Translations under genes and position numbers: made by a program
In this document: positions 1-64,000 of the stretch, in pieces
Layout: each line of letters begins with the position of its first letter
Position numbering within the stretch: position 1 is the first letter of the stretch
The notes under the pieces: model-generated
Database searches by the model: none
Seen by the model: only the letters and a program-made list of their open reading frames with translations
What the model was told of the DNA's origin: nothing
DNA from: Bathymodiolus japonicus methanotrophic gill symbiont
GTDB taxonomy: Bacteria > Pseudomonadota > Gammaproteobacteria > Methylococcales > Methylomonadaceae
Assembly: GCF_019721995.1 (NCBI RefSeq)
Contig: NZ_BLYC01000010.1
Span: 52,088-116,087, forward strand
DNA length: 64,000 nt
Direction: 5' to 3'

Positions 1-1
1 A

Positions 2-661
2 GCTCTGGGCAAATCTCTGAATAACCCTGAACGCCCGGTGGTTGCCATAGTTGGCGGCTCTAAGGTTTCAACTAAATTGACTGTTCTCAAAACCCTGGCA
101 GATAAAGTTGATCAACTCATAGTCGGCGGTGGAATTGCCAATACGTTTATTGCCGCAGCCGGTTATTCAGTGGGCAAATCGCTTTATGAAGCTGATTTAA
201 TTGACGATGCTAAGGCATTAATTGCAGCGGCTAAAGCCAATAATTCAGATATTCCTGTACCTGTTGATGTGGTGTGTGCAAAAGAATTTTCGGAGTCTGC
301 TGTAGCGACGATCAAAAATGTGAGCGATATAGACGAAGATGATATGGTGCTGGATATCGGCCCAGAAACTGCCAAACAATATGCAGAGATTCTAAAGTCA
401 GCTAAAACTATCGTCTGGAATGGGCCGGTCGGTGTTTTTGAAATTAACCAATTTGCCGAAGGTACAAAAACATTAGCTCTGGCTATCGCTGATAGTGATG
501 CGTTCTCTATTGCCGGTGGTGGCGATACTCTGGCAGCTATTGATAAATATGAAATTAAAGACAGAGTGTCCTATACCTCTACCGGAGGTGGCGCATTCCT
601 GGAATTTTTAGAAGGCAAGGAACTGCCAGCTATTACTGCACTTGAAGCCAAGAATAGCTAG
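2..661 (+). CDS. pgk: phosphoglycerate kinase, C-terminal part (5' end outside window)
   Basis: Phosphoglycerate kinase transfers phosphate between 1,3-bisphosphoglycerate and ADP in glycolysis and gluconeogenesis (cytoplasm). The reading frame is open from base 2, so about 219 residues of a usual ~390-residue enzyme are visible: the end of the N-lobe and the nucleotide-binding C-lobe. Diagnostic motifs are [12 protein letters not shown] near the start, WNGPVGVFE in the middle, and the glycine-rich GGGDT and STGGGAFLE segments near the end, which bind nucleotide phosphates. A GTG at base 38 is internal and not the true start. The gene ends shortly before a strong hairpin (677-714). Identification is secure; only the 5' boundary is missing. 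Confidence 0.96.
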
Positions 662-676
662 CTTAATTAAAGCAAA

Positions 677-714
677 GATGGTTTGCGTGTCGTTTTTATT
701 GCACGCAAACCATC
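677..714 (+). terminator. 13-bp stem hairpin after pgk
   Basis: GATGGTTTGCGTG (677-689) is perfectly complementary to CACGCAAACCATC (702-714), with a 12-base T-rich loop. It starts 15 bases after the pgk stop and precedes rpoZ. There is no T-run directly at the stem base (one follows about 10 bases later), so it may be a terminator or an mRNA-end stabiliser. Confidence 0.65.
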
Positions 715-811
715 ACTAATGCTGACTTTTTATCAAGGAAAGTTTTATAAGAACTTAAAACTCCAATATAATAGTCAATTATTTTTTAATATCCACCCTG
801 AAGGTTTAATA

Positions 812-1057
812 ATGGCACGAGTTACTGTCGAAGATTGTCTAGATAATGTTGAAAATCGCTTTGAGCTAGTCTTACTGGCGGCACAAAGAGCTCGGCAACT
901 AGAAAAAGGCGCTGATGAATTTGTTACACGTGGAAAAGATAAATGCACCGTTGTTGCCTTACGCGAAATAGCGGAAGGTCATGTGACCAAAGAAAACATA
1001 GATGCACTACACCAAGTAGCTGAGCCTCTTGATGCCTTCCAGACTACATTAAATTGA
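812..1057 (+). CDS. rpoZ: RNA polymerase omega subunit
   Basis: The omega subunit (81 aa) helps fold and assemble the beta' subunit of RNA polymerase. The start [11 protein letters not shown] is the standard N-terminus, so ATG at 812 is chosen. The open frame reaches back to 683, but the extra 43 residues have no family counterpart and cross the pgk hairpin. Family motifs are [15 protein letters not shown] and [13 protein letters not shown]. The stop lies 4 bases before the spoT start, matching the common gammaproteobacterial rpoZ-spoT operon and suggesting translational coupling. The C-terminal tail is short, as is typical. Little doubt about identity. Confidence 0.96.
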
Positions 1058-1061
1058 ATGT

Positions 1062-3230
1062 ATGAGCGCTCAGGTCTCCACAGCAATCTCCGAGCAACCT
1101 GAGCAGCTCCTGTTCGAAAAACTAAATACCTTACTAAGTAAATATTTAAATTCAGCCCACATTGATCAGGTTTACCAAGCTTATCGATACGGTGCCAAAC
1201 ACCATCAGGGGCAGTTTCGTAAAACCGGCGAGGCTTATATTTGCCACCCACTTGCTGTTGCAATTTCTCTCGCTAAAATGCGCATGGATGTGCATGGCAT
1301 TATGGCTGCTATTCTGCATGACCTTATTGAAGACACCGATGTTAGCAAACAGGAGATCCTTGAATTATTTGGCGAGGATGTCGCTGAATTAGTCGATGGT
1401 GTTACCAAGCTAACCCAGTTAAATTGCAAGACTCAAGCTGAGGCACAAGCAGAAAATGTGCGTAAAATGTGTCTGGCAATGGCTAAAGACATGCGTGTGA
1501 TTATGGTCAAGCTGGGCGATCGTTTGCATAATATGCAGACACTCGGTGTTATGCGCCCGGATAAAAAGCGCCGCATAGCCAAAGAAACCCTGGATATATA
1601 CACGCCTATTGCTAATCGCCTGGGCATGAATAATATCCGCCATCAGCTGGAATCATTATGCTTTGAAGCAATGCACCCCATGCGCTACCGGATTTTAAAA
1701 AATGCGGTAAAAAAAGCGCGAGGCAATCGCAATGAAATTGTTGCAACCATTACAAATTCCTTAAAAACTCGCCTGCATCAGGAACATGTGAGCTGTGATG
1801 TACAAGGCCGTGAAAAGTACCTGTACAGTATCTACAAGAAAATGCTGGCAAAAAAACTGTCTTTCTCGGATATTTTTGATGTCTACGCTTTTCGCATTCA
1901 TTGCGATAATGTCGATACCTGCTATCGGGTTTTAGGCATAGTACATAATCTCTTCAAGCCTATTCCCGGGAAATTTAAAGACTATATCGCCTTACCCAAG
2001 GCAAATGGCTATCAGTCTTTGCATACTATTGTAATCGGACCTTACGGTGTGCCTCTGGAAATCCAGATTCGTACACATCAAATGCATCGCATGTCTGAAT
2101 CAGGCATTGCTGCTCACTGGCTTTATAAGTCTGATGACGAAGAGCACTTCAATTCTAAATATCGTGCTAATGAATGGGTACGTGACTTACTGGAAATTCA
2201 GAAAACAGCGGGTAATTCACTGGAATTTATTGATAATTTAAAGATTGATTTATTCCCCCAGGAAATTTTTGTTTTTACGCCGCAAGGTAATATTGTAAAA
2301 CTGCCACGAAATTCCAGTGTGGTCGATTTTGCCTATGCAGTGCACACAGACATAGGCAATTCCTGTGTCTCAGCGCGTATCGATAAACGCCTGGCACCTT
2401 TACAGGCGAAACTGGGAAACGGTGTAACTGTTGAAGTTATTAGGGCTACCTGGGCAAGACCTAATCCACTCTGGTTAAATTATGTAGTCACTACTAAGGC
2501 GCGCGCAGGTATACGCTCCTATCTGAAACATTTTAAGCAGCAGGAAGCTATTAGTCTGGGACGGCGCCTGCTGGAAAAAGAGCTGCAAGATATAGGAAAA
2601 TCTCTTGAAGATATTTCGGAGTCCATGCAAAATCAGCTATTAATAGCGATTAACCTTGCCAGCACGGATGAGCTATATGAAGAAATTGGTCTGGGCAATA
2701 AAATGCCCTTTTTAATTGCCAAGCAGCTCAATCAAGCTGATGTCAGTGCCTCTTTAAAACTGGAGGACACCGAAATACGTAAAGAAACTCCGCTGGCTAT
2801 AAAGGGCTCTGAAGGCATGGTGGTCACTATCGCAAAATGCTGTCGTCCTATTCCGGGCGATCCTATAGTCGGCTATTTCAATCCAGGCAAAGGGATCGTA
2901 GTGCATCATCATGAATGCCGGAATAGTACTAATGAACGCAAAAAAACCACCGACTGGCTAGAAGTTGAGTGGAGCAATGATACAACTGGCGAATATCCAA
3001 CTGAAATACGCCTGGAATTATTGAATCAGCCGGGGACTTTAGCTACCATTGTATCAACAATTTCAAAGTTAGAATCCAATATAGAAAATATCAACATTGC
3101 CGAGCAGGATGGACGCGTTTCTGTTGATTACATTACCCTGACAGTTAAAGATAGATTACATCTGGCAAATATCATGCGCCAGCTTAAAAAGTTATTTATT
3201 GTTCTAAAAATTACCCGCACAAGAGGCTAG
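1062..3230 (+). CDS. spoT: bifunctional (p)ppGpp synthase/hydrolase SpoT
   Basis: A 722-residue RelA/SpoT homologue, the usual length of a bifunctional stringent-response enzyme that makes and degrades (p)ppGpp. Domains in order: HD hydrolase (about 45-200) with the metal-binding HDLIEDT and a [10 protein letters not shown] motif, which argue for active hydrolysis; nucleotidyltransferase (about 230-350) with [19 protein letters not shown] and the substrate-binding [18 protein letters not shown] (about 390-450); and a C-terminal ACT domain beginning near residue 650 ([14 protein letters not shown]). It follows rpoZ by 4 bases and precedes ridA by 8, so the three are probably one transcript. 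Confidence 0.97.
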
Positions 3231-3238
3231 AAATATTT

Positions 3239-3640
3239 ATGCAAAAAGAGAGTATCCACACTGAATCTGCACCCCAGGCAATTGGCACTTATTCTCAGGC
3301 AGTTAAAGTAGGGACAACGATCTACCTGTCAGGACAAATCCCACTGGATCCCGTCTCAATGGAAGTCGTAACAGGTGATATCAGCGCACATATCAAACAG
3401 GTGTTTGATAATTTAACGGCTGTCGCACAGGCGGCTGGTGGTGAATTGCAGGATGTTGTTAAATTGAATGTTTTCCTCACCGACTTGTCTTATTTTCCTA
3501 TCGTGAATGAAATAATGGGGCAGTATTTTAACCAGCCCTACCCTGCCCGTGCAGTCATCGGTGTTGCTGCATTACCTAAAGGTGTTAGCGTAGAAATGGA
3601 TGCGGTGATGGAATTAAAGTCGCCTGAGTATAATTACTGA
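3239..3640 (+). CDS. ridA: RidA family reactive enamine/imine deaminase
   Basis: RidA (YjgF/YER057c/UK114) hydrolyses reactive 2-aminoacrylate and related enamines released by PLP enzymes. The 133-residue protein has the family motifs SGQIPLDP, a [16 protein letters not shown] helix and the C-terminal [26 protein letters not shown] with the substrate-binding arginine. It follows spoT directly, a common arrangement. The stop codon TGA lies inside the left end of a MITE (3637-3840). Without the MITE the gene would end TAT AAT TAT TAA, so the encoded end EYNY and the protein length are the same with or without the insertion. Confidence 0.95.
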
Positions 3641-3840
3641 AGTTTCCCAATTATTGAGTAGCTGAAATACACAATGCTGGTGTATCGAGGTTTATTTTAG
3701 GTGGTTTTGCCATGTTTATAGCAAACCCCTACTTAATTCCCCTTAGGCAATAGCATTTGAAACGAATGAAAAGACTGTTTTTTTCATATAGTTGTAGCAT
3801 AGTTTCAATTTTACCATAAATAATTATTGGGAAACTTCAG
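3637..3840. mobile_element. MITE family D, copy 1 (204 bp)
   Basis: A 204-bp element with inverted ends CTGAAGTTTCCCAATTATT and AATAATTATTGGGAAACTTCAG-type sequence. It is flanked by an 8-bp duplication TATAATTA on both sides. It carries no gene. Near-identical copies lie at 27578-27781 and 43057-43260, a copy split by an IS spans 35219-37554, and a fragment ends at 46334. Its ends resemble those of the full IS at 37631-39196. Confidence 0.93.
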
Positions 3841-3928
3841 TATAATTATTAACCCCCCTTTTTTAACATTTTAAAACATTAGCGGCCTAATTCCGAGCCA
3901 CTCCTACTGCTAAAGTTAATGACTTACC

Positions 3929-6019
3929 ATGGATTCACAGGGCATTCTAAACCAATCTGTCGCATCACTCAAAGGTATCGGTGGGCAAACAGTAGGCCGC
4001 CTGGAAAAATTAGCTATTCGCCAGATTCGTGATCTAATCTTTCACCTGCCCTTGCGTTATGAAGATCGCACCCGTGTTCAGGCAATAAATGAGCTCACCC
4101 CGGGTAGTGTCGCCTTAATCTGCGCGAAAGTCGTTTCCAGCAGCATTCTAAATCGGGGCCGGCGCACATTAGTCTGTCAGATCAGCGATGAAACCGGCTA
4201 TCTAGGGCTGCGCTTTTTTCATTTTACAGCCAAGCAATACAATAGCCTTAGTTCGGGAACATTAATCAGCTGCTTTGGGGAAATTAAAGATGGCTACTCG
4301 GGCCATGAAATGATCCACCCTGAATATAAAGTCATCCAGCAAATTGATGACTGCATCACCAAAGATACCCTGAGCGCAATCTACCCACTTACTGAAGGGC
4401 TACGCCAGAGCAGTATTAGAAAAGCGGTAGAGCAGGCGTTAACTTTGTACAACAATGCCCCCGACTCACTTCCCGATTTATTACCTGCGGCGGTATTACG
4501 CAAATTTCAATATCCCACTTTAATTGATGCATTAAATACCCTGCATACGCCAGCCCCAGGCATATCGCTTGATACCTTAGTCAACTACCCTAACCCGGCA
4601 TTAAAACGTCTGGCTTTTGAAGAATTCGTTGCCCATCAGTTAAGTCAGCTGCAACGAAAATCGGCAGATAAGCACTGGCAGGCTCCCGTCTTAGAATGTA
4701 GCAAACAGCAAGCCAGACAGTTTCTAGCTAGCCTCAGTTTTAAGCTAACTAATGCCCAACAGCGGGTTATTGCTGAAATCACAACTGATTGTGCCAGCAA
4801 CTCTCCGATGTTACGCTTAATACAAGGCGATGTAGGCTCAGGAAAAACCGTAGTCTCTGCATACGCTGCCTTGCTTGCCTTAAGTAGTCAATATCAAGTA
4901 GCTATTATGGCACCTACCGAATTGCTGGCTGAACAGCATCTACGCAATTTTAGTGTTTGGTTTAAGTGCTTTGATACTCATATTATCTTTCTAACCGGAC
5001 AGCTAAAAGGCAAAAAACGCCAGCAAGCACTGGAAGCAATAGCAGATGGCAGTGCCGGTATTATTATCGGCACCCATGCCTTATTTCAGGATGCAGTTGT
5101 ATTTGCCCGCTTGGGGCTGATCATTATTGATGAGCAACACCGCTTCGGTGTTAATCAGCGCATGGCATTGCGAGATAAAGGCCAGCATAAAAACAACAAG
5201 CCGCATCAGTTAATTATGACTGCAACGCCTATCCCTCGAACCCTCGCAATGCTTAATTATGCAGACTTGGATATTTCCATTATTGATGAACTGCCTCCTG
5301 GCAGAATTCCGGTTGTTACCCGCGCTATTTCTGCACAGCGGCGTAGCGAGGTCATTGCCAAAATCAACAACTGGATACAGCAAGGCAGACAAAGCTACTG
5401 GGTATGTACCTTAATCGAAGAATCCGAAGCATTACAGTGTGAAGCGGCAGAGAAAACGGCTGCACATTTAGTCGAAATACTGCCAGAGGTACGTATAGGC
5501 CTGGTGCATGGACGCATGAAAGCAGCGGATAAAGACCAGGTGATGCAAGCGTTTAAAAAGCATCAACTGGATCTACTGGTTGCAACCACAGTGATCGAAG
5601 TCGGCGTTGATGTGCCTAATGCCGGACTGATGATTATCGAAAACCCTGAGCGACTGGGCCTCTCTCAGCTACACCAGTTACGCGGGCGTGTTGGCCGTGG
5701 TAGTGATGATAGTTTCTGCCTGTTAATGTATCAATCGCCCTTATCAAAAACAGCTGGCGAGCGACTTAATATTTTGCGCGAAACCAGTGATGGTTTTATT
5801 ATTGCCGAAAAAGACTTAGAATTACGCGGCCCGGGTGAGATGATGGGCACCAGGCAAACCGGGCAAATGCAATTTAAAATTGCCAGCCTGGAGAACGATA
5901 TTGATTTACTGGATCAGGTCGACATAGCAGTCAATCTTATCCAGCAAAACTATCCCGAAAATATTCAGCCGCTGGTTGAGCGCTGGTTAGGATCGACAAC
6001 GAAATATGCAGAGGTTTGA
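3929..6019 (+). CDS. recG: ATP-dependent DNA helicase RecG
   Basis: RecG (696 aa, normal length) remodels stalled replication forks and branch-migrates Holliday junctions. The N-terminal wedge/OB region (about 1-250) starts with the typical VASLKGIGGQTVGRLEKL. The helicase core has Walker A GDVGSGKTVVSAYAAL, the DEQHRFGV box, TATPIPRTLAM, VHGRMKAADKDQVM, and the late LGLSQLHQLRGRVGRG motif. The last codons overlap the ubiC start. The gene lies 89 bases beyond a MITE insertion, so its promoter must lie in the short 3841-3928 gap or run through the MITE. Confidence 0.97.
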   Translation: MDSQGILNQSVASLKGIGGQTVGRLEKLAIRQIRDLIFHLPLRYEDRTRVQAINELTPGSVALICAKVVSSSILNRGRRTLVCQISDETGYLGLRFFHFTAKQYNSLSSGTLISCFGEIKDGYSGHEMIHPEYKVIQQIDDCITKDTLSAIYPLTEGLRQSSIRKAVEQALTLYNNAPDSLPDLLPAAVLRKFQYPTLIDALNTLHTPAPGISLDTLVNYPNPALKRLAFEEFVAHQLSQLQRKSADKHWQAPVLECSKQQARQFLASLSFKLTNAQQRVIAEITTDCASNSPMLRLIQGDVGSGKTVVSAYAALLALSSQYQVAIMAPTELLAEQHLRNFSVWFKCFDTHIIFLTGQLKGKKRQQALEAIADGSAGIIIGTHALFQDAVVFARLGLIIIDEQHRFGVNQRMALRDKGQHKNNKPHQLIMTATPIPRTLAMLNYADLDISIIDELPPGRIPVVTRAISAQRRSEVIAKINNWIQQGRQSYWVCTLIEESEALQCEAAEKTAAHLVEILPEVRIGLVHGRMKAADKDQVMQAFKKHQLDLLVATTVIEVGVDVPNAGLMIIENPERLGLSQLHQLRGRVGRGSDDSFCLLMYQSPLSKTAGERLNILRETSDGFIIAEKDLELRGPGEMMGTRQTGQMQFKIASLENDIDLLDQVDIAVNLIQQNYPENIQPLVERWLGSTTKYAEV

Positions 6020-6585
6020 TAATATTGAACAATAAAAGCAGCTTATATCCAAAAGAGCCAACCTGGTTCTGTAATCGCTTAAAAAGTCGTTTAAACATCC
6101 CTGATAATGCTGCTTCGTGGATTTACGAGCCCGGCTCTATTACCCAAAGACTTCGAGACTACTATGGCTCGCGCGTGCGTGTGCAGGTGCTTAAAAACCA
6201 ATGGCAAAGAGCATTTATATCCGAAAGCAAGCTACTAAAAACGTCACCCATAAAATATACTCTGACCCGAGAAGTACTGCTGTATGCTGATGATATTCCT
6301 CTGGTACTCGCACGAACTATCCTGCCTAAACAGACTATCAGTAGCGCACATCGAAACCTGTCGCACCTGGGTAATCGTCCTCTGGGCGAAGTGATTTTTT
6401 CATACCCCAGATTAGAACGCCTGGCACTGGAAATTACACAGGTCCCCGTGCATAGCTGGCGGTCATCTATACAACAGATGATGCTGGTTACACAACCCCT
6501 ATGGGGACGTAGAACCATTTATGCCATTCATCATCACCCGCTATTGGTTAGTGAGTTTTTTTTACCGGCAATTTTGAATCATTAG
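6016..6585 (+). CDS. ubiC: chorismate pyruvate-lyase
   Basis: UbiC converts chorismate to 4-hydroxybenzoate and pyruvate, the first committed step of ubiquinone synthesis. Family features include WIYEPGSITQRLRDYYG near residue 35, the strand YTLTREVLLYADDIPLVLARTILP and the late RPLGEVIFSYPRLERLALEI. The gene has no ATG at its start: TTG at 6016 overlaps the recG stop, and a second TTG at 6025 is better spaced from a GCAGAGG ribosome-binding sequence. Either gives about 186-189 residues. No ubiA follows, which is a common partner elsewhere. Identification is good although the family is weakly conserved. Confidence 0.85.
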   Translation: MIILNNKSSLYPKEPTWFCNRLKSRLNIPDNAASWIYEPGSITQRLRDYYGSRVRVQVLKNQWQRAFISESKLLKTSPIKYTLTREVLLYADDIPLVLARTILPKQTISSAHRNLSHLGNRPLGEVIFSYPRLERLALEITQVPVHSWRSSIQQMMLVTQPLWGRRTIYAIHHHPLLVSEFFLPAILNH

Positions 6586-6631
6586 AACCCACATTAAGTA
6601 AATACTTAAACCTGAATAAGGAAGAATACAT

Positions 6632-7072
6632 ATGCGCTATTTACATACCATGGTCAGAGTACAAGACCTGGACGCAGCCCTACATTTTTACTGCCAGCAA
6701 TTAGGCATCCAGGAATCACATCGATTTGACGATGAAGCTGGTCGTTACACACTCGTGTACTTAAATGCCCCGGCAGATTCCGAGCTGGCAAAAAACACCC
6801 AGGCGCCGTTACTGGAGTTAACCTATAACTGGGATACTGAAGTGTACGCCGATGGACGAAATTTTGGCCACCTGGCTTTTGAAGTCGATGATATTTACGC
6901 TACTTGCCAAAAACTACTGGAGAGTGGTGTAATTATTAACCGGCCACCACGCGATGGTTATATGGCCTTTATCCGCTCGCCCGATCTGATTTCCATTGAA
7001 CTATTGCAAAAAGGTGAGCCGCTAAGCCCTACTGAACCCTGGGCTTCTATGGAAAATACCGGTAGCTGGTAA
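6632..7072 (+). CDS. gloA: lactoylglutathione lyase (glyoxalase I)
   Basis: Glyoxalase I isomerises the hemithioacetal of methylglyoxal and glutathione to S-lactoylglutathione. The 146-residue protein is one vicinal-oxygen-chelate subunit: MRYLHTMVRVQDLDAALHFY opens the first module and GRNFGHLAFEVDDIYATC the second. The metal ligands of the family (His5, a Glu in LLELTYN, His in GHLAFEV, and the late Glu in SIELLQ) can all be placed. A clear AAGGAAG ribosome-binding site precedes the ATG. It is followed by about 255 bases without a gene. Confidence 0.94.
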   Translation: MRYLHTMVRVQDLDAALHFYCQQLGIQESHRFDDEAGRYTLVYLNAPADSELAKNTQAPLLELTYNWDTEVYADGRNFGHLAFEVDDIYATCQKLLESGVIINRPPRDGYMAFIRSPDLISIELLQKGEPLSPTEPWASMENTGSW

Positions 7073-7327
7073 TATCAAAGTGCAGATAATATAAATGGTT
7101 GAATGAGCAGCTTATGCTGTCCTTTTTCACCGGAGGATTAATGACACACTTATTCACGTTTAGTCAAACCCCAACTGTATATCAGGTAGCTTGAGGAAGC
7201 CTTTTAATTGTGAACGACATTTTTTAACTTGTATTTTCTCCATGAAGGACACGAAGGTTATTTTGTTTTTCTTCATGACCTTCATGGTGAGTCTTGTTTT
7301 TTTCATCAACTACTCGAAACATTTATA

Positions 7328-7804
7328 TTAGGAGATACGATCAGCCTTTTTCCGGTATTTAAGCTGCATTCCGGCTAAAAAATTACGCAAAATCTGATTT
7401 TTACATTCACGATAATTTTTATGTTCTGGCTTACGAAAAAATGCACTTAACTCATGCTTGCTCAAGCGAAAGTCAACGAGTTGCATGATCGCCAGAATAT
7501 CGTCATCCTTAAGATTTAACGCGATTTTTAATTTTCTAAAGATAATATTATTCGTCAGCCGCTGCTCTGGCTTGGGTTGCGTGCCAGGCTTCTTGCCACG
7601 TTTATGGTTAATCAAACCATTCAGGAAAATTGCCAGTTCAGTATCTCTACATGCCTGGTACTCAGGATCGTCATCTTTTTTTAGCCAGGCGCTGATCTGC
7701 TGCCGCGACACCTGATGATCCGCCAGCGCAAATAATGCAATCATGCGGGTATCATTAAAATCAAAAGTGTAACGGATACGCCGTAAAACATCGTTATTAG
7801 TCAT
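7328..7804 (-). CDS. DUF1456 family protein (YehS-like)
   Basis: A 158-residue protein of the DUF1456 family (E. coli YehS), of unknown biochemical function. It has the expected two tandem repeats of the domain: NNDVLRRIRYTFDFNDTRMIALF with WLKKDDDPEY in the first half, and NNIIFRKLKIALNLKDDDILAIM with FFRKPEHKNYRECKNQILRNFL in the second. It lies 19 bases after slyX on the same strand and may be cotranscribed with it. The 255 bases upstream on the plus strand (7073-7327) hold no gene, only a short direct/inverted motif around CTTCATG. Confidence 0.85.
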   Translation of the reverse strand: MTNNDVLRRIRYTFDFNDTRMIALFALADHQVSRQQISAWLKKDDDPEYQACRDTELAIFLNGLINHKRGKKPGTQPKPEQRLTNNIIFRKLKIALNLKDDDILAIMQLVDFRLSKHELSAFFRKPEHKNYRECKNQILRNFLAGMQLKYRKKADRIS

Positions 7805-7823
7805 TGCTGAATCAACTTATTCA

Positions 7824-8042
7824 TTAATAATGCGGTGGACGTTCATCCGCAGCCGAAAATGCACCTGCAGATTGCGCTGACGCTTCCGATAAATCACGTA
7901 CCCGGCCGATCAATTGCTGTGTTAGGAGTTCTAATGCATCTATCTGGGTTTGCTGCTTACATACCACCTCATTAAGTTGGGCAATGGTATCTTCCTGATA
8001 GGCAATTTTGGTTTCTATTGCAATAATGCGTTGCACGGTCAT
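7824..8042 (-). CDS. slyX: SlyX family protein
   Basis: A 72-residue SlyX homologue. These small coiled-coil proteins are widespread in gammaproteobacteria; function is not established. The sequence shows the usual pattern: a heptad-rich helix (IETKIAYQEDTIAQLNEVVCKQQTQIDALE), a short second helix and a C-terminal ERPPHY tail, which is characteristic of the family. It is followed closely by the DUF1456 gene on the same strand. Upstream (8043-8250) are three REP-like palindromes rather than an obvious promoter. Confidence 0.88.
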   Translation of the reverse strand: MTVQRIIAIETKIAYQEDTIAQLNEVVCKQQTQIDALELLTQQLIGRVRDLSEASAQSAGAFSAADERPPHY

Positions 8043-8087
8043 AGTCTTATTTTATTTGGGGAAATCAGGGAGTGAAAAACTCGATGT

Positions 8088-8242
8088 AGAGTAGACTTTA
8101 GTCCGCTACTCTAAGGGTTGAAAATTAAATTAAACCCGAAAGCTGTAGGATGCGCTGAGGAACGAAGCACATCCTACGGAATATATAGTTTCGAGTATTA
8201 AAAATTCTGCTTCTAAATCAATAATTGCGGACTAAAGTCCGC
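8088..8242. repeat. cluster of three REP-like palindromes
   Basis: Three extragenic palindromes lie between slyX and mazG. 8088-8112 pairs AGAGTAG with CTACTCT. 8145-8177 pairs GTAGGATG with CATCCTAC. 8227-8242 pairs GCGGACT with AGTCCGC. The first two contain the GTAG head typical of REP sequences. The third recurs at 60710-60727. A further GTAG palindrome is at 21994-22021. Confidence 0.7.
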
Positions 8243-8250
8243 GCTACAGC

Positions 8251-9027
8251 TTATATTTTCTTCAGAGTAAGTTTTGCTTCATTCCATAAGCCATCTAATT
8301 CATCTAGCTCACATTGTTTAACTTCCCGTCCAGATTGCAGCACTTTATTTTCTATATATTCAAAGCGCTGGGTAAATTTCCGGGTGCTTTTTTTGAGTGC
8401 CTGTTCGGGATCAATCTGCATATGTCTAGCGAGATTAACAGCAACCAGCAATAAATCGCCTATCTCCTCTTCTATATGCTGCTTGTCGCCTGACTCCCAG
8501 GCTTCTTTAACTTCGTCTAGTTCTTCCAGAACTTTATCGTAAACAGGCTCAACTGCCACCCAGCCAAAACCATGATGTGCAGCTCGATCCTGAATTTTCT
8601 TGCACTGCACTAGAGCGGGTAGATTTTTTGCCACACCAGATAATATAGTATGGTTTGCTACTTCTTTTGCCTCCCTCTCGGAAGATTTAAATGTTTCCCA
8701 TGCCCGATGTTGCTCAGCTTCATTGGCATAAACTACGTCCGCAAAGACATGTGGATGTCTGCGAACTAATTTGTCAGTAATACCCGCTGCAACCTGTTCA
8801 AAATCAAATAGTCCCTGCTCTGCTGCAAGCTGGGCATGGAACACTACCTGGAACAACAAGTCACCTAATTCAGATTTAAGATCCTGCATATCACCGCGTT
8901 CAATCGCATCGACAACTTCATACGCCTCTTCCAGCGTGTAGGGAATCAGACTGCTAAAGTCCTGCTTTTTATCCCATGAACAACCGGTTTGCGGATCTCT
9001 TAACTGCTGCATATTTTTCATAGTCAC
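8251..9027 (-). CDS. mazG: nucleoside triphosphate pyrophosphohydrolase MazG
   Basis: MazG (258 aa) hydrolyses (d)NTPs to monophosphate and pyrophosphate and can lower (p)ppGpp under starvation. Two MazG helical domains are visible. The first has CSWDKKQDFSSLIPYTLEEAYEVVDAI with ELGDLLFQVVFHAQLA. The second has VLEELDEVKEAWESGD with EEEIGDLLLVAVNLAR; the E-E-x-x-D metal-binding residues are present in both. Translation can start at GTG 9027, overlapping the permease stop by one base, or at ATG 9021. The tight junction points to a perM-mazG operon. Confidence 0.95.
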   Translation of the reverse strand: MTMKNMQQLRDPQTGCSWDKKQDFSSLIPYTLEEAYEVVDAIERGDMQDLKSELGDLLFQVVFHAQLAAEQGLFDFEQVAAGITDKLVRRHPHVFADVVYANEAEQHRAWETFKSSEREAKEVANHTILSGVAKNLPALVQCKKIQDRAAHHGFGWVAVEPVYDKVLEELDEVKEAWESGDKQHIEEEIGDLLLVAVNLARHMQIDPEQALKKSTRKFTQRFEYIENKVLQSGREVKQCELDELDGLWNEAKLTLKKI

Positions 9028-10121
9028 TACATTTCATAGGTGTTCATTTTATCATCCAGGCGTGGCCAGGCTGATACCACTGCTTTAACCAGAGTAGCAA
9101 GAGGAATAGCAAAAAAGACGCCCCAAAACCCCCAAAGTCCACCAAAAAACAAGATAGCAACGATAATGGCAGCCGGATGCAGGTTAACCGCTTCCGAGAA
9201 AAGCAGTGGTACTAAAACCACACCATCAATAGCCTGTATGATTGAATAAGCAATTACCGTGTACATAAATTCATCGCCGCCAAACCCCCATTGAAAAAAG
9301 GCCACGCCCAAAACAGGAAAAGTCACTAGCGTAGCACCTACGTATGGGATAATCACTTGCAGCCCCATAAACACAGACAACAATACCGCATAATTAAGCC
9401 CTAACGCAGAAAATGTCATATAACTGACAATACCAAGTATTAAAACCTCGACAAATTTCCCACGTATATAGTTACCCAATTGCATATCTACTTCGACCCA
9501 GACATTGACAGATAACAACCTATCCCGGGGTAAAAACTTAGCAAACCAGTCTAATAAAATTTTCTTATCTTTCAAACAGAAAAAGATTAGCACCGGAACC
9601 AAAATCAAATAGACTAAGACACTGATAATGCCTACTACCGATGAGGCGGAAAAGCTTAATAAGTCCTGGCCATAGCTCAATGCCTCTTGCTGAATAGCAA
9701 ACATGAGTTCACGCAATTTATCAGCAGATATAATTTGCGGATAGGCTTCCGGCAATTTCAAAATTTCTGCTTGCGAGCTTTTTATAATGTCCGGTGTATG
9801 CTGCAAGAGCTGTTTTAGCTGCTTATATAGCATAGGCATCAGGCCAAATAATAAATAACTAAAAGCACCCATAAACCCTGAAAACACAATTAATACAGCA
9901 GGTAGACGCTTTAGTTTATGCTCTAGCTTTTTGACCATGCCTTCTAATAAGTAGGCTAATACAATGGCAATAAAAACCGGCATTAATACATCAGCCAGAG
10001 ATGTAATTAACAAGAATCCAACGATTAAAATAATCGCTAAAGCCACTGCTTGCGAATTGGGTAGAATTCGCTTTATACTGTCTTTTAAAAATTGTAGATT
10101 GGAAAAATCATTACGCTGCAT
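9027..10121 (-). CDS. AI-2E family transporter / PerM-like permease
   Basis: A 364-residue inner-membrane protein of the AI-2E transporter superfamily (PerM/YdgG/TqsA). Hydrophobic segments occur at about 17-55 (a long pair), 60-95, 150-185, 215-260 and 265-345. Family motifs are SLADVLMPVFIAIVLAYLLEGMV near the N-terminus and VSYMTFSALGLNYAVLLSVFMGLQVIIPYVGATLV in the centre. The transported substrate cannot be told from sequence; members export autoinducer-2 or work as ion antiporters. It shares a one-base overlap with mazG downstream and lies 34 bases before queD on the same strand. Confidence 0.88.
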   Translation of the reverse strand: MQRNDFSNLQFLKDSIKRILPNSQAVALAIILIVGFLLITSLADVLMPVFIAIVLAYLLEGMVKKLEHKLKRLPAVLIVFSGFMGAFSYLLFGLMPMLYKQLKQLLQHTPDIIKSSQAEILKLPEAYPQIISADKLRELMFAIQQEALSYGQDLLSFSASSVVGIISVLVYLILVPVLIFFCLKDKKILLDWFAKFLPRDRLLSVNVWVEVDMQLGNYIRGKFVEVLILGIVSYMTFSALGLNYAVLLSVFMGLQVIIPYVGATLVTFPVLGVAFFQWGFGGDEFMYTVIAYSIIQAIDGVVLVPLLFSEAVNLHPAAIIVAILFFGGLWGFWGVFFAIPLATLVKAVVSAWPRLDDKMNTYEM

Positions 10122-10155
10122 AGTGACTATTTATTATTGTTATTTTTATTAGATG

Positions 10156-10524
10156 TCAGGGGCAATACGTAGCATTAGTTTTCGGTGTCTCGCTGACACT
10201 GACTGAAATGACTTCCTGCCAGATCTGCCTGGCATGATCGTATAGATATTTGGCTATACTTTCTGCTGTGGTAGAACCTGTTAAGACATCATTAAGGTGA
10301 CGATGATCCAGCGTCTCATCAATCATTTTTTTAAAAACAATTAGTTCATTATAATCAACCACAAATCCGGTTGCATTGAGTTCTTCTGCGGCCAGAACCA
10401 GTTCGACAACATAATTATGCCCGTGCAATCGGCTACAGGGGTGTTGCTCTGGTAGTCCCTCAATAATATGACTTGCACTAAAATTAAATTGCTTGGAAAT
10501 TGTGTACACGCTATTTTGTTCCAC
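10156..10524 (-). CDS. queD: 6-carboxy/6-pyruvoyl-tetrahydropterin synthase family protein
   Basis: A 122-residue member of the PTPS/QueD family, which turns dihydroneopterin triphosphate into 6-carboxytetrahydropterin for queuosine or into related pterins. Zinc ligands are His in FSASHII and the pair in RLHGHNY. The catalytic cysteine (CSRLHGHNY), the LDHRHLND motif and the terminal ETPKTNATY with the pterin-anchoring Glu are all present. QueD is the default assignment; in an organism that makes methanopterin another pterin role is possible and cannot be excluded from this sequence. Confidence 0.88.
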   Translation of the reverse strand: MEQNSVYTISKQFNFSASHIIEGLPEQHPCSRLHGHNYVVELVLAAEELNATGFVVDYNELIVFKKMIDETLDHRHLNDVLTGSTTAESIAKYLYDHARQIWQEVISVSVSETPKTNATYCP

Positions 10525-10537
10525 TGATATTAATCAT

Positions 10538-10565
10538 GAAAAAAGCCGACCCTATAAAGCCGGCT
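10538..10565 (-). terminator. rho-independent terminator, minus strand
   Basis: Read on the minus strand, AGCCGGCT and GGTCGGCT form a GC-rich stem (10544-10565) followed directly by a run of six T (10538-10543). It lies downstream of the broken minus-strand gene ending at 10654 and upstream of queD, so it would end that gene's transcript. Confidence 0.75.
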
Positions 10566-10726
10566 CTGATAGAGTATCATTTTAACATGCTTAAACTTTT
10601 TACTTGTAAAACTTAATAGTTTGAACTTACTGACATTGCTAAATAGCCTGTTGCTATTCGTGCATGACCGACTTGCTTAACTGCTCTATTTTTTCACTGT
10701 AATCACTATATTCATTCGACCTGAAT

Positions 10727-12014
10727 TCAAGTCATAAGTACATAACCCAATAAATTTTTCATATCTATCCCAGTCAGCTCTTCAAATACCTCATAAGGTG
10801 TTTTGTAATTGAGACACTTTTTAGGGCGACTATTTAGCTTATCAACGGCTATAAAAACCTCTTTTATCGTAACATCAATCAACTCCATTACTTTAGGGAA
10901 ATACTGTCTTAATAAGCCATTAGCATTCTCATTTTGCCCTCTTTCCCAAGAGCTGTAGGGAGTCGAAAAATACGTATCACAACCTAGTGCTTCTGCTATT
11001 TTTTCATGCAGGGTAAACTCTTTCCCGTTATCAAAAGTAATTGTTTTAACAAAGCTTTTTATAGGATCAAGCATTAAAATAGTTGCGTCTAATACATATT
11101 GAGCCTTTTTCCCCGCTAAAGGGAAGGCCAACCGTAATTTAGAGACTCGCTCATCCAGCGTTACAATCGCCCCTTTGTGATTTTTCCCAATGATTGTATC
11201 TGCCTCCCAATCACCTATACGCTTACGGTTGTTGACCTCTTCAGGACGCTCATCTATATCGACTCTATTAGGGATTCCTGTCCTATTATGGGCTGACCCA
11301 TACCGCTTGCGATAGGTTTTGTTCTGATGCCGAAGATGCTTGTATAGTTCACCCCCTGCCTTTTTGTCCGCCAGAATATGCTGGTAGATTGTTTCATTCG
11401 GGGAGTCGCTATTTTTGCGAAAGCTTGTTTTGGGCATCCCAGCCCAAGCAAGCAGCAAAAACTTAACGCGACCACTTATGCCTCCGGCGGCCCCGATTCG
11501 TCCTCGTCACCTCGTCCCGACCCAACAAGGGGTCGGAACATAGGCTCCAAATGACTTGACGCCGTGTCGGATGGCCTTTTATTTTGTCTCCACCTTCGCT
11601 AACGCTCAGACTCCGACAAAACAACGGCCCTACGGCTATCGCGGACTAAAAATCTTCACTTCGCTAAAGCTCCGTTTCCAGGATTTTCAGCGGATGAAGA
11701 CTAATTATACCTTCTTGTTTTAACCGCCCTGCAATCTGCTCAGGACTCCAGTCATCCTCAATGCGAACATTAACAATGCCTTTTATTTCATCCGTTAATT
11801 TAACCTCTTTAGGCTTGTTTTTGTGTCGTTCTTGGGCAAAATCTTCTGCTTGTTTATGCCTGTAGCCTCTTTGACCTGTATTGCGTTTAATCTCGCGTGA
11901 AATATTGCTTTGGCTTCGTTCTAAGGCTTCTGCTATTTTATTCTGTGAAGTTCCCTTTTTTAATTCAATTTCTATATAATATCTTTCTTCAGGACATAGG
12001 TGTGTATAGCTCAT
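10727..12014 (-). pseudogene. IS30 family transposase, interrupted by element A
   Basis: The start MSYTHLCPEERYYIEIELKKGTSQ carries the N-terminal helix-turn-helix (NKIAEALERSQSNISREIKRN) that binds the IS30 ends. The C-terminal part has the DDE integrase core: IGDWEADTIIG, FDNGKEFTLHEKI and the late SSWERGQNENANGLLRQYFP with the catalytic Glu. The gene is cut between ISLH and HETIYQHI by the 295-bp element at 11398-11692. Removing exactly those bases gives 993 nt, an open frame of 330 residues with the conserved HETIY restored. As it stands it should be inactive. Confidence 0.92.
11398..11692 (+). mobile_element. short mobile element, family A, copy 1 (295 bp)
   Basis: Starts TCGGGGAGTCGC and ends GATTTTCAGCG. 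It sits in the IS30 transposase, antisense to it. The empty site reads GTTTCAT|GATGAAG with no base duplicated. Internally it holds several strong hairpins, e.g. TCGC/GCGA at the 5' end and CCGACCC/GGGTCGG near position 130. No gene. Confidence 0.93.
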
Positions 12015-12138
12015 TTGTAGCCTCTGTAAATTGTTTGGTAGCTGTTTACTTTACACCTATGTCTTGTCTTAATTCAACAGGTGTTAGTCTAGCCAATACT
12101 TGCAGAGGGTTATGCACTTATTATACGAATTCAGGCGA

Positions 12139-12433
12139 TCGGGGAGTCGCTATTTTTGCGAAAGCTTGTTTTGGGCATCCCAGCCCAAGCAAGCAGCAAA
12201 AACTTAACGCGACCACTTATGCCTCCGGCGGCCCCGATTCGTCCTCGTCACCTCGTCCCGACCCAACAAGGGGTCGGAACATAGGCTCCAAATGACTTGA
12301 CGCCGTGTCGGATGGCCTTTTATTTTGTCTCCACCTTCGCTAACGCTCAGACTCCGACAAAACAACGGCCCTACGGCTATCGCGGACTAAAAATCTTCAC
12401 TTCGCTAAAGCTCCGTTTCCAGGATTTTCAGCG
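12139..12433 (+). mobile_element. short mobile element, family A, copy 2 (295 bp)
   Basis: Same 295-bp unit with TCGGGGAG start and CAGCG end, antisense to the unrecognised minus-strand gene. Its left edge touches the CGA duplication of the IS30 copy. Removing both restores a continuous reading frame (TQQSNEYSDY), so no bases were duplicated or lost here. Confidence 0.9.
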
Positions 12434-12672
12434 ATTGCTGGGTGAATAATTCAAGTTTTTAAATAAGCCGGTTAATTGTGTAAAGTAATCGCGCACCGCA
12501 TCTTTATCATTAAAGTGATACTGCATATTTACCAGCTCTACAATACGATTAAGGCTTTCCTGTTGCCTTTCAAGTGGCACGGCGACATCAACCGCATCAA
12601 AAGTATAATGATCCCCAAAAACTAGACCAGCATTTAAGATAGAATCTTGCCCTCAAAACTGAGGATTAAGAA

Positions 12673-12954
12673 ATGACCATAAATCGGAAGAAGCATAGTA
12701 CGCAAACCAAAGTAAAAGTGGTATTAGACGTACTAAAAGGGGAAAAGACAAGAGCTGAAATTACCGCGAAATATGGTATTCATGCAACACAAATCAACAA
12801 TTGGAAAAAAGCTGTATTAGAGGTTATTCCTGAAGCATTCTCGACTAAAAGGAAACAACAGGATAATGACCAGCAGGCTTTAGTTGACGATCTGTACAAG
12901 CAGATAGGGCAACTGAAAGTAGAGAATGATTTTCTAAAAAAAAATCGAGGATGA
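12673..12954 (+). pseudogene. IS3 family OrfA remnant (orfB missing)
   Basis: A 93-residue OrfA-type protein: helix-turn-helix (TKVKVVLDVLKGEKTRAEITAKYGIHATQINNWKK) followed by a leucine-zipper-like coiled coil (DDLYKQIGQLKVENDFLKK), as in IS3/IS150 elements. In intact elements OrfA-OrfB fusion occurs by frameshifting at an A-run; here AAAAAAAAA is present near 12940, but no orfB with its DDE domain follows. The next sequence is a DUF692 remnant. The element is therefore a truncated leftover that also removed the 5' end of the gene to its left. Confidence 0.85.
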
Positions 12955-12978
12955 GATTCCCGTCATGAACAATCAACA

Positions 12979-13116
12979 TCTAGACGGAGCCGGATTAGGT
13001 CTGCGGCGGGCATTCCGGACTGTTTGGATTTTTTTGAAATTCCCCCGGAAAACTATCTTGGTCTGTGGGGCAAGCGAGCACAGGATTTTCGCTGGTTCAC
13101 CGAGCGCTATCCATAG
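12979..13116 (+). pseudogene. DUF692 family protein remnant
   Basis: Two adjacent frames together give GAGLGLRRAFRT and then LDFFEIPPENYLGLWGKRAQDFRWFTERYP before a stop at 13114-13116. The pattern (G-x-GLGLR ... FFEI-PENY) is the N-terminus of DUF692 proteins, TIM-barrel iron enzymes that modify cysteines in peptides such as methanobactin precursors (MbnB) and bufferins. A one-base frameshift and loss of the remaining ~220 residues show it is dead. Assignment rests on motif recall only. Confidence 0.6.
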
Positions 13117-13889
13117 AAGGTTTTCGTGTGGAGAGTCGAGATTAAATTCAGGGTTTAGGAAGGTTATGACAGGCCAAATTAAACGTTTTAGCGGGTGCGG
13201 TTGTGTATTTTATTAAGAATATTACAATCTAGAGCGTAACAGGTTATAATTGTAAAGCTATAAGCTGTAATTGCAGTTTATGCGCTGCTTGTTATTCAAG
13301 AGTCACTAATCAAGATGAATACAATAAGACCGTACACGGCATAATTCATCAATTGTTGCATTTACACAGGGTATCGCGTAATTCAATACCCGCCTCAATT
13401 GAATAGTTACTTTAAACGGAATAATATAGCAAAACAGATTTTGGGTTTTTACGCTCGACCCATGACGAGCGATACTCGACCTGATAAAGGCCGAACGATA
13501 AAAAAGACCGTGTTTTACGTTTGATTAATCCAGACTGTAATACCTGGAGTTTAAACACCAGTAGAGCGCCATAGTACTATAAATTCTCCTGGACATGCGT
13601 TTTCAGTAAAACAGTCAATGATGTGATTGAAAGCCTACATTTTAAGGTGTTATTGCTATGATGCAATAAACGCCGCCAGAAAATGATGTTATAAGCACCC
13701 AACTTTGGGTCTTGCTATATATTTTCATTGTGTAATCAGACATAGCTTTGCTATGCAATAACACGCTCTGAACTATAGTAGATCGTCTCTGCTGTGGTCA
13801 TTATTAGCTGCTTGTATTGCTAGTAACCCATACGAAAAAGTCTTTTTTATCTTCTGCACGGAACATCAGGATCAAGCAAGGATAAATTA
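13117..13889 (+). other. long gene-free leader upstream of rne
   Basis: About 770 bases without a convincing gene. RNase E genes usually have a long 5' untranslated region through which the enzyme regulates its own mRNA, and this stretch is the right length and place for that. No clear promoter, tRNA or mobile element end was found in it; several AT-rich stem-loops are possible. Confidence 0.4.
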
Positions 13890-16091
13890 ATGAAAAGAAT
13901 GCTTATCAACGCAACGCAGTCTGAAGAACTGCGTGTTGCATTGGTAGATGGTCAAAAACTGTATGATTTTGACATAGAACACCCTTCACACGAACAAAAA
14001 AAATCTAATATCTATAAAGGTATTATTACCCGTATTGAGCCAAGTCTGGAAGCAGCCTTTGTTAACTATGGTGTAGATAAACATGGTTTTTTACCTCTCA
14101 AAGAAGTTTCACCTAGCGCAGTGTACTCAGATGATTTAAATCTAAGTCGCGCAAAAATTAAAGAACAATTACGGGAAGGACAGGAAGTCATTGTCCAGAT
14201 TGAAAAGGAAGAGCGTGGCAATAAAGGTGCGGCGCTAACTACATATATTAGCCTTGCCGGGACTTACCTGGTGTTAATGCCTAATAACCCGAAGGCCGGC
14301 GGCATTTCCCGACGTATAGAAGGTGAAACACGCAATGAACTGCGTGACGCCATGGTAGGACTGGAAGTCCCTGAAAACATGGGGCTTATTGTACGTACCG
14401 CTGGTTGTGGAAAAAGCACTGAAGAATTGCAGTGGGACTTAAATTACTTGCTACAGTTATGGGAAGCGATAGACCGGTCATCTAAAGAGCAGAGTCAGCC
14501 ATTCCTTATTTTCCAGGAAAGCAATGTTATTATTCGTGCCCTACGTGACCATCTACGTGCCGATATAGATGAAATTCTAATTGATAAGGAATCGTCTTTT
14601 AAGTTAGTGCATAACTTCCTCAAACAGGTTATGCCGCATTATCTAAACAAAGCCAAGTTATACTGCGACGATGTGCCGCTGTTTAACCGCTATCAGATTG
14701 AAACCCAGATTGAGACCGCCTATAGCCGTGAAGTTGCGCTACCTTCGGGTGGTGAATTGGTAATTGATCATACTGAAGCACTGACCTCTATCGATATCAA
14801 CTCTGCACGCTCAACTAAAGGTAGTGATATTGAAGAAACTGCCTTAAATACCAACCTGGAAGCAGCAGATGAAATTGCGCGTCAACTAAGGCTGCGTGAT
14901 CTAGGAGGTCTATTCGTGATCGATTTTATTGATATGCTGGCCAATAAAAATCAGCGTGCAGTAGAAACCAGATTGCGTGATGCGCTAAAAATTGACCGTG
15001 CGCGTGTGCAAACCAGCCGTATTTCTCGCTTTGGTTTGTTGGAGATGTCGCGGCAGAGATTGCGCCCTTCCCTAGGTGACACAACCCAGCTTACCTGCCC
15101 CCGTTGTAATGGGCAGGGTGAGATTCGTAATGTTGAGTCTGTTGCTTTATCTGTCTTGCGTATTCTTGAAGAAGAAGCCATGAAAAACGGCACGGAAAAA
15201 GTCATTGCTCATTTACCAATAGAGTGTGCTACCTTCCTACTGAATGAAAAACGTCCTTCTATCGATCAAATTGAGTCGCGCTTAAACGTGCGAATTATAG
15301 TATTACCCAGTAAACATCTGGAAACACCGGCATATGATATAGAACGCATTAAATCTAAAGATGAGGATGGCTCTGAAGAAGTAGCTAGCTATACCAAAAT
15401 AAAAGCAGAGGATACTTCTTTGCCGGAATTTGCCAGGCAAGCAGCACCTCAAGCTGAGCAGGCTGCTATTAAAGAATTTTTGCCTGATGCACCCGCGCCT
15501 GTGCAGAACAAAAAAACCTCTGCAGGTTTAATAAATCGCTTTTGGACTAAACTCATAGGCGGTTCGAGTGCCCAGGAAGAATCGGCCGAAACCTCTGGCA
15601 AAGGTGAAAAACCGGCAAGAACCACAAGCGACAAACCGCAGAACAACCGTAGAAATCCTAATAACCGTCGCAACTCGAATAACAGAAATCGCAATAAAAA
15701 CGCAAATAACCGGGATCGCAATAAATCGCAAGCTAAGAAGCCTGCTGATACGCAAAAACCAGCCCCTGCTAAGAATAGCGAGTCTACAGCTGCAAGTAAT
15801 ACTGAAACATCCGAGTCTAAACCTAGAAATCAGAACCGCAAGCCTAACCCCCGAGGATATAACCGCAAGCCTAGAGTTGCAAAGCAAGGGATCGAAGAAA
15901 ATAACTCAGTTGACACGCCAGCAGATAGTGGCAAAGCGAATAACCAGCAGACGCAAAAAGAAACAAGTGTGAACATAGATAAAAACAGCGATAGTCAGTC
16001 TTATGCTGCAAATCATCAAAAAAATATTTCTGCCGCTAAGACGTCATCAGAGTCAAAACCTAATACTACTGTAACTAATACTGAAGACTAA
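13890..16091 (+). CDS. rne: ribonuclease E
   Basis: RNase E is the main mRNA-decay endonuclease, membrane-associated and the scaffold of the degradosome. The 733-residue protein has the S1 domain (about 37-120), a 5'-sensor/RNase H-like part, and the catalytic DNase I-like domain with [32 protein letters not shown]; the two Asp of this motif bind Mg. The zinc-link cysteines are in [13 protein letters not shown]. From about residue 560 the sequence becomes Asn/Arg/Lys-rich and disordered, typical of the RNA- and partner-binding tail, but it is shorter than the E. coli tail (1061 aa). Confidence 0.95.
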
Positions 16092-16143
16092 CGGCCAAGA
16101 AAAATTAATTGAAACTTTGTTTTTCCAAAACATAAATATAAAG

Positions 16144-16180
16144 AGCATAGACAGAGTCAGTTTTGTCTATGCTTTATTAT
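16144..16180 (+). terminator. rho-independent terminator after rne
   Basis: AGCATAGACA (from 16144) pairs perfectly with TGTCTATGCT (to 16173) around a 10-base loop, followed by TTATTATT. It lies about 50 bases after the rne stop and ahead of infA. Confidence 0.8.
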
Positions 16181-16248
16181 TACTGTCTTTAGCAAATAAA
16201 AACTGCTAGAATAAAAAATTTACTGATAAATTAGAATATAGAAAACAG

Positions 16249-16467
16249 ATGGCAAAAGAAGATCAAATAGAAATGGATGGTACGATTACCGAGACCCTCC
16301 CGAATACCATGTTTAGAGTTGAGTTAGAAAATGGTCATGTAATTACTGCGCATATCTCTGGTAAAATGCGTAAGCATTACATACGCATCCTGACCGGTGA
16401 TAAAGTTAAGGTAGAAATGACACCTTACGACTTAACAAAAGGTCGCATAACATTTCGTATGCGCTAA
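16249..16467 (+). CDS. infA: translation initiation factor IF-1
   Basis: A 72-residue protein made of one OB fold. IF-1 blocks the ribosomal A site during initiation. [30 protein letters not shown], then [31 protein letters not shown], is almost the textbook family sequence. It stands alone between the rne terminator and the oppositely oriented clpA, a neighbourhood (infA near clpA/clpS) conserved across gammaproteobacteria. Confidence 0.98.
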
Positions 16468-16487
16468 GCCTTCCGCTTAACGCATAC
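16457..16487. terminator. hairpin between convergent infA and clpA
   Basis: GTATGCGCTAAG (overlapping the infA stop) pairs with CTTAACGCATAC around a short loop. It lies between two convergent genes and may end both transcripts, though no long T-run follows on either strand. Confidence 0.6.
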
Positions 16488-16494
16488 TTCAATA

Positions 16495-18756
16495 CTAATT
16501 ACTTTCCGGAATACTCAGCTGTTTACTTTCTATCGTAAACGCTAATTCATTATTCTGCACGGTCACGCGGACATGCCCGCCCTGCTCTAGTTTGCCGAAT
16601 AATAAATCATTGGCCAGTGGCTTTTTGATTTTATCCTGAATAAGACGCGCCATTGGTCTTGCCCCCATTTTAGGGTCACAGCCATGTTCAGCTAACCAGA
16701 GTCTGGCTTCCGCATCAAGGCTGAAAGTCACATTTTTCTCGAGTAATAAAGTTTCCAGTTCAAATATAAACTTGTCGACCACATTCCCTACGATTGCGAT
16801 ATCTAGCGGCTTAAATTGAATAATCGTATCCAGGCGGTTTCTAAACTCCGGGGAAAAGGTTTTTTCCACCACCCGCATGCTATCACTGAAATGCTCTTGT
16901 TGCGTAAAGCCTATCGATGCTCGACTTTCCTCTTCTGCCCCGGCATTGGTTGTCATCACCAGGATAATATTTCTAAAGTCCGCTTTACGGCCATTGTTAT
17001 CCGTTAAAGTACCATGATCCATAACCTGTAAGAGTAGATTAAACACATCAGGGTGCGCTTTTTCCAGCTCATCTAATAACAGCACTGCATGAGGATGCTT
17101 ATTAACCTGTTCGGTTAGTAATCCCCCTTGATCATAACCGACATAACCGGGAGGAGCACCAATCAAGCGCGACACCGTATGACTTTCCATATATTCGGAC
17201 ATATCAAAGCGAATTAACTCTACACCCATCAGGTGAGCTAGTTGCTTGGTCACTTCTGTTTTACCTACGCCTGTGGGACCTGCAAATAAGAATGAACCTA
17301 TGGTTTTACTGATATCGCGCAAGCCTGCCCGGGAGAGTTTAATCGCAGAGGATAGCGATGCTATTGCTTCATCCTGGCCAAAAACCAGCATTTTCAGGTT
17401 CTTCTCAAGGTTTTTTAATTTATCCTGGTCATTACTGGAAACTGATTTAGGGGGTATGCGTGCAATTTTTGCAACCACCTCTTCTATTTCATGCGTATCA
17501 ATCAGGTTATTTCGCTCCCCTTCAGGCATCAGACGCTGCTTGGCACCGGCTTCATCAATCACATCTATTGCTTTATCAGGTAAGAAACGATCACTGATAT
17601 GTCGGTCTGATAATTCTGCAGCAACACGTAAACTATCCAGACTGTATTTAAGCTCGTGATATTCCTCAAAACGGCTCTGTAAGCCTTTTAATATCAGGTA
17701 AGTTTCATCTACGGAGGGTTCCATTACATCTACTTTCTGAAAGCGTCGAGCGAGTGCATGGTCTTTTTCAAAAATACCCCGATACTCCTGATAAGTCGTA
17801 GAGCCTATGCAACGCAATTTACCAGATGCCAGAGCGGGCTTGATTAGGTTTGAAGCATCCATAACCCCACCAGAAGCGGATCCCGCACCGATGATAGTAT
17901 GAATTTCATCAATAAATAAAATAGCTTTAGAATCTTGTGTTAACTGGTTCATTAACGCCTTAAGCCGCTTTTCAAAATCGCCTCGATATTTAGTTCCGGC
18001 TACCAGAGAGCCAAGGTCCAGTGAATAAATAACGCAGTCCTGCAAAAATTCGGGCACTTCTTCCTCGACAATTTTCTTTGCCAGACCTTCAGCAATAGCT
18101 GTTTTCCCCACACCTGCTTCACCTACTAAAAGGGGATTGTTTTTACGCCGACGACATAAAACCTGCACCGTGCGTTCCAATTCCAGTTCGCGGCCGATCA
18201 GTGGGTCAATTTTTCCTTCAATAGCTTCCTGATTAAGATTAGTTGTGTACTTATCGAGTGGGCTTTCTGCTGCTTCCGGCTCAATATTTCCTGTGCTATC
18301 TTTTTGCTCCGGAACTTCCTGATCCGTCCTGGATATTCCATGAGATAGGAAATTGACCACATCCAGACGTTGTATATCCTGTTTATTTAATAAATAAACA
18401 GCATGTGAATCCTGTTCGCTAAACAAGGCGACCAATAAATTAGCGCCATCGACTTCTTTTTTATCAGGTGCCTGGGCATGAAAAACAGCACGCTGCAAAA
18501 CTCGCTGAAAACCTAGTGTGGGTTGCGCTTCACGCCTTCCTTCAACGGATAATAAGCTAATTGTTTCATCAATAAACTGGGTTATCTCGCCACGCAAACT
18601 AGCCACATCGCACGCGCATACTGATAGCACTTGCAGTGCACTGTCATTATCGAGTAACGCTAATAATAAATGTTCGACTGTAATAAACTCATGACGTTTC
18701 TCATGTGCTGAAACAAAAGCCAGATTCAATGTCACTTCAAGATCTTTACTTAACAT
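16495..18756 (-). CDS. clpA: ATP-dependent Clp protease ATP-binding subunit ClpA
   Basis: ClpA (753 aa) is the AAA+ unfoldase that feeds ClpP with N-degron and other substrates. It has the N-domain (1-145), a first AAA module ([18 protein letters not shown]; Walker [16 protein letters not shown]), and a second ([19 protein letters not shown]; Walker [21 protein letters not shown]). An acidic linker (about 150-165) separates N-domain and D1. Absence of the long middle coiled coil distinguishes it from ClpB. It follows clpS by 18 bases on the minus strand, the standard operon. Confidence 0.97.
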
Positions 18757-18774
18757 AATATCTCCTTAAGCCGT

Positions 18775-19098
18775 TTAGGCTTCTTCCATTGCACACATAA
18801 GCGGGTGTTGATTTTCTCGAGAATAATTATTAACTATCTCAACTTTTGTTTCTGCTACATCCTTGGAAAATACCCCGCAAACTCCTATACCCTGTGTATG
18901 TACATGTAACATAACCTGTGTTGCTGCGTCTTCATTCATGGCAAAAAAATCTACTAATACTTCAATAACAAAATCCATAGGCGTAAAGTCATCGTTCAGT
19001 AAAATAACTTTAAATAATGGCGGCTTGTTTAATTTTGTTCTTGCTTCCTGTACTGCTAGCGCATCATCATGGTCTATGGATGGATTAACGTCACTCAT
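18775..19098 (-). CDS. clpS: ATP-dependent Clp protease adaptor ClpS
   Basis: ClpS (107 aa) delivers N-degron substrates to ClpA. The core [30 protein letters not shown] includes the Asn-Asp substrate-pocket residues, and [25 protein letters not shown] carries the pocket His. The variable N-terminal extension that enters ClpA is about 25 residues here. Its short distance to clpA indicates cotranscription. Confidence 0.97.
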
Positions 19099-19229
19099 CG
19101 TTTTCTACACTTTAAATAATAATCTAACTTTAAATATTGAGGCGTAATCCTCAATTTTCAATTTGTTATAAAGTATAATACCCTTTGATTGAGAAGACTA
19201 CTGCCTTTTTAAAAACCTAAAGTAAATTT

Positions 19230-19685
19230 ATGCTCTGGAAACCTCATGTGACTGTTGCTGCTATTATAGAGCGTGAAGGTCGATTTCTTTTAGTTGAAGA
19301 ACACACTGCAAATGGCCTAGCTTACAACCAGCCTGCGGGACACCTAGAAGCAGGTGAAAGTCTTATGCATGCGGTAAAGCGCGAGGTAAATGAAGAAACT
19401 GCATGGCAGTTTACACCAGAATATATTATTTCTATACAGCTTTGGCGCAAGACTCCCGAATCCCCCAGCTTTCTTAGAGTCTGCTTTGCAGGTAGTTGCC
19501 ATGATCATGAGCCGCAACAACCATTAGATGACGGAATTATAGCTACACATTGGCTCACTCGTGATGAAGTAGTCGCTAAAACATCGCAATTACGCAGCCT
19601 ACTGGTGTTAACAACGATAGACCAGTATCTGCAAGGTGAACATTACCCGCTTGCCCTTTTGAAAACATTTATAGATATAGAATAA
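19230..19685 (+). CDS. nudJ: NUDIX hydrolase, NudJ-like
   Basis: A 151-residue Nudix hydrolase; NudJ hydrolyses nucleoside tri- and diphosphates and HMP-pyrophosphate. The Nudix box reads [23 protein letters not shown], with all acidic ligands (RExxEE) but Thr where Gly is usual. The start [24 protein letters not shown] fits NudJ. It overlaps mnmA by one base (TAATG), the same gene pair as in E. coli (nudJ-mnmA), which supports the assignment. Confidence 0.88.
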
Positions 19686-20776
19686 TGAGTAAAAATATTA
19701 TTGTTGGCATGTCAGGTGGCGTTGATTCCTCTGTTACCGCCGCATTATTATTAGAGCAAGGCCATCAGGTCACCGGTGTATTTATGAAAAACTGGGATGA
19801 AGATGATGGTACTGAAGAATGCACGGCGCTGGAAGATCTTGCTGATGCGCAGCAGGTCTGTGATACCCTGGGTATCGAATTAAAAACAGTGAATTTTGCC
19901 AGTGAATACTGGGATGAAGTATTTGAAGTATTTCTCGCTGAATTTGCTGCAGGGCGCACACCCAACCCGGACATACTGTGTAATAAGCATGTTAAATTTA
20001 AGGCATTCCTGGATTATGCCACTGTAGACCTGGGTGCTGAATATATCGCAACCGGTCACTATGCGCGTATCAGCGAAAAAGATGGGGAATATTTTTTGCT
20101 TAAAGGACTGGATCCCAGTAAAGAACAAAGCTATTTTTTATGCACGCTGGGCCAGCAAGCCTTATGCAAAACCTTATTTCCGATTGGCCATTTACATAAA
20201 ACCAAAATTCGAAAAATGGCTGAGAAATATGGCTTCGCAAATCATCATAAAAAAGATAGTACCGGAATATGCTTTATAGGTGAGCGAAAGTTCACCGAAT
20301 TTCTACAGCGCTATCTACCCACTCAGCCTGGCGAAATGCGTACACCGGAAGGGCAGTATATTGCCCAGCACTCGGGTTTAATGTATTACACCTTTGGTCA
20401 ACGCCAAGGGCTTGGTATCGGTGGCGTAAAAAATGCATCGGATGAGCCATGGTATGTACTGGATAAAGATCTGGACAATAATATATTAATAGTCGGACAA
20501 GGGCATAATCACCCTTCAATGTTACATAATACTTTGGAATCCAATCAACTAGACTGGTGCAGTAACCGACCGCTTACAGAAACGATCCAATGCGCCGCTA
20601 AGACTCGCTATCGTCAGGAAGACCAGACTTGTACAGTAATCCCTTTGCCAGAAAACAGAGTAAAAGTAGTCTTTGCACAACAACAACGTGCGATTACTCC
20701 AGGCCAATCAGTGGTATTTTATGCGGGAGAAGTTTGCTTAGGTGGTGGGATTATTGAAACCAAATACAATACCTAA
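19685..20776 (+). CDS. mnmA: tRNA-specific 2-thiouridylase MnmA
   Basis: MnmA adds the 2-thio group to U34 of Glu, Gln and Lys tRNAs, taking sulfur from the TusE relay. The 363-residue sequence has the PP-loop [15 protein letters not shown] at the N-terminus, the first catalytic Cys in [15 protein letters not shown], the second in [13 protein letters not shown], and the C-terminal barrel. The start codon overlaps the nudJ stop. The next gene is a frameshifted membrane hydroxylase-like gene rather than the more common hflD or purB. Confidence 0.97.
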
Positions 20777-20825
20777 AAATCAATTACCAGGTTAAACCAC
20801 CTATTTACAGAGGCCTTATAAAATA

Positions 20826-21310
20826 ATGTTCGTATGGGGATTACAATTTTTCTCTGGATTAATAATTGCAAATGCGGGTGAATGGCTGATTCATCGCTAT
20901 CTGTTGCATGGATTGGGGAAAAATGTGGATAGCTTCTGGGCATACCATATTTACCAGCACCATCATATTGCTGCACAATTAAATATGCTGGATCCGGGCT
21001 ACAAGAAGCGTCCAGAACTCTGGAATAGTCAGGCAAAAGAAATACTGGTTTTATGTGGTATCTTAATTTTAAATGCCCCTTTTTTCTGGTTTCTGAATGG
21101 CTATGCCTGGGGTATAACTGTCTCGGTATGTGTGTATTACTATTTACACCGTAAAGCGCATATAGATGTTAACTGGGCAAAATATACCTACCTTGGCATT
21201 ATCAGCACCATTTAGTAAGTTCAGATACTAACTGGTGCATATCATACCCATTGTTTGATTATCTACTGAAAACACAGAATACCCACCACTCTCATGAAAA
21301 AACGGGCTAG
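20826..21310 (+). pseudogene. fatty-acid hydroxylase/sterol desaturase-like membrane protein, frameshifted
   Basis: An intact frame runs to 21215 (129 aa), but the protein clearly continues in another frame from about 21180 to a stop at 21308-21310: PWHYQHHL, then NWCISYPLFDYLL. Together the histidine clusters HRYLLH, YHIYQHHHI, YYLHRKAH and WHYQHH match the diiron ligand pattern of the fatty-acid hydroxylase superfamily (PF04116-like), with hydrophobic segments at about 1-20 and 75-100. A single-base indel in GCAAAATATACC therefore truncates the last His cluster. It could be a true pseudogene or a sequencing error; substrate unknown. Confidence 0.72.
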
Positions 21311-21396
21311 CCCAGCTATCGATCATAGTGAGCAGCAAGACACTCACCACATAACAAAAAAATTTAGTTTATTTTATGGTTAATTAGTTATCACCT

Positions 21397-21720
21397 TAAC
21401 CCATCTTCGTCACTTTCATCTTTCTAAGCCATTGATTCATCGGTTTAAGCGATTTTTTGTCGAAAAATTCTCTTTAAAATCAATGGTGTTTTTTTTGAAA
21501 GTTTTGTAGTGCCATTTATATTATTTTTGTCGATAAATTCATTGACTTTTGTCAAAAAAATCATCATTATTTGAGTGTAATTTACATGCGACAAAAATAC
21601 TCTAAAAAATCCAACGTTTTATACAAAAACACAAAATCTGTAGTCCAACTGGCTACTTTTTAAAATTTCAACCAATTGATTTATAACAACTACATCATCA
21701 ATAGTGACGAAGATGGGTTA
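21397..21720. mobile_element. MITE family F, copy 1 (about 324 bp, TA target)
   Basis: Ends TAACCCATCTTCGTCACT and its inverse AGTGACGAAGATGGGTTA; no gene inside, AT-rich. A near-identical, inverted copy lies at 43574-43898, where a TA duplication is demonstrable. TA targeting suggests mobilisation by an IS630/Tc1-type transposase. Confidence 0.9.
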
Positions 21721-21961
21721 GGCCAGCGTAACTAACATCTCTTTGGCGAACGCCAGCAAAACGTGCGAGTAATCGAGCAACATAATCGGTATTTTCCGAG
21801 CATTTTTCGATTAATAAAAAAGCGTGCTCACCCTTACCTGAAAGTTCAAATGACTGAATTTCATTGACGATAAAATCATCGGGAGTCGTGCGAATAATAC
21901 CCAGGCTTTGAGCTTCACCAAAGGCGTGTGCCCAGTCGTGTAGGGTTAGTTTAGAGTTCAA
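21721..21961 (-). pseudogene. truD: tRNA pseudouridine synthase D, N-terminal remnant
   Basis: The first ~80 residues of TruD (usually ~340-350 aa; makes pseudouridine 13 in tRNA): LGIIRTTPDDFIVNEIQSFELSGKGEHAFLLIEK and ENTDYVARLLARFAGVRQRDVSYAGL. The catalytic domain is missing. MITE F abuts the break, but removing the MITE leaves YAGLR then a stop codon, so the gene had already lost its 3' part before the MITE arrived. It sits in its usual place after ispF. Confidence 0.9.
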
Positions 21962-21993
21962 AAACTGAAAATATAATGAAGTATATAGTCTGC

Positions 21994-22021
21994 GTAGGGC
22001 GTGGCTTCAGCAACGCCCTAC
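21994..22021. repeat. REP-like palindrome between truD and ispF
   Basis: GTAGGGCGT pairs perfectly with ACGCCCTAC around a 10-base loop. It has the GTAG head seen in the palindromes at 8088-8177. Confidence 0.65.
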
Positions 22022-22030
22022 AGTACATCT

Positions 22031-22504
22031 CTATTTGGTAATAAGTACTATCGCTTGCACTGCAATACCCTCTTTGCGACCTTCAAAGCCCAGCTTTTCG
22101 GTAGTAGTTGCTTTGACATTAATGCAATCAATATCAATAGATAAGTCCTTAGCAATATTTGTACACATGGCAACGATATGAGGTGCCATCTTAAGTGCCT
22201 GTGCAATAATTGTAATATCAGCGTTCACCAGGCTGTAGCCTTTTTGCTGTACTATGCCATACACATGGCGCAATAAAACACGACTATCTGCACCTTTAAA
22301 TTCAGGGTCGGTATCGGGGAAATGCTTACCTATATCACCTAAAGCAGCAGCACCTAATAATGCATCGCATAATGCATGCAACACGACATCACCATCAGAA
22401 TGAGCTTCTAAACCCTGTTCGTAGTCAATTTTTACGCCACCTAGAATGACATCACCCTGGTCGATAAAACGATGTACATCATAACCTTGTCCAACTCGTA
22501 TCAT
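22031..22504 (-). CDS. ispF: 2-C-methyl-D-erythritol 2,4-cyclodiphosphate synthase
   Basis: IspF closes the cyclodiphosphate ring in the MEP pathway of isoprenoid synthesis. The 157-residue sequence starts [13 protein letters not shown] with the zinc-binding Asp-x-His, followed by [35 protein letters not shown] and the late [19 protein letters not shown]. The start overlaps the end of ispD by four bases (ATGA-type), as in most gammaproteobacteria. Confidence 0.97.
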
Positions 22505-23199
22505 TGTTGCTCCAAATAAAATTGTGCTAAAGCTAAATCTTCAGGCCGGGTAATCTTTAGGTTATCCGAGCGGCCAGCGATAATTTTCGGATGCAGACCT
22601 TGTAATTCCATCGCACTGGCATCATCCGTCATAATCCAGCCTTTATCTGCAGCTTCCTGTAAAGCATGTTTTAAGGCGCTGTATCGAAACATCTGCGGGG
22701 TTAAAGCACGCCATATTTTACTTCGATCCACGGTATCCGTAATAGCCAGCTCAGTGTTAACCGATTTTAAGGTATCATGCGAAGCCAGTGCCAAAATCCC
22801 ACCCACCGGATGCTCTTGTAATTCATCAATTAAATGTTCGACATCACTCTGAGCAATACAGGGACGTGCCGCATCGTGTACCAGCACCCAGTCATTATCA
22901 GAGGCTTTATCGCTAATGCTGTTAAGTGCAGATAGCACAGAATCTGCCCTTTCCTTACCCCCCGCAGCCGTGATAATGCGCGGATTTTTTGAGACTTCCA
23001 GTTCCGGCCAATATGGATCTTGCTTAGAAATAGCCACCACAACCGCAGTTAATTGCTTAACACTTAATAAGCGCGTTAAGGTCTGTTCGATAACTGTGTG
23101 TACATTTAATTGCAGATACTGTTTAGGACGATCAGCCTGCATGCGCTTACCAACACCTGCAGCGGGTACAATTCCCCAGTATTTATTTGATTCGGTCAT
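22501..23199 (-). CDS. ispD: 2-C-methyl-D-erythritol 4-phosphate cytidylyltransferase
   Basis: IspD activates methylerythritol phosphate with CTP. The 232-residue protein has the nucleotidyltransferase loop [32 protein letters not shown] and the C-terminal [16 protein letters not shown]. It sits between ftsB (5 bases upstream) and ispF (overlap), a conserved cluster. Confidence 0.97.
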
Positions 23200-23204
23200 A
23201 GGAA

Positions 23205-23456
23205 TTATTCAATGACTTGAAAAAAAGTTTCATCCTGCTTGATCAAACCTAAGTCATGTCGCGCAGTTTCTTCAATCGCCTCTTTGCCCTTACGCAAATC
23301 CAGCACTTCGGCTTCCAGTGCTTTATTACGCAGTTGCTTTATAGCTAACTGCTGCTGTAACTGATCAAGTTGCTGCTGATATCTCTGTATTTGTTGATAG
23401 CCAGCATCACCATACCATAAGCGATATTGTAAAAGTACAATCAGAACAATCAGCAA
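23205..23456 (-). CDS. ftsB: cell division protein FtsB
   Basis: FtsB (83 aa here) is a small bitopic divisome protein that binds FtsL and FtsQ. A short N-terminal hydrophobic segment (LIVLIVLLQYRLWYG) is followed by a coiled coil (QQIQRYQQQLDQLQQQLAIKQLRNKALEAEV) and the EETARHDLGLIKQDETFFQ tail. No ATG is available: an in-frame stop lies ten codons upstream, and TTG at 23456 is the likeliest start. It follows eno, as expected. Confidence 0.92.
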   Translation of the reverse strand: MLIVLIVLLQYRLWYGDAGYQQIQRYQQQLDQLQQQLAIKQLRNKALEAEVLDLRKGKEAIEETARHDLGLIKQDETFFQVIE

Positions 23457-23498
23457 GGCAATAAGAATTTTGATAAGTCACCTATCAGGCAAGCAACT

Positions 23499-23523
23499 CA
23501 GAGTGGGCAATTTACCCACTCTG
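23499..23523. other. 9-bp stem hairpin between eno and ftsB
   Basis: CAGAGTGGG and CCCACTCTG pair perfectly around CAATTTA. No T-run follows, so it may be an mRNA-processing or attenuation structure inside the eno-ftsB-ispD-ispF transcript rather than a full terminator. Confidence 0.55.
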
Positions 23524-23538
23524 AATCAAATCAACGTA

Positions 23539-24831
<1,293 letters not shown>

Positions 24832-24910
24832 CTATATTGGTTAAATTAAATATTTTTGTATGTCTGTGTCTAACACCACTGCGCTTAATGCCCAGGCAGC
24901 TGTCAGGCAC

Positions 24911-27429
<2,519 letters not shown>

Positions 27430-27532
27430 CTAATGCCATGCTGTAAATCAACAGATTATTTTAATCTACATTACTCTTTTCGTCATTCCTTATTTACGAA
27501 ATAATCTGATTTTTATATTATTTTTAAGATGA

Positions 27533-27910
27533 TAGGCGGTTAGCGCCACTAACCCCAACATATTGGATCATCATTAACTGAAGTTTCCCAATTATTGAGT
27601 AGCTGAAATACACAATGCTGGTGTATCGAGGTTTATTTTAGGTGGTTTTGCCATGTTTATAGCAAACCCCTACTTAATTCCCCTTAGGCAATAGCATTTG
27701 AAACGAATGAAAAGACTATTTTTTTCATATAGTTGTAGCATAGTTTCAATTTTACCATAAATAATTATTGGGAAACTTCAGATCATTAATTGAGCCACTC
27801 AATAAGAAAGATGGAATTAAGCCAATGAATACAAGTTACTACGCAACTTTTCTTCACAGGACATTGCAAGCAATAATCCACATCTTGCTTTTGGTGGCGC
27901 TAACCGCCTA
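27533..27910. mobile_element. MITE family E carrying MITE D copy 2
   Basis: Inverted ends TAGGCGGTTAGCGCCAC at 27533 and its complement ending at 27910. The unit is about 166 bp once the nested MITE D and its duplication are removed. TA at both outer edges suggests a TA target. No gene. It stands upstream of pyrG. Confidence 0.8.
27578..27781. mobile_element. MITE family D, copy 2 (204 bp)
   Basis: Same length and ends as the copy at 3637, flanked by an 8-bp duplication ATCATTAA. It inserted into MITE E, so it is the younger of the two. Confidence 0.93.
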
Positions 27911-28320
27911 CCCTCTTTTGTTTTTTAATTGTCAATAAAATACTCCTGCGCATATTTATAGCATCTTTGATACTAGTAGATATCATACGCCCCCTTTAAA
28001 TACTGTTTATGGAAGAGAAACAGGCGTTGACATATAAATTAAATATTTTTAGTTAAACAAAAAATTAAGTGTAATCTTGACCCGTTTGGGTCAGGTGTTT
28101 AGCTTTCTAATGTTGTAGACTAAACCGAAACGTTAGTACTTCCTAACCTGAATTAGTTGAATAATTGTATGCCATAAATAAAATGCATGTTACACGAACA
28201 GCACGCACTTAAGATGTAAATAACTATATTATCAACAGGTTACAATATATCACTATCTCTGTATTTCTATTTTTATTCTAGCTAAATCAGGGAGATTTTT
28301 GTGAATCCAGTATCATTTTT
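27911..28320. other. gene-free region with a possible promoter and hairpin
   Basis: About 410 AT-rich bases with no gene. A TTGACA box (28027-28032) is followed after 17 bases by TAGTTA, a weak -10 match, and a perfect TGACCC/GGGTCA hairpin lies at about 28078-28093. If real, this promoter now runs into IS66 and IS630 debris; what it once drove cannot be told. Confidence 0.35.
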
Positions 28321-28376
28321 TTAAAACATATTAATAAACCACTCTGCCCTAGAGGACATTGTATTAACAGGTCTTA

Positions 28377-29804
28377 TAGTTTCTCAGATAAATAATTTCC
28401 AAATTTGGAGCGCTTAAACTTAGGCGGTAACAACGAAATCTTCCCGCAATTTTTGCATAACACAAATCACTTTACTGGCATCATGCATATAAGTGTTAAA
28501 AGTTTGCACAACTGAATCATGAAGATCTTCAAAAGTTTTAAAATACTTCATATGAGTCGAATCGCGTTTCGTATTTTTCCATAATTTCTCAATCGGATTA
28601 AAATCCGGCGAGAACGCAGGGAGACGTTCTACTGTCAAACGATCTACATTAGCTAACTTAAATTCCTTAATAACACCGCTTCCATGATACGGGGCACCAT
28701 CTTCAATTAGAATAATCTTGCCTTTATAATAAGCCAGCAATTGTGTTAAAAACTCAACATAGCTTTCACCATTAAAACGCCCAGATGTTTCAGCGTGTTG
28801 TAATATCATTGGCTTATAACTCTCGATTAAGACGTTGTCGGCAATAGAATATATCGCTTCCATAAAAAGCTTCTGTGTTGGATATTTCTCATTTTTTAAG
28901 CTTTTAAGAATAGCTAAAAATTCTTGAGGCAGCCCAGCTTCTTTTAAAAGTCTAAGTGACTTTGGTTTTATCTCATAAGCCAATGATTCTCGGTATTGAA
29001 AACTCCCTCCTTCGAGTTCGATCGTACCAAACATTTTCAACCCTTTTCGAATCCCTGATGTTTTCACTGTGGGTTGCTCTCCTATTGGAGCCCAGGTTCG
29101 TGCCAATGAACCCCACATAGCAAATGACACCTCATCACCGAATAAAACGACACTCTTTTCTTCTACCGCCTTTTCCATAATGGCAGGCAATGTTTCTTCC
29201 AGCCACGTTTTTCTTTCAAGCTCGTACTTTTCTTCTTCTTGGCGATCAGTCACAAAACGAGCTTTTTGATAACTGAAGCCCAGTTTTTTCATTAGGCTTG
29301 ATAAATAGTTCAAGTTATAACGAACTTCAAATTTTAACCAAATAAGCTCGGCAATCATCGCAGTATTCCATATTCCACAATGAAATCCATTGTCTTCTGG
29401 GCCTTTCTTTATCAACTCAACCAATTTATTTTTCTGGTCTTTAGTTAACTTTGACTTCCGACCACGTCCTTGATAGTGTTGCCCTATTAACCAACCGACA
29501 CCTTTATGCATGAATGTTTTCAGCCAATTTATAATGGTTTTTTCACAGACTCACATTAGGCGTGCTATTTCTTTGATTCCCATGCATTCACTGAACCAGA
29601 GTAGAGCTTGAGTTAATCGATATAAACAAATATTACTTAGCTTGAGAGCTGTCGCCATATTTTTTTTTAGTCGGTCTACAATTGACTTTGAAAAAGTGAG
29701 GGATACCATTTTTGACTGTTTCCGTTAGTGTTGGGACGAAAATTATAAGCCAGTTTCCCCTCTGTCGTTTTTGTTTGTTCGGAAATTAATTTTCTGAAAG
29801 TCTA
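28377..29804. mobile_element. IS630-family element, copy 1
   Basis: Related inverted ends (TAGTTTCTCAGAxAAATAATTTCC and TAGACTTTCAGAAAATTAATTTCC-like) bounded by TA on both sides, the usual IS630 target. It lies inside the IS66 remnant. A second, heavily invaded copy is at 40427-42664. Confidence 0.9.
28420..29658 (-). pseudogene. IS630 family transposase with in-frame TGA
   Basis: The gene starts at ATG 29658 (MATALKLSNICLYRLTQALLWFSECMGIKEIARLM). Here TGA replaces the GGA found in the second copy, stopping translation in the helix-turn-helix. The open remainder of 363 residues keeps the catalytic core: VVLFGDEVSFAMWGSLARTWAPIG, KIILIEDGAPYHGSG and the late LPAFSPDFNPIEKLWKNTKRD, the three acidic DDE residues of IS630. 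Its intact central and C-terminal parts provide the empty-site reference for elements A6, A7 and B3. Confidence 0.9.
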
Positions 29805-30123
29805 TAGACCTTGTTTACGGCACGTTGATAAATACCCTCTGACACGACAAAATATCTCTGCACCCTTGGTACTACGAAAGCAGCCGGATATCTTCTGTTG
29901 AACCTTGGTCATCCGAATCGAATTTTCTGCGGCATTATTGGTAAATGGCACCCAGGTATTTGTCATGAAGTGCAAGACATCCTCTTCATAATTAATCAGC
30001 CTTTCCAGTAAGTTTCTAGCTTTACTGCGTTTTATTCGCTCCCGTTTTACTTCTTTAGGCTTATCGGGTGGTGGGCATTCGATCTCCGCTTTGCCAAGTA
30101 ATTCTCTGTATTGTACCTTCCAT

Positions 30124-30383
30124 CGCTGTCAGCCCAGGACGGGCTGATAGTCTCCAGAAGGCGCAGGGAAATTTGCCAATCCGAAGTGCGCGATAGCGCG
30201 CGAGGGAGGCTAAAATTTTATCCCGAATAGCCGTAGAGCCATTTGTGGTAGCCATGACTGAGCTGCTTTGTGCTCAGTCTGTGGCGGACGCAGGGCGGCT
30301 GGAGCATCTCCTATTCGCTGCGTAGGTGAACGAATTACGGCGATAGGAGTCCCGGAATTTCGTGAGGTAGCATGGCGCGCCTG
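30124..30383 (-). mobile_element. short mobile element, family B, copy 1 (260 bp)
   Basis: Read on the minus strand it starts CAGGCGCGCCATGC and ends GGGCTGACAGCG. It splits the IS66 gene between GAA and TGG codons; deletion of exactly 260 bases restores EAEKWKVQYRELL. No duplication. The element runs in the same direction as its host gene. Confidence 0.92.
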
Positions 30384-31213
30384 TTTTCTGCTTCTTTATG
30401 TAGTAGCATGCCACCTGCTTCATTGACGGCATCATTCGCATGAATGCACGCTGATTCGACTAAGTGTTCTTTACTGATAGTTTCAAACCCAGCCAACTTC
30501 TCATAGGCCAGTTCATTGAAATTATAGATAGAGCCTTCACTAATCGGCATACCTAATTGATCAGCGAAATACTCCTGTATTCGGTTGTAGGGCAATAACT
30601 GATATTGCGAAAGATAAACCACATGGGCTTTTATCCCATTACCATATTGCGCAGCCTTAGTAACCTCATCTGGAAAAGGAGCGATAAAACACTGACCTTT
30701 TCCATTTATCAACCGTTGCGCCTGGTATTCTGTCACTACCCTTGAGATATCAATATCGAATACCTGGCGTGTTTCAAAGCCATCTGCCGTGTATCGCCCT
30801 TTTGGCAAGGTACGGCGATCAATGGTAATGATCTCGATTTCATCCGGGTCATCTATTTTTGAAGTGTCGTGCCGACATGCGATTTTTGTCCGCCAGAAGG
30901 CTTATCTGATTTTTTTCGATTCCCTTTTTTACGGTTGGGATCACTTGCAGGTGGTTTACTGCTATTTTTGCTGTTCAGTGTCACTCGATTGAGTAATACC
31001 GTGACTAATAATAGAATCACTTCCAGTGCTGATTTTAGCGCAGGCGATATATCACGCTCAGTTTCAAGTAACTGTTTGGCATGACTGATTGCGGAATCAA
31101 CATCGATGAAGTCTATTTTCAAAGGGTAACCTGTATTGCTTTAAGGACAGGCTTATTATCTCATGGGTTTTAAATCCCGAATTTTCCTTGTTTTAAGCGA
31201 TTGTAAGGCGAAT

Positions 31214-31360
31214 AAAAAAGTTCTTCGAGGTCGTAGATGTTTAAGGGGACATTTTGTGATGACTATAGCGATAGAAGCAATAAAGCGTGGATTAATCGAC
31301 TGTTGGGCAGTTTACTAAAAATCACAAAAACCAGACTAAAACCCTGTCAAGAACTTTTTT
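31214..31360. repeat. 147-bp stretch bounded by 12-bp inverted repeats
   Basis: AAAAAAGTTCTT at 31214-31225 and its exact complement at 31349-31360 enclose gene-free sequence next to the IS66 remnant and element C copy 1. It may be another small MITE; AAT flanks each side but this is too short to prove a duplication. Confidence 0.5.
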
Positions 31361-31367
31361 AATTATT

Positions 31368-31658
31368 CAGGCGCGCCATGCTACCTCACAACATTCTGGG
31401 ACTCCTGTCACCAACATTCATTCGCCTACGCAGCGAATGGGAGATGCCCTGGTCGCCCTGCGTCCGTCTCAACTACTCAACTACGCACAAAACCCTGCTC
31501 AGTTAAGTCTACCTCAAATGGCTGGACGGCTATTCGGAATGCAATTCTTGCCTCCCTCGCGCGCTACTAGCGCACTTCGGATCAGCGAATTGCCCTGTCG
31601 CCTACCAGAGACTAAAAATCATCACTCCGCTTAGGCTCCGTTTCCCTGATTTTAAGCG
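31368..31658 (+). mobile_element. short mobile element, family C, copy 1 (291 bp, divergent)
   Basis: Starts CAGGCGCGCCATGCTACC like family B and ends with the A-type module CTAAAAATCAT ... TGATTTTAAGCG. It differs from the other two C copies by scattered changes and 11 extra bases. Right after it comes ACGCTGAGTAGTTAC, the end of MITE family G, so it may have inserted into or beside such an element. Confidence 0.85.
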
Positions 31659-31931
31659 TACGCTGAGTAGTTACAAACAACTTAACACTTTGTATAAAAT
31701 GGGTACAACGTAGTGCTTGTTTTTTGGGCACACAGTGAAACCCCATCACAGTGTACATAAAATGATGGGTTGCGTAAAAATATTCTCTACCCATCCTATG
31801 CAATTTATTTAAATACAAAGGTTAAAAATAATTCTTTATAGGTACTTACGACTCTGCTCCGGGCTAAGTATGATTTCGTTAAATTTCAGAGTAAGTTCTT
31901 TTTCAAAGCATGAAAACAGGTATATGTATTT
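31659..31931 (+). other. upstream region of crp
   Basis: Begins with a solitary MITE-G end (ACGCTGAGTAGTTAC). A 7-bp inverted repeat CCCATCA/TGATGGG lies at about 31740-31768. The crp promoter must be here or in the preceding element; no confident -35/-10 pair was found. Confidence 0.35.
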
Positions 31932-32588
31932 ATGATCAACAACCAACCAATAAGTCCTGAACAAACCGCTGCTATCGCCAAGATGCTTACCCTGTGTCAT
32001 GTGCGTAGTTATCCAGCCAAGACGACTATCATTCGCCCTGGCGACAAAGGTGATACCTTGCATTATATTGTTGAAGGTTCCGCCAGCGTCTGCGCTGAGG
32101 ATGATGAAGGTCATGAACTTATTCTGGCTTATCTGAATAAGAATGACTTTATTGGAGAAATTGGGGTATTTAAACCACCCGGTGATCGACAAGTCACCGT
32201 TAGAACTCGGGTCGCCTGCAAGCTCGCAGAAATCAGTTACGTTCGCCTGCATCAGGCGATGCATAATGAACTTGCCGACCAGTCAGTCTACTTACTGTCT
32301 TTATTTGGCGAACAACTCGCGTGTCGTCTGCTGATTACCAGTAGAAAATATTGCGACTTGGCCTTTATGGACGTTGAAGGGCGTATTGCCCGCACATTGC
32401 TGGATTTAACTAAAGAGCCCGATGCTATCACGCACCCGGAGGGTATGCAGTTACATACAACGCGTCAGGAGATTAGCCGCATTGTCGGTTGCTCCAGAGA
32501 AATGGTCGGACGTATTTTAAAAGAAATGGAAGACAAGCAATTAATTTCGGCTCATGGCAAAACCATTGTTGCGTTTGGCACCCGCTGA
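31932..32588 (+). CDS. crp: Crp/Fnr family transcription regulator (CRP/Vfr-like)
   Basis: A 218-residue cAMP-receptor-type regulator. The N-terminal cyclic-nucleotide domain has RPGDKGDTLHYIVEGSASV and the phosphate-binding-cassette region GEIGVFKPPGDRQVTVRTRVACKLAEI. The C-terminal winged helix carries LHTTRQEISRIVGCSREMVGRILKEMEDKQLI, whose recognition helix (SREMVGR) closely matches E. coli CRP. There is no N-terminal cysteine cluster, ruling out FNR. It is one of few intact genes in the invaded region and faces lipA convergently. Confidence 0.9.
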   Translation: MINNQPISPEQTAAIAKMLTLCHVRSYPAKTTIIRPGDKGDTLHYIVEGSASVCAEDDEGHELILAYLNKNDFIGEIGVFKPPGDRQVTVRTRVACKLAEISYVRLHQAMHNELADQSVYLLSLFGEQLACRLLITSRKYCDLAFMDVEGRIARTLLDLTKEPDAITHPEGMQLHTTRQEISRIVGCSREMVGRILKEMEDKQLISAHGKTIVAFGTR

Positions 32589-32632
32589 ATTCTTATCTAA
32601 AGAGCGAGGATTTAATAATACCTGAAAGTATG

Positions 32633-32730
32633 GCGCAGGATTTTTGTTCGTATTCAAGACGTAGTAACAACAGGCGCATAGCAGGCTACGTAAAGTTACT
32701 ACATCGCAGAAGACGGAAAAAAGACCAGCA
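32633..32730. repeat. repeat family H, copy 1 (covarying hairpin)
   Basis: Begins GCGCAGGATTTTTG and ends CGCAGAAGACGG-AAAAAAGACCAG. The central arms GTAGTAAC (32661-32668) and GTTACTAC (32695-32702) pair perfectly around a loop with AACAGGCGCATAG. It lies between the convergent crp and lipA genes. Other copies: 39963-40059, 47757-47858 and 47920-48014. Confidence 0.75.
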
Positions 32731-32765
32731 GTTTTTTGGATGATGTGCGTTTCCATCTCCCTAAC

Positions 32766-33728
32766 CTAGACTAATAACTCCCGAGCCTGCTCATCAGCAT
32801 GATATGACGAGCGTACCATAGGCCCACTGGCAACTTGTTTAAACCCCACCTGTTTAGCTAATACAGCATATTCATCAAACTCCTCTGGTGTGATATAACG
32901 CTGTACCGCCAAATGATCTGTGCTCGGTTGCAAATACTGTCCCAGGGTTAAAATTGAACAATGATGCTCGCGCAGGTCGCGCATAACTTCTAGCACTTCT
33001 TCCCGGGTTTCACCTATACCTAACATCAACCCGGATTTTGTCGGTATTTGTGGCAATCTCTCATGATGTGCTCTTAATAAATCCAGTGACTGTTGATAGT
33101 GAGCACCTGGCCTGGCCTGCTTATAAAGCCGCGGAACAGTTTCCAGGTTATGATTAAATACATCCACAGGACTAGACTGTAAAATATCTAGAGCAACTGT
33201 TACACGCCCCCTGAAATCAGGCACTAGAACTTCAATTTTTGTATCAGGCGATTTCTCCCGAATAGCATCCACACAGGCGGAAAAATGCCCTGCCCCGCTA
33301 TCTCTTAAATCATCCCGGTCTACCGAAGTAATCACCACATATCTCAGTGCTAATTGTTTAATCGTCTTAGCTAGATTGATAGGTTCAGACGAATCCAGAG
33401 GCTCAGGCCTGCCATGTGCTACATCACAAAAAGGGCAGCGCCGGGTACATAAATCCCCCATAATCATAAAAGTTGCCGTACCCAGACTAAAGCACTCGTT
33501 TAAGTTTGGGCAGGCCGCTTCTTCACAAACACTGTGTAATTTATTTTCACGCAATGTCTTTTTAATACGTACCACATCTTCATTTCCTGCTAACTTAATC
33601 CGAATCCAGTCAGGTTTGCGCAAAACCGATTTTCCGGGCACTACCTTGACAGGGATTCTGGATAATTTTTCAGCATTCCGCTGATGCGTTTCAGGAGTGG
33701 TACGAGAAGGGGCTTGTATACTTGACAT
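32766..33728 (-). CDS. lipA: lipoyl synthase
   Basis: LipA (320 aa) is a radical-SAM enzyme that inserts two sulfurs into protein-bound octanoyl groups. The auxiliary cluster ligands are in [12 protein letters not shown]; the radical-SAM CxxxCxxC is [13 protein letters not shown]. Also seen are [17 protein letters not shown], the [16 protein letters not shown] segment and the C-terminal [14 protein letters not shown] with the cluster-binding Ser. A solitary gene here; lipB is not adjacent. Confidence 0.98.
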
Positions 33729-34074
33729 AAAATGAATGTAAAATTGGAAAATGGATAACTTACTTTTTTGAGTTTATTGAATGCTTAAATTAATGCGCTA
33801 GGCAATCATATTTAGCGTTAATATAAACAGAGCCTAACTAATGGTAAGACTTATTCCTGTAGCCAGGCCAGTGCCTGGTCAGAATCTTCAAAGTATTTAA
33901 CTTCGCCTGAAATAAACCACGAAGCTATTTTTGCAGTGTATTCCTGCCATTTTTTATTACCAAAAATAGCAATTTCACTAAACTCGTTACCATGTTTTAA
34001 GCCCAGTTTAAAGTCATCCCATGCTGCTCTTAATTCCCAGCCCTGTAGCTCGGAGCCGTCGATAAAGACCTTTA

Positions 34075-34334
34075 CAGGCGCGCCATGCTACCTCACGAAA
34101 TTCCGGGACTCCTGTCGCCGTAATTCGTTCACCTACGCAGCGAATAGGAGATGCTCCAGCCGCCCTGCGTCCGCCACAGACTGAGCACAAAGCAGCTCAG
34201 TCATGGCTACCTCAAATGGCTCTACGGCTATTCGGGATAAAATTTTAGCCTCCCTCGCGCGCTATCGCGCACTTCGGATTGGCAAATTTCCCTGCGCCTT
34301 CTGGAGACTATCAGCCCGTCCGGGGCTGACAGCG
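34075..34334 (+). mobile_element. short mobile element, family B, copy 2 (260 bp)
   Basis: CAGGCGCGCC start, GGCTGACAGCG end. Inserted antisense in the STAS/SEC14-like gene; the joined codons read DPQIKVFIDG, with no duplication or loss. Confidence 0.93.
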
Positions 34335-34403
34335 TTTGTGGGTCTTTGACACCCTGCAAAGCAGAGTCTATCATCGGATTTATTTTTAAATAATCCTCAT
34401 GAC

Positions 34404-34698
34404 TTGGGGAGTCGCTATTTTTGCGAAAGCTTGTTTTGGGCATCCCAGCCCAAGCAAGCAGCAAAAACTTAACGCGACCACTTATGCCTCCGGCGGCCCC
34501 GATTCGTCCTCGTCACCTCGTCCCGACCCAACAAGGGGTCGGAACATAGGCTCCAAATGACTTGACGCCGTGTCGGATGGCCTTTTATTTTGTCTCCACC
34601 TTCGCTAACGCTCAGACTCCGACAAAACAACGGCCCTACGGCTATCGCGGACTAAAAATCTTCACTTCGCTAAAGCTCCGTTTCCAGGATTTTCAGCG
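34404..34698 (+). mobile_element. short mobile element, family A, copy 3 (295 bp)
   Basis: TTGGGGAGTCGC start, GATTTTCAGCG end. Inserted antisense, 69 bases from element B in the same small gene; the joined codons read TGTLSHEDY. Confidence 0.93.
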
Positions 34699-34795
34699 TA
34701 AGCGTTCCGGTTGCTTTCAAGGAGAGAAAGAACTCATGACCGATTCTTTCTATGCCAATTGATAACCCGTGCCTTACAACGCTCATCTTACCCCC

Positions 34796-34918
34796 TTAAT
34801 GAACCACACCGATAACAAGCGCAGTTACAGCAAAAAATAAAACCAGCTTGTCACCCACCATTTTATCGATCACATACAAACCGTAAAGTATCGTCAGTAC
34901 ATAAATTAATTCAGTCAT
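34796..34918 (-). CDS. 40-residue putative membrane protein
   Basis: A short open frame, MTELIYVLTILYGLYVIDKM then VGDKLVLFFAVTALVIGVVH. It has a good ribosome-binding sequence (GAGGGTAGG) just before its ATG. Two hydrophobic stretches flank a KMVGDK turn, so a small helical hairpin in the inner membrane is plausible. It ends 9 bases before the STAS/SEC14-like gene and may be its operon partner. The 300 bases upstream (34919-35218) show no gene. I do not know the family. Confidence 0.6.
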   Translation of the reverse strand: MTELIYVLTILYGLYVIDKMVGDKLVLFFAVTALVIGVVH

Positions 34919-35863
34919 ATCCTACCCTCGTAAAACTTTTAATTAACGTTGAAAATAGCTACGCTATAGTTCTGCGGCTACAAACGGCGCTCTTCGACAC
35001 CTTATTCCAGCCTTTCGCATAGTAGCACAACTAAAAACTCTGGGGGATAAAATTTCTTAAGTATTTGACTGATGGTAGATTTGTAACCTATGATCACATC
35101 AACCTGTCAATAACACAGGTTTATAAATCAATAGCTTCGGCATAAAAAGAGCGGGAGGCACTTCACCGCATTAAATCCACTCAGTGAATAATGCTATCCG
35201 GCCACAATTAATATTGAACTGAAGTTTCCCAATAATTATTTATGGTAAAATTGAAACTACGCTACAACTATATGAAAAAAATCATCAGTGTTCCCCTATC
35301 AATTGATGCCGTGAAACTAACCTCGCCACAAGAGAGCTCATAAAGCACTGTAAAGACATTCCTGTTATTATTGCGTTTTGAACTGCCCGAATGGTATACG
35401 AGCTGATACGAGATATTCTTGCCTGGAAAAATAATGGATTCACAAAACGATCTCGTTTTTGAGCCTGTTGCTGCCTAATCTCCAGAGCCTCGCTATATTT
35501 TTTATCCGATGGATGAATCAATTCTGGCTGTTGTGTTTTTGAAATCTCTTCAAACACGCGCATTAAATTATAGCTCATTGCAGTCAGGCGCATTTGATTT
35601 TCAAGTGAGCGGGTATTGGAAGACCAAGCTTTAGTTTCCTTGAAATTACTTTTAGTGTTATTGAATGTCTTTTCAATCGTCCATCGCTTGAAATACAGCA
35701 TGGCAATGGTTCCAGGGTTAATAGTCATTGGCAAGGTTGTCACAAACCGGTGAAGTTTTCCGGTTTCTGGATCACGGTAATCCACCACGTTAAATTTGAT
35801 GCCCTTGTTTTCGTACACACTGTATGCTTCAACCCCTGTATTGATCTCAGGGCGGGAGTCAAA

Positions 35864-36158
35864 TTGGGGAGTCGCTATTTTTGCGAAAGCTTGTTTTGGG
35901 CATCCCAGCCCAAGCAAGCAGCAAAAACTTAACGCGACCACTTATGCCTCCGGCGGCCCCGATTCGTCCTCGTCACCTCGTCCCGACCCAACAAGGGGTC
36001 GGAACATAGGCTCCAAATGACTTGACGCCGTGTCGGATGGCCTTTTATTTTGTCTCCACCTTCGCTAACGCTCAGACTCCGACAAAACAACGGCCCTACG
36101 GCTATCGCGGACTAAAAATCTTCACTTCGCTAAAGCTCCGTTTCCAGGATTTTCAGCG
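35864..36158 (+). mobile_element. short mobile element, family A, copy 4 (295 bp)
   Basis: TTGGGGAG start, CAGCG end. Empty site in IS4 copy 2 reads GTCAAA|AGGGAT across the joint, showing precise insertion without duplication. Confidence 0.95.
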
Positions 36159-36790
36159 AGGGATAGACTCAACCAGAGTCGCAATTGAATTTTCTTTTAG
36201 CATTGAAATCATGTAATTAGCATGTCGTTTCTGCCGATCCCACCAGACAAAGTCGGTGACGGTTTTATCGTAGACATAGAGATGTTTCTGAGAGCTGTTA
36301 TTTCCCTTGTTTTGCTTTTCAATATGATCTCGTAACACAGGTATTTCTTGATGTCTCTGAGTTCCGTTTGTCACCAGACAAAGAAATCTGAGCAACCCAC
36401 TTCTGAGATTCAACGCGTAAATCCCCCCGGCCGCATAAACTTTCCCATTGCTGTTTTTTTCAGTATGGCAGTCATGATCAATAAAATGTCCATCCGCTGC
36501 TTCTATGGTGTATTCGTCAAGTTCCGGGAATGCTTTAAGATAATCAATGCCTTGCGATAGCAGTGTTTCAGAGTGAAGATGATAGCTCTGCTGTTCAAAT
36601 GCCTCAAGCATACTTGTTCGTCTATGCGACTTCAGTGATTTAAAATACGTTGAGTGGGGAAGCAGCTGGCCATAAATCTGTTCATTGGTTTGGAGGAAAT
36701 GGCTACCACTATCGACTACACTGATACAGCGTAATAACCCAAGGCGAATAAAGTCGATATCCTTCAACTCTGGGCATGAACGAGCCCACA

Positions 36791-37085
36791 TTGGGGAGTC
36801 GCTATTTTTGCGAAAGCTTGTTTTGGGCATCCCAGCCCAAGCAAGCAGCAAAAACTTAACGCGACCACTTATGCCTCCGGCGGCCCCGATTCGTCCTCGT
36901 CACCTCGTCCCGACCCAACAAGGGGTCGGAACATAGGCTCCAAATGACTTGACGCCGTGTCGGATGGCCTTTTATTTTGTCTCCACCTTCGCTAACGCTC
37001 AGACTCCGACAAAATAACGGCCCTACGGCTATCGCGGACTAAAAATCATCACTTCGCTTAGGCTCCGTTTCCCTGATTTTCAGCG
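36791..37085 (+). mobile_element. short mobile element, family A, copy 5 (295 bp)
   Basis: TTGGGGAG start; the 3' stem variant is AAAATCA/TGATTTT. Empty site in IS4 copy 2 reads CCCACA|AAGGATG, again without duplication. Confidence 0.95.
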
Positions 37086-37630
37086 AAGGATGACGCTCTG
37101 CTAACAGGGCACGTTCCATACTTTCATTGCAGTGTTGGTGAATATGTTCAGAGAGTGGTAGGTCTTTAAGCATGGGTGATGTCCGTTTATGAGGTGATTA
37201 AAACGGAAATTTTTAGAAAAATCTTTCCGGCAAATGCAAGCTTTATTTGAAATTATTTGTTGTTCTTTTACGGTGCCTACAGAGTGTCTATTTGTTGTTA
37301 TAAGTGATTAAAATCAAAAAGATGGAAATATTCGAGTGGTGCTACCTTCAGGTAGGTTATAGGCTGCTTTGTTTAGGTACTTCTTCTTTCAATGGGAACA
37401 CTGATGAAAAAAATAGTCTTTTCATTCGTTTCAAATGCTATTGCCTAAGGGGAATTAAGTAGGGGTTTGCTATAAACATGGCAAAACCACCTAAAATAAA
37501 CCTCGATACACCAGCATTGTGTATTTCAGCTACTCAATAATTGGGAAACTTCAGATATTGAATTACTATTCAATTTCATTACGAGCAGACGGTATTTCTT
37601 TTTTTAGCAATGCTAATGTCTGTATTCTAA

Positions 37631-39196
37631 CTGAAGTTTCTTAGAAATTCATCAAGCAACCATTCGCAATAAAACGGCTACCACCGAATTTACAGGGGAG
37701 CTGCTGTATTTGGGGCAAACCCTTTCAAAATCCGGATCCAAAGCCGCTTCGGCAATGATGCGGCGGATATCTGAAAAGGCGAAACTGGCTCGCCCCTTCA
37801 CTTTGTGCCGACGTTCCAGATCGGTTTTTAAACGATCCGCGTAAATCCACGTCAGCGTTGTTGCCATCATACAGAAGTCCAAATGGTTGGTCACTGCCTG
37901 CGCATTTCGACACTGACTTTTATGGCTCCCTATGTCTTGCTTGAGCTCTTTGAACCCGGATTCGATTTTCCATCGCGCACCATAATACTCAATAATCTGT
38001 GTGACGGATAAACTTAGATCGGTCGTAAACAAAGCAATCCACTGTGTGCGACGAGACACCCAGACAACCTGAACGGGTCGTTTCAATGTTTTCAGCATGA
38101 CAACGCGACTATAAGCCCTGACTTCACGCTGTTTTCCATAGAGATTCACGGTATACGATCGGGCCTTTTGTTGTACTTTTTTTGCCATGTCTGTGGCTGC
38201 CCCCAACGCTGCCCGTACTTTTTATTCCGCCCCCTCTGCTTGGGTTTTCTTTTTTCTGGACGATCGTACAGTACATTATTGCACCTTAACCTAGAGAGAA
38301 TATTAAACCGGCTTCCGATAGCTTTGTAAACAGGCTTCCATAGGCCATTGTTGCCAAACCAGCTATCAGTGACTGTCAATATCGGAGCGGTGGAAAAATG
38401 TTCTGCAATTGCAATCAGCATTTGAGCCGCCTGAGCCATCTTGGTCTGGAAAGGAACGACATCACCTCTTATCGTGGCGATTTCTTTTTTTGCCTGAATT
38501 GTTTTTAAGGGCAGATAAAATCGGAAATCTAAAAATAAGCACGCCCAGCGACCTTTGACCTGTTTCAGCAACCTTACCGATACAATATTTTGTGCCCATG
38601 GATATTTGCTTTGATTCGATTTGGCCGCGTGGTCAAAAATGGCTTCACAGCCGAAGATATTTTTGCCTACTTTAGTGATAATGGAGTCATCCAGTGCAAC
38701 CAATATGCGCCCATCTGTTTCAGGAGACGGAATCAGCTCCCAGATAGTTTTCCACAGCCCAGCCCACGGCAAAGTTGAAGAAGCTATGAAAGTGTAAAAG
38801 CGCTTATTCTTGATCTCAAACCCAAACAACGTATCAAGGCAACGCCAAAGATTAGAGGTCATTGATGACGTAAAAGGAACGATAATGGACAGGATCGTGT
38901 AAACGAACAGAGAGGCTCGTTCGCGGCCTAAAGTGGTTCCGGAAAAATGATCTTGAAGCGGGAGTAAAATATCGCGTAAAATGAACATGAATGAGGTCGT
39001 TTTATTTGTATAATCAATGTGTTATAAACTTTCATTATACAGTAAAACTAGGCCTCATTCACGATTAACCTGTTGTTTTTAAAAAGAATTCAAGGCTTTT
39101 AGTCAACGGAATGCCATTAATATTAGCAATACCTAATATTTTAGAAAAATAAGCATTAGCTGATATTCTTATGCTTTAAAAACTAGGAAACTTCAG
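37631..39196. mobile_element. IS4-type element related to MITE D (1566 bp)
   Basis: Ends CTGAAGTTTCTTAG and CTAGGAAACTTCAG. Flanks TATTCTAA and TATTTTAA are an 8-bp duplication with one change. The first ten terminal bases (CTGAAGTTTC) and the duplication size equal those of MITE D, making this family the likely source of, or helper for, that MITE. Confidence 0.88.
37652..38988 (-). CDS. IS4-type transposase in two frames (possible -1 frameshift)
   Basis: The first frame (38988-38146, 280 aa, MFILRDILLPLQDHFSGTTLGRERAS) has LVALDDSIITKVG and ILTVTDSWFGNNG, the first two catalytic Asp regions. The second (38206-37652) has the YREK signature YYGARWKIESGFKELK with the catalytic Glu. The frames overlap where the minus strand reads C-AAA-AAA-G: the heptamer A AAA AAG (plus 38176-38182) is in the correct phase for a -1 slip that joins them. 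Programmed frameshifting would give one active protein of about 445 residues; a simple one-base mutation in the A7 run is the alternative. Confidence 0.82.
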
Positions 39197-39215
39197 TATT
39201 TTAAGAGGGTATGAC

Positions 39216-39926
39216 ATGAATAAAACTGCATTAACTTCTACACTTTCTCAACACGGCAATACTGCCGGGCATCTAATCAGATCAGCACGCAATACTACTT
39301 ACAGAGATAAAAATAACCCGAGACTTTTTTCTGGCATATCACGCATAATCAGCAATAAGTCACATGCATTTTTGTCTATTTTATGCCTGATCCTGATATT
39401 ACCATTAACCGCTAATGCCCATAGAGGAGCAAAAGGCGAGGTTGATACCTGCCGAATATCAGTCGGTAAAGAAGTGATTCATTTTTCAGCCTACACCCCC
39501 GCTTTATCGGGTGGTAAAAGCTACTGCCACATTATCCCAGAAGTTGGCTTGACAGATCTTGTCATAGATTATGAAGGTAAAAAACTACGCCATACCACCG
39601 TTGAATTTGAGGTAACCAAAGAGCCCGAGGGAAGCCGCGTGTATTACCATAGCCCCGAGCAAATCACTAAAGGAACGATAGATGCCAAGGTTGATTTTAG
39701 ACAATATGGAGAGGGCAATTACCTACTCCATGTCACCGTGCTTAACCAGGGTGAGACTATCGACTCGCACTTGCCTTTTTCTGTCGGCCTGGAAGAAGAC
39801 GAAAGTGCAATACCGAGTAAAATTCTAATTCCGTTAATTATCGCCCCGATAACCCTTGCAGGCTTGTTCTTTTTGTCCAAAACCAACAGGAAAGAACCAC
39901 CTTCTATGGATGATACACAAACCTAA
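39216..39926 (+). CDS. secreted/membrane-anchored protein of unknown function
   Basis: A 236-residue protein. A long N-terminal basic stretch precedes a hydrophobic signal segment (about 50-66, FLSILCLILILPLTANA) with likely cleavage before HRGAKGEVDT. The domain has two cysteines (DTCRIS and KSYCHI) that could form a disulfide, beta-rich sequence, and a C-terminal membrane anchor (about 204-222, ILIPLIIAPITLAGLFFL) followed by KTNRK. It should be periplasmic, tethered at its C-terminus. The true start may be the second in-frame Met-region nearer the signal. No family recognised. It begins 20 bases after the IS right end, which may supply or have removed its promoter. Confidence 0.75.
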   Translation: MNKTALTSTLSQHGNTAGHLIRSARNTTYRDKNNPRLFSGISRIISNKSHAFLSILCLILILPLTANAHRGAKGEVDTCRISVGKEVIHFSAYTPALSGGKSYCHIIPEVGLTDLVIDYEGKKLRHTTVEFEVTKEPEGSRVYYHSPEQITKGTIDAKVDFRQYGEGNYLLHVTVLNQGETIDSHLPFSVGLEEDESAIPSKILIPLIIAPITLAGLFFLSKTNRKEPPSMDDTQT

Positions 39927-39962
39927 ATATTTAACAACGTTTACGGAATTGCTTAAACAATT

Positions 39963-40059
39963 GGCTTGTCTTTTTATCTCTCTTCTACGTTATAGAAAAC
40001 TTACGTAACTGGCTTTACGCCTGTTTCTACGCCTTGAATATGAATAAAAATCCTGCGCC
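39963..40059. repeat. repeat family H, copy 4 (covarying hairpin)
   Basis: On the minus strand it begins GCGCAGGATTTTTATTC and ends AACGTAGAAGAGAG-ATAAAAAGAC. Arms TAGAAAC and GTTTTCTA pair with one bulge. It lies 36 bases after the secreted-protein gene. Confidence 0.7.
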
Positions 40060-40096
40060 AGATGCTCAACTTATTCCCTGCGCGATCCTTAGCATA

Positions 40097-40126
40097 GACT
40101 GCCAGTCGCAACCTCTACTGGCAGTC
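40097..40126. terminator. 10-bp stem hairpin downstream of the secreted-protein gene
   Basis: GACTGCCAGT and ACTGGCAGTC pair perfectly around CGCAACCTCT; followed by CTTTCATTCTTT. A likely terminator, though the T-run is interrupted. Confidence 0.6.
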
Positions 40127-40159
40127 CTTTCATTCTTTGCAAGTATTCAAAAATTATCG

Positions 40160-40335
40160 GTAACTACTCAGCGTAATTTAAACTCATAACAGATTGATTT
40201 AAAATAATAATTAATGTATCTCTCTGAATTTTAGTCCAATTTTCACCCCTTTTTAAAGGTGAAAATGACTAAAGTCAGGTTAAATTAAAATATATCCATT
40301 TGATTTTAAAGTTAAAAAACACGCTGAGTAGTTAC
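40160..40335. mobile_element. MITE family G (176 bp)
   Basis: Perfect 15-bp inverted ends GTAACTACTCAGCGT / ACGCTGAGTAGTTAC, flanked by the 8-bp duplication AATTATCG. No gene. A lone copy of one end is at 31660-31674. Confidence 0.88.
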
Positions 40336-40705
40336 AATTATCGAAACTAATCAACCCAGGGGCGGGCTTGTTTTATTGCCAGTTTACCTCGACTGCCATC
40401 ATCAGTTTCTGTAATTTTAAACTCTATAGACTTTCAGAAAATTAATTTCCGAACAAACAAAAACGACAGAGGGGAAACTGGCTTATAATTTTCGTCCCAA
40501 CACTAACGGAAACAGTCAAAAATGGTATCCCTCACTTTTTCAAAGTCAATTGTAGACCGACTAAAAAAAATATGGCGACAGCTCTCAAGCTAAGTAATAT
40601 TTGTTTATATCGATTAACTCAAGCTCTACTCTGGTTCAGTGAATGCATGGGAATCAAAGAAATAGCACGCCTAATGGGAGTCTGTGAAAAAACCATTATA
40701 AATTG

Positions 40706-41000
40706 TTGGGGAGTCGCTACTTTTGCGAAAGCTTGTTTTGGGCATCCCAGCCCAAGCAAGCAGCAAAAACTTAACGCGACCACTTATGCCTCCGGCGGCC
40801 CCGATTCGTCCTCGTCACCTCGTCCCGACCCAACAAGGGGTCGGAACATAGGCTCCAAATGACTTGACGCCGTGTCGGATGGCCTTTTATTTTGTCTCCA
40901 CCTTCGCTAACGCTCAGACTCCGACAAAATAACGGCCCTACGGCTATCGCGGACTAAAAATCATCACTTCGCTTAGGCTCCGTTTCCCTGATTTTCAGCG
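40706..41000 (+). mobile_element. short mobile element, family A, copy 6 (295 bp)
   Basis: TTGGGGAG start, 3' variant like copy 5. Sense orientation in the IS630 gene. IS630 copy 1 supplies the empty site; no duplication. Confidence 0.95.
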
Positions 41001-41100
41001 GCTGAAAACATTCATGGATAAAGGTGTCGGTTGGTTAATAGGGCAACACTATCAAGGACGTGGTCGGAAGTCAAAGTTAACTAAAGACCAGAAAAATAAA

Positions 41101-41395
41101 TCGGGGAGTCGCTATTTTTGCGAAAGCTTGTTTTGGGCATCCCAGCCCAAGCAAGCAGCAAAAACTTAACGCGACCACTTATGCCTCCGGCGGCCCCGAT
41201 TCGTCCTCGTCACCTCGTCCCGACCCAACAAGGGGTCGGAACATAGGCTCCAAATGACTTGACGCCGTGTCGGATGGCCTTTTATTTTGTCTCCACCTTC
41301 GCTAACGCTCAGACTCCGACAAAACAACGGCCCTACGGCTATCGCGGACTAAAAATCTTCACTTCGCTTAGGCTACGTTTCCCTGATTTTCAGCG
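41101..41395 (+). mobile_element. short mobile element, family A, copy 7 (295 bp)
   Basis: TCGGGGAG start. Its 3' module mixes features of the two A variants (AAAATCTT arm with TGATTTT arm), as if recombined. Only 100 bases from copy 6. Exact empty site in IS630 copy 1. Confidence 0.95.
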
Positions 41396-42330
41396 TTGGT
41401 TGAGTTGATAAAGAAAGGCCCAGAAGACAATGGATTTCATTGTGGAATATGGAATACTGCGATGATTGCCGAGCTTATTTGGTTAAAACTTGAAGTTCGT
41501 TATAACTTGAACTATTTATCAAGCCTAATGAAAAAACTGGGCTTCAGTTATCAAAAAGCTCGTTTTGTGACTGATCGCCAAGAAGAAGAAAAGTACGAGC
41601 TTGAAAGAAAAACGTGGCTGGAAGAAACATTGCCTGCCATTATGGAAAAGGCGGTAGAAGAAAAGAGTGTCGTTTTATTCGGTGATGAGGTGTCATTTGC
41701 TATGTGGGGTTCATTGGCACGAACCTGGGCTCCAATAGGAGAGCAACCCACAGTGAAAACATCAGGGATTCGAAAAGGGTTGAAAATGTTTGGTACGATC
41801 GAACTCGAAGGAGGGAGTTTTCAATACCGAGAATCATTGGCTTATGAGATAAAACCAAAGTCACTTAGACTTTTAAAAGAAGCTGGGCTGCCTCAAGAAT
41901 TTTTAGCTATTCTTAAAAGCTTAAAAAATGAGAAATATCCAACACAGAAGCTTTTTATGGAAGCGATATATTCTATTGCCGACAACGTCTTAATCGAGAG
42001 TTATAAGCCAATGATATTACAACACGCTGAAACATCTGGGCGTTTTAATGGTGAAAGCTATGTTGAGTTTTTAACACAATTGCTGGCTTATTATAAAGGC
42101 AAGATTATTCTAATTGAAGATGGTGCCCCGTATCATGGAAGCGGTGTTATTAAGGAATTTAAGTTAGCTAATGTAGATCGTTTGACAGTAGAACGTCTCC
42201 CTGCGTTCTCGCCGGATTTTAATCCGATTGAGAAATTATGGAAAAATACGAAACGCGATTCGACTCATATGAAGTATTTTAAAACTTTTGAAGATCTTCA
42301 TGATTCAGTTGTGCAAACTTTTAACACTTA

Positions 42331-42590
42331 CAGGCGCGCCATGCTACCTCACGAAATTCCGGGACTCCTGTCGCCGTAATTCGTTCACCTACGCAGCGAA
42401 TAGGAGATGCTCCAGCCGCCCTGCGTCCGCCACAGACTGAGCACAAAGCAGCTCAGTCATGGCTACCACAAATGGCTCTACGGCTATTCGGGATAAAATT
42501 TTAGCCTCCCTCGCGCGCTATCGCGCACTTCGGATTGGCAAATTTCCCTGCGCCTTCTGGAGACTATCAGCCCGTCCGGGGCTGACAGCG
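42331..42590 (+). mobile_element. short mobile element, family B, copy 3 (260 bp)
   Basis: Sits in the IS630 gene but replaces 39 bases of it (compare 28420-29511), so insertion or later events deleted target DNA here, unlike the other resolved copies. Confidence 0.92.
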
Positions 42591-42673
42591 ATTGCGGGAA
42601 GATTTCGTTGTTACCGCCTAAGTTTAAGCGCTCCAAATTTGGAAATTATTTATCTGAGAAACTATATGTCGAT

Positions 42674-42732
42674 CATCAGTGTTCCCCTATCAATTGAGGC
42701 CGTGAAACTAACCTCGCCACAAGAGAGCTCAT
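42674..42732. mobile_element. IS4 end fragment (59 bp)
   Basis: CATCAGTGTTCCCC and the adjoining end of IS4, cut at GAGCTCAT where element C copy 2 begins. The rest of the IS and its second duplication are gone. Confidence 0.85.
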
Positions 42733-43012
42733 CAGGCGCGCCATGCTACCTCACGAAATTCCGGGACTCCTGTCGCCATAATTCGTTCACCTACGCAGCG
42801 GATGGGAGATGCCCTGAACGCCCTGCGTCCGCAACGACTACGCACAAAAGCCGCTTCGTCATTACTACCTCACTGGCTGGACGGCTATTCGGAATGCAAT
42901 TCTTGCTCCTCTCGCGTGCTGCTAGCACACGTCGAATCAGCGAATTGCCCTGTCGCCTATCAGGGACTAAAAATCACCACTTCCCTAAGCTCCGTTTCCA
43001 TGATTTTCAGCG
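42733..43012 (+). mobile_element. short mobile element, family C, copy 2 (280 bp)
   Basis: CAGGCGCGCC start as in B; TGATTTTCAGCG end as in A. It marks the join between an IS4 fragment and the PEP-synthase-like gene (GACGTA|ATCGAC once both are removed), so it is associated with a deletion. Confidence 0.9.
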
Positions 43013-43056
43013 TACGTCCTCCGTCATCACCGGCGTATCATAAACTTCTTTTATAT

Positions 43057-43260
43057 CTGAAGTTTCCCAATAATTATTTATGGTAAAATTGAAACTATGC
43101 TACAACTATATGAAAAAAATAGTCTTTTCATTCGTTTCAAATGCTATTGCCTAAGGGGAATTAAGTAGGGGTTTGCTATAAACATGGCAAAACCACCTAA
43201 AATAAACCTCGATACACCAGCATTGTGTATTTCAGCTACTCAATAATTGGGAAACTTCAG
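43057..43260. mobile_element. MITE family D, copy 4 (204 bp)
   Basis: Identical length and ends to the other copies; flanks share CTTTTATAT. It ends the local reading frame of the PEP-synthase-like gene after HSNIK by supplying a stop. Confidence 0.92.
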
Positions 43261-43573
43261 CTTTTATATTTGAGTGCCTGATAAATTGCGTTTCCCAGGT
43301 AAATCCACTAAAGGGTGCTGCAAGTCGGGTAATAAGGAATTCATCGGACACCGGACTAATCAAGCCAGCCGATATCTCTATCGGCTCTGGATTAGTGACC
43401 GATAATTCACCATACTGCGCATTTACATAAAACCCTTTCCAGCCCCGATTATAGATATTTTTGCTAATCGCAACACCATTCACCTGTTCATCGCCATAAT
43501 TAGGGTGTATCAATACTCCCATATAGGTTTTCAAATGCTCAACGCGATGCAATCTGCGTTCTTCAAAGGCTCT

Positions 43574-43898
43574 TAACCCATCTTCGTCACTATTGATGAT
43601 GTAGTTGTTATAAATCAATTGGTTGAAATTTTAAAAAGTAGCCAGTTGGCACTACAGATTTTGTGTTTTTGTATAAAACGTTGGATTTTTTAGAGTATTT
43701 TTGTCGCATGTAAATTACACTCAAATAATGATGATTTTTTTGACAAAAGTCAATGAATTTATCGACAAAAATAATATAAATGGCACTACAAAACTTTCAA
43801 AAAAAACACCATTGATTTTAAAGAGAATTTTTCGACAAAAAATCGCTTAAACCGATGAATCAATGACTTAGAAAGATGAAAGTGACGAAGATGGGTTA
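43574..43898. mobile_element. MITE family F, copy 2 (about 325 bp)
   Basis: Inverted relative to the copy at 21397. Removing it with one TA restores TGG ACG TTA AGA GCC (WTLRA) in the host gene, which proves a TA duplication. Confidence 0.93.
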
Positions 43899-45325
43899 AC
43901 GTCCATAAACCAGCCCAAACTTCTTTAATACTTTTAATCAACTTCCCTTCTTTGGGTTTATGGGTAAAAGAGCCGTATAAACCTGCCCCGCTAAACCCCT
44001 GCAGATCTTCATTATTGGTACTGGAACGAACTCGCAGCTTTTGCGTAAAAGGCTCGCCCTCTGGTTCCCAGAATAATCTTACCGTTTCAATTTCATCAAC
44101 TAGAGATTTCTCTACCTCAGCATGTTCAATAAGACCTCGAAACTCTGACAGCTTTTGCTCACGAACCGCCAAACTCGCATTAAACTCAGCATTGTCTAAT
44201 AATCGCTCTATATACGTATACAACGACACACTCGCATTATTATCACACAGCACACGCGGCTCATTGACACAACGCGGGCTACGCATAAAAGCATCGTACA
44301 TCGCAAACGGCAAAGCATAGCCTTTAGGTGCTATGCCCTCTGCCAGAATGTTGCCTAATTCGGCAACATTAGCTGCTTTAACACCAACACGAATCCAGTC
44401 TACATGACTTAGTGCTGTTAATGGCATAGGCGCAGTCAGACTTAAATCACTTTCCGGTATCGTCGCTTCTACAGGAAAATGGCCTGCCAGCCATTGCTCA
44501 GCCTCTTGCTCAGTCGCAGACTCAATATGCACACCTTCATCATTTACAGAGTAATGCACCCACTGACCGATCAAATCAGCGACTTCTGGTATAGCTCGCA
44601 CATTTTTCATATAGGCATTAGGCGTATCATTTTGCCGCGCTTTCAAATTTATATGCGATAAAGGCGTTTGTGGCTGCTCAGTAATAATCCCACCGACATG
44701 GCCTAGCATATTTGGAATAAAGGTATAAATAGCAATAATCTCTGCACCAGGATCAGGGTCGCCCGGATTAATAAGCTTTAGGAGACCAAAGGCCTCTCCT
44801 TTATTTAAAATTGCTAAATCCAGTTGCGCAAACAAGCTATCAGTATCAATACTGCGAATATTTTTAGCGCTAAATTGCTCTGCGAAACCTGCAAATTCTG
44901 ATTCATGCATCAGTGTTCCCATTGAAAGAAGAAGTACCTAAACAAAGCAGCCTATAACCTACCTGAAGGTAGCACCACTCGAATATTTCCATATTTTTGA
45001 TTTTAATCACTTATAACAGCAAATAGACACTCTGTAGGCACCGTAAAAGAACAACAAATAATTTCAAATAAAGCTTGCAATTGCCGAAAAAATTTTCCGT
45101 TTTAATCACCTCATAAACGGATATCACCCATGCTTAAAGACCTACCACTCTCTGAACATATTCACCAACACTGCAATGAAAGTATGGAACGTGCCCTGTT
45201 AGCAGAGCGTCATCCTTTGTGGGCTCGTTCATGCCCAGAGTTGAAGGATATCGACTTTATTCGCCTTGGGTTATTACGCTGTATCAGTGTAGGTCGCCAT
45301 TTCCTCCAAACCAATGAACAGATTT

Positions 45326-45585
45326 CAGGCGCGCCATGCTACCTCACGAAATTCCGGGACTCCTGTCGCCGTAATTCGTTCACCTACGCAGCGAATAGGA
45401 GATGCTCCAGCCGCCCTGCGTCCGCCACAGACTGAGCACAAAGCAGCTCAGTCATGGCTACCACAAATGGCTCTACGGCTATTCGGGATAAAATTTTAGC
45501 CTCCCTCGCGCGCTATCGCGCACTTCGGATTGGCAAATTTCCCTGCGCCTTCTGGAGACTATCAGCCCGTCCGTGGCTGACAGCG
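45326..45585 (+). mobile_element. short mobile element, family B, copy 4 (260 bp)
   Basis: Left edge lies in the IS4 transposase (CAGATTT|), right edge in unrelated sequence (GATGAAGAG), so it sits at a rearrangement joint. Confidence 0.9.
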
Positions 45586-45591
45586 GATGAA

Positions 45592-46204
45592 GAGTGATCA
45601 AGCCGTGGCCTGATTCTGAGTCTTTTGTTTGACCATCGCTGAAAATCCTGGAAACGGAGCTTTAGCGAAGTGAAGATTTTTAGTCCGCGATAGCCGTAGG
45701 GCCGTTGTTTTGTCGGAGTCTGAGCGTTAGCGAAGGTGGAGACAAAATAAAAGGCCATCCGACACGGCGTCAAGTCATTTGGAGCCTATGTTCCGACCCC
45801 TTGTTGGGTCGGGACGAGGTGACGAGGACGAATCGGGGCCGCCGGAGGCATAAGTGGTCGCGTTAAGTTTTTGCTGCTTGCTTGGGCTGGGATGCCCAAA
45901 ACAAGCTTTCGCAAAAATAGCGACTCCCCGATGCCTTCTCCTTCACCCAGAGCAAATAGCCCGCATTGAAAGCAAACTACCTGCGTATACCGTAGGAAGC
46001 TTACAGCGCAAGTCTCAAATGGATGTACTGCTTGAGTTCATCACGTCATTGCTAGAGTTTCCAGATCCTGGTGATAAGCTGAAAGAGTTAGGTGAATTAA
46101 TAAAGGATGTGTTTCAACTGATGTCATCAGGAAAACATATGATTGGCAGATATTTAGGGCGCTTAGAGCCAACACCATCATTAAAGTATTGTTCTGCTGG
46201 GTGA
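45592..46204 (+). pseudogene. unrecognised ORF split by element A copy 8
   Basis: Removing 45637-45931 joins SRGLILSLLFDH to CLLLHPEQIARIESKLPAYT in frame. It continues through KSQMDVLLEFITSLLEFPDPGDKLKELGELIKDVFQL to a stop at 46204, about 105 residues in all. It looks soluble and helical. The true start is unclear because a TGA lies just before SSRGL. No family recognised; it is carried inside IS4 copy 2. Confidence 0.45.
45637..45931 (-). mobile_element. short mobile element, family A, copy 8 (295 bp)
   Basis: The only A copy on the minus strand in this window. Joined flank GACCAT|TGCCTT keeps the host frame; no duplication. Confidence 0.92.
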
Positions 46205-46250
46205 AGGTAAGAGTTTGATGGCAATGGGATGGAAAAACTTGAACATCGAG

Positions 46251-46334
46251 TATAAACATGGCAAAATCACCTAAAATAAACCTCGATACACCAGCATTGT
46301 GTATTTCAGCTACTCAATAATTGGGAAACTTCAG
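46251..46334. mobile_element. MITE family D, copy 5, right-end fragment
   Basis: 84 bases identical in layout to the right end of MITE D (AACCTCGATACACCAGC ... GGGAAACTTCAG). The left part is missing. It forms the right edge of the cargo inside IS4 copy 2. Confidence 0.85.
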
Positions 46335-47117
46335 CTTCCCCACTCAACGTATTTTAAATCACTGAAGTCGCATAGACGAACAAGTATGCTTGAGGCATTT
46401 GAACAGCAGAGCTATCATCTTCACGCTGAAACACCGCTATCGCAAGGCATTGATTATCTTAAAGAATTCCAGGGACTTGACGAATACACCATAGAAGCAG
46501 CGGATGGACATTTTATTAATCATGCATGCCATACTAAAAAAAACAGCAAGGGGAAAGTTTATGCAGCCGGGGGGATTTACGCGTTGAATCTCAGAAGTGG
46601 GTTGCTCAGATTTCTTTGTCTGGTGACAAACGGAACTCAGAGACATCAAGAAATACCTGTGTTACGAGATCATATTGAAAAGCAAAACAAGGGAAATAAC
46701 AGCTCTCAGAAACATCTCTATGCCTACGATAAAGCCGTCACCGACTTTGTCTGGTGGGATCGGCAGAAACGACATGCTAATTACATGATTTCAATGCTAA
46801 AAGAAAATTCAATTGCGACTCTGGTTGAGTCTATCCCTTTTGACTCCCGCCCTGAGATCAATACAGGGGTTGAAGCATACAGTGTGTACGAAAACAAGGG
46901 CATCAAATTTAACGTGGTGGATTACCGTGATCCAGAAACCGGAAAACTTCACCGGTTTGTGACAACCTTGCCAATGACTATTAACCCTAGAACCATTGCC
47001 ATGCTGTATTTCAAGCGATGGACGATTGAAAAGACATTCAATAACACTAAAAGTAATTTCAAGGAAACTAAAGCTTGGTCTTCCAATACCCGCTCACTTG
47101 AAAATCAAATGCGCCTG

Positions 47118-47377
47118 CAGGCGCGCCATGCTACCTCACGAAATTCCGGGACTCCTGTCGCCGTAATTCGTTCACCTACGCAGCGAATAGGAGATGCTCC
47201 AGCCGCCCTGCGTCCGCCACAGACTGAGCACAAAGCAGCTCAGTCATGGCTACCACAAATGGCTCTACGGCTATTCGGGATAAAATTTTAGCCTCCCTCG
47301 CGCGCTATCGCGCACTTCGGATTGGCAAATTTCCCTGCGCCTTCTGGAGACTATCAGCCCGTCCGGGGCTGACAGCG
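47118..47377 (+). mobile_element. short mobile element, family B, copy 5 (260 bp)
   Basis: Inserted sense in the IS4 transposase. IS4 copy 1 gives the empty site GCGCCTG|ACTGCAATG; no duplication. Confidence 0.95.
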
Positions 47378-47756
47378 ACTGCAATGAGCTATAATTTAAT
47401 GCGCGTGTTTGAAGATTTTTCAAAAACACAACAGCCAGAATTGATTCATCCATCGGATAAAAAATATAGCAAGGCTCTGGAGATTAGGCAGCAACAGGCT
47501 CAAAAACGAGATCGTTTTGTGAATCCATTATTTTTCCAGGCAAGAATATCTCGTATCAGCTCGTATACCATTCGAGCAGTTCAAAACGCAATAATAACAG
47601 GAATGTCTTTACAGTGCTTTATGAGCTCTCTTGTGGCGAGGTTAGTTTCACGGCCTCAATTGATAGGGGAACACTGATGATCCTAATAGTTAATAGTAAC
47701 TGCCCTAATTCATTGTACCCTTTAGGAGCGAGGGTTTAATAATTCCCGAAAGTATG

Positions 47757-47858
47757 ACGCAGGATTTTGGCTACACAGGTGTACTAGGGAAATAGGCGCA
47801 TAGCTGGGGCTACGAAACTATTTTTCTAGTGCGCCTGTGGAGTCAAAAGACCAGTCAG
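47757..47858. repeat. repeat family H, copy 2 (covarying hairpin)
   Basis: ACGCAGGATTTTGG ... AAAAGACCAG flanks; arms CACAGGTGTACTAG and CTAGTGCGCCTGTG pair around AAATAGGCGCATAGC. Outside them, GGAGCGAGGGTTTAATAAT (from 47724) and its inverse ATTATTGAATTCTCGCTCC (to 47885) form an outer inverted repeat. Confidence 0.72.
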
Positions 47859-47919
47859 ACTCGGGTATTATTGAATTCTCGCTCCTTAAGTGATTTCTGT
47901 CAAAGAATTTACCACCTTA

Positions 47920-48014
47920 CTGGTCTTTTTGCCCGTCTTCTGCGTTGCGACAAAAATCACATAGAACAACTATGTGCCTGTTGTCGTGCCTTGAAAACAA
48001 ACAAAATCCTGCGT
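47920..48014. repeat. repeat family H, copy 3 (covarying hairpin)
   Basis: On the minus strand: ACGCAGGATTTTGTTTG ... ACGCAGAAGACGG-CAAAAAGACCAG. Arms CGACAA and TTGTCG with an inner CACATAG/CTATGTG helix. It lies 26 bases beyond the corC stop. Confidence 0.72.
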
Positions 48015-48039
48015 AATCTGGCATATTATTTTCCGACAA

Positions 48040-48876
48040 TCACCTTATTTTTACTTTTAGCAAATGTACGCGCCGTCCATCAGCTCTTAATACTTCAAAT
48101 CGAAATCTGTCCTGCTCTACTTTTTCACCTTTTTTAGGCATATGCTCCAAACGGCCAACGATAAAGCCACCAATAGTATCAAACTCTTCAGTATCAAAGT
48201 CAGCGGCAAAATATTCATTGAAATCTTCTAGTGGCGTCAGAGCCTGAACTATATACTCCTTATCATTACGTTTAGTAATGTACTCTTCATCAGCATAGTC
48301 ATGCTCATCTTCAATCTCGCCGACAATCTGCTCTAACACATCTTCAATGGTGACTACACCTGCAACCGCCCCATACTCATCAACTACAATGGCCATATGA
48401 CTACGTTTGGCACGAAAGTCCTTGAGCAGTACATTTAAGCGCTTACTCTCAGGCACCACCGTCGCGGTACGCATCAACTCGGCAACTTTTATATCTTTTC
48501 TGTCTATGGCATGCGCCAGTAAATCCTTGGCTAATAAAATGCCAACAACTTCACTTTTATCTTCACTAATCACTGGAAAGCGTGAGTGACCATATTCAAT
48601 AACAATCGGATAAATTTCTTCCAGTGATGCATCTTTCTTTAAAACGATCATCTTCTTGCGCGGCACCATTACATCTCGCGCTCGCTGCTCGGAAACTTGT
48701 AGTACACCTTCCAGCATTTTCAGTGCATATTTATCTAAAAGATGTTTTTCCTCTGCCTCTCTTAAAATGTCTAGCAAGTCTTCTCTGTCCTGAGGTTCTC
48801 CCCCCATAATTTGACCGATACGTTCCAGCCAGCTTTTTGGCGAAGATTTATTATTGCCTGTGACCTCATCAGCCAT
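48040..48876 (-). CDS. corC: CorC/HlyC-type CBS-domain protein
   Basis: A 278-residue protein of the CorC family, linked to magnesium and cobalt efflux. It has two CBS domains (about 65-185; MVPRKKMIVLKKDASLEEI and the MAIVVDEYGAVAGVVTIEDVLEQIVGEIEDEHD signature). A CorC_HlyC domain follows (about 200-275; LEDFNEYFAADFDTEEFDTIGGFIVG). No membrane domain, as in gammaproteobacterial CorC. It is the last gene of ybeZ-ybeY-corC, overlapping ybeY by 8 bases; apolipoprotein acyltransferase (lnt), the usual next gene, is absent. Confidence 0.95.
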   Translation of the reverse strand: MADEVTGNNKSSPKSWLERIGQIMGGEPQDREDLLDILREAEEKHLLDKYALKMLEGVLQVSEQRARDVMVPRKKMIVLKKDASLEEIYPIVIEYGHSRFPVISEDKSEVVGILLAKDLLAHAIDRKDIKVAELMRTATVVPESKRLNVLLKDFRAKRSHMAIVVDEYGAVAGVVTIEDVLEQIVGEIEDEHDYADEEYITKRNDKEYIVQALTPLEDFNEYFAADFDTEEFDTIGGFIVGRLEHMPKKGEKVEQDRFRFEVLRADGRRVHLLKVKIR

Positions 48877-49345
48877 TTACTTCTGTCTCCTGATACGGGT
48901 TATCAATTCTGAGTTGCTGTAATAAGTGAATTTCTTTTGCTTCCATCTCAAGAGCGTCTTTTGCTTTAATATGATCATAACCAATGAGATGTAAAATACC
49001 ATGAATAATGATGTGCGCCCAGTGATCTTTTAAGGTTTTTCTTTGCGCTATTGCTTCCTGCTGCAATACCTCGGCACAAACAACTAAATCACCTAACAGG
49101 TTTAACCCCGACACACCTTCAGGCACTTCAAATGGGAAACTTAGAATATTAGTCGGGCCTGTTTTAAGCCGATATTGCTGATTTAAACCCGAAATTTCGT
49201 CAGTATCTACAATGCGAATAACAACTTCAGCATCTTTTGAATAATCGCTTAATGCCTTTTCGACCCAAAGTTGCAGCTCTTCATCATTCGGCAAAGATTG
49301 ACTATCGACCATTCGCTGCACCTCTACATCACGAATTGCCATCAA
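48869..49345 (-). CDS. ybeY: endoribonuclease/rRNA maturation factor YbeY
   Basis: YbeY (158 aa) is a zinc-dependent RNase for 16S rRNA 3' maturation and ribosome quality control. The metal motif H-x3-H-x5-H reads [17 protein letters not shown]. Other features: [29 protein letters not shown] and [15 protein letters not shown]. It overlaps phoH upstream and corC downstream, the conserved ybeZ-ybeY-corC order. Confidence 0.97.
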
Positions 49346-50316
49346 CCCTGCTCGCGCTCGTAATTTTCGTAGGCGACCACTATACGCTGCACTAAGGGGT
49401 GACGCACCACATCTTTGGCGCTAAAAAATGTAAAGCTAATTCCCTCCACGCCTTTCAGCACCTTTAACACATGCTTAAGGCCAGACATTTTTTCATTGGG
49501 TAAATCAATTTGCGTAATGTCCCCGGTAATCACTGCCGTTGAACCAAAGCCGACCTGGGTTAGAAACATCTTTATCTGCTCATTGGTGGTATTTTGCGCT
49601 TCATCCAGAATAATAAAAGCATCATTTAACGTTCGCCCACGCATAAATGCCAATGGCGCCACTTCAATAACCTTGCGCTCAATCAACTTCTCTGTCCGTT
49701 CAAAGCCTAACATTTCATAAAGGGCATCATAAAGCGGCCGTAGATAGGGATCTACTTTCTGCGCCATATCACCGGGCAAAAACCCCAGCTTTTCACCCGC
49801 TTCTACTGCAGGTCTCACTAACACAATGCGCCGCACCTGTTCAGACTATAGAGCCTCAACTGCACACGCGACAGCCAGATAAGTTTTTCCGGTGCCTGCA
49901 GGTCCCACGCCAAAATTAATATCATGCGCCAGTATTTTTTGCAGATAAGCCCGCTGATTACTGCCACGCCCTTTTAAAACACCACGCTTGGTTTTAATAA
50001 AAACCTCAGCCTGGCTATCATCCACAGGCGCGGGCTGTACGATATCCTCGATATTAGCCTTCTGCATTGATAAATGAATTTGCTCGGGAGTAATCTCTTC
50101 ACTTGCGGCATCATTAAACAACATTTGTAAAATGGCTTCCGTTGCTTTAATGGCCTGCACCAGACCGGTAATTTTAAATTGATTGCCTCGGTTGGCAATT
50201 TCCACATTCAAGCGTCGCTCTATTTGCTGTAAATGCGCATTAAACTGTCCACACAGATTAGCCAGGCGCTGATTATCAACCGGATCCAGGGTTAATTGTA
50301 ATGTTTCTCTACTCAC
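49342..50316 (-). pseudogene. ybeZ: PhoH-like ATPase (YbeZ) with in-frame TAG
   Basis: One continuous frame of 325 codons contains a single TAG at 49846-49848, between CAVEAL and [22 protein letters not shown]. Before it lies the Walker A GVGPAGTGKTYLAVAC; after it [36 protein letters not shown] (Walker B) and [11 protein letters not shown] one-base change (GAG to TAG, Glu expected here) explains it. Translation would give two useless halves unless the stop is suppressed, or ATG/GTG restarts downstream. It may also be a sequencing error. It overlaps miaB and ybeY in the usual operon. Confidence 0.88.
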
Positions 50317-51674
50317 CCATTTGCCTGCTGAATAATCTTGTCTAGCGATGATTCTAGCATCCTGCCACGCAAGGAATTAGGCAGAGCCTCAGTAATCAAT
50401 ACATCGACAAACTGACCTGTCAGGCGCGGATGTCCAATAAAGTTCACTACCCGGTTATTTTCAGTCCGACCTGTGACCTGCAACTGATTTTTCTTGGATA
50501 CGCCTTCAACCAGAATCTTCTGTACCGTATCGACCATAGATGCAGATATAGCCATGGTCATTTCATCCAGGCGTGTTTGCAATAATTTAAGCCGCTGCTT
50601 TTTTGTAACCTCAGTCGTGTCATCAGGGAAATCCGCCGCAGGCGTGCCTGGACGAGAGCTGTAGACAAAGCTATAGGAAAAATCAAAGCCGACTTGCTCG
50701 ATCAAGTCCATAGTATCGGCAAAATCGGCATCAGTTTCACCTGGAAAACCAATAATAAAATCCGAAGACAAGCTGATACCCGGGCGAACTGCTTTAATTT
50801 TATCCATGGTAGCCAGGTAATACGCACGGGTATGGCCGCGTTTCATCATGCTTAAAATATTATCACTACCACTCTGTACCGGTAAATGCAGATGATTGAC
50901 TAATTCGGGGATTTCAGCGAAAGCATCCACCAGTTCATCAGTGAATTCTATGGGGTGAGAGGTTGTAAAGCGTATACGATCGATACCTTCAATGGCAGCG
51001 ACAAAATGTAGCAGCAAGGCAAAATCAGCGATGTCACCATCGTCCATTTCCCCCCGGTAGGCATTGACATTTTGTCCCAGTAAATTGACTTCACGTACGC
51101 CTTGCCCGGCCAGCGTAGTAATTTCATCCAGCACGCTCTGCACCGGACGACTAATTTCTTCACCACGCGTATAAGGTACCACGCAAAAGGTACAATATTT
51201 ACTGCAGCCTTCCATAACTGAGACAAATGCCTTGGGGCCTTCTGCTCGAGGCTCTGGCAGTGCATCAAATTTTTCAATTTCCGGAAAGGAAATATCGACA
51301 ACCCGCTTGACACCGCTACGAGATTTATTAAGCAATTCAGGCAAACGGTGCAGAGTTTGCGGTCCAAACACAATATCCACATAAGGCGCACGTTTTTGGA
51401 TCGCCTCGCCTTCCTGGCTCGCTACACAGCCACCCACGCCAATAATAATCTCCGGACGTTTCTGCTTGATTTTGCGCCAGCGGCCTAGCAAAGAAAATAC
51501 TTTTTCTTGCGCTTTTTCTCGAATTGAACAGGTATTTAACAATAAAACATCCGCTTCTTCGGGTGTTTCAGTGACTTCCATATTATGCGAGGCTTTGAGT
51601 ACATCGGCCATTTTATCCGAATCGTACTCGTTCATTTGACAACCTGTGGTCAAAATAAATAATTTCTGCGTCAT
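50313..51674 (-). CDS. miaB: tRNA-2-methylthio-N6-dimethylallyladenosine synthase MiaB
   Basis: MiaB (453 aa) is a radical-SAM methylthiotransferase acting on i6A37 of tRNA. Three parts: the N-terminal cluster domain ([31 protein letters not shown] and [10 protein letters not shown] with its three Cys); the radical-SAM core [23 protein letters not shown]; and a C-terminal TRAM domain (about 385-445). It heads the miaB-ybeZ-ybeY-corC operon with four-base overlaps. Confidence 0.98.
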
Positions 51675-51815
51675 AGACTACGTAGGATTCTACCTGTGTT
51701 GCTGATAACCACCACACAAGCGTGATGGTAAAAATTGATTATTATACTCTTGCCTTTTAATTTGGCGAAATAAATAGCGCTAAATATAACCTGCGCCAAG
51801 CTATCACGCATACGA

Positions 51816-52421
51816 TCATTTTTTTGTCTTGGTCAGTAAATGGTCCATCTTATGTGCTTTAGTCTGCAGGTAGGCACGATTATCACAGTTCGACTCGATT
51901 TCAATTGCTATCCGCCCATCGACCTTTACCCCAAGGGCTTGTAGTTGCTCTATCTTATTAGGGTTATTCGTAATCAGCTCAATTGTTTTAATCTGCAAGT
52001 TGTCCAGCATTAACGCAGCAATTGTATACTCGCGCTCATCAGGTTTGTGCCCCAGGTGCAGATTAGCATCTACCGTATCCATGCCCTCATCCTGCAAATT
52101 ATAGGCCTGCAGTTTTTTCAGTAAACCTATCCCCCGCCCTTCCTGACGCAGATAAATCAACACACCAAAACCATGCTCACTGATCAATTGCAGTGCCTTA
52201 TCCAGCTGGTCACCACAATCACAACGTCTTGAGCCTAACACATCACCGGTAAAGCACTCTGAATGAATTCGTACTGGCACACGCGACTTATGCATCACAT
52301 CACCAAACACAAAAGCAACATGCTCCTTATCATCGATGGTGTTAGTAAAGTAATGTAGTACGAATTCACCATATTCTGTTGGAATACGTGTTTGTACTAA
52401 ATTATTAATTGCAGTTGTCAA
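51816..52421 (-). CDS. ribA: GTP cyclohydrolase II
   Basis: RibA opens GTP for riboflavin synthesis. The 201-residue stand-alone enzyme has the zinc ligands in SECFTGDVLGSRRCDCGDQL, the catalytic YLRQEGRGIGLLKKLQAYNLQDEG and TNNPNKIEQLQALGV. It is not fused to RibB. It lies 130 bases downstream of fhcC on the same strand; whether it shares the fhc transcript is unclear. Confidence 0.97.
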   Translation of the reverse strand: MTTAINNLVQTRIPTEYGEFVLHYFTNTIDDKEHVAFVFGDVMHKSRVPVRIHSECFTGDVLGSRRCDCGDQLDKALQLISEHGFGVLIYLRQEGRGIGLLKKLQAYNLQDEGMDTVDANLHLGHKPDEREYTIAALMLDNLQIKTIELITNNPNKIEQLQALGVKVDGRIAIEIESNCDNRAYLQTKAHKMDHLLTKTKK

Positions 52422-52551
52422 TGAATTAAACCCTAATAAGTCAAAATATAACTATGGAAAGCAGATATTTACGCTGCAAGCTGGGCGTACACTGGTTGAT
52501 CTCTGCACTTGCCAGGATTTTTCAGTAGCACATAAAACGCGACTAAAACGT

Positions 52552-53412
52552 TTAATGAAAGCTTTCCGCCGAAAATGCTGAATCATTCTGCCCTGCAGAT
52601 GGTAACTTAACCAGAATCTCGGCACGACCCTTTTCAGCCATATCACCGCCATAACGCTGCACACGATTGAATGCTATTGCCTGTGCAGCAAACTTGGAAT
52701 CAAATTTCCTGAATGACTTAAACAAAATGGGTAAAAATGCCAGCGTATGCGTACCACAATCATTAAAAGTTGCCGATAGCTTCGGCTGCCGCCATAACAG
52801 GATCGTTCCTCTTTGCATCGCATAACCTAAAAACCGCCCCGTAGCCCCCATCACCGCTATCGTACCTGCAATCATCCGCGAGCCACAGTAATCTCCGGCA
52901 CACCCTTCAATTAACATGGTGCCCCGACGCATATGATCACCGACACGCTGACCGACATTGCCTTTAACCAGCACAGTCCCACCTTTCATACCTTGCTTAT
53001 TGCCCGGTAGCGCGGCACCCAGGAAATCTCCTGCATTGCCCTGTATAGTCAACAAGCCATTTTTCATTTCACAGGCGGCATAAAGACCGACATCCCCATT
53101 GACTGTTACAGTGCCTGATTTCATACCCATCGCAAGATATGCACCCGCTTCACCCTCTACGGTGATACTGCCATCTTGCAGATCTTTAGCGATAAAGTCT
53201 AATTTGGCAAAGCTGTTTTTGATCACAATATTTTGCGTATCTGCACCAGAAATATCAAATAACTCGCTTACCGGTATTTTACGTTTGCCATTTTGCAATT
53301 CTATGGCCGCAATGTCATCAATGCTCACATCTTTTAATAACTGACACACCAATGGCGACATATCAACACGTTGTGCAGTTTCTTGCTTGAGCGTAAAAGT
53401 TAAAGCACTCAT
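52552..53412 (-). CDS. fhcC: formyltransferase/hydrolase complex subunit C
   Basis: FhcC (286 aa) belongs to the FmdC/glutamate-synthase-alpha-C family: a right-handed beta-helix made of glycine-rich coils (GSITVEGEAGAYLAMGMKSG, GLLTIQGNAGDFLGAALPG, GTMLIEGCAGDYCG). In methylotrophs it partners FhcD in the complex that turns formyl-H4MPT into formate. Its start overlaps the fhcD stop (ATGA). Typical helix repeats run from about residue 75 to 215. Confidence 0.95.
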   Translation of the reverse strand: MSALTFTLKQETAQRVDMSPLVCQLLKDVSIDDIAAIELQNGKRKIPVSELFDISGADTQNIVIKNSFAKLDFIAKDLQDGSITVEGEAGAYLAMGMKSGTVTVNGDVGLYAACEMKNGLLTIQGNAGDFLGAALPGNKQGMKGGTVLVKGNVGQRVGDHMRRGTMLIEGCAGDYCGSRMIAGTIAVMGATGRFLGYAMQRGTILLWRQPKLSATFNDCGTHTLAFLPILFKSFRKFDSKFAAQAIAFNRVQRYGGDMAEKGRAEILVKLPSAGQNDSAFSAESFH

Positions 53413-54305
53413 GCCATAATCTCCTGTAAATGAAAATGGAATGGCCCTAATTTTCCGCCATAATTACCTGCACTAATACGCTTTATACCATTCTCGGCAC
53501 CTAAATCACAGACTGCCTGGATACCGACACGCATCGCTTTATCAATATCTTCTTTAGTTAAGCCATCAATCACAATTTCCATCACCGACTCAATTTCAGG
53601 GGATAAATCAGTTTTAGTGATACCTTTTAAGGTCGGACAAAATGCATCATTAGTTGAAGCACCCAAAGCAGGGTATTTTGAGCCCACTTTAGAGCCTGAA
53701 CGAACGACTCCTCCAGGAAACGGCATAATCACATTGGGTAATTTCTTCATTTCCACAATAGCCGCTTCACAGGCCACCAGAGCTTGTGGCTGCGATTCTG
53801 CTAACACTAAAAAGTTACCACCACCGACCGCATCCACACGCCCTGTGGTCGCTTCGGTTAAAAACTCACCATCCATCACCGGCACACGCCAGTATCGCTT
53901 ACCGTCAATTTTTTTCGCGATTTGAAATCCATCACCAAAATAGCGCAGGTTTTTACCTAAAGGAATTTGCAGTCCTTCATCAATTCCGGCAAATAAAGCG
54001 GAGGTAGGTGAGGTTAACACACACTGCCCTGCTCTAGTTTCCAATTGCTTGGCTAAACCCTTACCACCCATGGCGAAAATCAATACTGACACGCCAGGGC
54101 GTCCATCGGGCGTTTCCGAAGAATCTAAAACACGTTCTATCCCCGCCTCACAACCGCAGGCAATTACCGAAGTTGCAAACCCTGTCATCGCCTGCGCGGA
54201 GATCATTGCCCACTTTTCATTTTGCGCGGTGATAATTGCGCGGGTTGCTTTCATTGGAAACGCTTCCGCGAAGGTTTCATCAATGCTTACACCATTAATA
54301 ATCAT
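53409..54305 (-). CDS. fhcD: formylmethanofuran:tetrahydromethanopterin formyltransferase
   Basis: FhcD (Ftr, 298 aa) moves the formyl group from formyl-H4MPT to the methanofuran-type cofactor. The sequence MIINGVSIDETFAEAFPMKATRAIITAQ, then MTGFATSVIACGCEAGIER, and GGNFLVLAESQPQALVACEAAIVEMKKLPNVIMPFPGGVVRSGSK matches archaeal-type Ftr. Both ends overlap neighbours by four bases, so it is translationally coupled in the operon. It normally follows fhcA directly; here a coiled-coil gene intervenes. Confidence 0.96.
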   Translation of the reverse strand: MIINGVSIDETFAEAFPMKATRAIITAQNEKWAMISAQAMTGFATSVIACGCEAGIERVLDSSETPDGRPGVSVLIFAMGGKGLAKQLETRAGQCVLTSPTSALFAGIDEGLQIPLGKNLRYFGDGFQIAKKIDGKRYWRVPVMDGEFLTEATTGRVDAVGGGNFLVLAESQPQALVACEAAIVEMKKLPNVIMPFPGGVVRSGSKVGSKYPALGASTNDAFCPTLKGITKTDLSPEIESVMEIVIDGLTKEDIDKAMRVGIQAVCDLGAENGIKRISAGNYGGKLGPFHFHLQEIMA

Positions 54306-54751
54306 AATCCAGAACTCATCTTAAGTAATAACGCAGTAATTAAGGCCGTTTGTAAAAAACCTGCTCCTACAATCCAGCGTATCAATTCAGCTTTTGTTTC
54401 AGCAATTTTTGTATTCGTTTCAGCAATTTTTAGTTCAAGTTTTAACTCAGCTTCACGCAGGTCTGCTTTTAAAGTAACTTCTAATTTTTGCGTATCAGAC
54501 CTTAAAGCTAACTCAGTTTCTTGTAAGTTAGCTTTCAAAGAAGCTTCTAATTTTTGCGCATCAGACCTAAAAGCTAACTCAAGCGCATCAAGGTCGCGCT
54601 TTTTCGCAAGCTCAGTATTATGCACTTGCTCTAATGTTGCTTTAACTGCCTCCTGCTGCGACTCAATTACTACCACTGCCTGATCTTCAGAAAAACCTAC
54701 ATTATGCAAGCGCTGAACAAAAGAATACGTATCAAAAGCTAAAGCACTCAT
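54302..54751 (-). CDS. DUF1640-type coiled-coil membrane protein inside the fhc operon
   Basis: A 149-residue protein: N-terminal YSFVQRLHNVGFSEDQAVVVIE, as in DUF1640/CCDC90 proteins, a long coiled coil (about 35-118), and a C-terminal membrane helix (about 126-145, WIVGAGFLQTALITALLL). The coiled coil holds a near-exact 22-residue duplication (LAFRSDAQKLEASLKANLQE / LALRSDTQKLEVTLKADLRE). Both ends overlap the neighbouring fhc genes by four bases (ATGA), so it is embedded in the coupled operon rather than dropped between genes. Function unknown; a membrane tether for the complex is conceivable but unproven. Confidence 0.85.
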   Translation of the reverse strand: MSALAFDTYSFVQRLHNVGFSEDQAVVVIESQQEAVKATLEQVHNTELAKKRDLDALELAFRSDAQKLEASLKANLQETELALRSDTQKLEVTLKADLREAELKLELKIAETNTKIAETKAELIRWIVGAGFLQTALITALLLKMSSGL

Positions 54752-56412
54752 GTCACGTGATTCAAACCATGTACTGTCAAACTACCACGACCATCTTCGG
54801 TAATCTCATCATCACTGATTTTAAAATTACCCACTTTCATGGTCATAAAACGATCAAAATACTTTTGCAGATCTTTCTCAACAGAGATATCCCAATCAGG
54901 CCGAACAATATGCGTAGTGCCCCATTTAGTGTGCACCACCTTACCATCAACTACGACCAGCTCACCGTCTTTAAAAACATAGTCCGGTTTCTCAAACATT
55001 TTTTCGCGATCAGCATCTTCAGTGTAAACCGTAATATCTGCCCAGGCACCTTCAGCCAGGCTACCCCGATCTTCTAGGCCAACCAGTTTAGCCGCCCCTG
55101 CCCGTGTTAAAATTGCAATTTCCTGTAAGCTGTATTCACGATCAATCGATGCCAGAGTAGTCATTTTCTGTGCTTCAGGGTGAATCGTTGCCAGCATATC
55201 ATTACGGAAACTCTTATCCATCAATAAGCGAATTAAATGCGGATAAGTAGTAAACGGTGCACCATTTGGATGATCCGTGGTTAGAAAGATACGCCATGGA
55301 TCATCAACTAACAGGAATATTTCCAGACCAATCGCCCATTGCAAGGCATTAACAAAGTTCTGATCACGGTATTTAAACGGCACCACACCACAACCAGCAT
55401 CACATTCTATATCCATGCACACCCATTTATTTGGGTTTGCAAAGCCATGATTCGCATGCTGACGCATATTATCACCCGACGCAGTAATTGTCTGGCCAAA
55501 TAAAATCTGCCCTACGTCAGCCGTAATATTTTTGTGTTTATTAATCGCTTCAGCAATCGCCGCACCACCCGAGGAAAATTTAAAATCCCCTTCAGTGCCA
55601 TAACTGTGGAACTGTATATGCGTTAAATGCATGGGCAAACCACCGATACCTTGCATGGTATTCAGCGTCGTTTCTACATTGCCTGGTACGCCCAGATTAC
55701 AGCCATGTACATGCAAGGGATGCTTAACGCCAATTTCCTTAACTGCAGTCGCTAATACCTGCAGTATTTCACGTGGCGTGACTTGATAGTGACTATTTTT
55801 TTCGTCTAAATCTAATTGGCGCTGGTTAAATTTAAAGGCATTAATACCACCTGGATTAACGACTTTTACACCAATTGCTTTCGCTGCATTCATAGTCCAT
55901 GCGACATAATCATTAATCGCTTTTTGATCTTTTTTAGCGGTCAGCATACGCAGTAAATAATCATCACTGCCGAGCATCACATAGCCGCCTTTATCCAGGA
56001 TAGGAATATCCGCCATTTCCATATGCGCCTGGCGGGCATTAATCGGCAAAAGGGCTGGCTCAAAGCCCGCCGTATAGCCCATTTCGGCATAACGATAGCC
56101 TGTGGTAAACGTACTAGGCATAGCATGACCACAACCAGAACGGGTAATATCAGAACGATGTACCGGGTCTTTACGATGATCTTCGGGAATCAGCATACGT
56201 GCGATATTGCCTTTTCCACCGCCTATATGTGTATGCATATCTATCGCACCAGACATGACAACTTTGTCTTTTAAATCATATTCTTTGTCAATCTTCACGC
56301 CTTCGGCAGGCGGTTTGACAAAGCGGCCATCTTGAACATAAAGCGTTTGTACCTGACCGTCTATCCCGCTAGCAGGATCATAAACCGTCCCACCTGTTAA
56401 TTTTATCAACAT
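54748..56412 (-). CDS. fhcA: formyltransferase/hydrolase complex subunit A
   Basis: FhcA (554 aa) is an amidohydrolase-fold enzyme that, in the methylotroph complex, hydrolyses the formylated cofactor to formate. Metal-binding motifs: VVMSGAIDMHTHIGGGK at the N-terminus, VKVVNPGG with the candidate carboxylated Lys, LHVHGCNLG, and MHLTHIQFHSYG. DDPWRIFLTTDHPNGAPF supplies the catalytic Asp. It is related to archaeal FwdA/FmdA. Coupled to the coiled-coil gene by ATGA; fhcB lies 12 bases upstream. Confidence 0.96.
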   Translation of the reverse strand: MLIKLTGGTVYDPASGIDGQVQTLYVQDGRFVKPPAEGVKIDKEYDLKDKVVMSGAIDMHTHIGGGKGNIARMLIPEDHRKDPVHRSDITRSGCGHAMPSTFTTGYRYAEMGYTAGFEPALLPINARQAHMEMADIPILDKGGYVMLGSDDYLLRMLTAKKDQKAINDYVAWTMNAAKAIGVKVVNPGGINAFKFNQRQLDLDEKNSHYQVTPREILQVLATAVKEIGVKHPLHVHGCNLGVPGNVETTLNTMQGIGGLPMHLTHIQFHSYGTEGDFKFSSGGAAIAEAINKHKNITADVGQILFGQTITASGDNMRQHANHGFANPNKWVCMDIECDAGCGVVPFKYRDQNFVNALQWAIGLEIFLLVDDPWRIFLTTDHPNGAPFTTYPHLIRLLMDKSFRNDMLATIHPEAQKMTTLASIDREYSLQEIAILTRAGAAKLVGLEDRGSLAEGAWADITVYTEDADREKMFEKPDYVFKDGELVVVDGKVVHTKWGTTHIVRPDWDISVEKDLQKYFDRFMTMKVGNFKISDDEITEDGRGSLTVHGLNHVT

Positions 56413-56424
56413 GGTTATCTATTC

Positions 56425-57684
56425 CTACAAAGCTTGTTCAATCGCATTCAATACCTCTGCCGTACTCGGCAAACCTGAATCACGGCATTTTTTAAGGCGT
56501 ATGGCCACGACATTATCCAGTCTATAAGCATGCCCCGCATGATCAATGCCCGGCGTCCCGACAGGAATAAAAACATCGGGTTCTTTAGCAAAGACCATAC
56601 CTGAACGCGCGACGACAATCGTCGGTTTGTCTGTCTTTTGTGGTACGAAGGCAGCATTAAAAGCCTGTACCCAGACCAGTATATCCGCTTCGCCATTGGC
56701 CAGCATGGCGCTGGAATCATATAAAAAAGGATCATATTCAGGGAAACCACTGGAAAAACGTGCTCTTGCCGGGAATGCCGAAGTCCAGCCACAGACCTGA
56801 TTAGCCGTTTGATCACCTTCTTTTCCACCTAGAGGAAAGCCAGAACTACGGGTATCCATAGTATTAATATCTTTCACCATTTCGGACAGCATTTGCACTG
56901 TCAGCTCAGCCTGATCAAAGTTCAAAGCCCCTGCTGCCCAGGTTACTACGCTGTATTTTGCGGCTTTTAATTGCTCTGCAACAGCCTGTAAATCACTCAA
57001 TGCAATGCCACAGATATTTTCTGCAACAGTCTTTTTACCTTTTACTAAAGCACGCAAAACTGCCATCACTTCTGGCAGGTCCTGATCGTCACAGGGTAAT
57101 ACTTTTGCCTTAACCCCAGCAGGCGATGTAGATGCCTCTGCTGAAGGTGCTTTACCTATATAAACAATCTCACGCCGACTAGTATCTTCCAGAAACATAG
57201 ACTCTTTATTCCAAAGATAGCGCTCGAAAAAGCGCGGTGCAAAGCCTTCCAGATCCACACCAACAATCAATAACAAATCACAGCGGTTTTTAATTTCCGC
57301 TAATGTGGTATTCATCCAGCCGGTATCCTGCAGGGCTAGAAAATTTCGCCGTGCAGCAGTAAAATTCATATTATCAACCACAGCGCCACAATGATCTGCT
57401 AAAGCCATTACTCCGCGCATACCATTTACATCGGTCGCGCAACCGCCAATAACTGGTTGATTACTCGCACGCAATAGCTCTGCCGCTCTAGCAACAGCGA
57501 CCTCCAGATCCACCTCTTTACCATCAACGCGCGCACTGGTATCGGTAATCGCTTGTTCAAACGCTGGCGTATTCACTGCACAGCCATTTTCGCTAACTTT
57601 TAGCGACAAGCCATCAACTTGAATGGTCAGATCATCGGTACCAATACCACAAAAAGGACTGGGTACTTCAGTTATTTCAGTCAC
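56425..57684 (-). CDS. fhcB: formyltransferase/hydrolase complex subunit B
   Basis: FhcB (419 aa from GTG 57684) is the methylotroph relative of archaeal FwdB, the molybdopterin subunit; bacterial FhcB is reported to lack redox activity and act structurally. The start VTEITEVPSPFCGIGTDDLTIQVDG fits the family, and an AAGGA site precedes it by seven bases. The open frame extends to 57774, but those extra 30 residues overlap the upstream gene and are not family-like. Further motifs: QPVIGGCATDVNGMRG, RSSGFPLGGKEGDQTANQV, and FIPVGTPGIDHAGHAYRLDNVV. Confidence 0.94.
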   Translation of the reverse strand: MTEITEVPSPFCGIGTDDLTIQVDGLSLKVSENGCAVNTPAFEQAITDTSARVDGKEVDLEVAVARAAELLRASNQPVIGGCATDVNGMRGVMALADHCGAVVDNMNFTAARRNFLALQDTGWMNTTLAEIKNRCDLLLIVGVDLEGFAPRFFERYLWNKESMFLEDTSRREIVYIGKAPSAEASTSPAGVKAKVLPCDDQDLPEVMAVLRALVKGKKTVAENICGIALSDLQAVAEQLKAAKYSVVTWAAGALNFDQAELTVQMLSEMVKDINTMDTRSSGFPLGGKEGDQTANQVCGWTSAFPARARFSSGFPEYDPFLYDSSAMLANGEADILVWVQAFNAAFVPQKTDKPTIVVARSGMVFAKEPDVFIPVGTPGIDHAGHAYRLDNVVAIRLKKCRDSGLPSTAEVLNAIEQAL

Positions 57685-57694
57685 TCGCTGTTCC

Positions 57695-58063
57695 TTATTT
57701 ATCTTGTTTAATATATTTAAAGCGCGGATCATCTGGCGTACCCTCAAAAACTCCCTGCGAAGTTGCCTCCGCATCCCACATCACTACCTCTTCAATTTTT
57801 TTAGCCAATAAAAAATCTTTGTCGGTAATTCCCTTGGCTGAGTGGGTCACTAATTTTACGATCACAAATGCATAAGACACTGTTAAATCCGGGTGATGCC
57901 AGGCTTTTTCAGCTAAATGCCCAACTGTTGTAACCACCATAAGACTGGCTTTCCAACCACTAGTTTTAATCTTGCGCCGAATCCAGCCATTTTCATAGTA
58001 CCAATGCGGTAACTCTGCTTTTAATCGGCTATTCACTTCTGCTTCTGTATAGGCTTCGGTCAT
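57695..58063 (-). CDS. phhB: 4a-hydroxytetrahydrobiopterin dehydratase family protein
   Basis: A 122-residue pterin-4a-carbinolamine dehydratase (PCD/DCoH). The active-site pattern is HLAEKAWHHPDLTVSYAFVIVKLVTHSAKGITDKDF, with the H-H-P triad and the late His. Such genes often occur in bacterial methanopterin/fhc clusters, where a pterin-related role has been proposed. It sits 10 bases upstream of fhcB and is probably the first gene of the operon. Confidence 0.92.
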   Translation of the reverse strand: MTEAYTEAEVNSRLKAELPHWYYENGWIRRKIKTSGWKASLMVVTTVGHLAEKAWHHPDLTVSYAFVIVKLVTHSAKGITDKDFLLAKKIEEVVMWDAEATSQGVFEGTPDDPRFKYIKQDK

Positions 58064-58088
58064 CTGGCTCTCCGTTTTGTGTACGTGC

Positions 58089-58511
58089 TCAAAATGGGTT
58101 ACAAATCCTCAACTGCTGGTAGATATTCAGTCCATGTTGCATGTCCTCAGAATAAAGTATTTTACAGTGACTGCGTAAAGCACAGGCAACAATCAAACTA
58201 TCCCAATAAGAAAAATGATAGTCCTCTCTTATACTTGCAGCTTGTAAAACATCTTCTTGTGTTTGTGCTAACACAGAATAAGTCACGACAAAATCACTTA
58301 AAAAATGTTTAAGATAAGTATTATCCTTATTTGCTTTTCGCATCAAATTAACACAAACCTCATTAACAACTTGCGTACTGACAATAATATCATTTGCTTC
58401 CACAATACAAGATTTAGCTTTTAATCTTTTTCCATGATCGTTTTGACTTTGAACCAGTGCATAAAGCCAGATATTACTATCAATAAAGACTATATCTGGC
58501 ATAAATGTCAT
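58089..58511 (-). CDS. PIN-domain toxin, VapC-like
   Basis: A 140-residue PIN domain: IVFIDSNIWLYAL has the first acidic residue, VSTQVVNEVCVNLM the second, and YHFSYWDSLIVACALRS the third and fourth, the metal-binding ribonuclease site of VapC toxins. It overlaps the antitoxin gene by 32 bases; translation may begin at ATG 58511 or at ATG 58502. The target RNA is unknown. Confidence 0.88.
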   Translation of the reverse strand: MTFMPDIVFIDSNIWLYALVQSQNDHGKRLKAKSCIVEANDIIVSTQVVNEVCVNLMRKANKDNTYLKHFLSDFVVTYSVLAQTQEDVLQAASIREDYHFSYWDSLIVACALRSHCKILYSEDMQHGLNIYQQLRICNPF

Positions 58512-58716
58512 CCCTGTTCAAAGGAGTAAAGTCTTCAGTTATTATAGGTTCATCAAAATAAGATTTAATAAAATTTTGTCTATGAATATCTTTTTCTTTA
58601 TATGAGTCGACTAACTTACATAAAGCTAGATTAACAACCTCTTTTTTACTATTTGCGCCCGTCAATGCAAGAGCTTGGGAAACTAAGCTATCATCTAGAA
58701 CAATATTGGTACGCAT
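58480..58716 (-). CDS. VapB-like antitoxin
   Basis: A 78-residue protein starting MRTNIVLDDSLVSQALALTGANSKKEVVNLALCKLV, a ribbon-helix-helix DNA-binding fold of the type paired with PIN toxins (VapB/DUF2191-like), followed by a charged tail (FDEPIITEDFTPLNRDDIYAR) that should wrap the toxin. It precedes and overlaps the toxin gene, the normal antitoxin-first order. A short palindromic AT-rich sequence with ATACTTTATACAC upstream (about 58735-58750) could be its operator. Confidence 0.86.
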   Translation of the reverse strand: MRTNIVLDDSLVSQALALTGANSKKEVVNLALCKLVDSYKEKDIHRQNFIKSYFDEPIITEDFTPLNRDDIYARYSLY

Positions 58717-58791
58717 TTCAAAATCTCATTGGTGTATACTTTATACACATGATATCACACCAGCCAGCTTTTAAAGCCCACTATCCTTCAA

Positions 58792-59526
58792 CTATAATAG
58801 AAACTCGGATAAGCCAATCACCTTAATCCCTTTTGTTCTGGCATCCGTTCTATCCTGTTCGGTATTATATCCCCAATCAACCAGTTGCAACTCTACCGCA
58901 CTTAATTGTTTATTCTCTAAAACACCCAATAAGGTGGGTAGTCTGTCTTCAATCAAGCGAATCGTATGCGCACCATGTTTCTCTATTAACTCCAGCAGTA
59001 TATCCTGTTTGCCCATTTTTCGATCTAGTCCATATATATCAACCGGGAGGTCAACCTGATTTGCCTGTAATATTTGCTCGACAAAGCGCTCCTGTTTCGT
59101 GGTGACGATATACCAGTTCTTGCCACTTAATTTTTGCAGTTTTTCGTCCACACCCTCAAATAAAGGGTTCATTGTTATCCATTCATCCCGCGCATAATGA
59201 ATCCATTGGTCTCGCGTTCCACCAAATATTTTCTTTAACAGACTACTATCCGCGCCTAGCTCCTTTATGAAGCTGCTTATATTAGCTTGAATGCTCTCTA
59301 CGGGCTCCCCTTGTTGCAATAAGCGCATCAAGATAATTGCCTCATAGCCCGTTTCCAGACTTGGACGCAATAGGCGAAAGCTCTCGATATGAGACTGATC
59401 CGGAACAGTGTTTGCCATATCAGGCCAGACAAAAGTAGCCGCTTTCCAGCCAGTAATTGCGGTTTCAACTGCACTATCACAGATCACACCGTCAAAATCC
59501 AGAGCATATATTGGGGCTTGCTTCAT
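58792..59526 (-). CDS. HAD-superfamily hydrolase
   Basis: A 244-residue haloacid-dehalogenase-type phosphatase. Motif I is IYALDFDGVICDSAVE (nucleophile Asp plus Asp), motif II YIVTTKQERF, motif III the Lys in GLDRKMGKQDIL, and motif IV IRLIEDRLPTLLG with its acidic pair. A helical cap lies between about residues 20 and 125. Substrate cannot be told. It follows the DegT aminotransferase by seven bases on the same strand, hinting at a role in the same sugar pathway. Confidence 0.85.
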   Translation of the reverse strand: MKQAPIYALDFDGVICDSAVETAITGWKAATFVWPDMANTVPDQSHIESFRLLRPSLETGYEAIILMRLLQQGEPVESIQANISSFIKELGADSSLLKKIFGGTRDQWIHYARDEWITMNPLFEGVDEKLQKLSGKNWYIVTTKQERFVEQILQANQVDLPVDIYGLDRKMGKQDILLELIEKHGAHTIRLIEDRLPTLLGVLENKQLSAVELQLVDWGYNTEQDRTDARTKGIKVIGLSEFLL

Positions 59527-59533
59527 CTAATCA

Positions 59534-60631
59534 CTACCCTGCAAATACACTACGAATCACAGCAACAATCTCTTTAACCGACTCATCGCTTAACTCGGAA
59601 CATATGGGCAAAGACATACAGCGCGCGGCAATTGCTTCGGTCGCTGGCAGACTCAAACCCGAGCAATCATCCTTAAATACATTTTGCTGGTGCAAAGGCA
59701 CAGGATAAAAAACCGAACAGGCAATTTGCTTAGCTTGCAGGGCTTCAAGAATTTCATCGCGGCGATCCGATAGTAGAGTATATTGATGATAAACATGCAC
59801 ACCTATGCCGTCTTCATACGGTGTTTCAATGGGCAAATCAGCCATTAATTCAGAATATAAATGCGCCACATGTCGGCGGCTGGCATTGTAACGATCAATA
59901 CGCTTTAATTTCGCGCGTAAAACCACAGCTTGCATTTCATCTAATCGACTATTAAAACCTACTACATCATGGTAATAACGTACTTTTGAACCATGGTTAC
60001 GTAATTGCCTGACCATTTCTGCCGTTGTATCTGAATTGGTGCCGACTAAACCGCCATCGCCAAAAGCACCCAGATTTTTACTCGGAAAAAAACTATAGCC
60101 CGCTGCATTGCCTATGCTACCCGTTTGTTTGCCATCGATTGGTGCACCAAATGACTGCGCACAATCTTCAATCAACTTTAGATTATGCTTATCACACACA
60201 GCTTGAATAGCCGCCATATCCACTGGCTGGCCAAATAAATGCACAGGCATAACCGCCGTGGTTTTATCGGTAATTGCCGCTTCAATCGTAGCCGCTGTAA
60301 TATTAAAGGTCTTAGGGTCTACATCCACAAAAACCGGCTTCGCCCCCACATAACGAATTGCTTCGGCAGTCGCAATAAAGGTAAATGCGGTGGTAATCAC
60401 CTCATCGCCCTCTCCGATTCCTTCTGCGAGCAAGGCCAGGTGCAATGCATCGGTACCCGAAGCAACGCCAATCGCATGTTTAACCCCTAGATACTCAGCC
60501 GCTTCTTTTTCAAAAGCTTGAACATTCGGCCCTAGAATAAAAAAGCAATTTTCTATTGTTTCTGCCAGACCCTGCTCAACTTCTTGCTTTATTTCAGCAT
60601 ACTGAGATTTCAGGTTTACCATTGGGATCAT
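59534..60631 (-). CDS. DegT/DnrJ/EryC1/StrS family aminotransferase
   Basis: A PLP-dependent nucleotide-sugar aminotransferase (365 aa). The start MIPMVNLKSQYAEIKQEVEQGL, the GVASGTDALHLAL loop, PVHLFGQPVDMAAI, the EDCAQSFGAPIDGKQTG stretch and the Schiff-base lysine in SFFPSKNLGAFGDGG are all standard. With the Gfo/Idh dehydrogenase at 62912-63844 it could make a 3-amino sugar such as UDP-GlcNAc3N for lipid A (GnnB with GnnA) or an O-antigen sugar; the two genes are now separated by IS110 debris. Sugar identity is inference. Confidence 0.9.
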   Translation of the reverse strand: MIPMVNLKSQYAEIKQEVEQGLAETIENCFFILGPNVQAFEKEAAEYLGVKHAIGVASGTDALHLALLAEGIGEGDEVITTAFTFIATAEAIRYVGAKPVFVDVDPKTFNITAATIEAAITDKTTAVMPVHLFGQPVDMAAIQAVCDKHNLKLIEDCAQSFGAPIDGKQTGSIGNAAGYSFFPSKNLGAFGDGGLVGTNSDTTAEMVRQLRNHGSKVRYYHDVVGFNSRLDEMQAVVLRAKLKRIDRYNASRRHVAHLYSELMADLPIETPYEDGIGVHVYHQYTLLSDRRDEILEALQAKQIACSVFYPVPLHQQNVFKDDCSGLSLPATEAIAARCMSLPICSELSDESVKEIVAVIRSVFAG

Positions 60632-61177
60632 AATTCACTACCTTTTAAAATAATACTGTTTGTGTTTGTGTTTGTGACTATTAAAGCAACATCATTAAAA
60701 TATGATACTAGCGGACTAAAGTCCGCTCTACAGCCAAGGGCTGATTTCAGCCTATATTCTGTTTTACCATGAAGGTATCGAACTCATCTTTATTCAGCAT
60801 ATTTGAAAAGGCCTTTGTCCATTCTCTTCATTAACTTCATGGTAATAAATATAAGCATACCTCTCTACAACCCATATATGGACTCCTCGTTTATTGCAAG
60901 CCAAGTTTTACATAATTGATGCTAATAACAGTGAACAAGATTGCAGCCATATATTCGGTCTCTAACAGAGGCTTTTTTGCCTCAGGACTCCTGATGAATC
61001 TATTCGCATACTTTTTGACCCTACCAGCCTAACGGTCTCGCAATGGACTCTCTGGGTTGCAAGGGTTCTGTAAAAGTATCGGTCTGACCTGTTGTTGTCA
61101 TCAATATTGGTTAACTTGCCTCCGCAATCTTGGTTACTCGGTTATCTCAGGGTTATCCACGCTTTGTCCACAGACGA
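60632..61177. other. gene-free region left of the IS110 remnant
   Basis: About 550 bases with no convincing gene. It holds a perfect palindrome AGCGGACT/AGTCCGCT (60710-60727, same motif as 8227-8242) and GC-richer sequence from about 60940 to 61177 that differs from its surroundings and may be remnant IS DNA. No RNA gene recognised. Confidence 0.4.
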
Positions 61178-61472
61178 TCGGGGAGTCGCTATTTTTGCGA
61201 AAGCTTGTTTTGGGCATCCCAGCCCAAGCAAGCAGCAAAAACTTAACGCGACCACTTATGCCTCCGGCGGCCCCGATTCGTCCTCGTCACCTCGTCCCGA
61301 CCCAACAAGGGGTCGGAACATAGGCTCCAAATGACTTGACGCCGTGTCGGATGGCCTTTTATTTTGTCTCCACCTTCGCTAACGCTCAGACTCCGAAAAA
61401 ACAACGGCCCTACGGCTATCGCGGACTAAAAATCTTCACTTCGCTAAAGCTCCGTTTCCAGGATTTTCAGCG
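61178..61472 (+). mobile_element. short mobile element, family A, copy 9 (295 bp)
   Basis: TCGGGGAG start and CAGCG end, between non-coding flanks CAGACGA and AGAGCCC, just beyond the 3' side of the IS110 gene. No empty site is available for comparison. Confidence 0.9.
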
Positions 61473-61533
61473 AGAGCCCTCCTAGCTCGCAGTCGGTGGG
61501 CAAAGGGTGGGTAACCCTGCTTATGCACTCTAA

Positions 61534-62831
61534 CTATGTCAGAGCTGTATCATATTCTTTATCCTGACTCGCCATCGCCCACAGTATTCGGGCATTTTTA
61601 TTGGCCAGCGCAACGGCGGCTTTATTAAATCCACGCCGCTCAATGAGTGCTTGTAGCCATAGGCTTAATTTATCTTTTTTACCACTACAGTGCTTTAACA
61701 CCGATCGTGCTCCATGAATTAACATCGTACGAATATAGCGGTTACCTCGCTTACTAATTCCTAAATAAACCTGATTATCACCACTGCTATGTTGTCTCGG
61801 AACAATCCCTAAGCTGGCTGCATAATCTCGGCTACTCTGATAGCTTTTACCTGTCCCTATGTCTGAGGCAATGTGGTGGCTGTTATTGCCCCAATACCTG
61901 GCACATCAAGAAAACGCTGGCTTAACTGATTGCTATTACATAGCCAGCTAATACGTCAGTCCTGTTGTTTAATCTCTTCATCTAGTGCAACTAGTTTTTC
62001 ATATTGCTCAGCAAACATTTCTCGACTTAAATCAGTCAAATCATTGTCGCTATCTTCTAAAATCAACGGTAATTCTACTCTTACTTTCTTTATACCTTCG
62101 CTGAAAATCATGGAAACGGAGCTTAGCGAAGTGGTGATTTTTAGCCCCTGATAGGCGACAGGGCAATTCGCTGATTCGACGTGTGCTAGCAGCACGCGAG
62201 AGGAGCAAGAATTGCATTCCGAATAGCCGTCCAGCCAGTGAGGTAGTAATGACGAAGCGGCTTTTGTGCGTAGTCGTTGCGGACGCAGGGCGTTCAGGGC
62301 ATCTCCCATCCGCTGCGTAGGTGAACGAATTATGGCGACAGGAGTCCCAGAATTTCGTGAGGTAGCATGGCGCGCCTGTAGGAATAACAATGCCTCTTTC
62401 ACTGAGTAGCCCTCGCACTTGATTAACCAGCGCAGTACGTTTGCCAACAAGGCCTTCACGTATTCTATGAACAAGTTGAATGTCTTGCTGTTCAATCGTT
62501 TTTATCGACACTGTGCGCTTATTTGGACGGGTAACCGCATCAAATATAGCAGCGGCATCATTAAAGTCATTTTTGTTCCCCACCACAAAACCCTTTACAT
62601 AACGGGCATTAAGCAAAATGACTTCATGCCCTTGTTTAGTTAACTCTCTTGCCCAGTGATGAGCTCCGCCACAGGCTTCTATTCCAATTAAGCTCACTGG
62701 ATAATTTGCAAAAAATATTAAAAGCTCAGCTCGTTTTAGCTTTTTCTTAACAGGTTTTGATTTTTTTCATCAAATGTATACATGTGAAAAATATTTTTTG
62801 CTATATCCAATCCAATTACGCTATTATTCAT
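61534..62831 (-). pseudogene. IS110-family transposase remnant, with element C copy 3
   Basis: Start MNNSVIGLDIAKNIFHMYTFDEKN at 62831 carries the DEDD-type first Asp. A frameshift in an A-run follows within 20 codons; then LIGIEACGGAHHWARELTKQGHEVILLNARYVKGFV, KNDFNDAAAIFDAV and RTALVNQVRGLLSERGIVIP. Element C (62099-62378) splits IVIP|KGIKKV exactly. A TGA after EEIKQQD and another frameshift near ATTLP break the rest, which still shows the DUF/transposase_20 part VPGIGAITATTLP and SSRDYAASLGIVPRQHSSGD plus KRGNRYIRTMLIHGARS. Clearly inactive. IS110 elements also insert without inverted ends, which makes the neighbourhood with the small elements of interest. Confidence 0.9.
62099..62378 (-). 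mobile_element. short mobile element, family C, copy 3 (280 bp)
   Basis: Minus-strand CAGGCGCGCC start, TGATTTTCAGCG end, in the sense direction of the IS110 gene. Deletion of exactly 280 bases restores IVIPKGIKKVRVELP; no duplication. Confidence 0.93.
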
Positions 62832-62911
62832 GTCGGGCTCCTCTTTGCTCCGTTATTACTCTTAGGTGCATTATGACACTGTTGGTGGGAGAGGAGTCCA
62901 TATCATCAGCC

Positions 62912-63844
62912 CTATTGCAGCAAATTGGTAATCTCAATCGCTGTAGCTAAAGCACGTCGGCCTGCTTCGCCTGATACATCAGGCGTGTTACCCGACTGGA
63001 TGCATGCAATAAAGTGCTTGATTTCTTCTAACAGGGCATCGCCATTTTCAAACACGGATTTGTCCGTTTCGATTTTAGGCACACCAGGAAACATTTCGCC
63101 TTCACCAGCATAGTGCTTGGTTAAAACACGGTTTTGAAAATCGATAGAAATATATGAATTGGGGCGGAACATACGCATTTTACGCTCCATCTTCATGCTA
63201 ATGCGGCTCGCGGTAACATTCGCTACACAGCCATTTTTAAAGGTCAGCCGCGCATTGGCGATATCGGTTCCTTTGGTTAAAACTTCCGTACCACTGGCTT
63301 CAATATGATCTACTTCAGAATCAACAATCGCCAGAATAATATCAATATCATGAATCATCAAATCCAGCACCACACTGACATCATTGGCACGCGGATTAAA
63401 CGGCGATAAACGATGTGACTCGATAAATAATGGCTTATCCTCCAAATCGCCCAGCCCCATAACCGCAGGATTAAAGCGCTCTAAATGTCCGACCTGCAAT
63501 ACAATGTTTTTTTGTTTCGCTATCTCGATAAGTTCATCTGCTTCTGCTACGGTAACCGTAATCGGCTTTTCAACTAAAACATGCGCACCGGCCTGAAGAA
63601 AGTCTCTGGAGACCTGATGGTGCAATGTGGTCGGCACAACAATGCTGACTGCATCGACATGACCCAGTAAAGACTGATAATCTGTTAAAGCTTCGGCTCC
63701 ATGCTTTGTAGCAACGTCCTTAGCCGCTTGCTCATTAATATCAACAACAGCAACTAATTCACAATCCGGCAGTGATGCGTATTTTTCCGCATGAAACTTG
63801 CCCAGGTAACCTGTCCCAATAACAGCACATTTAAGTTTACTCAT
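62912..63844 (-). CDS. Gfo/Idh/MocA family oxidoreductase
   Basis: A 310-residue NAD-dependent sugar dehydrogenase. N-terminal Rossmann motif CAVIGTGYLGKFHAEKYA, then LVAVVDINEQ, the family's HVLVEKPITVTVAEAD with the catalytic Lys, and the substrate-binding DVSVVLDLMIHDIDIILA (Asp-x3-His). This resembles the dehydrogenases found beside lpxA/lpxB in several gammaproteobacteria and GnnA-type enzymes. A link with the DegT aminotransferase at 59534-60631 is plausible. It starts near the right edge of the IS110 remnant in reverse orientation, so the IS lies downstream and does not remove its promoter. Confidence 0.9.
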   Translation of the reverse strand: MSKLKCAVIGTGYLGKFHAEKYASLPDCELVAVVDINEQAAKDVATKHGAEALTDYQSLLGHVDAVSIVVPTTLHHQVSRDFLQAGAHVLVEKPITVTVAEADELIEIAKQKNIVLQVGHLERFNPAVMGLGDLEDKPLFIESHRLSPFNPRANDVSVVLDLMIHDIDIILAIVDSEVDHIEASGTEVLTKGTDIANARLTFKNGCVANVTASRISMKMERKMRMFRPNSYISIDFQNRVLTKHYAGEGEMFPGVPKIETDKSVFENGDALLEEIKHFIACIQSGNTPDVSGEAGRRALATAIEITNLLQ

Positions 63845-63988
63845 AGCTTTTCATTATCGATTAAAAATTTTGCCTATTGTATATGATTTAAAGCTTACAC
63901 CAAAACACTTACTATCCGGCTAATCAGAATGAGCCCCTGTCCAGCACAAGCGCAGCCTCAACCCTATCTCAGTTACATAGCCAAGAGT

Positions 63989-64000
63989 CAGGCGCGCCAT
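63989..64000 (+). mobile_element. start of a family B or C element, cut by window end
   Basis: The last 12 bases, CAGGCGCGCCAT, equal the first 12 of every B and C copy. Which family it is cannot be told. Confidence 0.75.

Follow-up and report, generated by a model that had tools for sequence, protein, structure and literature searches.

A one-base target rule for short gene-free repeats of methanotrophs, and topoisomerase I as their possible mover

The window, a stretch of DNA of 64,000 nt, contained 17 full-length copies of three types of short element (Table 1): nine of A (295 bp), five of B (260 bp) and three of C (two of 280 bp and one of 291 bp). These numbers and lengths agreed with an earlier sequence-only reading of the window, whose assignment of all the copies to one superfamily of ultra-short mobile elements was upheld. 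The 295 bp of A include an initial TC or TT, a pair of bases that empty sites assigned to the element. Overall, the elements were about 260–310 bases in size, gene-free and hairpin-rich, and were present in many copies in methanotrophs. In 464 kb of the genome to which the window belongs (the own genome), A, B and C together made up 8.5% of the DNA. The many distinct flanks and the copies in other genomes made an assembly artefact an unlikely source of these repeats.

Table 1. Elements and terminal hairpins in the window
Feature	Position	Strand	Details
Element A, copy 1	11398..11692	+	295 bp, starting with TC as shown by empty sites; right flank GATG
Element A, copy 2 (reference)	12139..12433	+	Right flank ATTG
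Left-end hairpin H1 of A copy 2	12146..12213	+	Outer stem GTCG/CGAC, inner stem TTTTTGC/GCAAAAA, hairpin at the tip; covariation in the stems between genomes
Right-end hairpin H6 of A copy 2	12390..12428	+	AAAATC/GATTTT; 5 bases (CAGCG) from cut
Element B	30124..30383	-	Right flank ATGG
Element C, divergent	31368..31658	+	291 bp; right flank TACG
Element B	34075..34334	+	Right flank TTTG
Element A	34404..34698	+	Right flank TAAG
Element A	35864..36158	+	Right flank AGGG; empty site in own-genome DNA
Element A	36791..37085	+	Right flank AAGG; empty site in own-genome DNA
Element A	40706..41000	+	Right flank GCTG; empty site in own-genome DNA
Element A	41101..41395	+	Right flank TTGG; empty site in own-genome DNA
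Element B (reference)	42331..42590	+	Right flank ATTG
Element C (reference)	42733..43012	+	Left end B-type, right end A-type; right flank TACG
Element B	45326..45585	+	Right flank GATG
Element A	45637..45931	-	Right flank ATGG
Element B	47118..47377	+	Right flank ACTG
Element A	61178..61472	+	Right flank AGAG
Element C	62099..62378	-	Right flank AAGG; empty site in own-genome DNA

No conserved gene was seen in A, B or C, whose longest stop-to-stop frames were 60, 57 and 93 codons, respectively. Terminal inverted repeats were not seen in any of the three types; the ends were not inverted repeats of each other, though each bore a subterminal hairpin. The sequence-only reading had claimed both absences, and had also found no helper visible from the elements, which still held. 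Profiles of the head and the tail were run over the loci in search of a same-strand head–tail pair enclosing a gene. No such pair was present in the loci examined, and this non-exhaustive search of them likewise showed no larger relative that shared the ends and carried a recombinase gene. Many of the unpaired tails were C copies, whose head is missed by the head profile, and some matches lay at contig ends.

To compare filled and empty sites, the two 60-base flanks of each of 267 copies were put together and matched against a sample of the own genome. A spanning match was obtained for 128 of the joined junctions and for none of the other 139 in this sample. Clean empty sites, without target duplication, were found at 110 of the 128 (A, 47/54; B, 41/47; C, 22/27), where clean meant a gapless match of at least 95% identity for B and C and, for A, a junction lacking the two A bases and nothing else. 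The remaining 18 spanning matches were gapped or of lower identity. At one locus (L175) a B copy split a C copy, and every C base at the junction occurred once. Exact insertion without target duplication, as proposed earlier for the window, was thus borne out both in it and beyond.

The proposal that the insertions share no common flanking motif failed. The target has a motif of one almost invariant base. On the reverse strand of the element, insertion occurred directly after 5'-CNNN in 263 of the 267 own-genome junctions, seen on the forward strand as a G at position +4 of the right flank, which was also present in all 17 window copies. The C at -4 was absent from four junctions, and was present in 109 of the 110 with a clean empty site. 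The rule held in 147 of 150 copies from a further 400 kb of the own genome, some of which may be shared with the 267. Other genomes gave 58 tail matches, eight of which were left out for lacking the end pattern; the rule held in 49 of the remaining 50. It also held in 19 of 19 full-length copies of a second genome, G010, some of which may be among the 50.

Other positions showed weaker preferences. Among the 267 junctions, T was favoured (120) and C avoided (11) at -5, and T was favoured (149) and G avoided (6) at -1; at both positions the composition departed from the background next to C in this DNA (p 2e-18 and 9e-27, respectively, by chi-square). A (107) exceeded T (88) at -2, and the first base after the cut was most often T (114 of 267, against 74 for A). 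The NNN itself was variable: 72 B copies that were at least 99.5% identical were found at 27 different NNN.

The element's own left end obeyed the same rule. It started with NNNG in A (TCGG or TTGG), in B and C (CAGG) and in 18 of 19 G010 copies (CAAG); of 24 divergent types, whose boundary was set by alignment, 22 did likewise. Read on the reverse strand, the far end of the element was therefore also CNNN followed by the cut in A, B, C and the G010 type, for which the end was set by empty sites or by numerous copies whose flanks differed.

Each end bore a subterminal hairpin maintained by compensating base changes. In A, one hairpin lay 5 bases and the other 7 bases from its cut; in B and C the hairpin at the left end was further inward. 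More than one Watson–Crick type occurred at 27 of 47 stem pairs, and 974 of 1110 cells were paired, compared with at most 835 in 500 shuffles. Mismatches in the stems (35 G-T and 31 A-C overall) showed no wobble excess on either strand, and were uneven between helices, with 24 G-T to 3 A-C in the parts of H1 and 6 to 25 in H3. Wobble pairs were accordingly rejected as an indicator of the functional strand, given the near-balance overall and the opposite leanings of H1 and H3.

Element orientation followed GC skew in the own genome at 215 of 302 copies (113:30 and 102:57 in two samples). When skew was summed by contig, the second sample fell from 102:57 to 94:65 (p 0.03). On other own contigs the bias was not significant, either with 3-kb local skew (43:35) or summed by contig (47:31), nor was it in G010 (14:10) or another genome, G126 (13:10). 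Gene strand was not followed in the own genome (29 same, 25 opposite).

Relatives of A, B and C were found in several methanotroph genera, mainly in Methylococcales, with 38 element matches in G010 and 23 in G126. Four plasmid records matched, all of methanotroph genera, and phages gave no match to the element family.

Insertion four bases from a fixed C is the cutting rule of topoisomerase I, and this suggested that enzyme as a likely, putative mover. E. coli topoisomerase I is reported to have the core TCNTTA/T, with an absolute need for the C, and to cleave four bases downstream of it (PMC9352719; PMC9960139). The own genome gave one type IA topoisomerase match, topA, which was a single open frame of 782 codons. 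We interpreted the elements as folded single-stranded DNA that may be moved by host topoisomerase I in a 'peel and paste' manner, to which we assign a probability of roughly 0.45.

In such a pathway, the lagging-strand template would expose the strand, which would fold. Topoisomerase I would cut both CNNN sites and stay joined to the 5' ends through a phosphotyrosine bond. The 3' ends would then be exchanged, sealing the donor gap and freeing a single-stranded circle whose junction reads CNNN|CGCTG. At a fresh CNNN, the exchange run in reverse would insert the circle, which replication would then make double-stranded. With topoisomerase I as the mover, the element would need no transposase, since the enzyme is already made by the cell. 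Somewhat more tentatively, the elements could represent a class of transposons with no transposase of their own or dedicated to them, which hijack a housekeeping type IA topoisomerase to pass from two CNNN cuts through a circle to any CNNN. TopA is, to our knowledge, universal, yet the element family is found mainly in Methylococcales, which suggested a lineage-specific factor. Among the titles and abstract openings listed by a weak literature search, we recognised no earlier description of the A, B and C repeats and no case in which a type IA topoisomerase mobilises an element.

The main rival explanation, which we consider less likely, treats the elements as non-autonomous kin of IS200/IS605 or of REP sequences. 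A putative Y1 HUH transposase, either TnpA or RAYT, would move them in trans, and its CNNN target would be unusually relaxed. The anatomy is shared with IS200/IS605, in that target duplications and terminal inverted repeats are absent, the hairpins are subterminal and a motif lies 5' of one end, as may be the lagging-strand orientation in the own genome. Weak Y1 matches (RAYT-like or fragments) occurred in most genomes, G010 and G126 among them, which leaves a HUH helper plausible. Y1_Tnp matches were widespread (134 of 151 family genomes) and mildly associated with the elements: A-like elements occurred in 101 of the 134 genomes with a Y1 match and in 8 of the 17 without (p=0.02), although 14 of these 17 are at most 2.8 Mb. 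At L098 the own genome has an open frame of 225 codons that is RAYT-like. The reverse strand of B and C has GTAG, a RAYT-type foot sequence, close to the left end of the element; in A, the terminal hairpins lack the RAYT-type GT[AG]G at their foot. Against this rival, no A, B or C copy lay in the 3.3 kb surrounding the L098 gene, the one RAYT-like gene examined. In G010 and G126, which carry many element copies, the Y1 matches were weak, none being better than E 1e-12 and 9.9e-13, respectively. No TnpA with ends matching A, B or C was found in the loci of the non-exhaustive search, and the own-genome IS200-like copies were ruled out as helper by their different ends. For IS200/IS605, a guide within the element is described as picking the target, a specific tetra- or pentanucleotide (PMC7290912; PMC6006769). 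The 27 different NNN used by near-identical B copies argued against a target read in this way, and the one-base rule is unlike the guide-read targets so described, even if a relaxed HUH enzyme is the mover.

Integron-type tyrosine recombinases, IS110 with its bridge RNA, IS91-like HUH enzymes and group II-type reverse transcriptases can insert DNA without duplication, and the integron and group II systems use single strands. A dedicated recombinase of one of these classes nevertheless appeared improbable. Their targets include a GTT/GNT core, which in integron cassettes is the GTT at the junctions, and GTTC/CTTG; the flanks held no GTT/GNT core, no dinucleotide common to both junctions and no fixed GTTC/CTTG, and the integron-cassette GTT core was missing from the junction bases of the elements. 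Intron families were unmatched in Rfam. Slightly less probable still was a guide-RNA carrier like HEARO/IscB, in which the 260–310 nt would be a structured RNA, the left flank the guide and the right NNNG the TAM. The omega-RNA has a similar length and several conserved hairpins, and a one-sided motif at a constant spacing is TAM-like. On the other side stood the lack of wobble excess in the stems overall and the element's own left end, which obeys the same NNNG rule. HEARO was not matched by A, B or C copies at E up to 10, where the few Rfam matches listed were all below threshold and of eukaryotic or viral families; group I and II introns and riboswitches were rejected likewise, with HEARO, on this search and at gathering in the window. 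IscB was rejected as helper on a search of the own genome for RRXRR (IscB/IsrB), run without a positive control, which gave no match.

If topoisomerase I does move these elements, a universal housekeeping enzyme can serve as a transposase, and its strand exchange in nature amounts to sequence change on a genome scale. Precise-ended, gene-free repeats could then spread in bacteria of any kind with no helper of their own, and other puzzling short repeats could be rechecked for CNNN at both ends. A simple tool for inserting single-stranded DNA would also be conceivable.

Among known systems, MITEs are likewise short, gene-free and multicopy, but those of DDE transposons have terminal inverted repeats and a target duplication, whereas A, B and C have neither. 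HEARO/IscB omega-RNA elements resemble them in their size of about 300 nt, structure, dispersed copies and one-flank motif, but the motif itself differs. REP/REPIN sequences with RAYT are also abundant, short hairpin DNA without a gene; the present elements are about ten times longer and insert precisely in genes and other elements. Bacterial topoisomerase I, known for transient cleavage in relaxation and not for transposition, has sites like the element targets, with the cut after CNNN, C at -4 and T favoured at -5 and -1. The E. coli enzyme prefers A after the cut (a TA dinucleotide), unlike the T preference of the targets, the excess of A over T at -2 also counts against this reading, and the element's own end (CCGA, CCTG) meets the secondary preferences poorly, T at -1 being absent. 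Non-autonomous IS200/IS605 elements share the lack of target duplication and inverted repeats, the subterminal hairpins at both ends and the one-sided 5' target. Their target is fixed at four to five bases by the guide, whereas A, B and C fix just one of four and, unlike IS200/IS605, apply the same one-base rule to their own end as to the target.

The nine A (295 bp), five B (260 bp) and three C (280-291 bp) elements of the sequence-only reading were all recovered in the window. Searches of its own genome (G000, a 4.97-Mb draft) gave at least 44, 43 and 42 matches to A, B and C, with 40 candidates scored of the 1023, 867 and 1307 seen at first look. Across 464 kb of this genome, made up of the window and 20 stretches, the element matches numbered 152 and occupied 39,211 bp (8.5%); a further 400 kb contained 168 matches. 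If the density were uniform, the genome would hold about 1,800 copies. A-like matches were present in 109 of the 151 family genomes and B-like matches in 18.

The left end of C was B-type and its right end A-type, which suggested that element ends were exchanged as modules. A 100-bp derivative (L178, 7260-7359) consists of C positions 1-45 and 217-280, the two ends having been retained after an internal deletion, a possible pointer to the minimal mobile unit. Matches were also found in records labelled thiotrophic symbiont (L203), Rhodospirillales MAG (L206) and Cycloclasticus symbiont (L235), reflecting either horizontal transfer or binning contamination.

The 60-base flanks of 267 full-length copies were joined and searched against the fetched own-genome DNA, and 128 junctions had a spanning match. 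A junction was scored as clean at 95% identity, given no gap for B and C or exactly two bases missing at the junction for A. By this fixed rule 110 of the 128 were clean (A 47/54, B 41/47, C 22/27), upholding the earlier claim of exact insertion; the other 18 were gapped or of lower identity. The two bases absent from the A empty sites were the TC or TT preceding GGGG, which sets the length of A at 295 bp. At locus L175 a B copy splits a C copy, and the C bases at the junction occur once. A separate repeat in the window has inverted ends (CTGAAGTTTCCCAATTATTG... / ...AATTATTGGGAAACTTCAG) and is a conventional-looking MITE; judging from empty-site matches, its copies appear to host some A, B and C insertions.

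The sequence-only reading had found no common flanking motif, and this did not hold. Of the 267 copies, 263 had G as the fourth base of the right flank (A 104/105, B 75/76, C 84/86), among them all 17 in the window; of the 110 clean empty-site junctions, 109 had it. Read on the reverse strand, this G becomes a C four bases before the cut (position -4). T was favoured at -5 (120/267) and -1 (149/267), where C (11) and G (6), respectively, were avoided; the composition of both positions was strongly unlike that of bases flanking C in the same DNA. Position -2 was mainly A (107) or T (88), -3 was free, and the first base past the cut was T (114) more often than A (74). In other genera the end could be read in 50 of 58 matches (8 were dropped), and 49 of the 50 followed the CNNN rule. 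In G010, another element-carrying genome, 20 stretches yielded 19 full-length copies, all of which followed it.

The left ends of A, B and C likewise start with NNNG. This was seen in 18 of the 19 G010 copies (CAAG; the exception was CAAA) and in 22 of 24 divergent types, for which the boundary was set by alignment only. Position 1 of A was T in 88% of copies and position 2 was C (77%) or T (20%), although over the remaining positions most copies were 97-100% identical. The presence of NNNG at both the target and the left end indicated that the cuts at both ends obey a single rule, 5'-CNNN^ on the reverse strand.

The alignment of the 24 divergent elements spans the left, middle, near-position-200 and right hairpins, the last stopping 5 bases short of the cut; it is without B- and C-type heads, which the head profile does not detect. 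More than one Watson-Crick type occurred at 27 of the 47 base pairs examined. Paired cells numbered 974 of 1110 (maximum 835 in 500 shuffles) and extra pair types 35 (shuffle maximum 25). The helices had been picked by eye in a single sequence, a choice that works in their favour against slid controls. Mismatches were nearly equal overall (G-T 35, A-C 31) and uneven between helices, so that neither strand was favoured as RNA. Folded singly as RNA, A and B scored z of -2.8 and -3.1 and C scored +0.8, so that C on its own lends no support.

In the 464 kb, the named strand lay on the C-rich strand for 113 of 143 elements (p 1.6e-12), and insertions within open frames were on the gene's strand in 29 cases and opposite in 25. 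In a second sample (ten other contigs), 102 of 159 followed the skew by stretch (p 4e-4) and 94 with skew summed by contig (p 0.03); most contigs were internally coherent, and C3 and C11 were clearly contrary. The 3-kb local skew on other own contigs gave 43/78, or 47/78 by contig, neither significant. The counts were 14 to 10 in G010 and 13 to 10 in a further genome, G126 (skew from 20 evenly spaced stretches). The bias is thus strong in the own genome and may not be general. Assuming the usual G-rich leading strand, it means that the lagging-strand template is the reverse strand, on which CNNN sits at the 5' side of the element.

Topoisomerase I is the most economical candidate for the enzyme that recognizes CNNN at the two ends (probability about 0.45); its gene, topA, was the only type IA topoisomerase match in the own genome. 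The main alternative, movement by a relaxed HUH enzyme, is less likely. The element anatomy resembles single-strand peel-and-paste in how it may work. IS200/IS605 transposases, however, are described as inserting on the 3' side of one particular tetra- or pentanucleotide, which a guide within the element recognizes (PMC7290912, PMC6006769), whereas 72 B copies of at least 99.5% identity employed 27 different NNN. Since A, B and C showed no such fixed target and no transposase matching their ends was found in the fetched loci, we did not class them as IS200/IS605.

The Y1_Tnp domain, shared by IS200/IS605 TnpA and RAYT, was matched in 134 of the 151 family genomes. A-like matches occurred in 101 of these 134 against 8 of the 17 lacking any Y1 match (p 0.02), a mild association in favour of an HUH helper; those eight had at most 4 matches each. 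On the other hand, the best Y1 matches were weak in the element-rich genomes G010 (E 1e-12; 38 element matches on 2 contigs, sampled copies mostly 98-100% identical) and G126 (E 9.9e-13; 23 on 1 contig, scores nearly equal). We read these as RAYT-like, so that a RAYT may be the helper, and G010 and G126 are unlikely to rely on an ordinary IS200 TnpA. The IS200-like copies of the own genome were rejected as helper, their ends being unrelated to those of A, B and C. In this family (L091-L112) the tnpA copies are mostly decayed or interrupted, and several hold or adjoin A, B or C elements. No A, B or C copy was found within the 3.3 kb of the locus with a RAYT-like frame.

Locations of the separate window repeat and of the RAYT-like frame
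Feature	Location	Remarks
Dispersed ~220-bp repeat	window 3629-3855	distinct from A/B/C
Dispersed ~220-bp repeat	window 27571-27796	distinct from A/B/C
Dispersed ~220-bp repeat	window 37404-37564	distinct from A/B/C
Dispersed ~220-bp repeat	window 43055-43270	distinct from A/B/C
RAYT-like Y1 open frame, 225 codons	L098 = G000 C5:60689-61018	GGGGACGCTACCC upstream, GGGTAACGTCCCC downstream

A claim of a new class rests on the topoisomerase I reading; with an HUH mover the elements would be a variant within known systems. For E. coli topoisomerase I, the reported Topo-Seq core is TCNTTA/T (PMC9352719; cf. PMC9960139). The enzyme is described as strictly requiring a C and cutting four bases 3' of it, with a TA step preferred, and the authors consider the required C likely typical of the entire protein family (PMC9352719). 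The element sites differ from this preferred TA step in having T (114) more often than A (74) after the cut; positions -5, -4 and -1 match the E. coli sites, and -3 is free in both.
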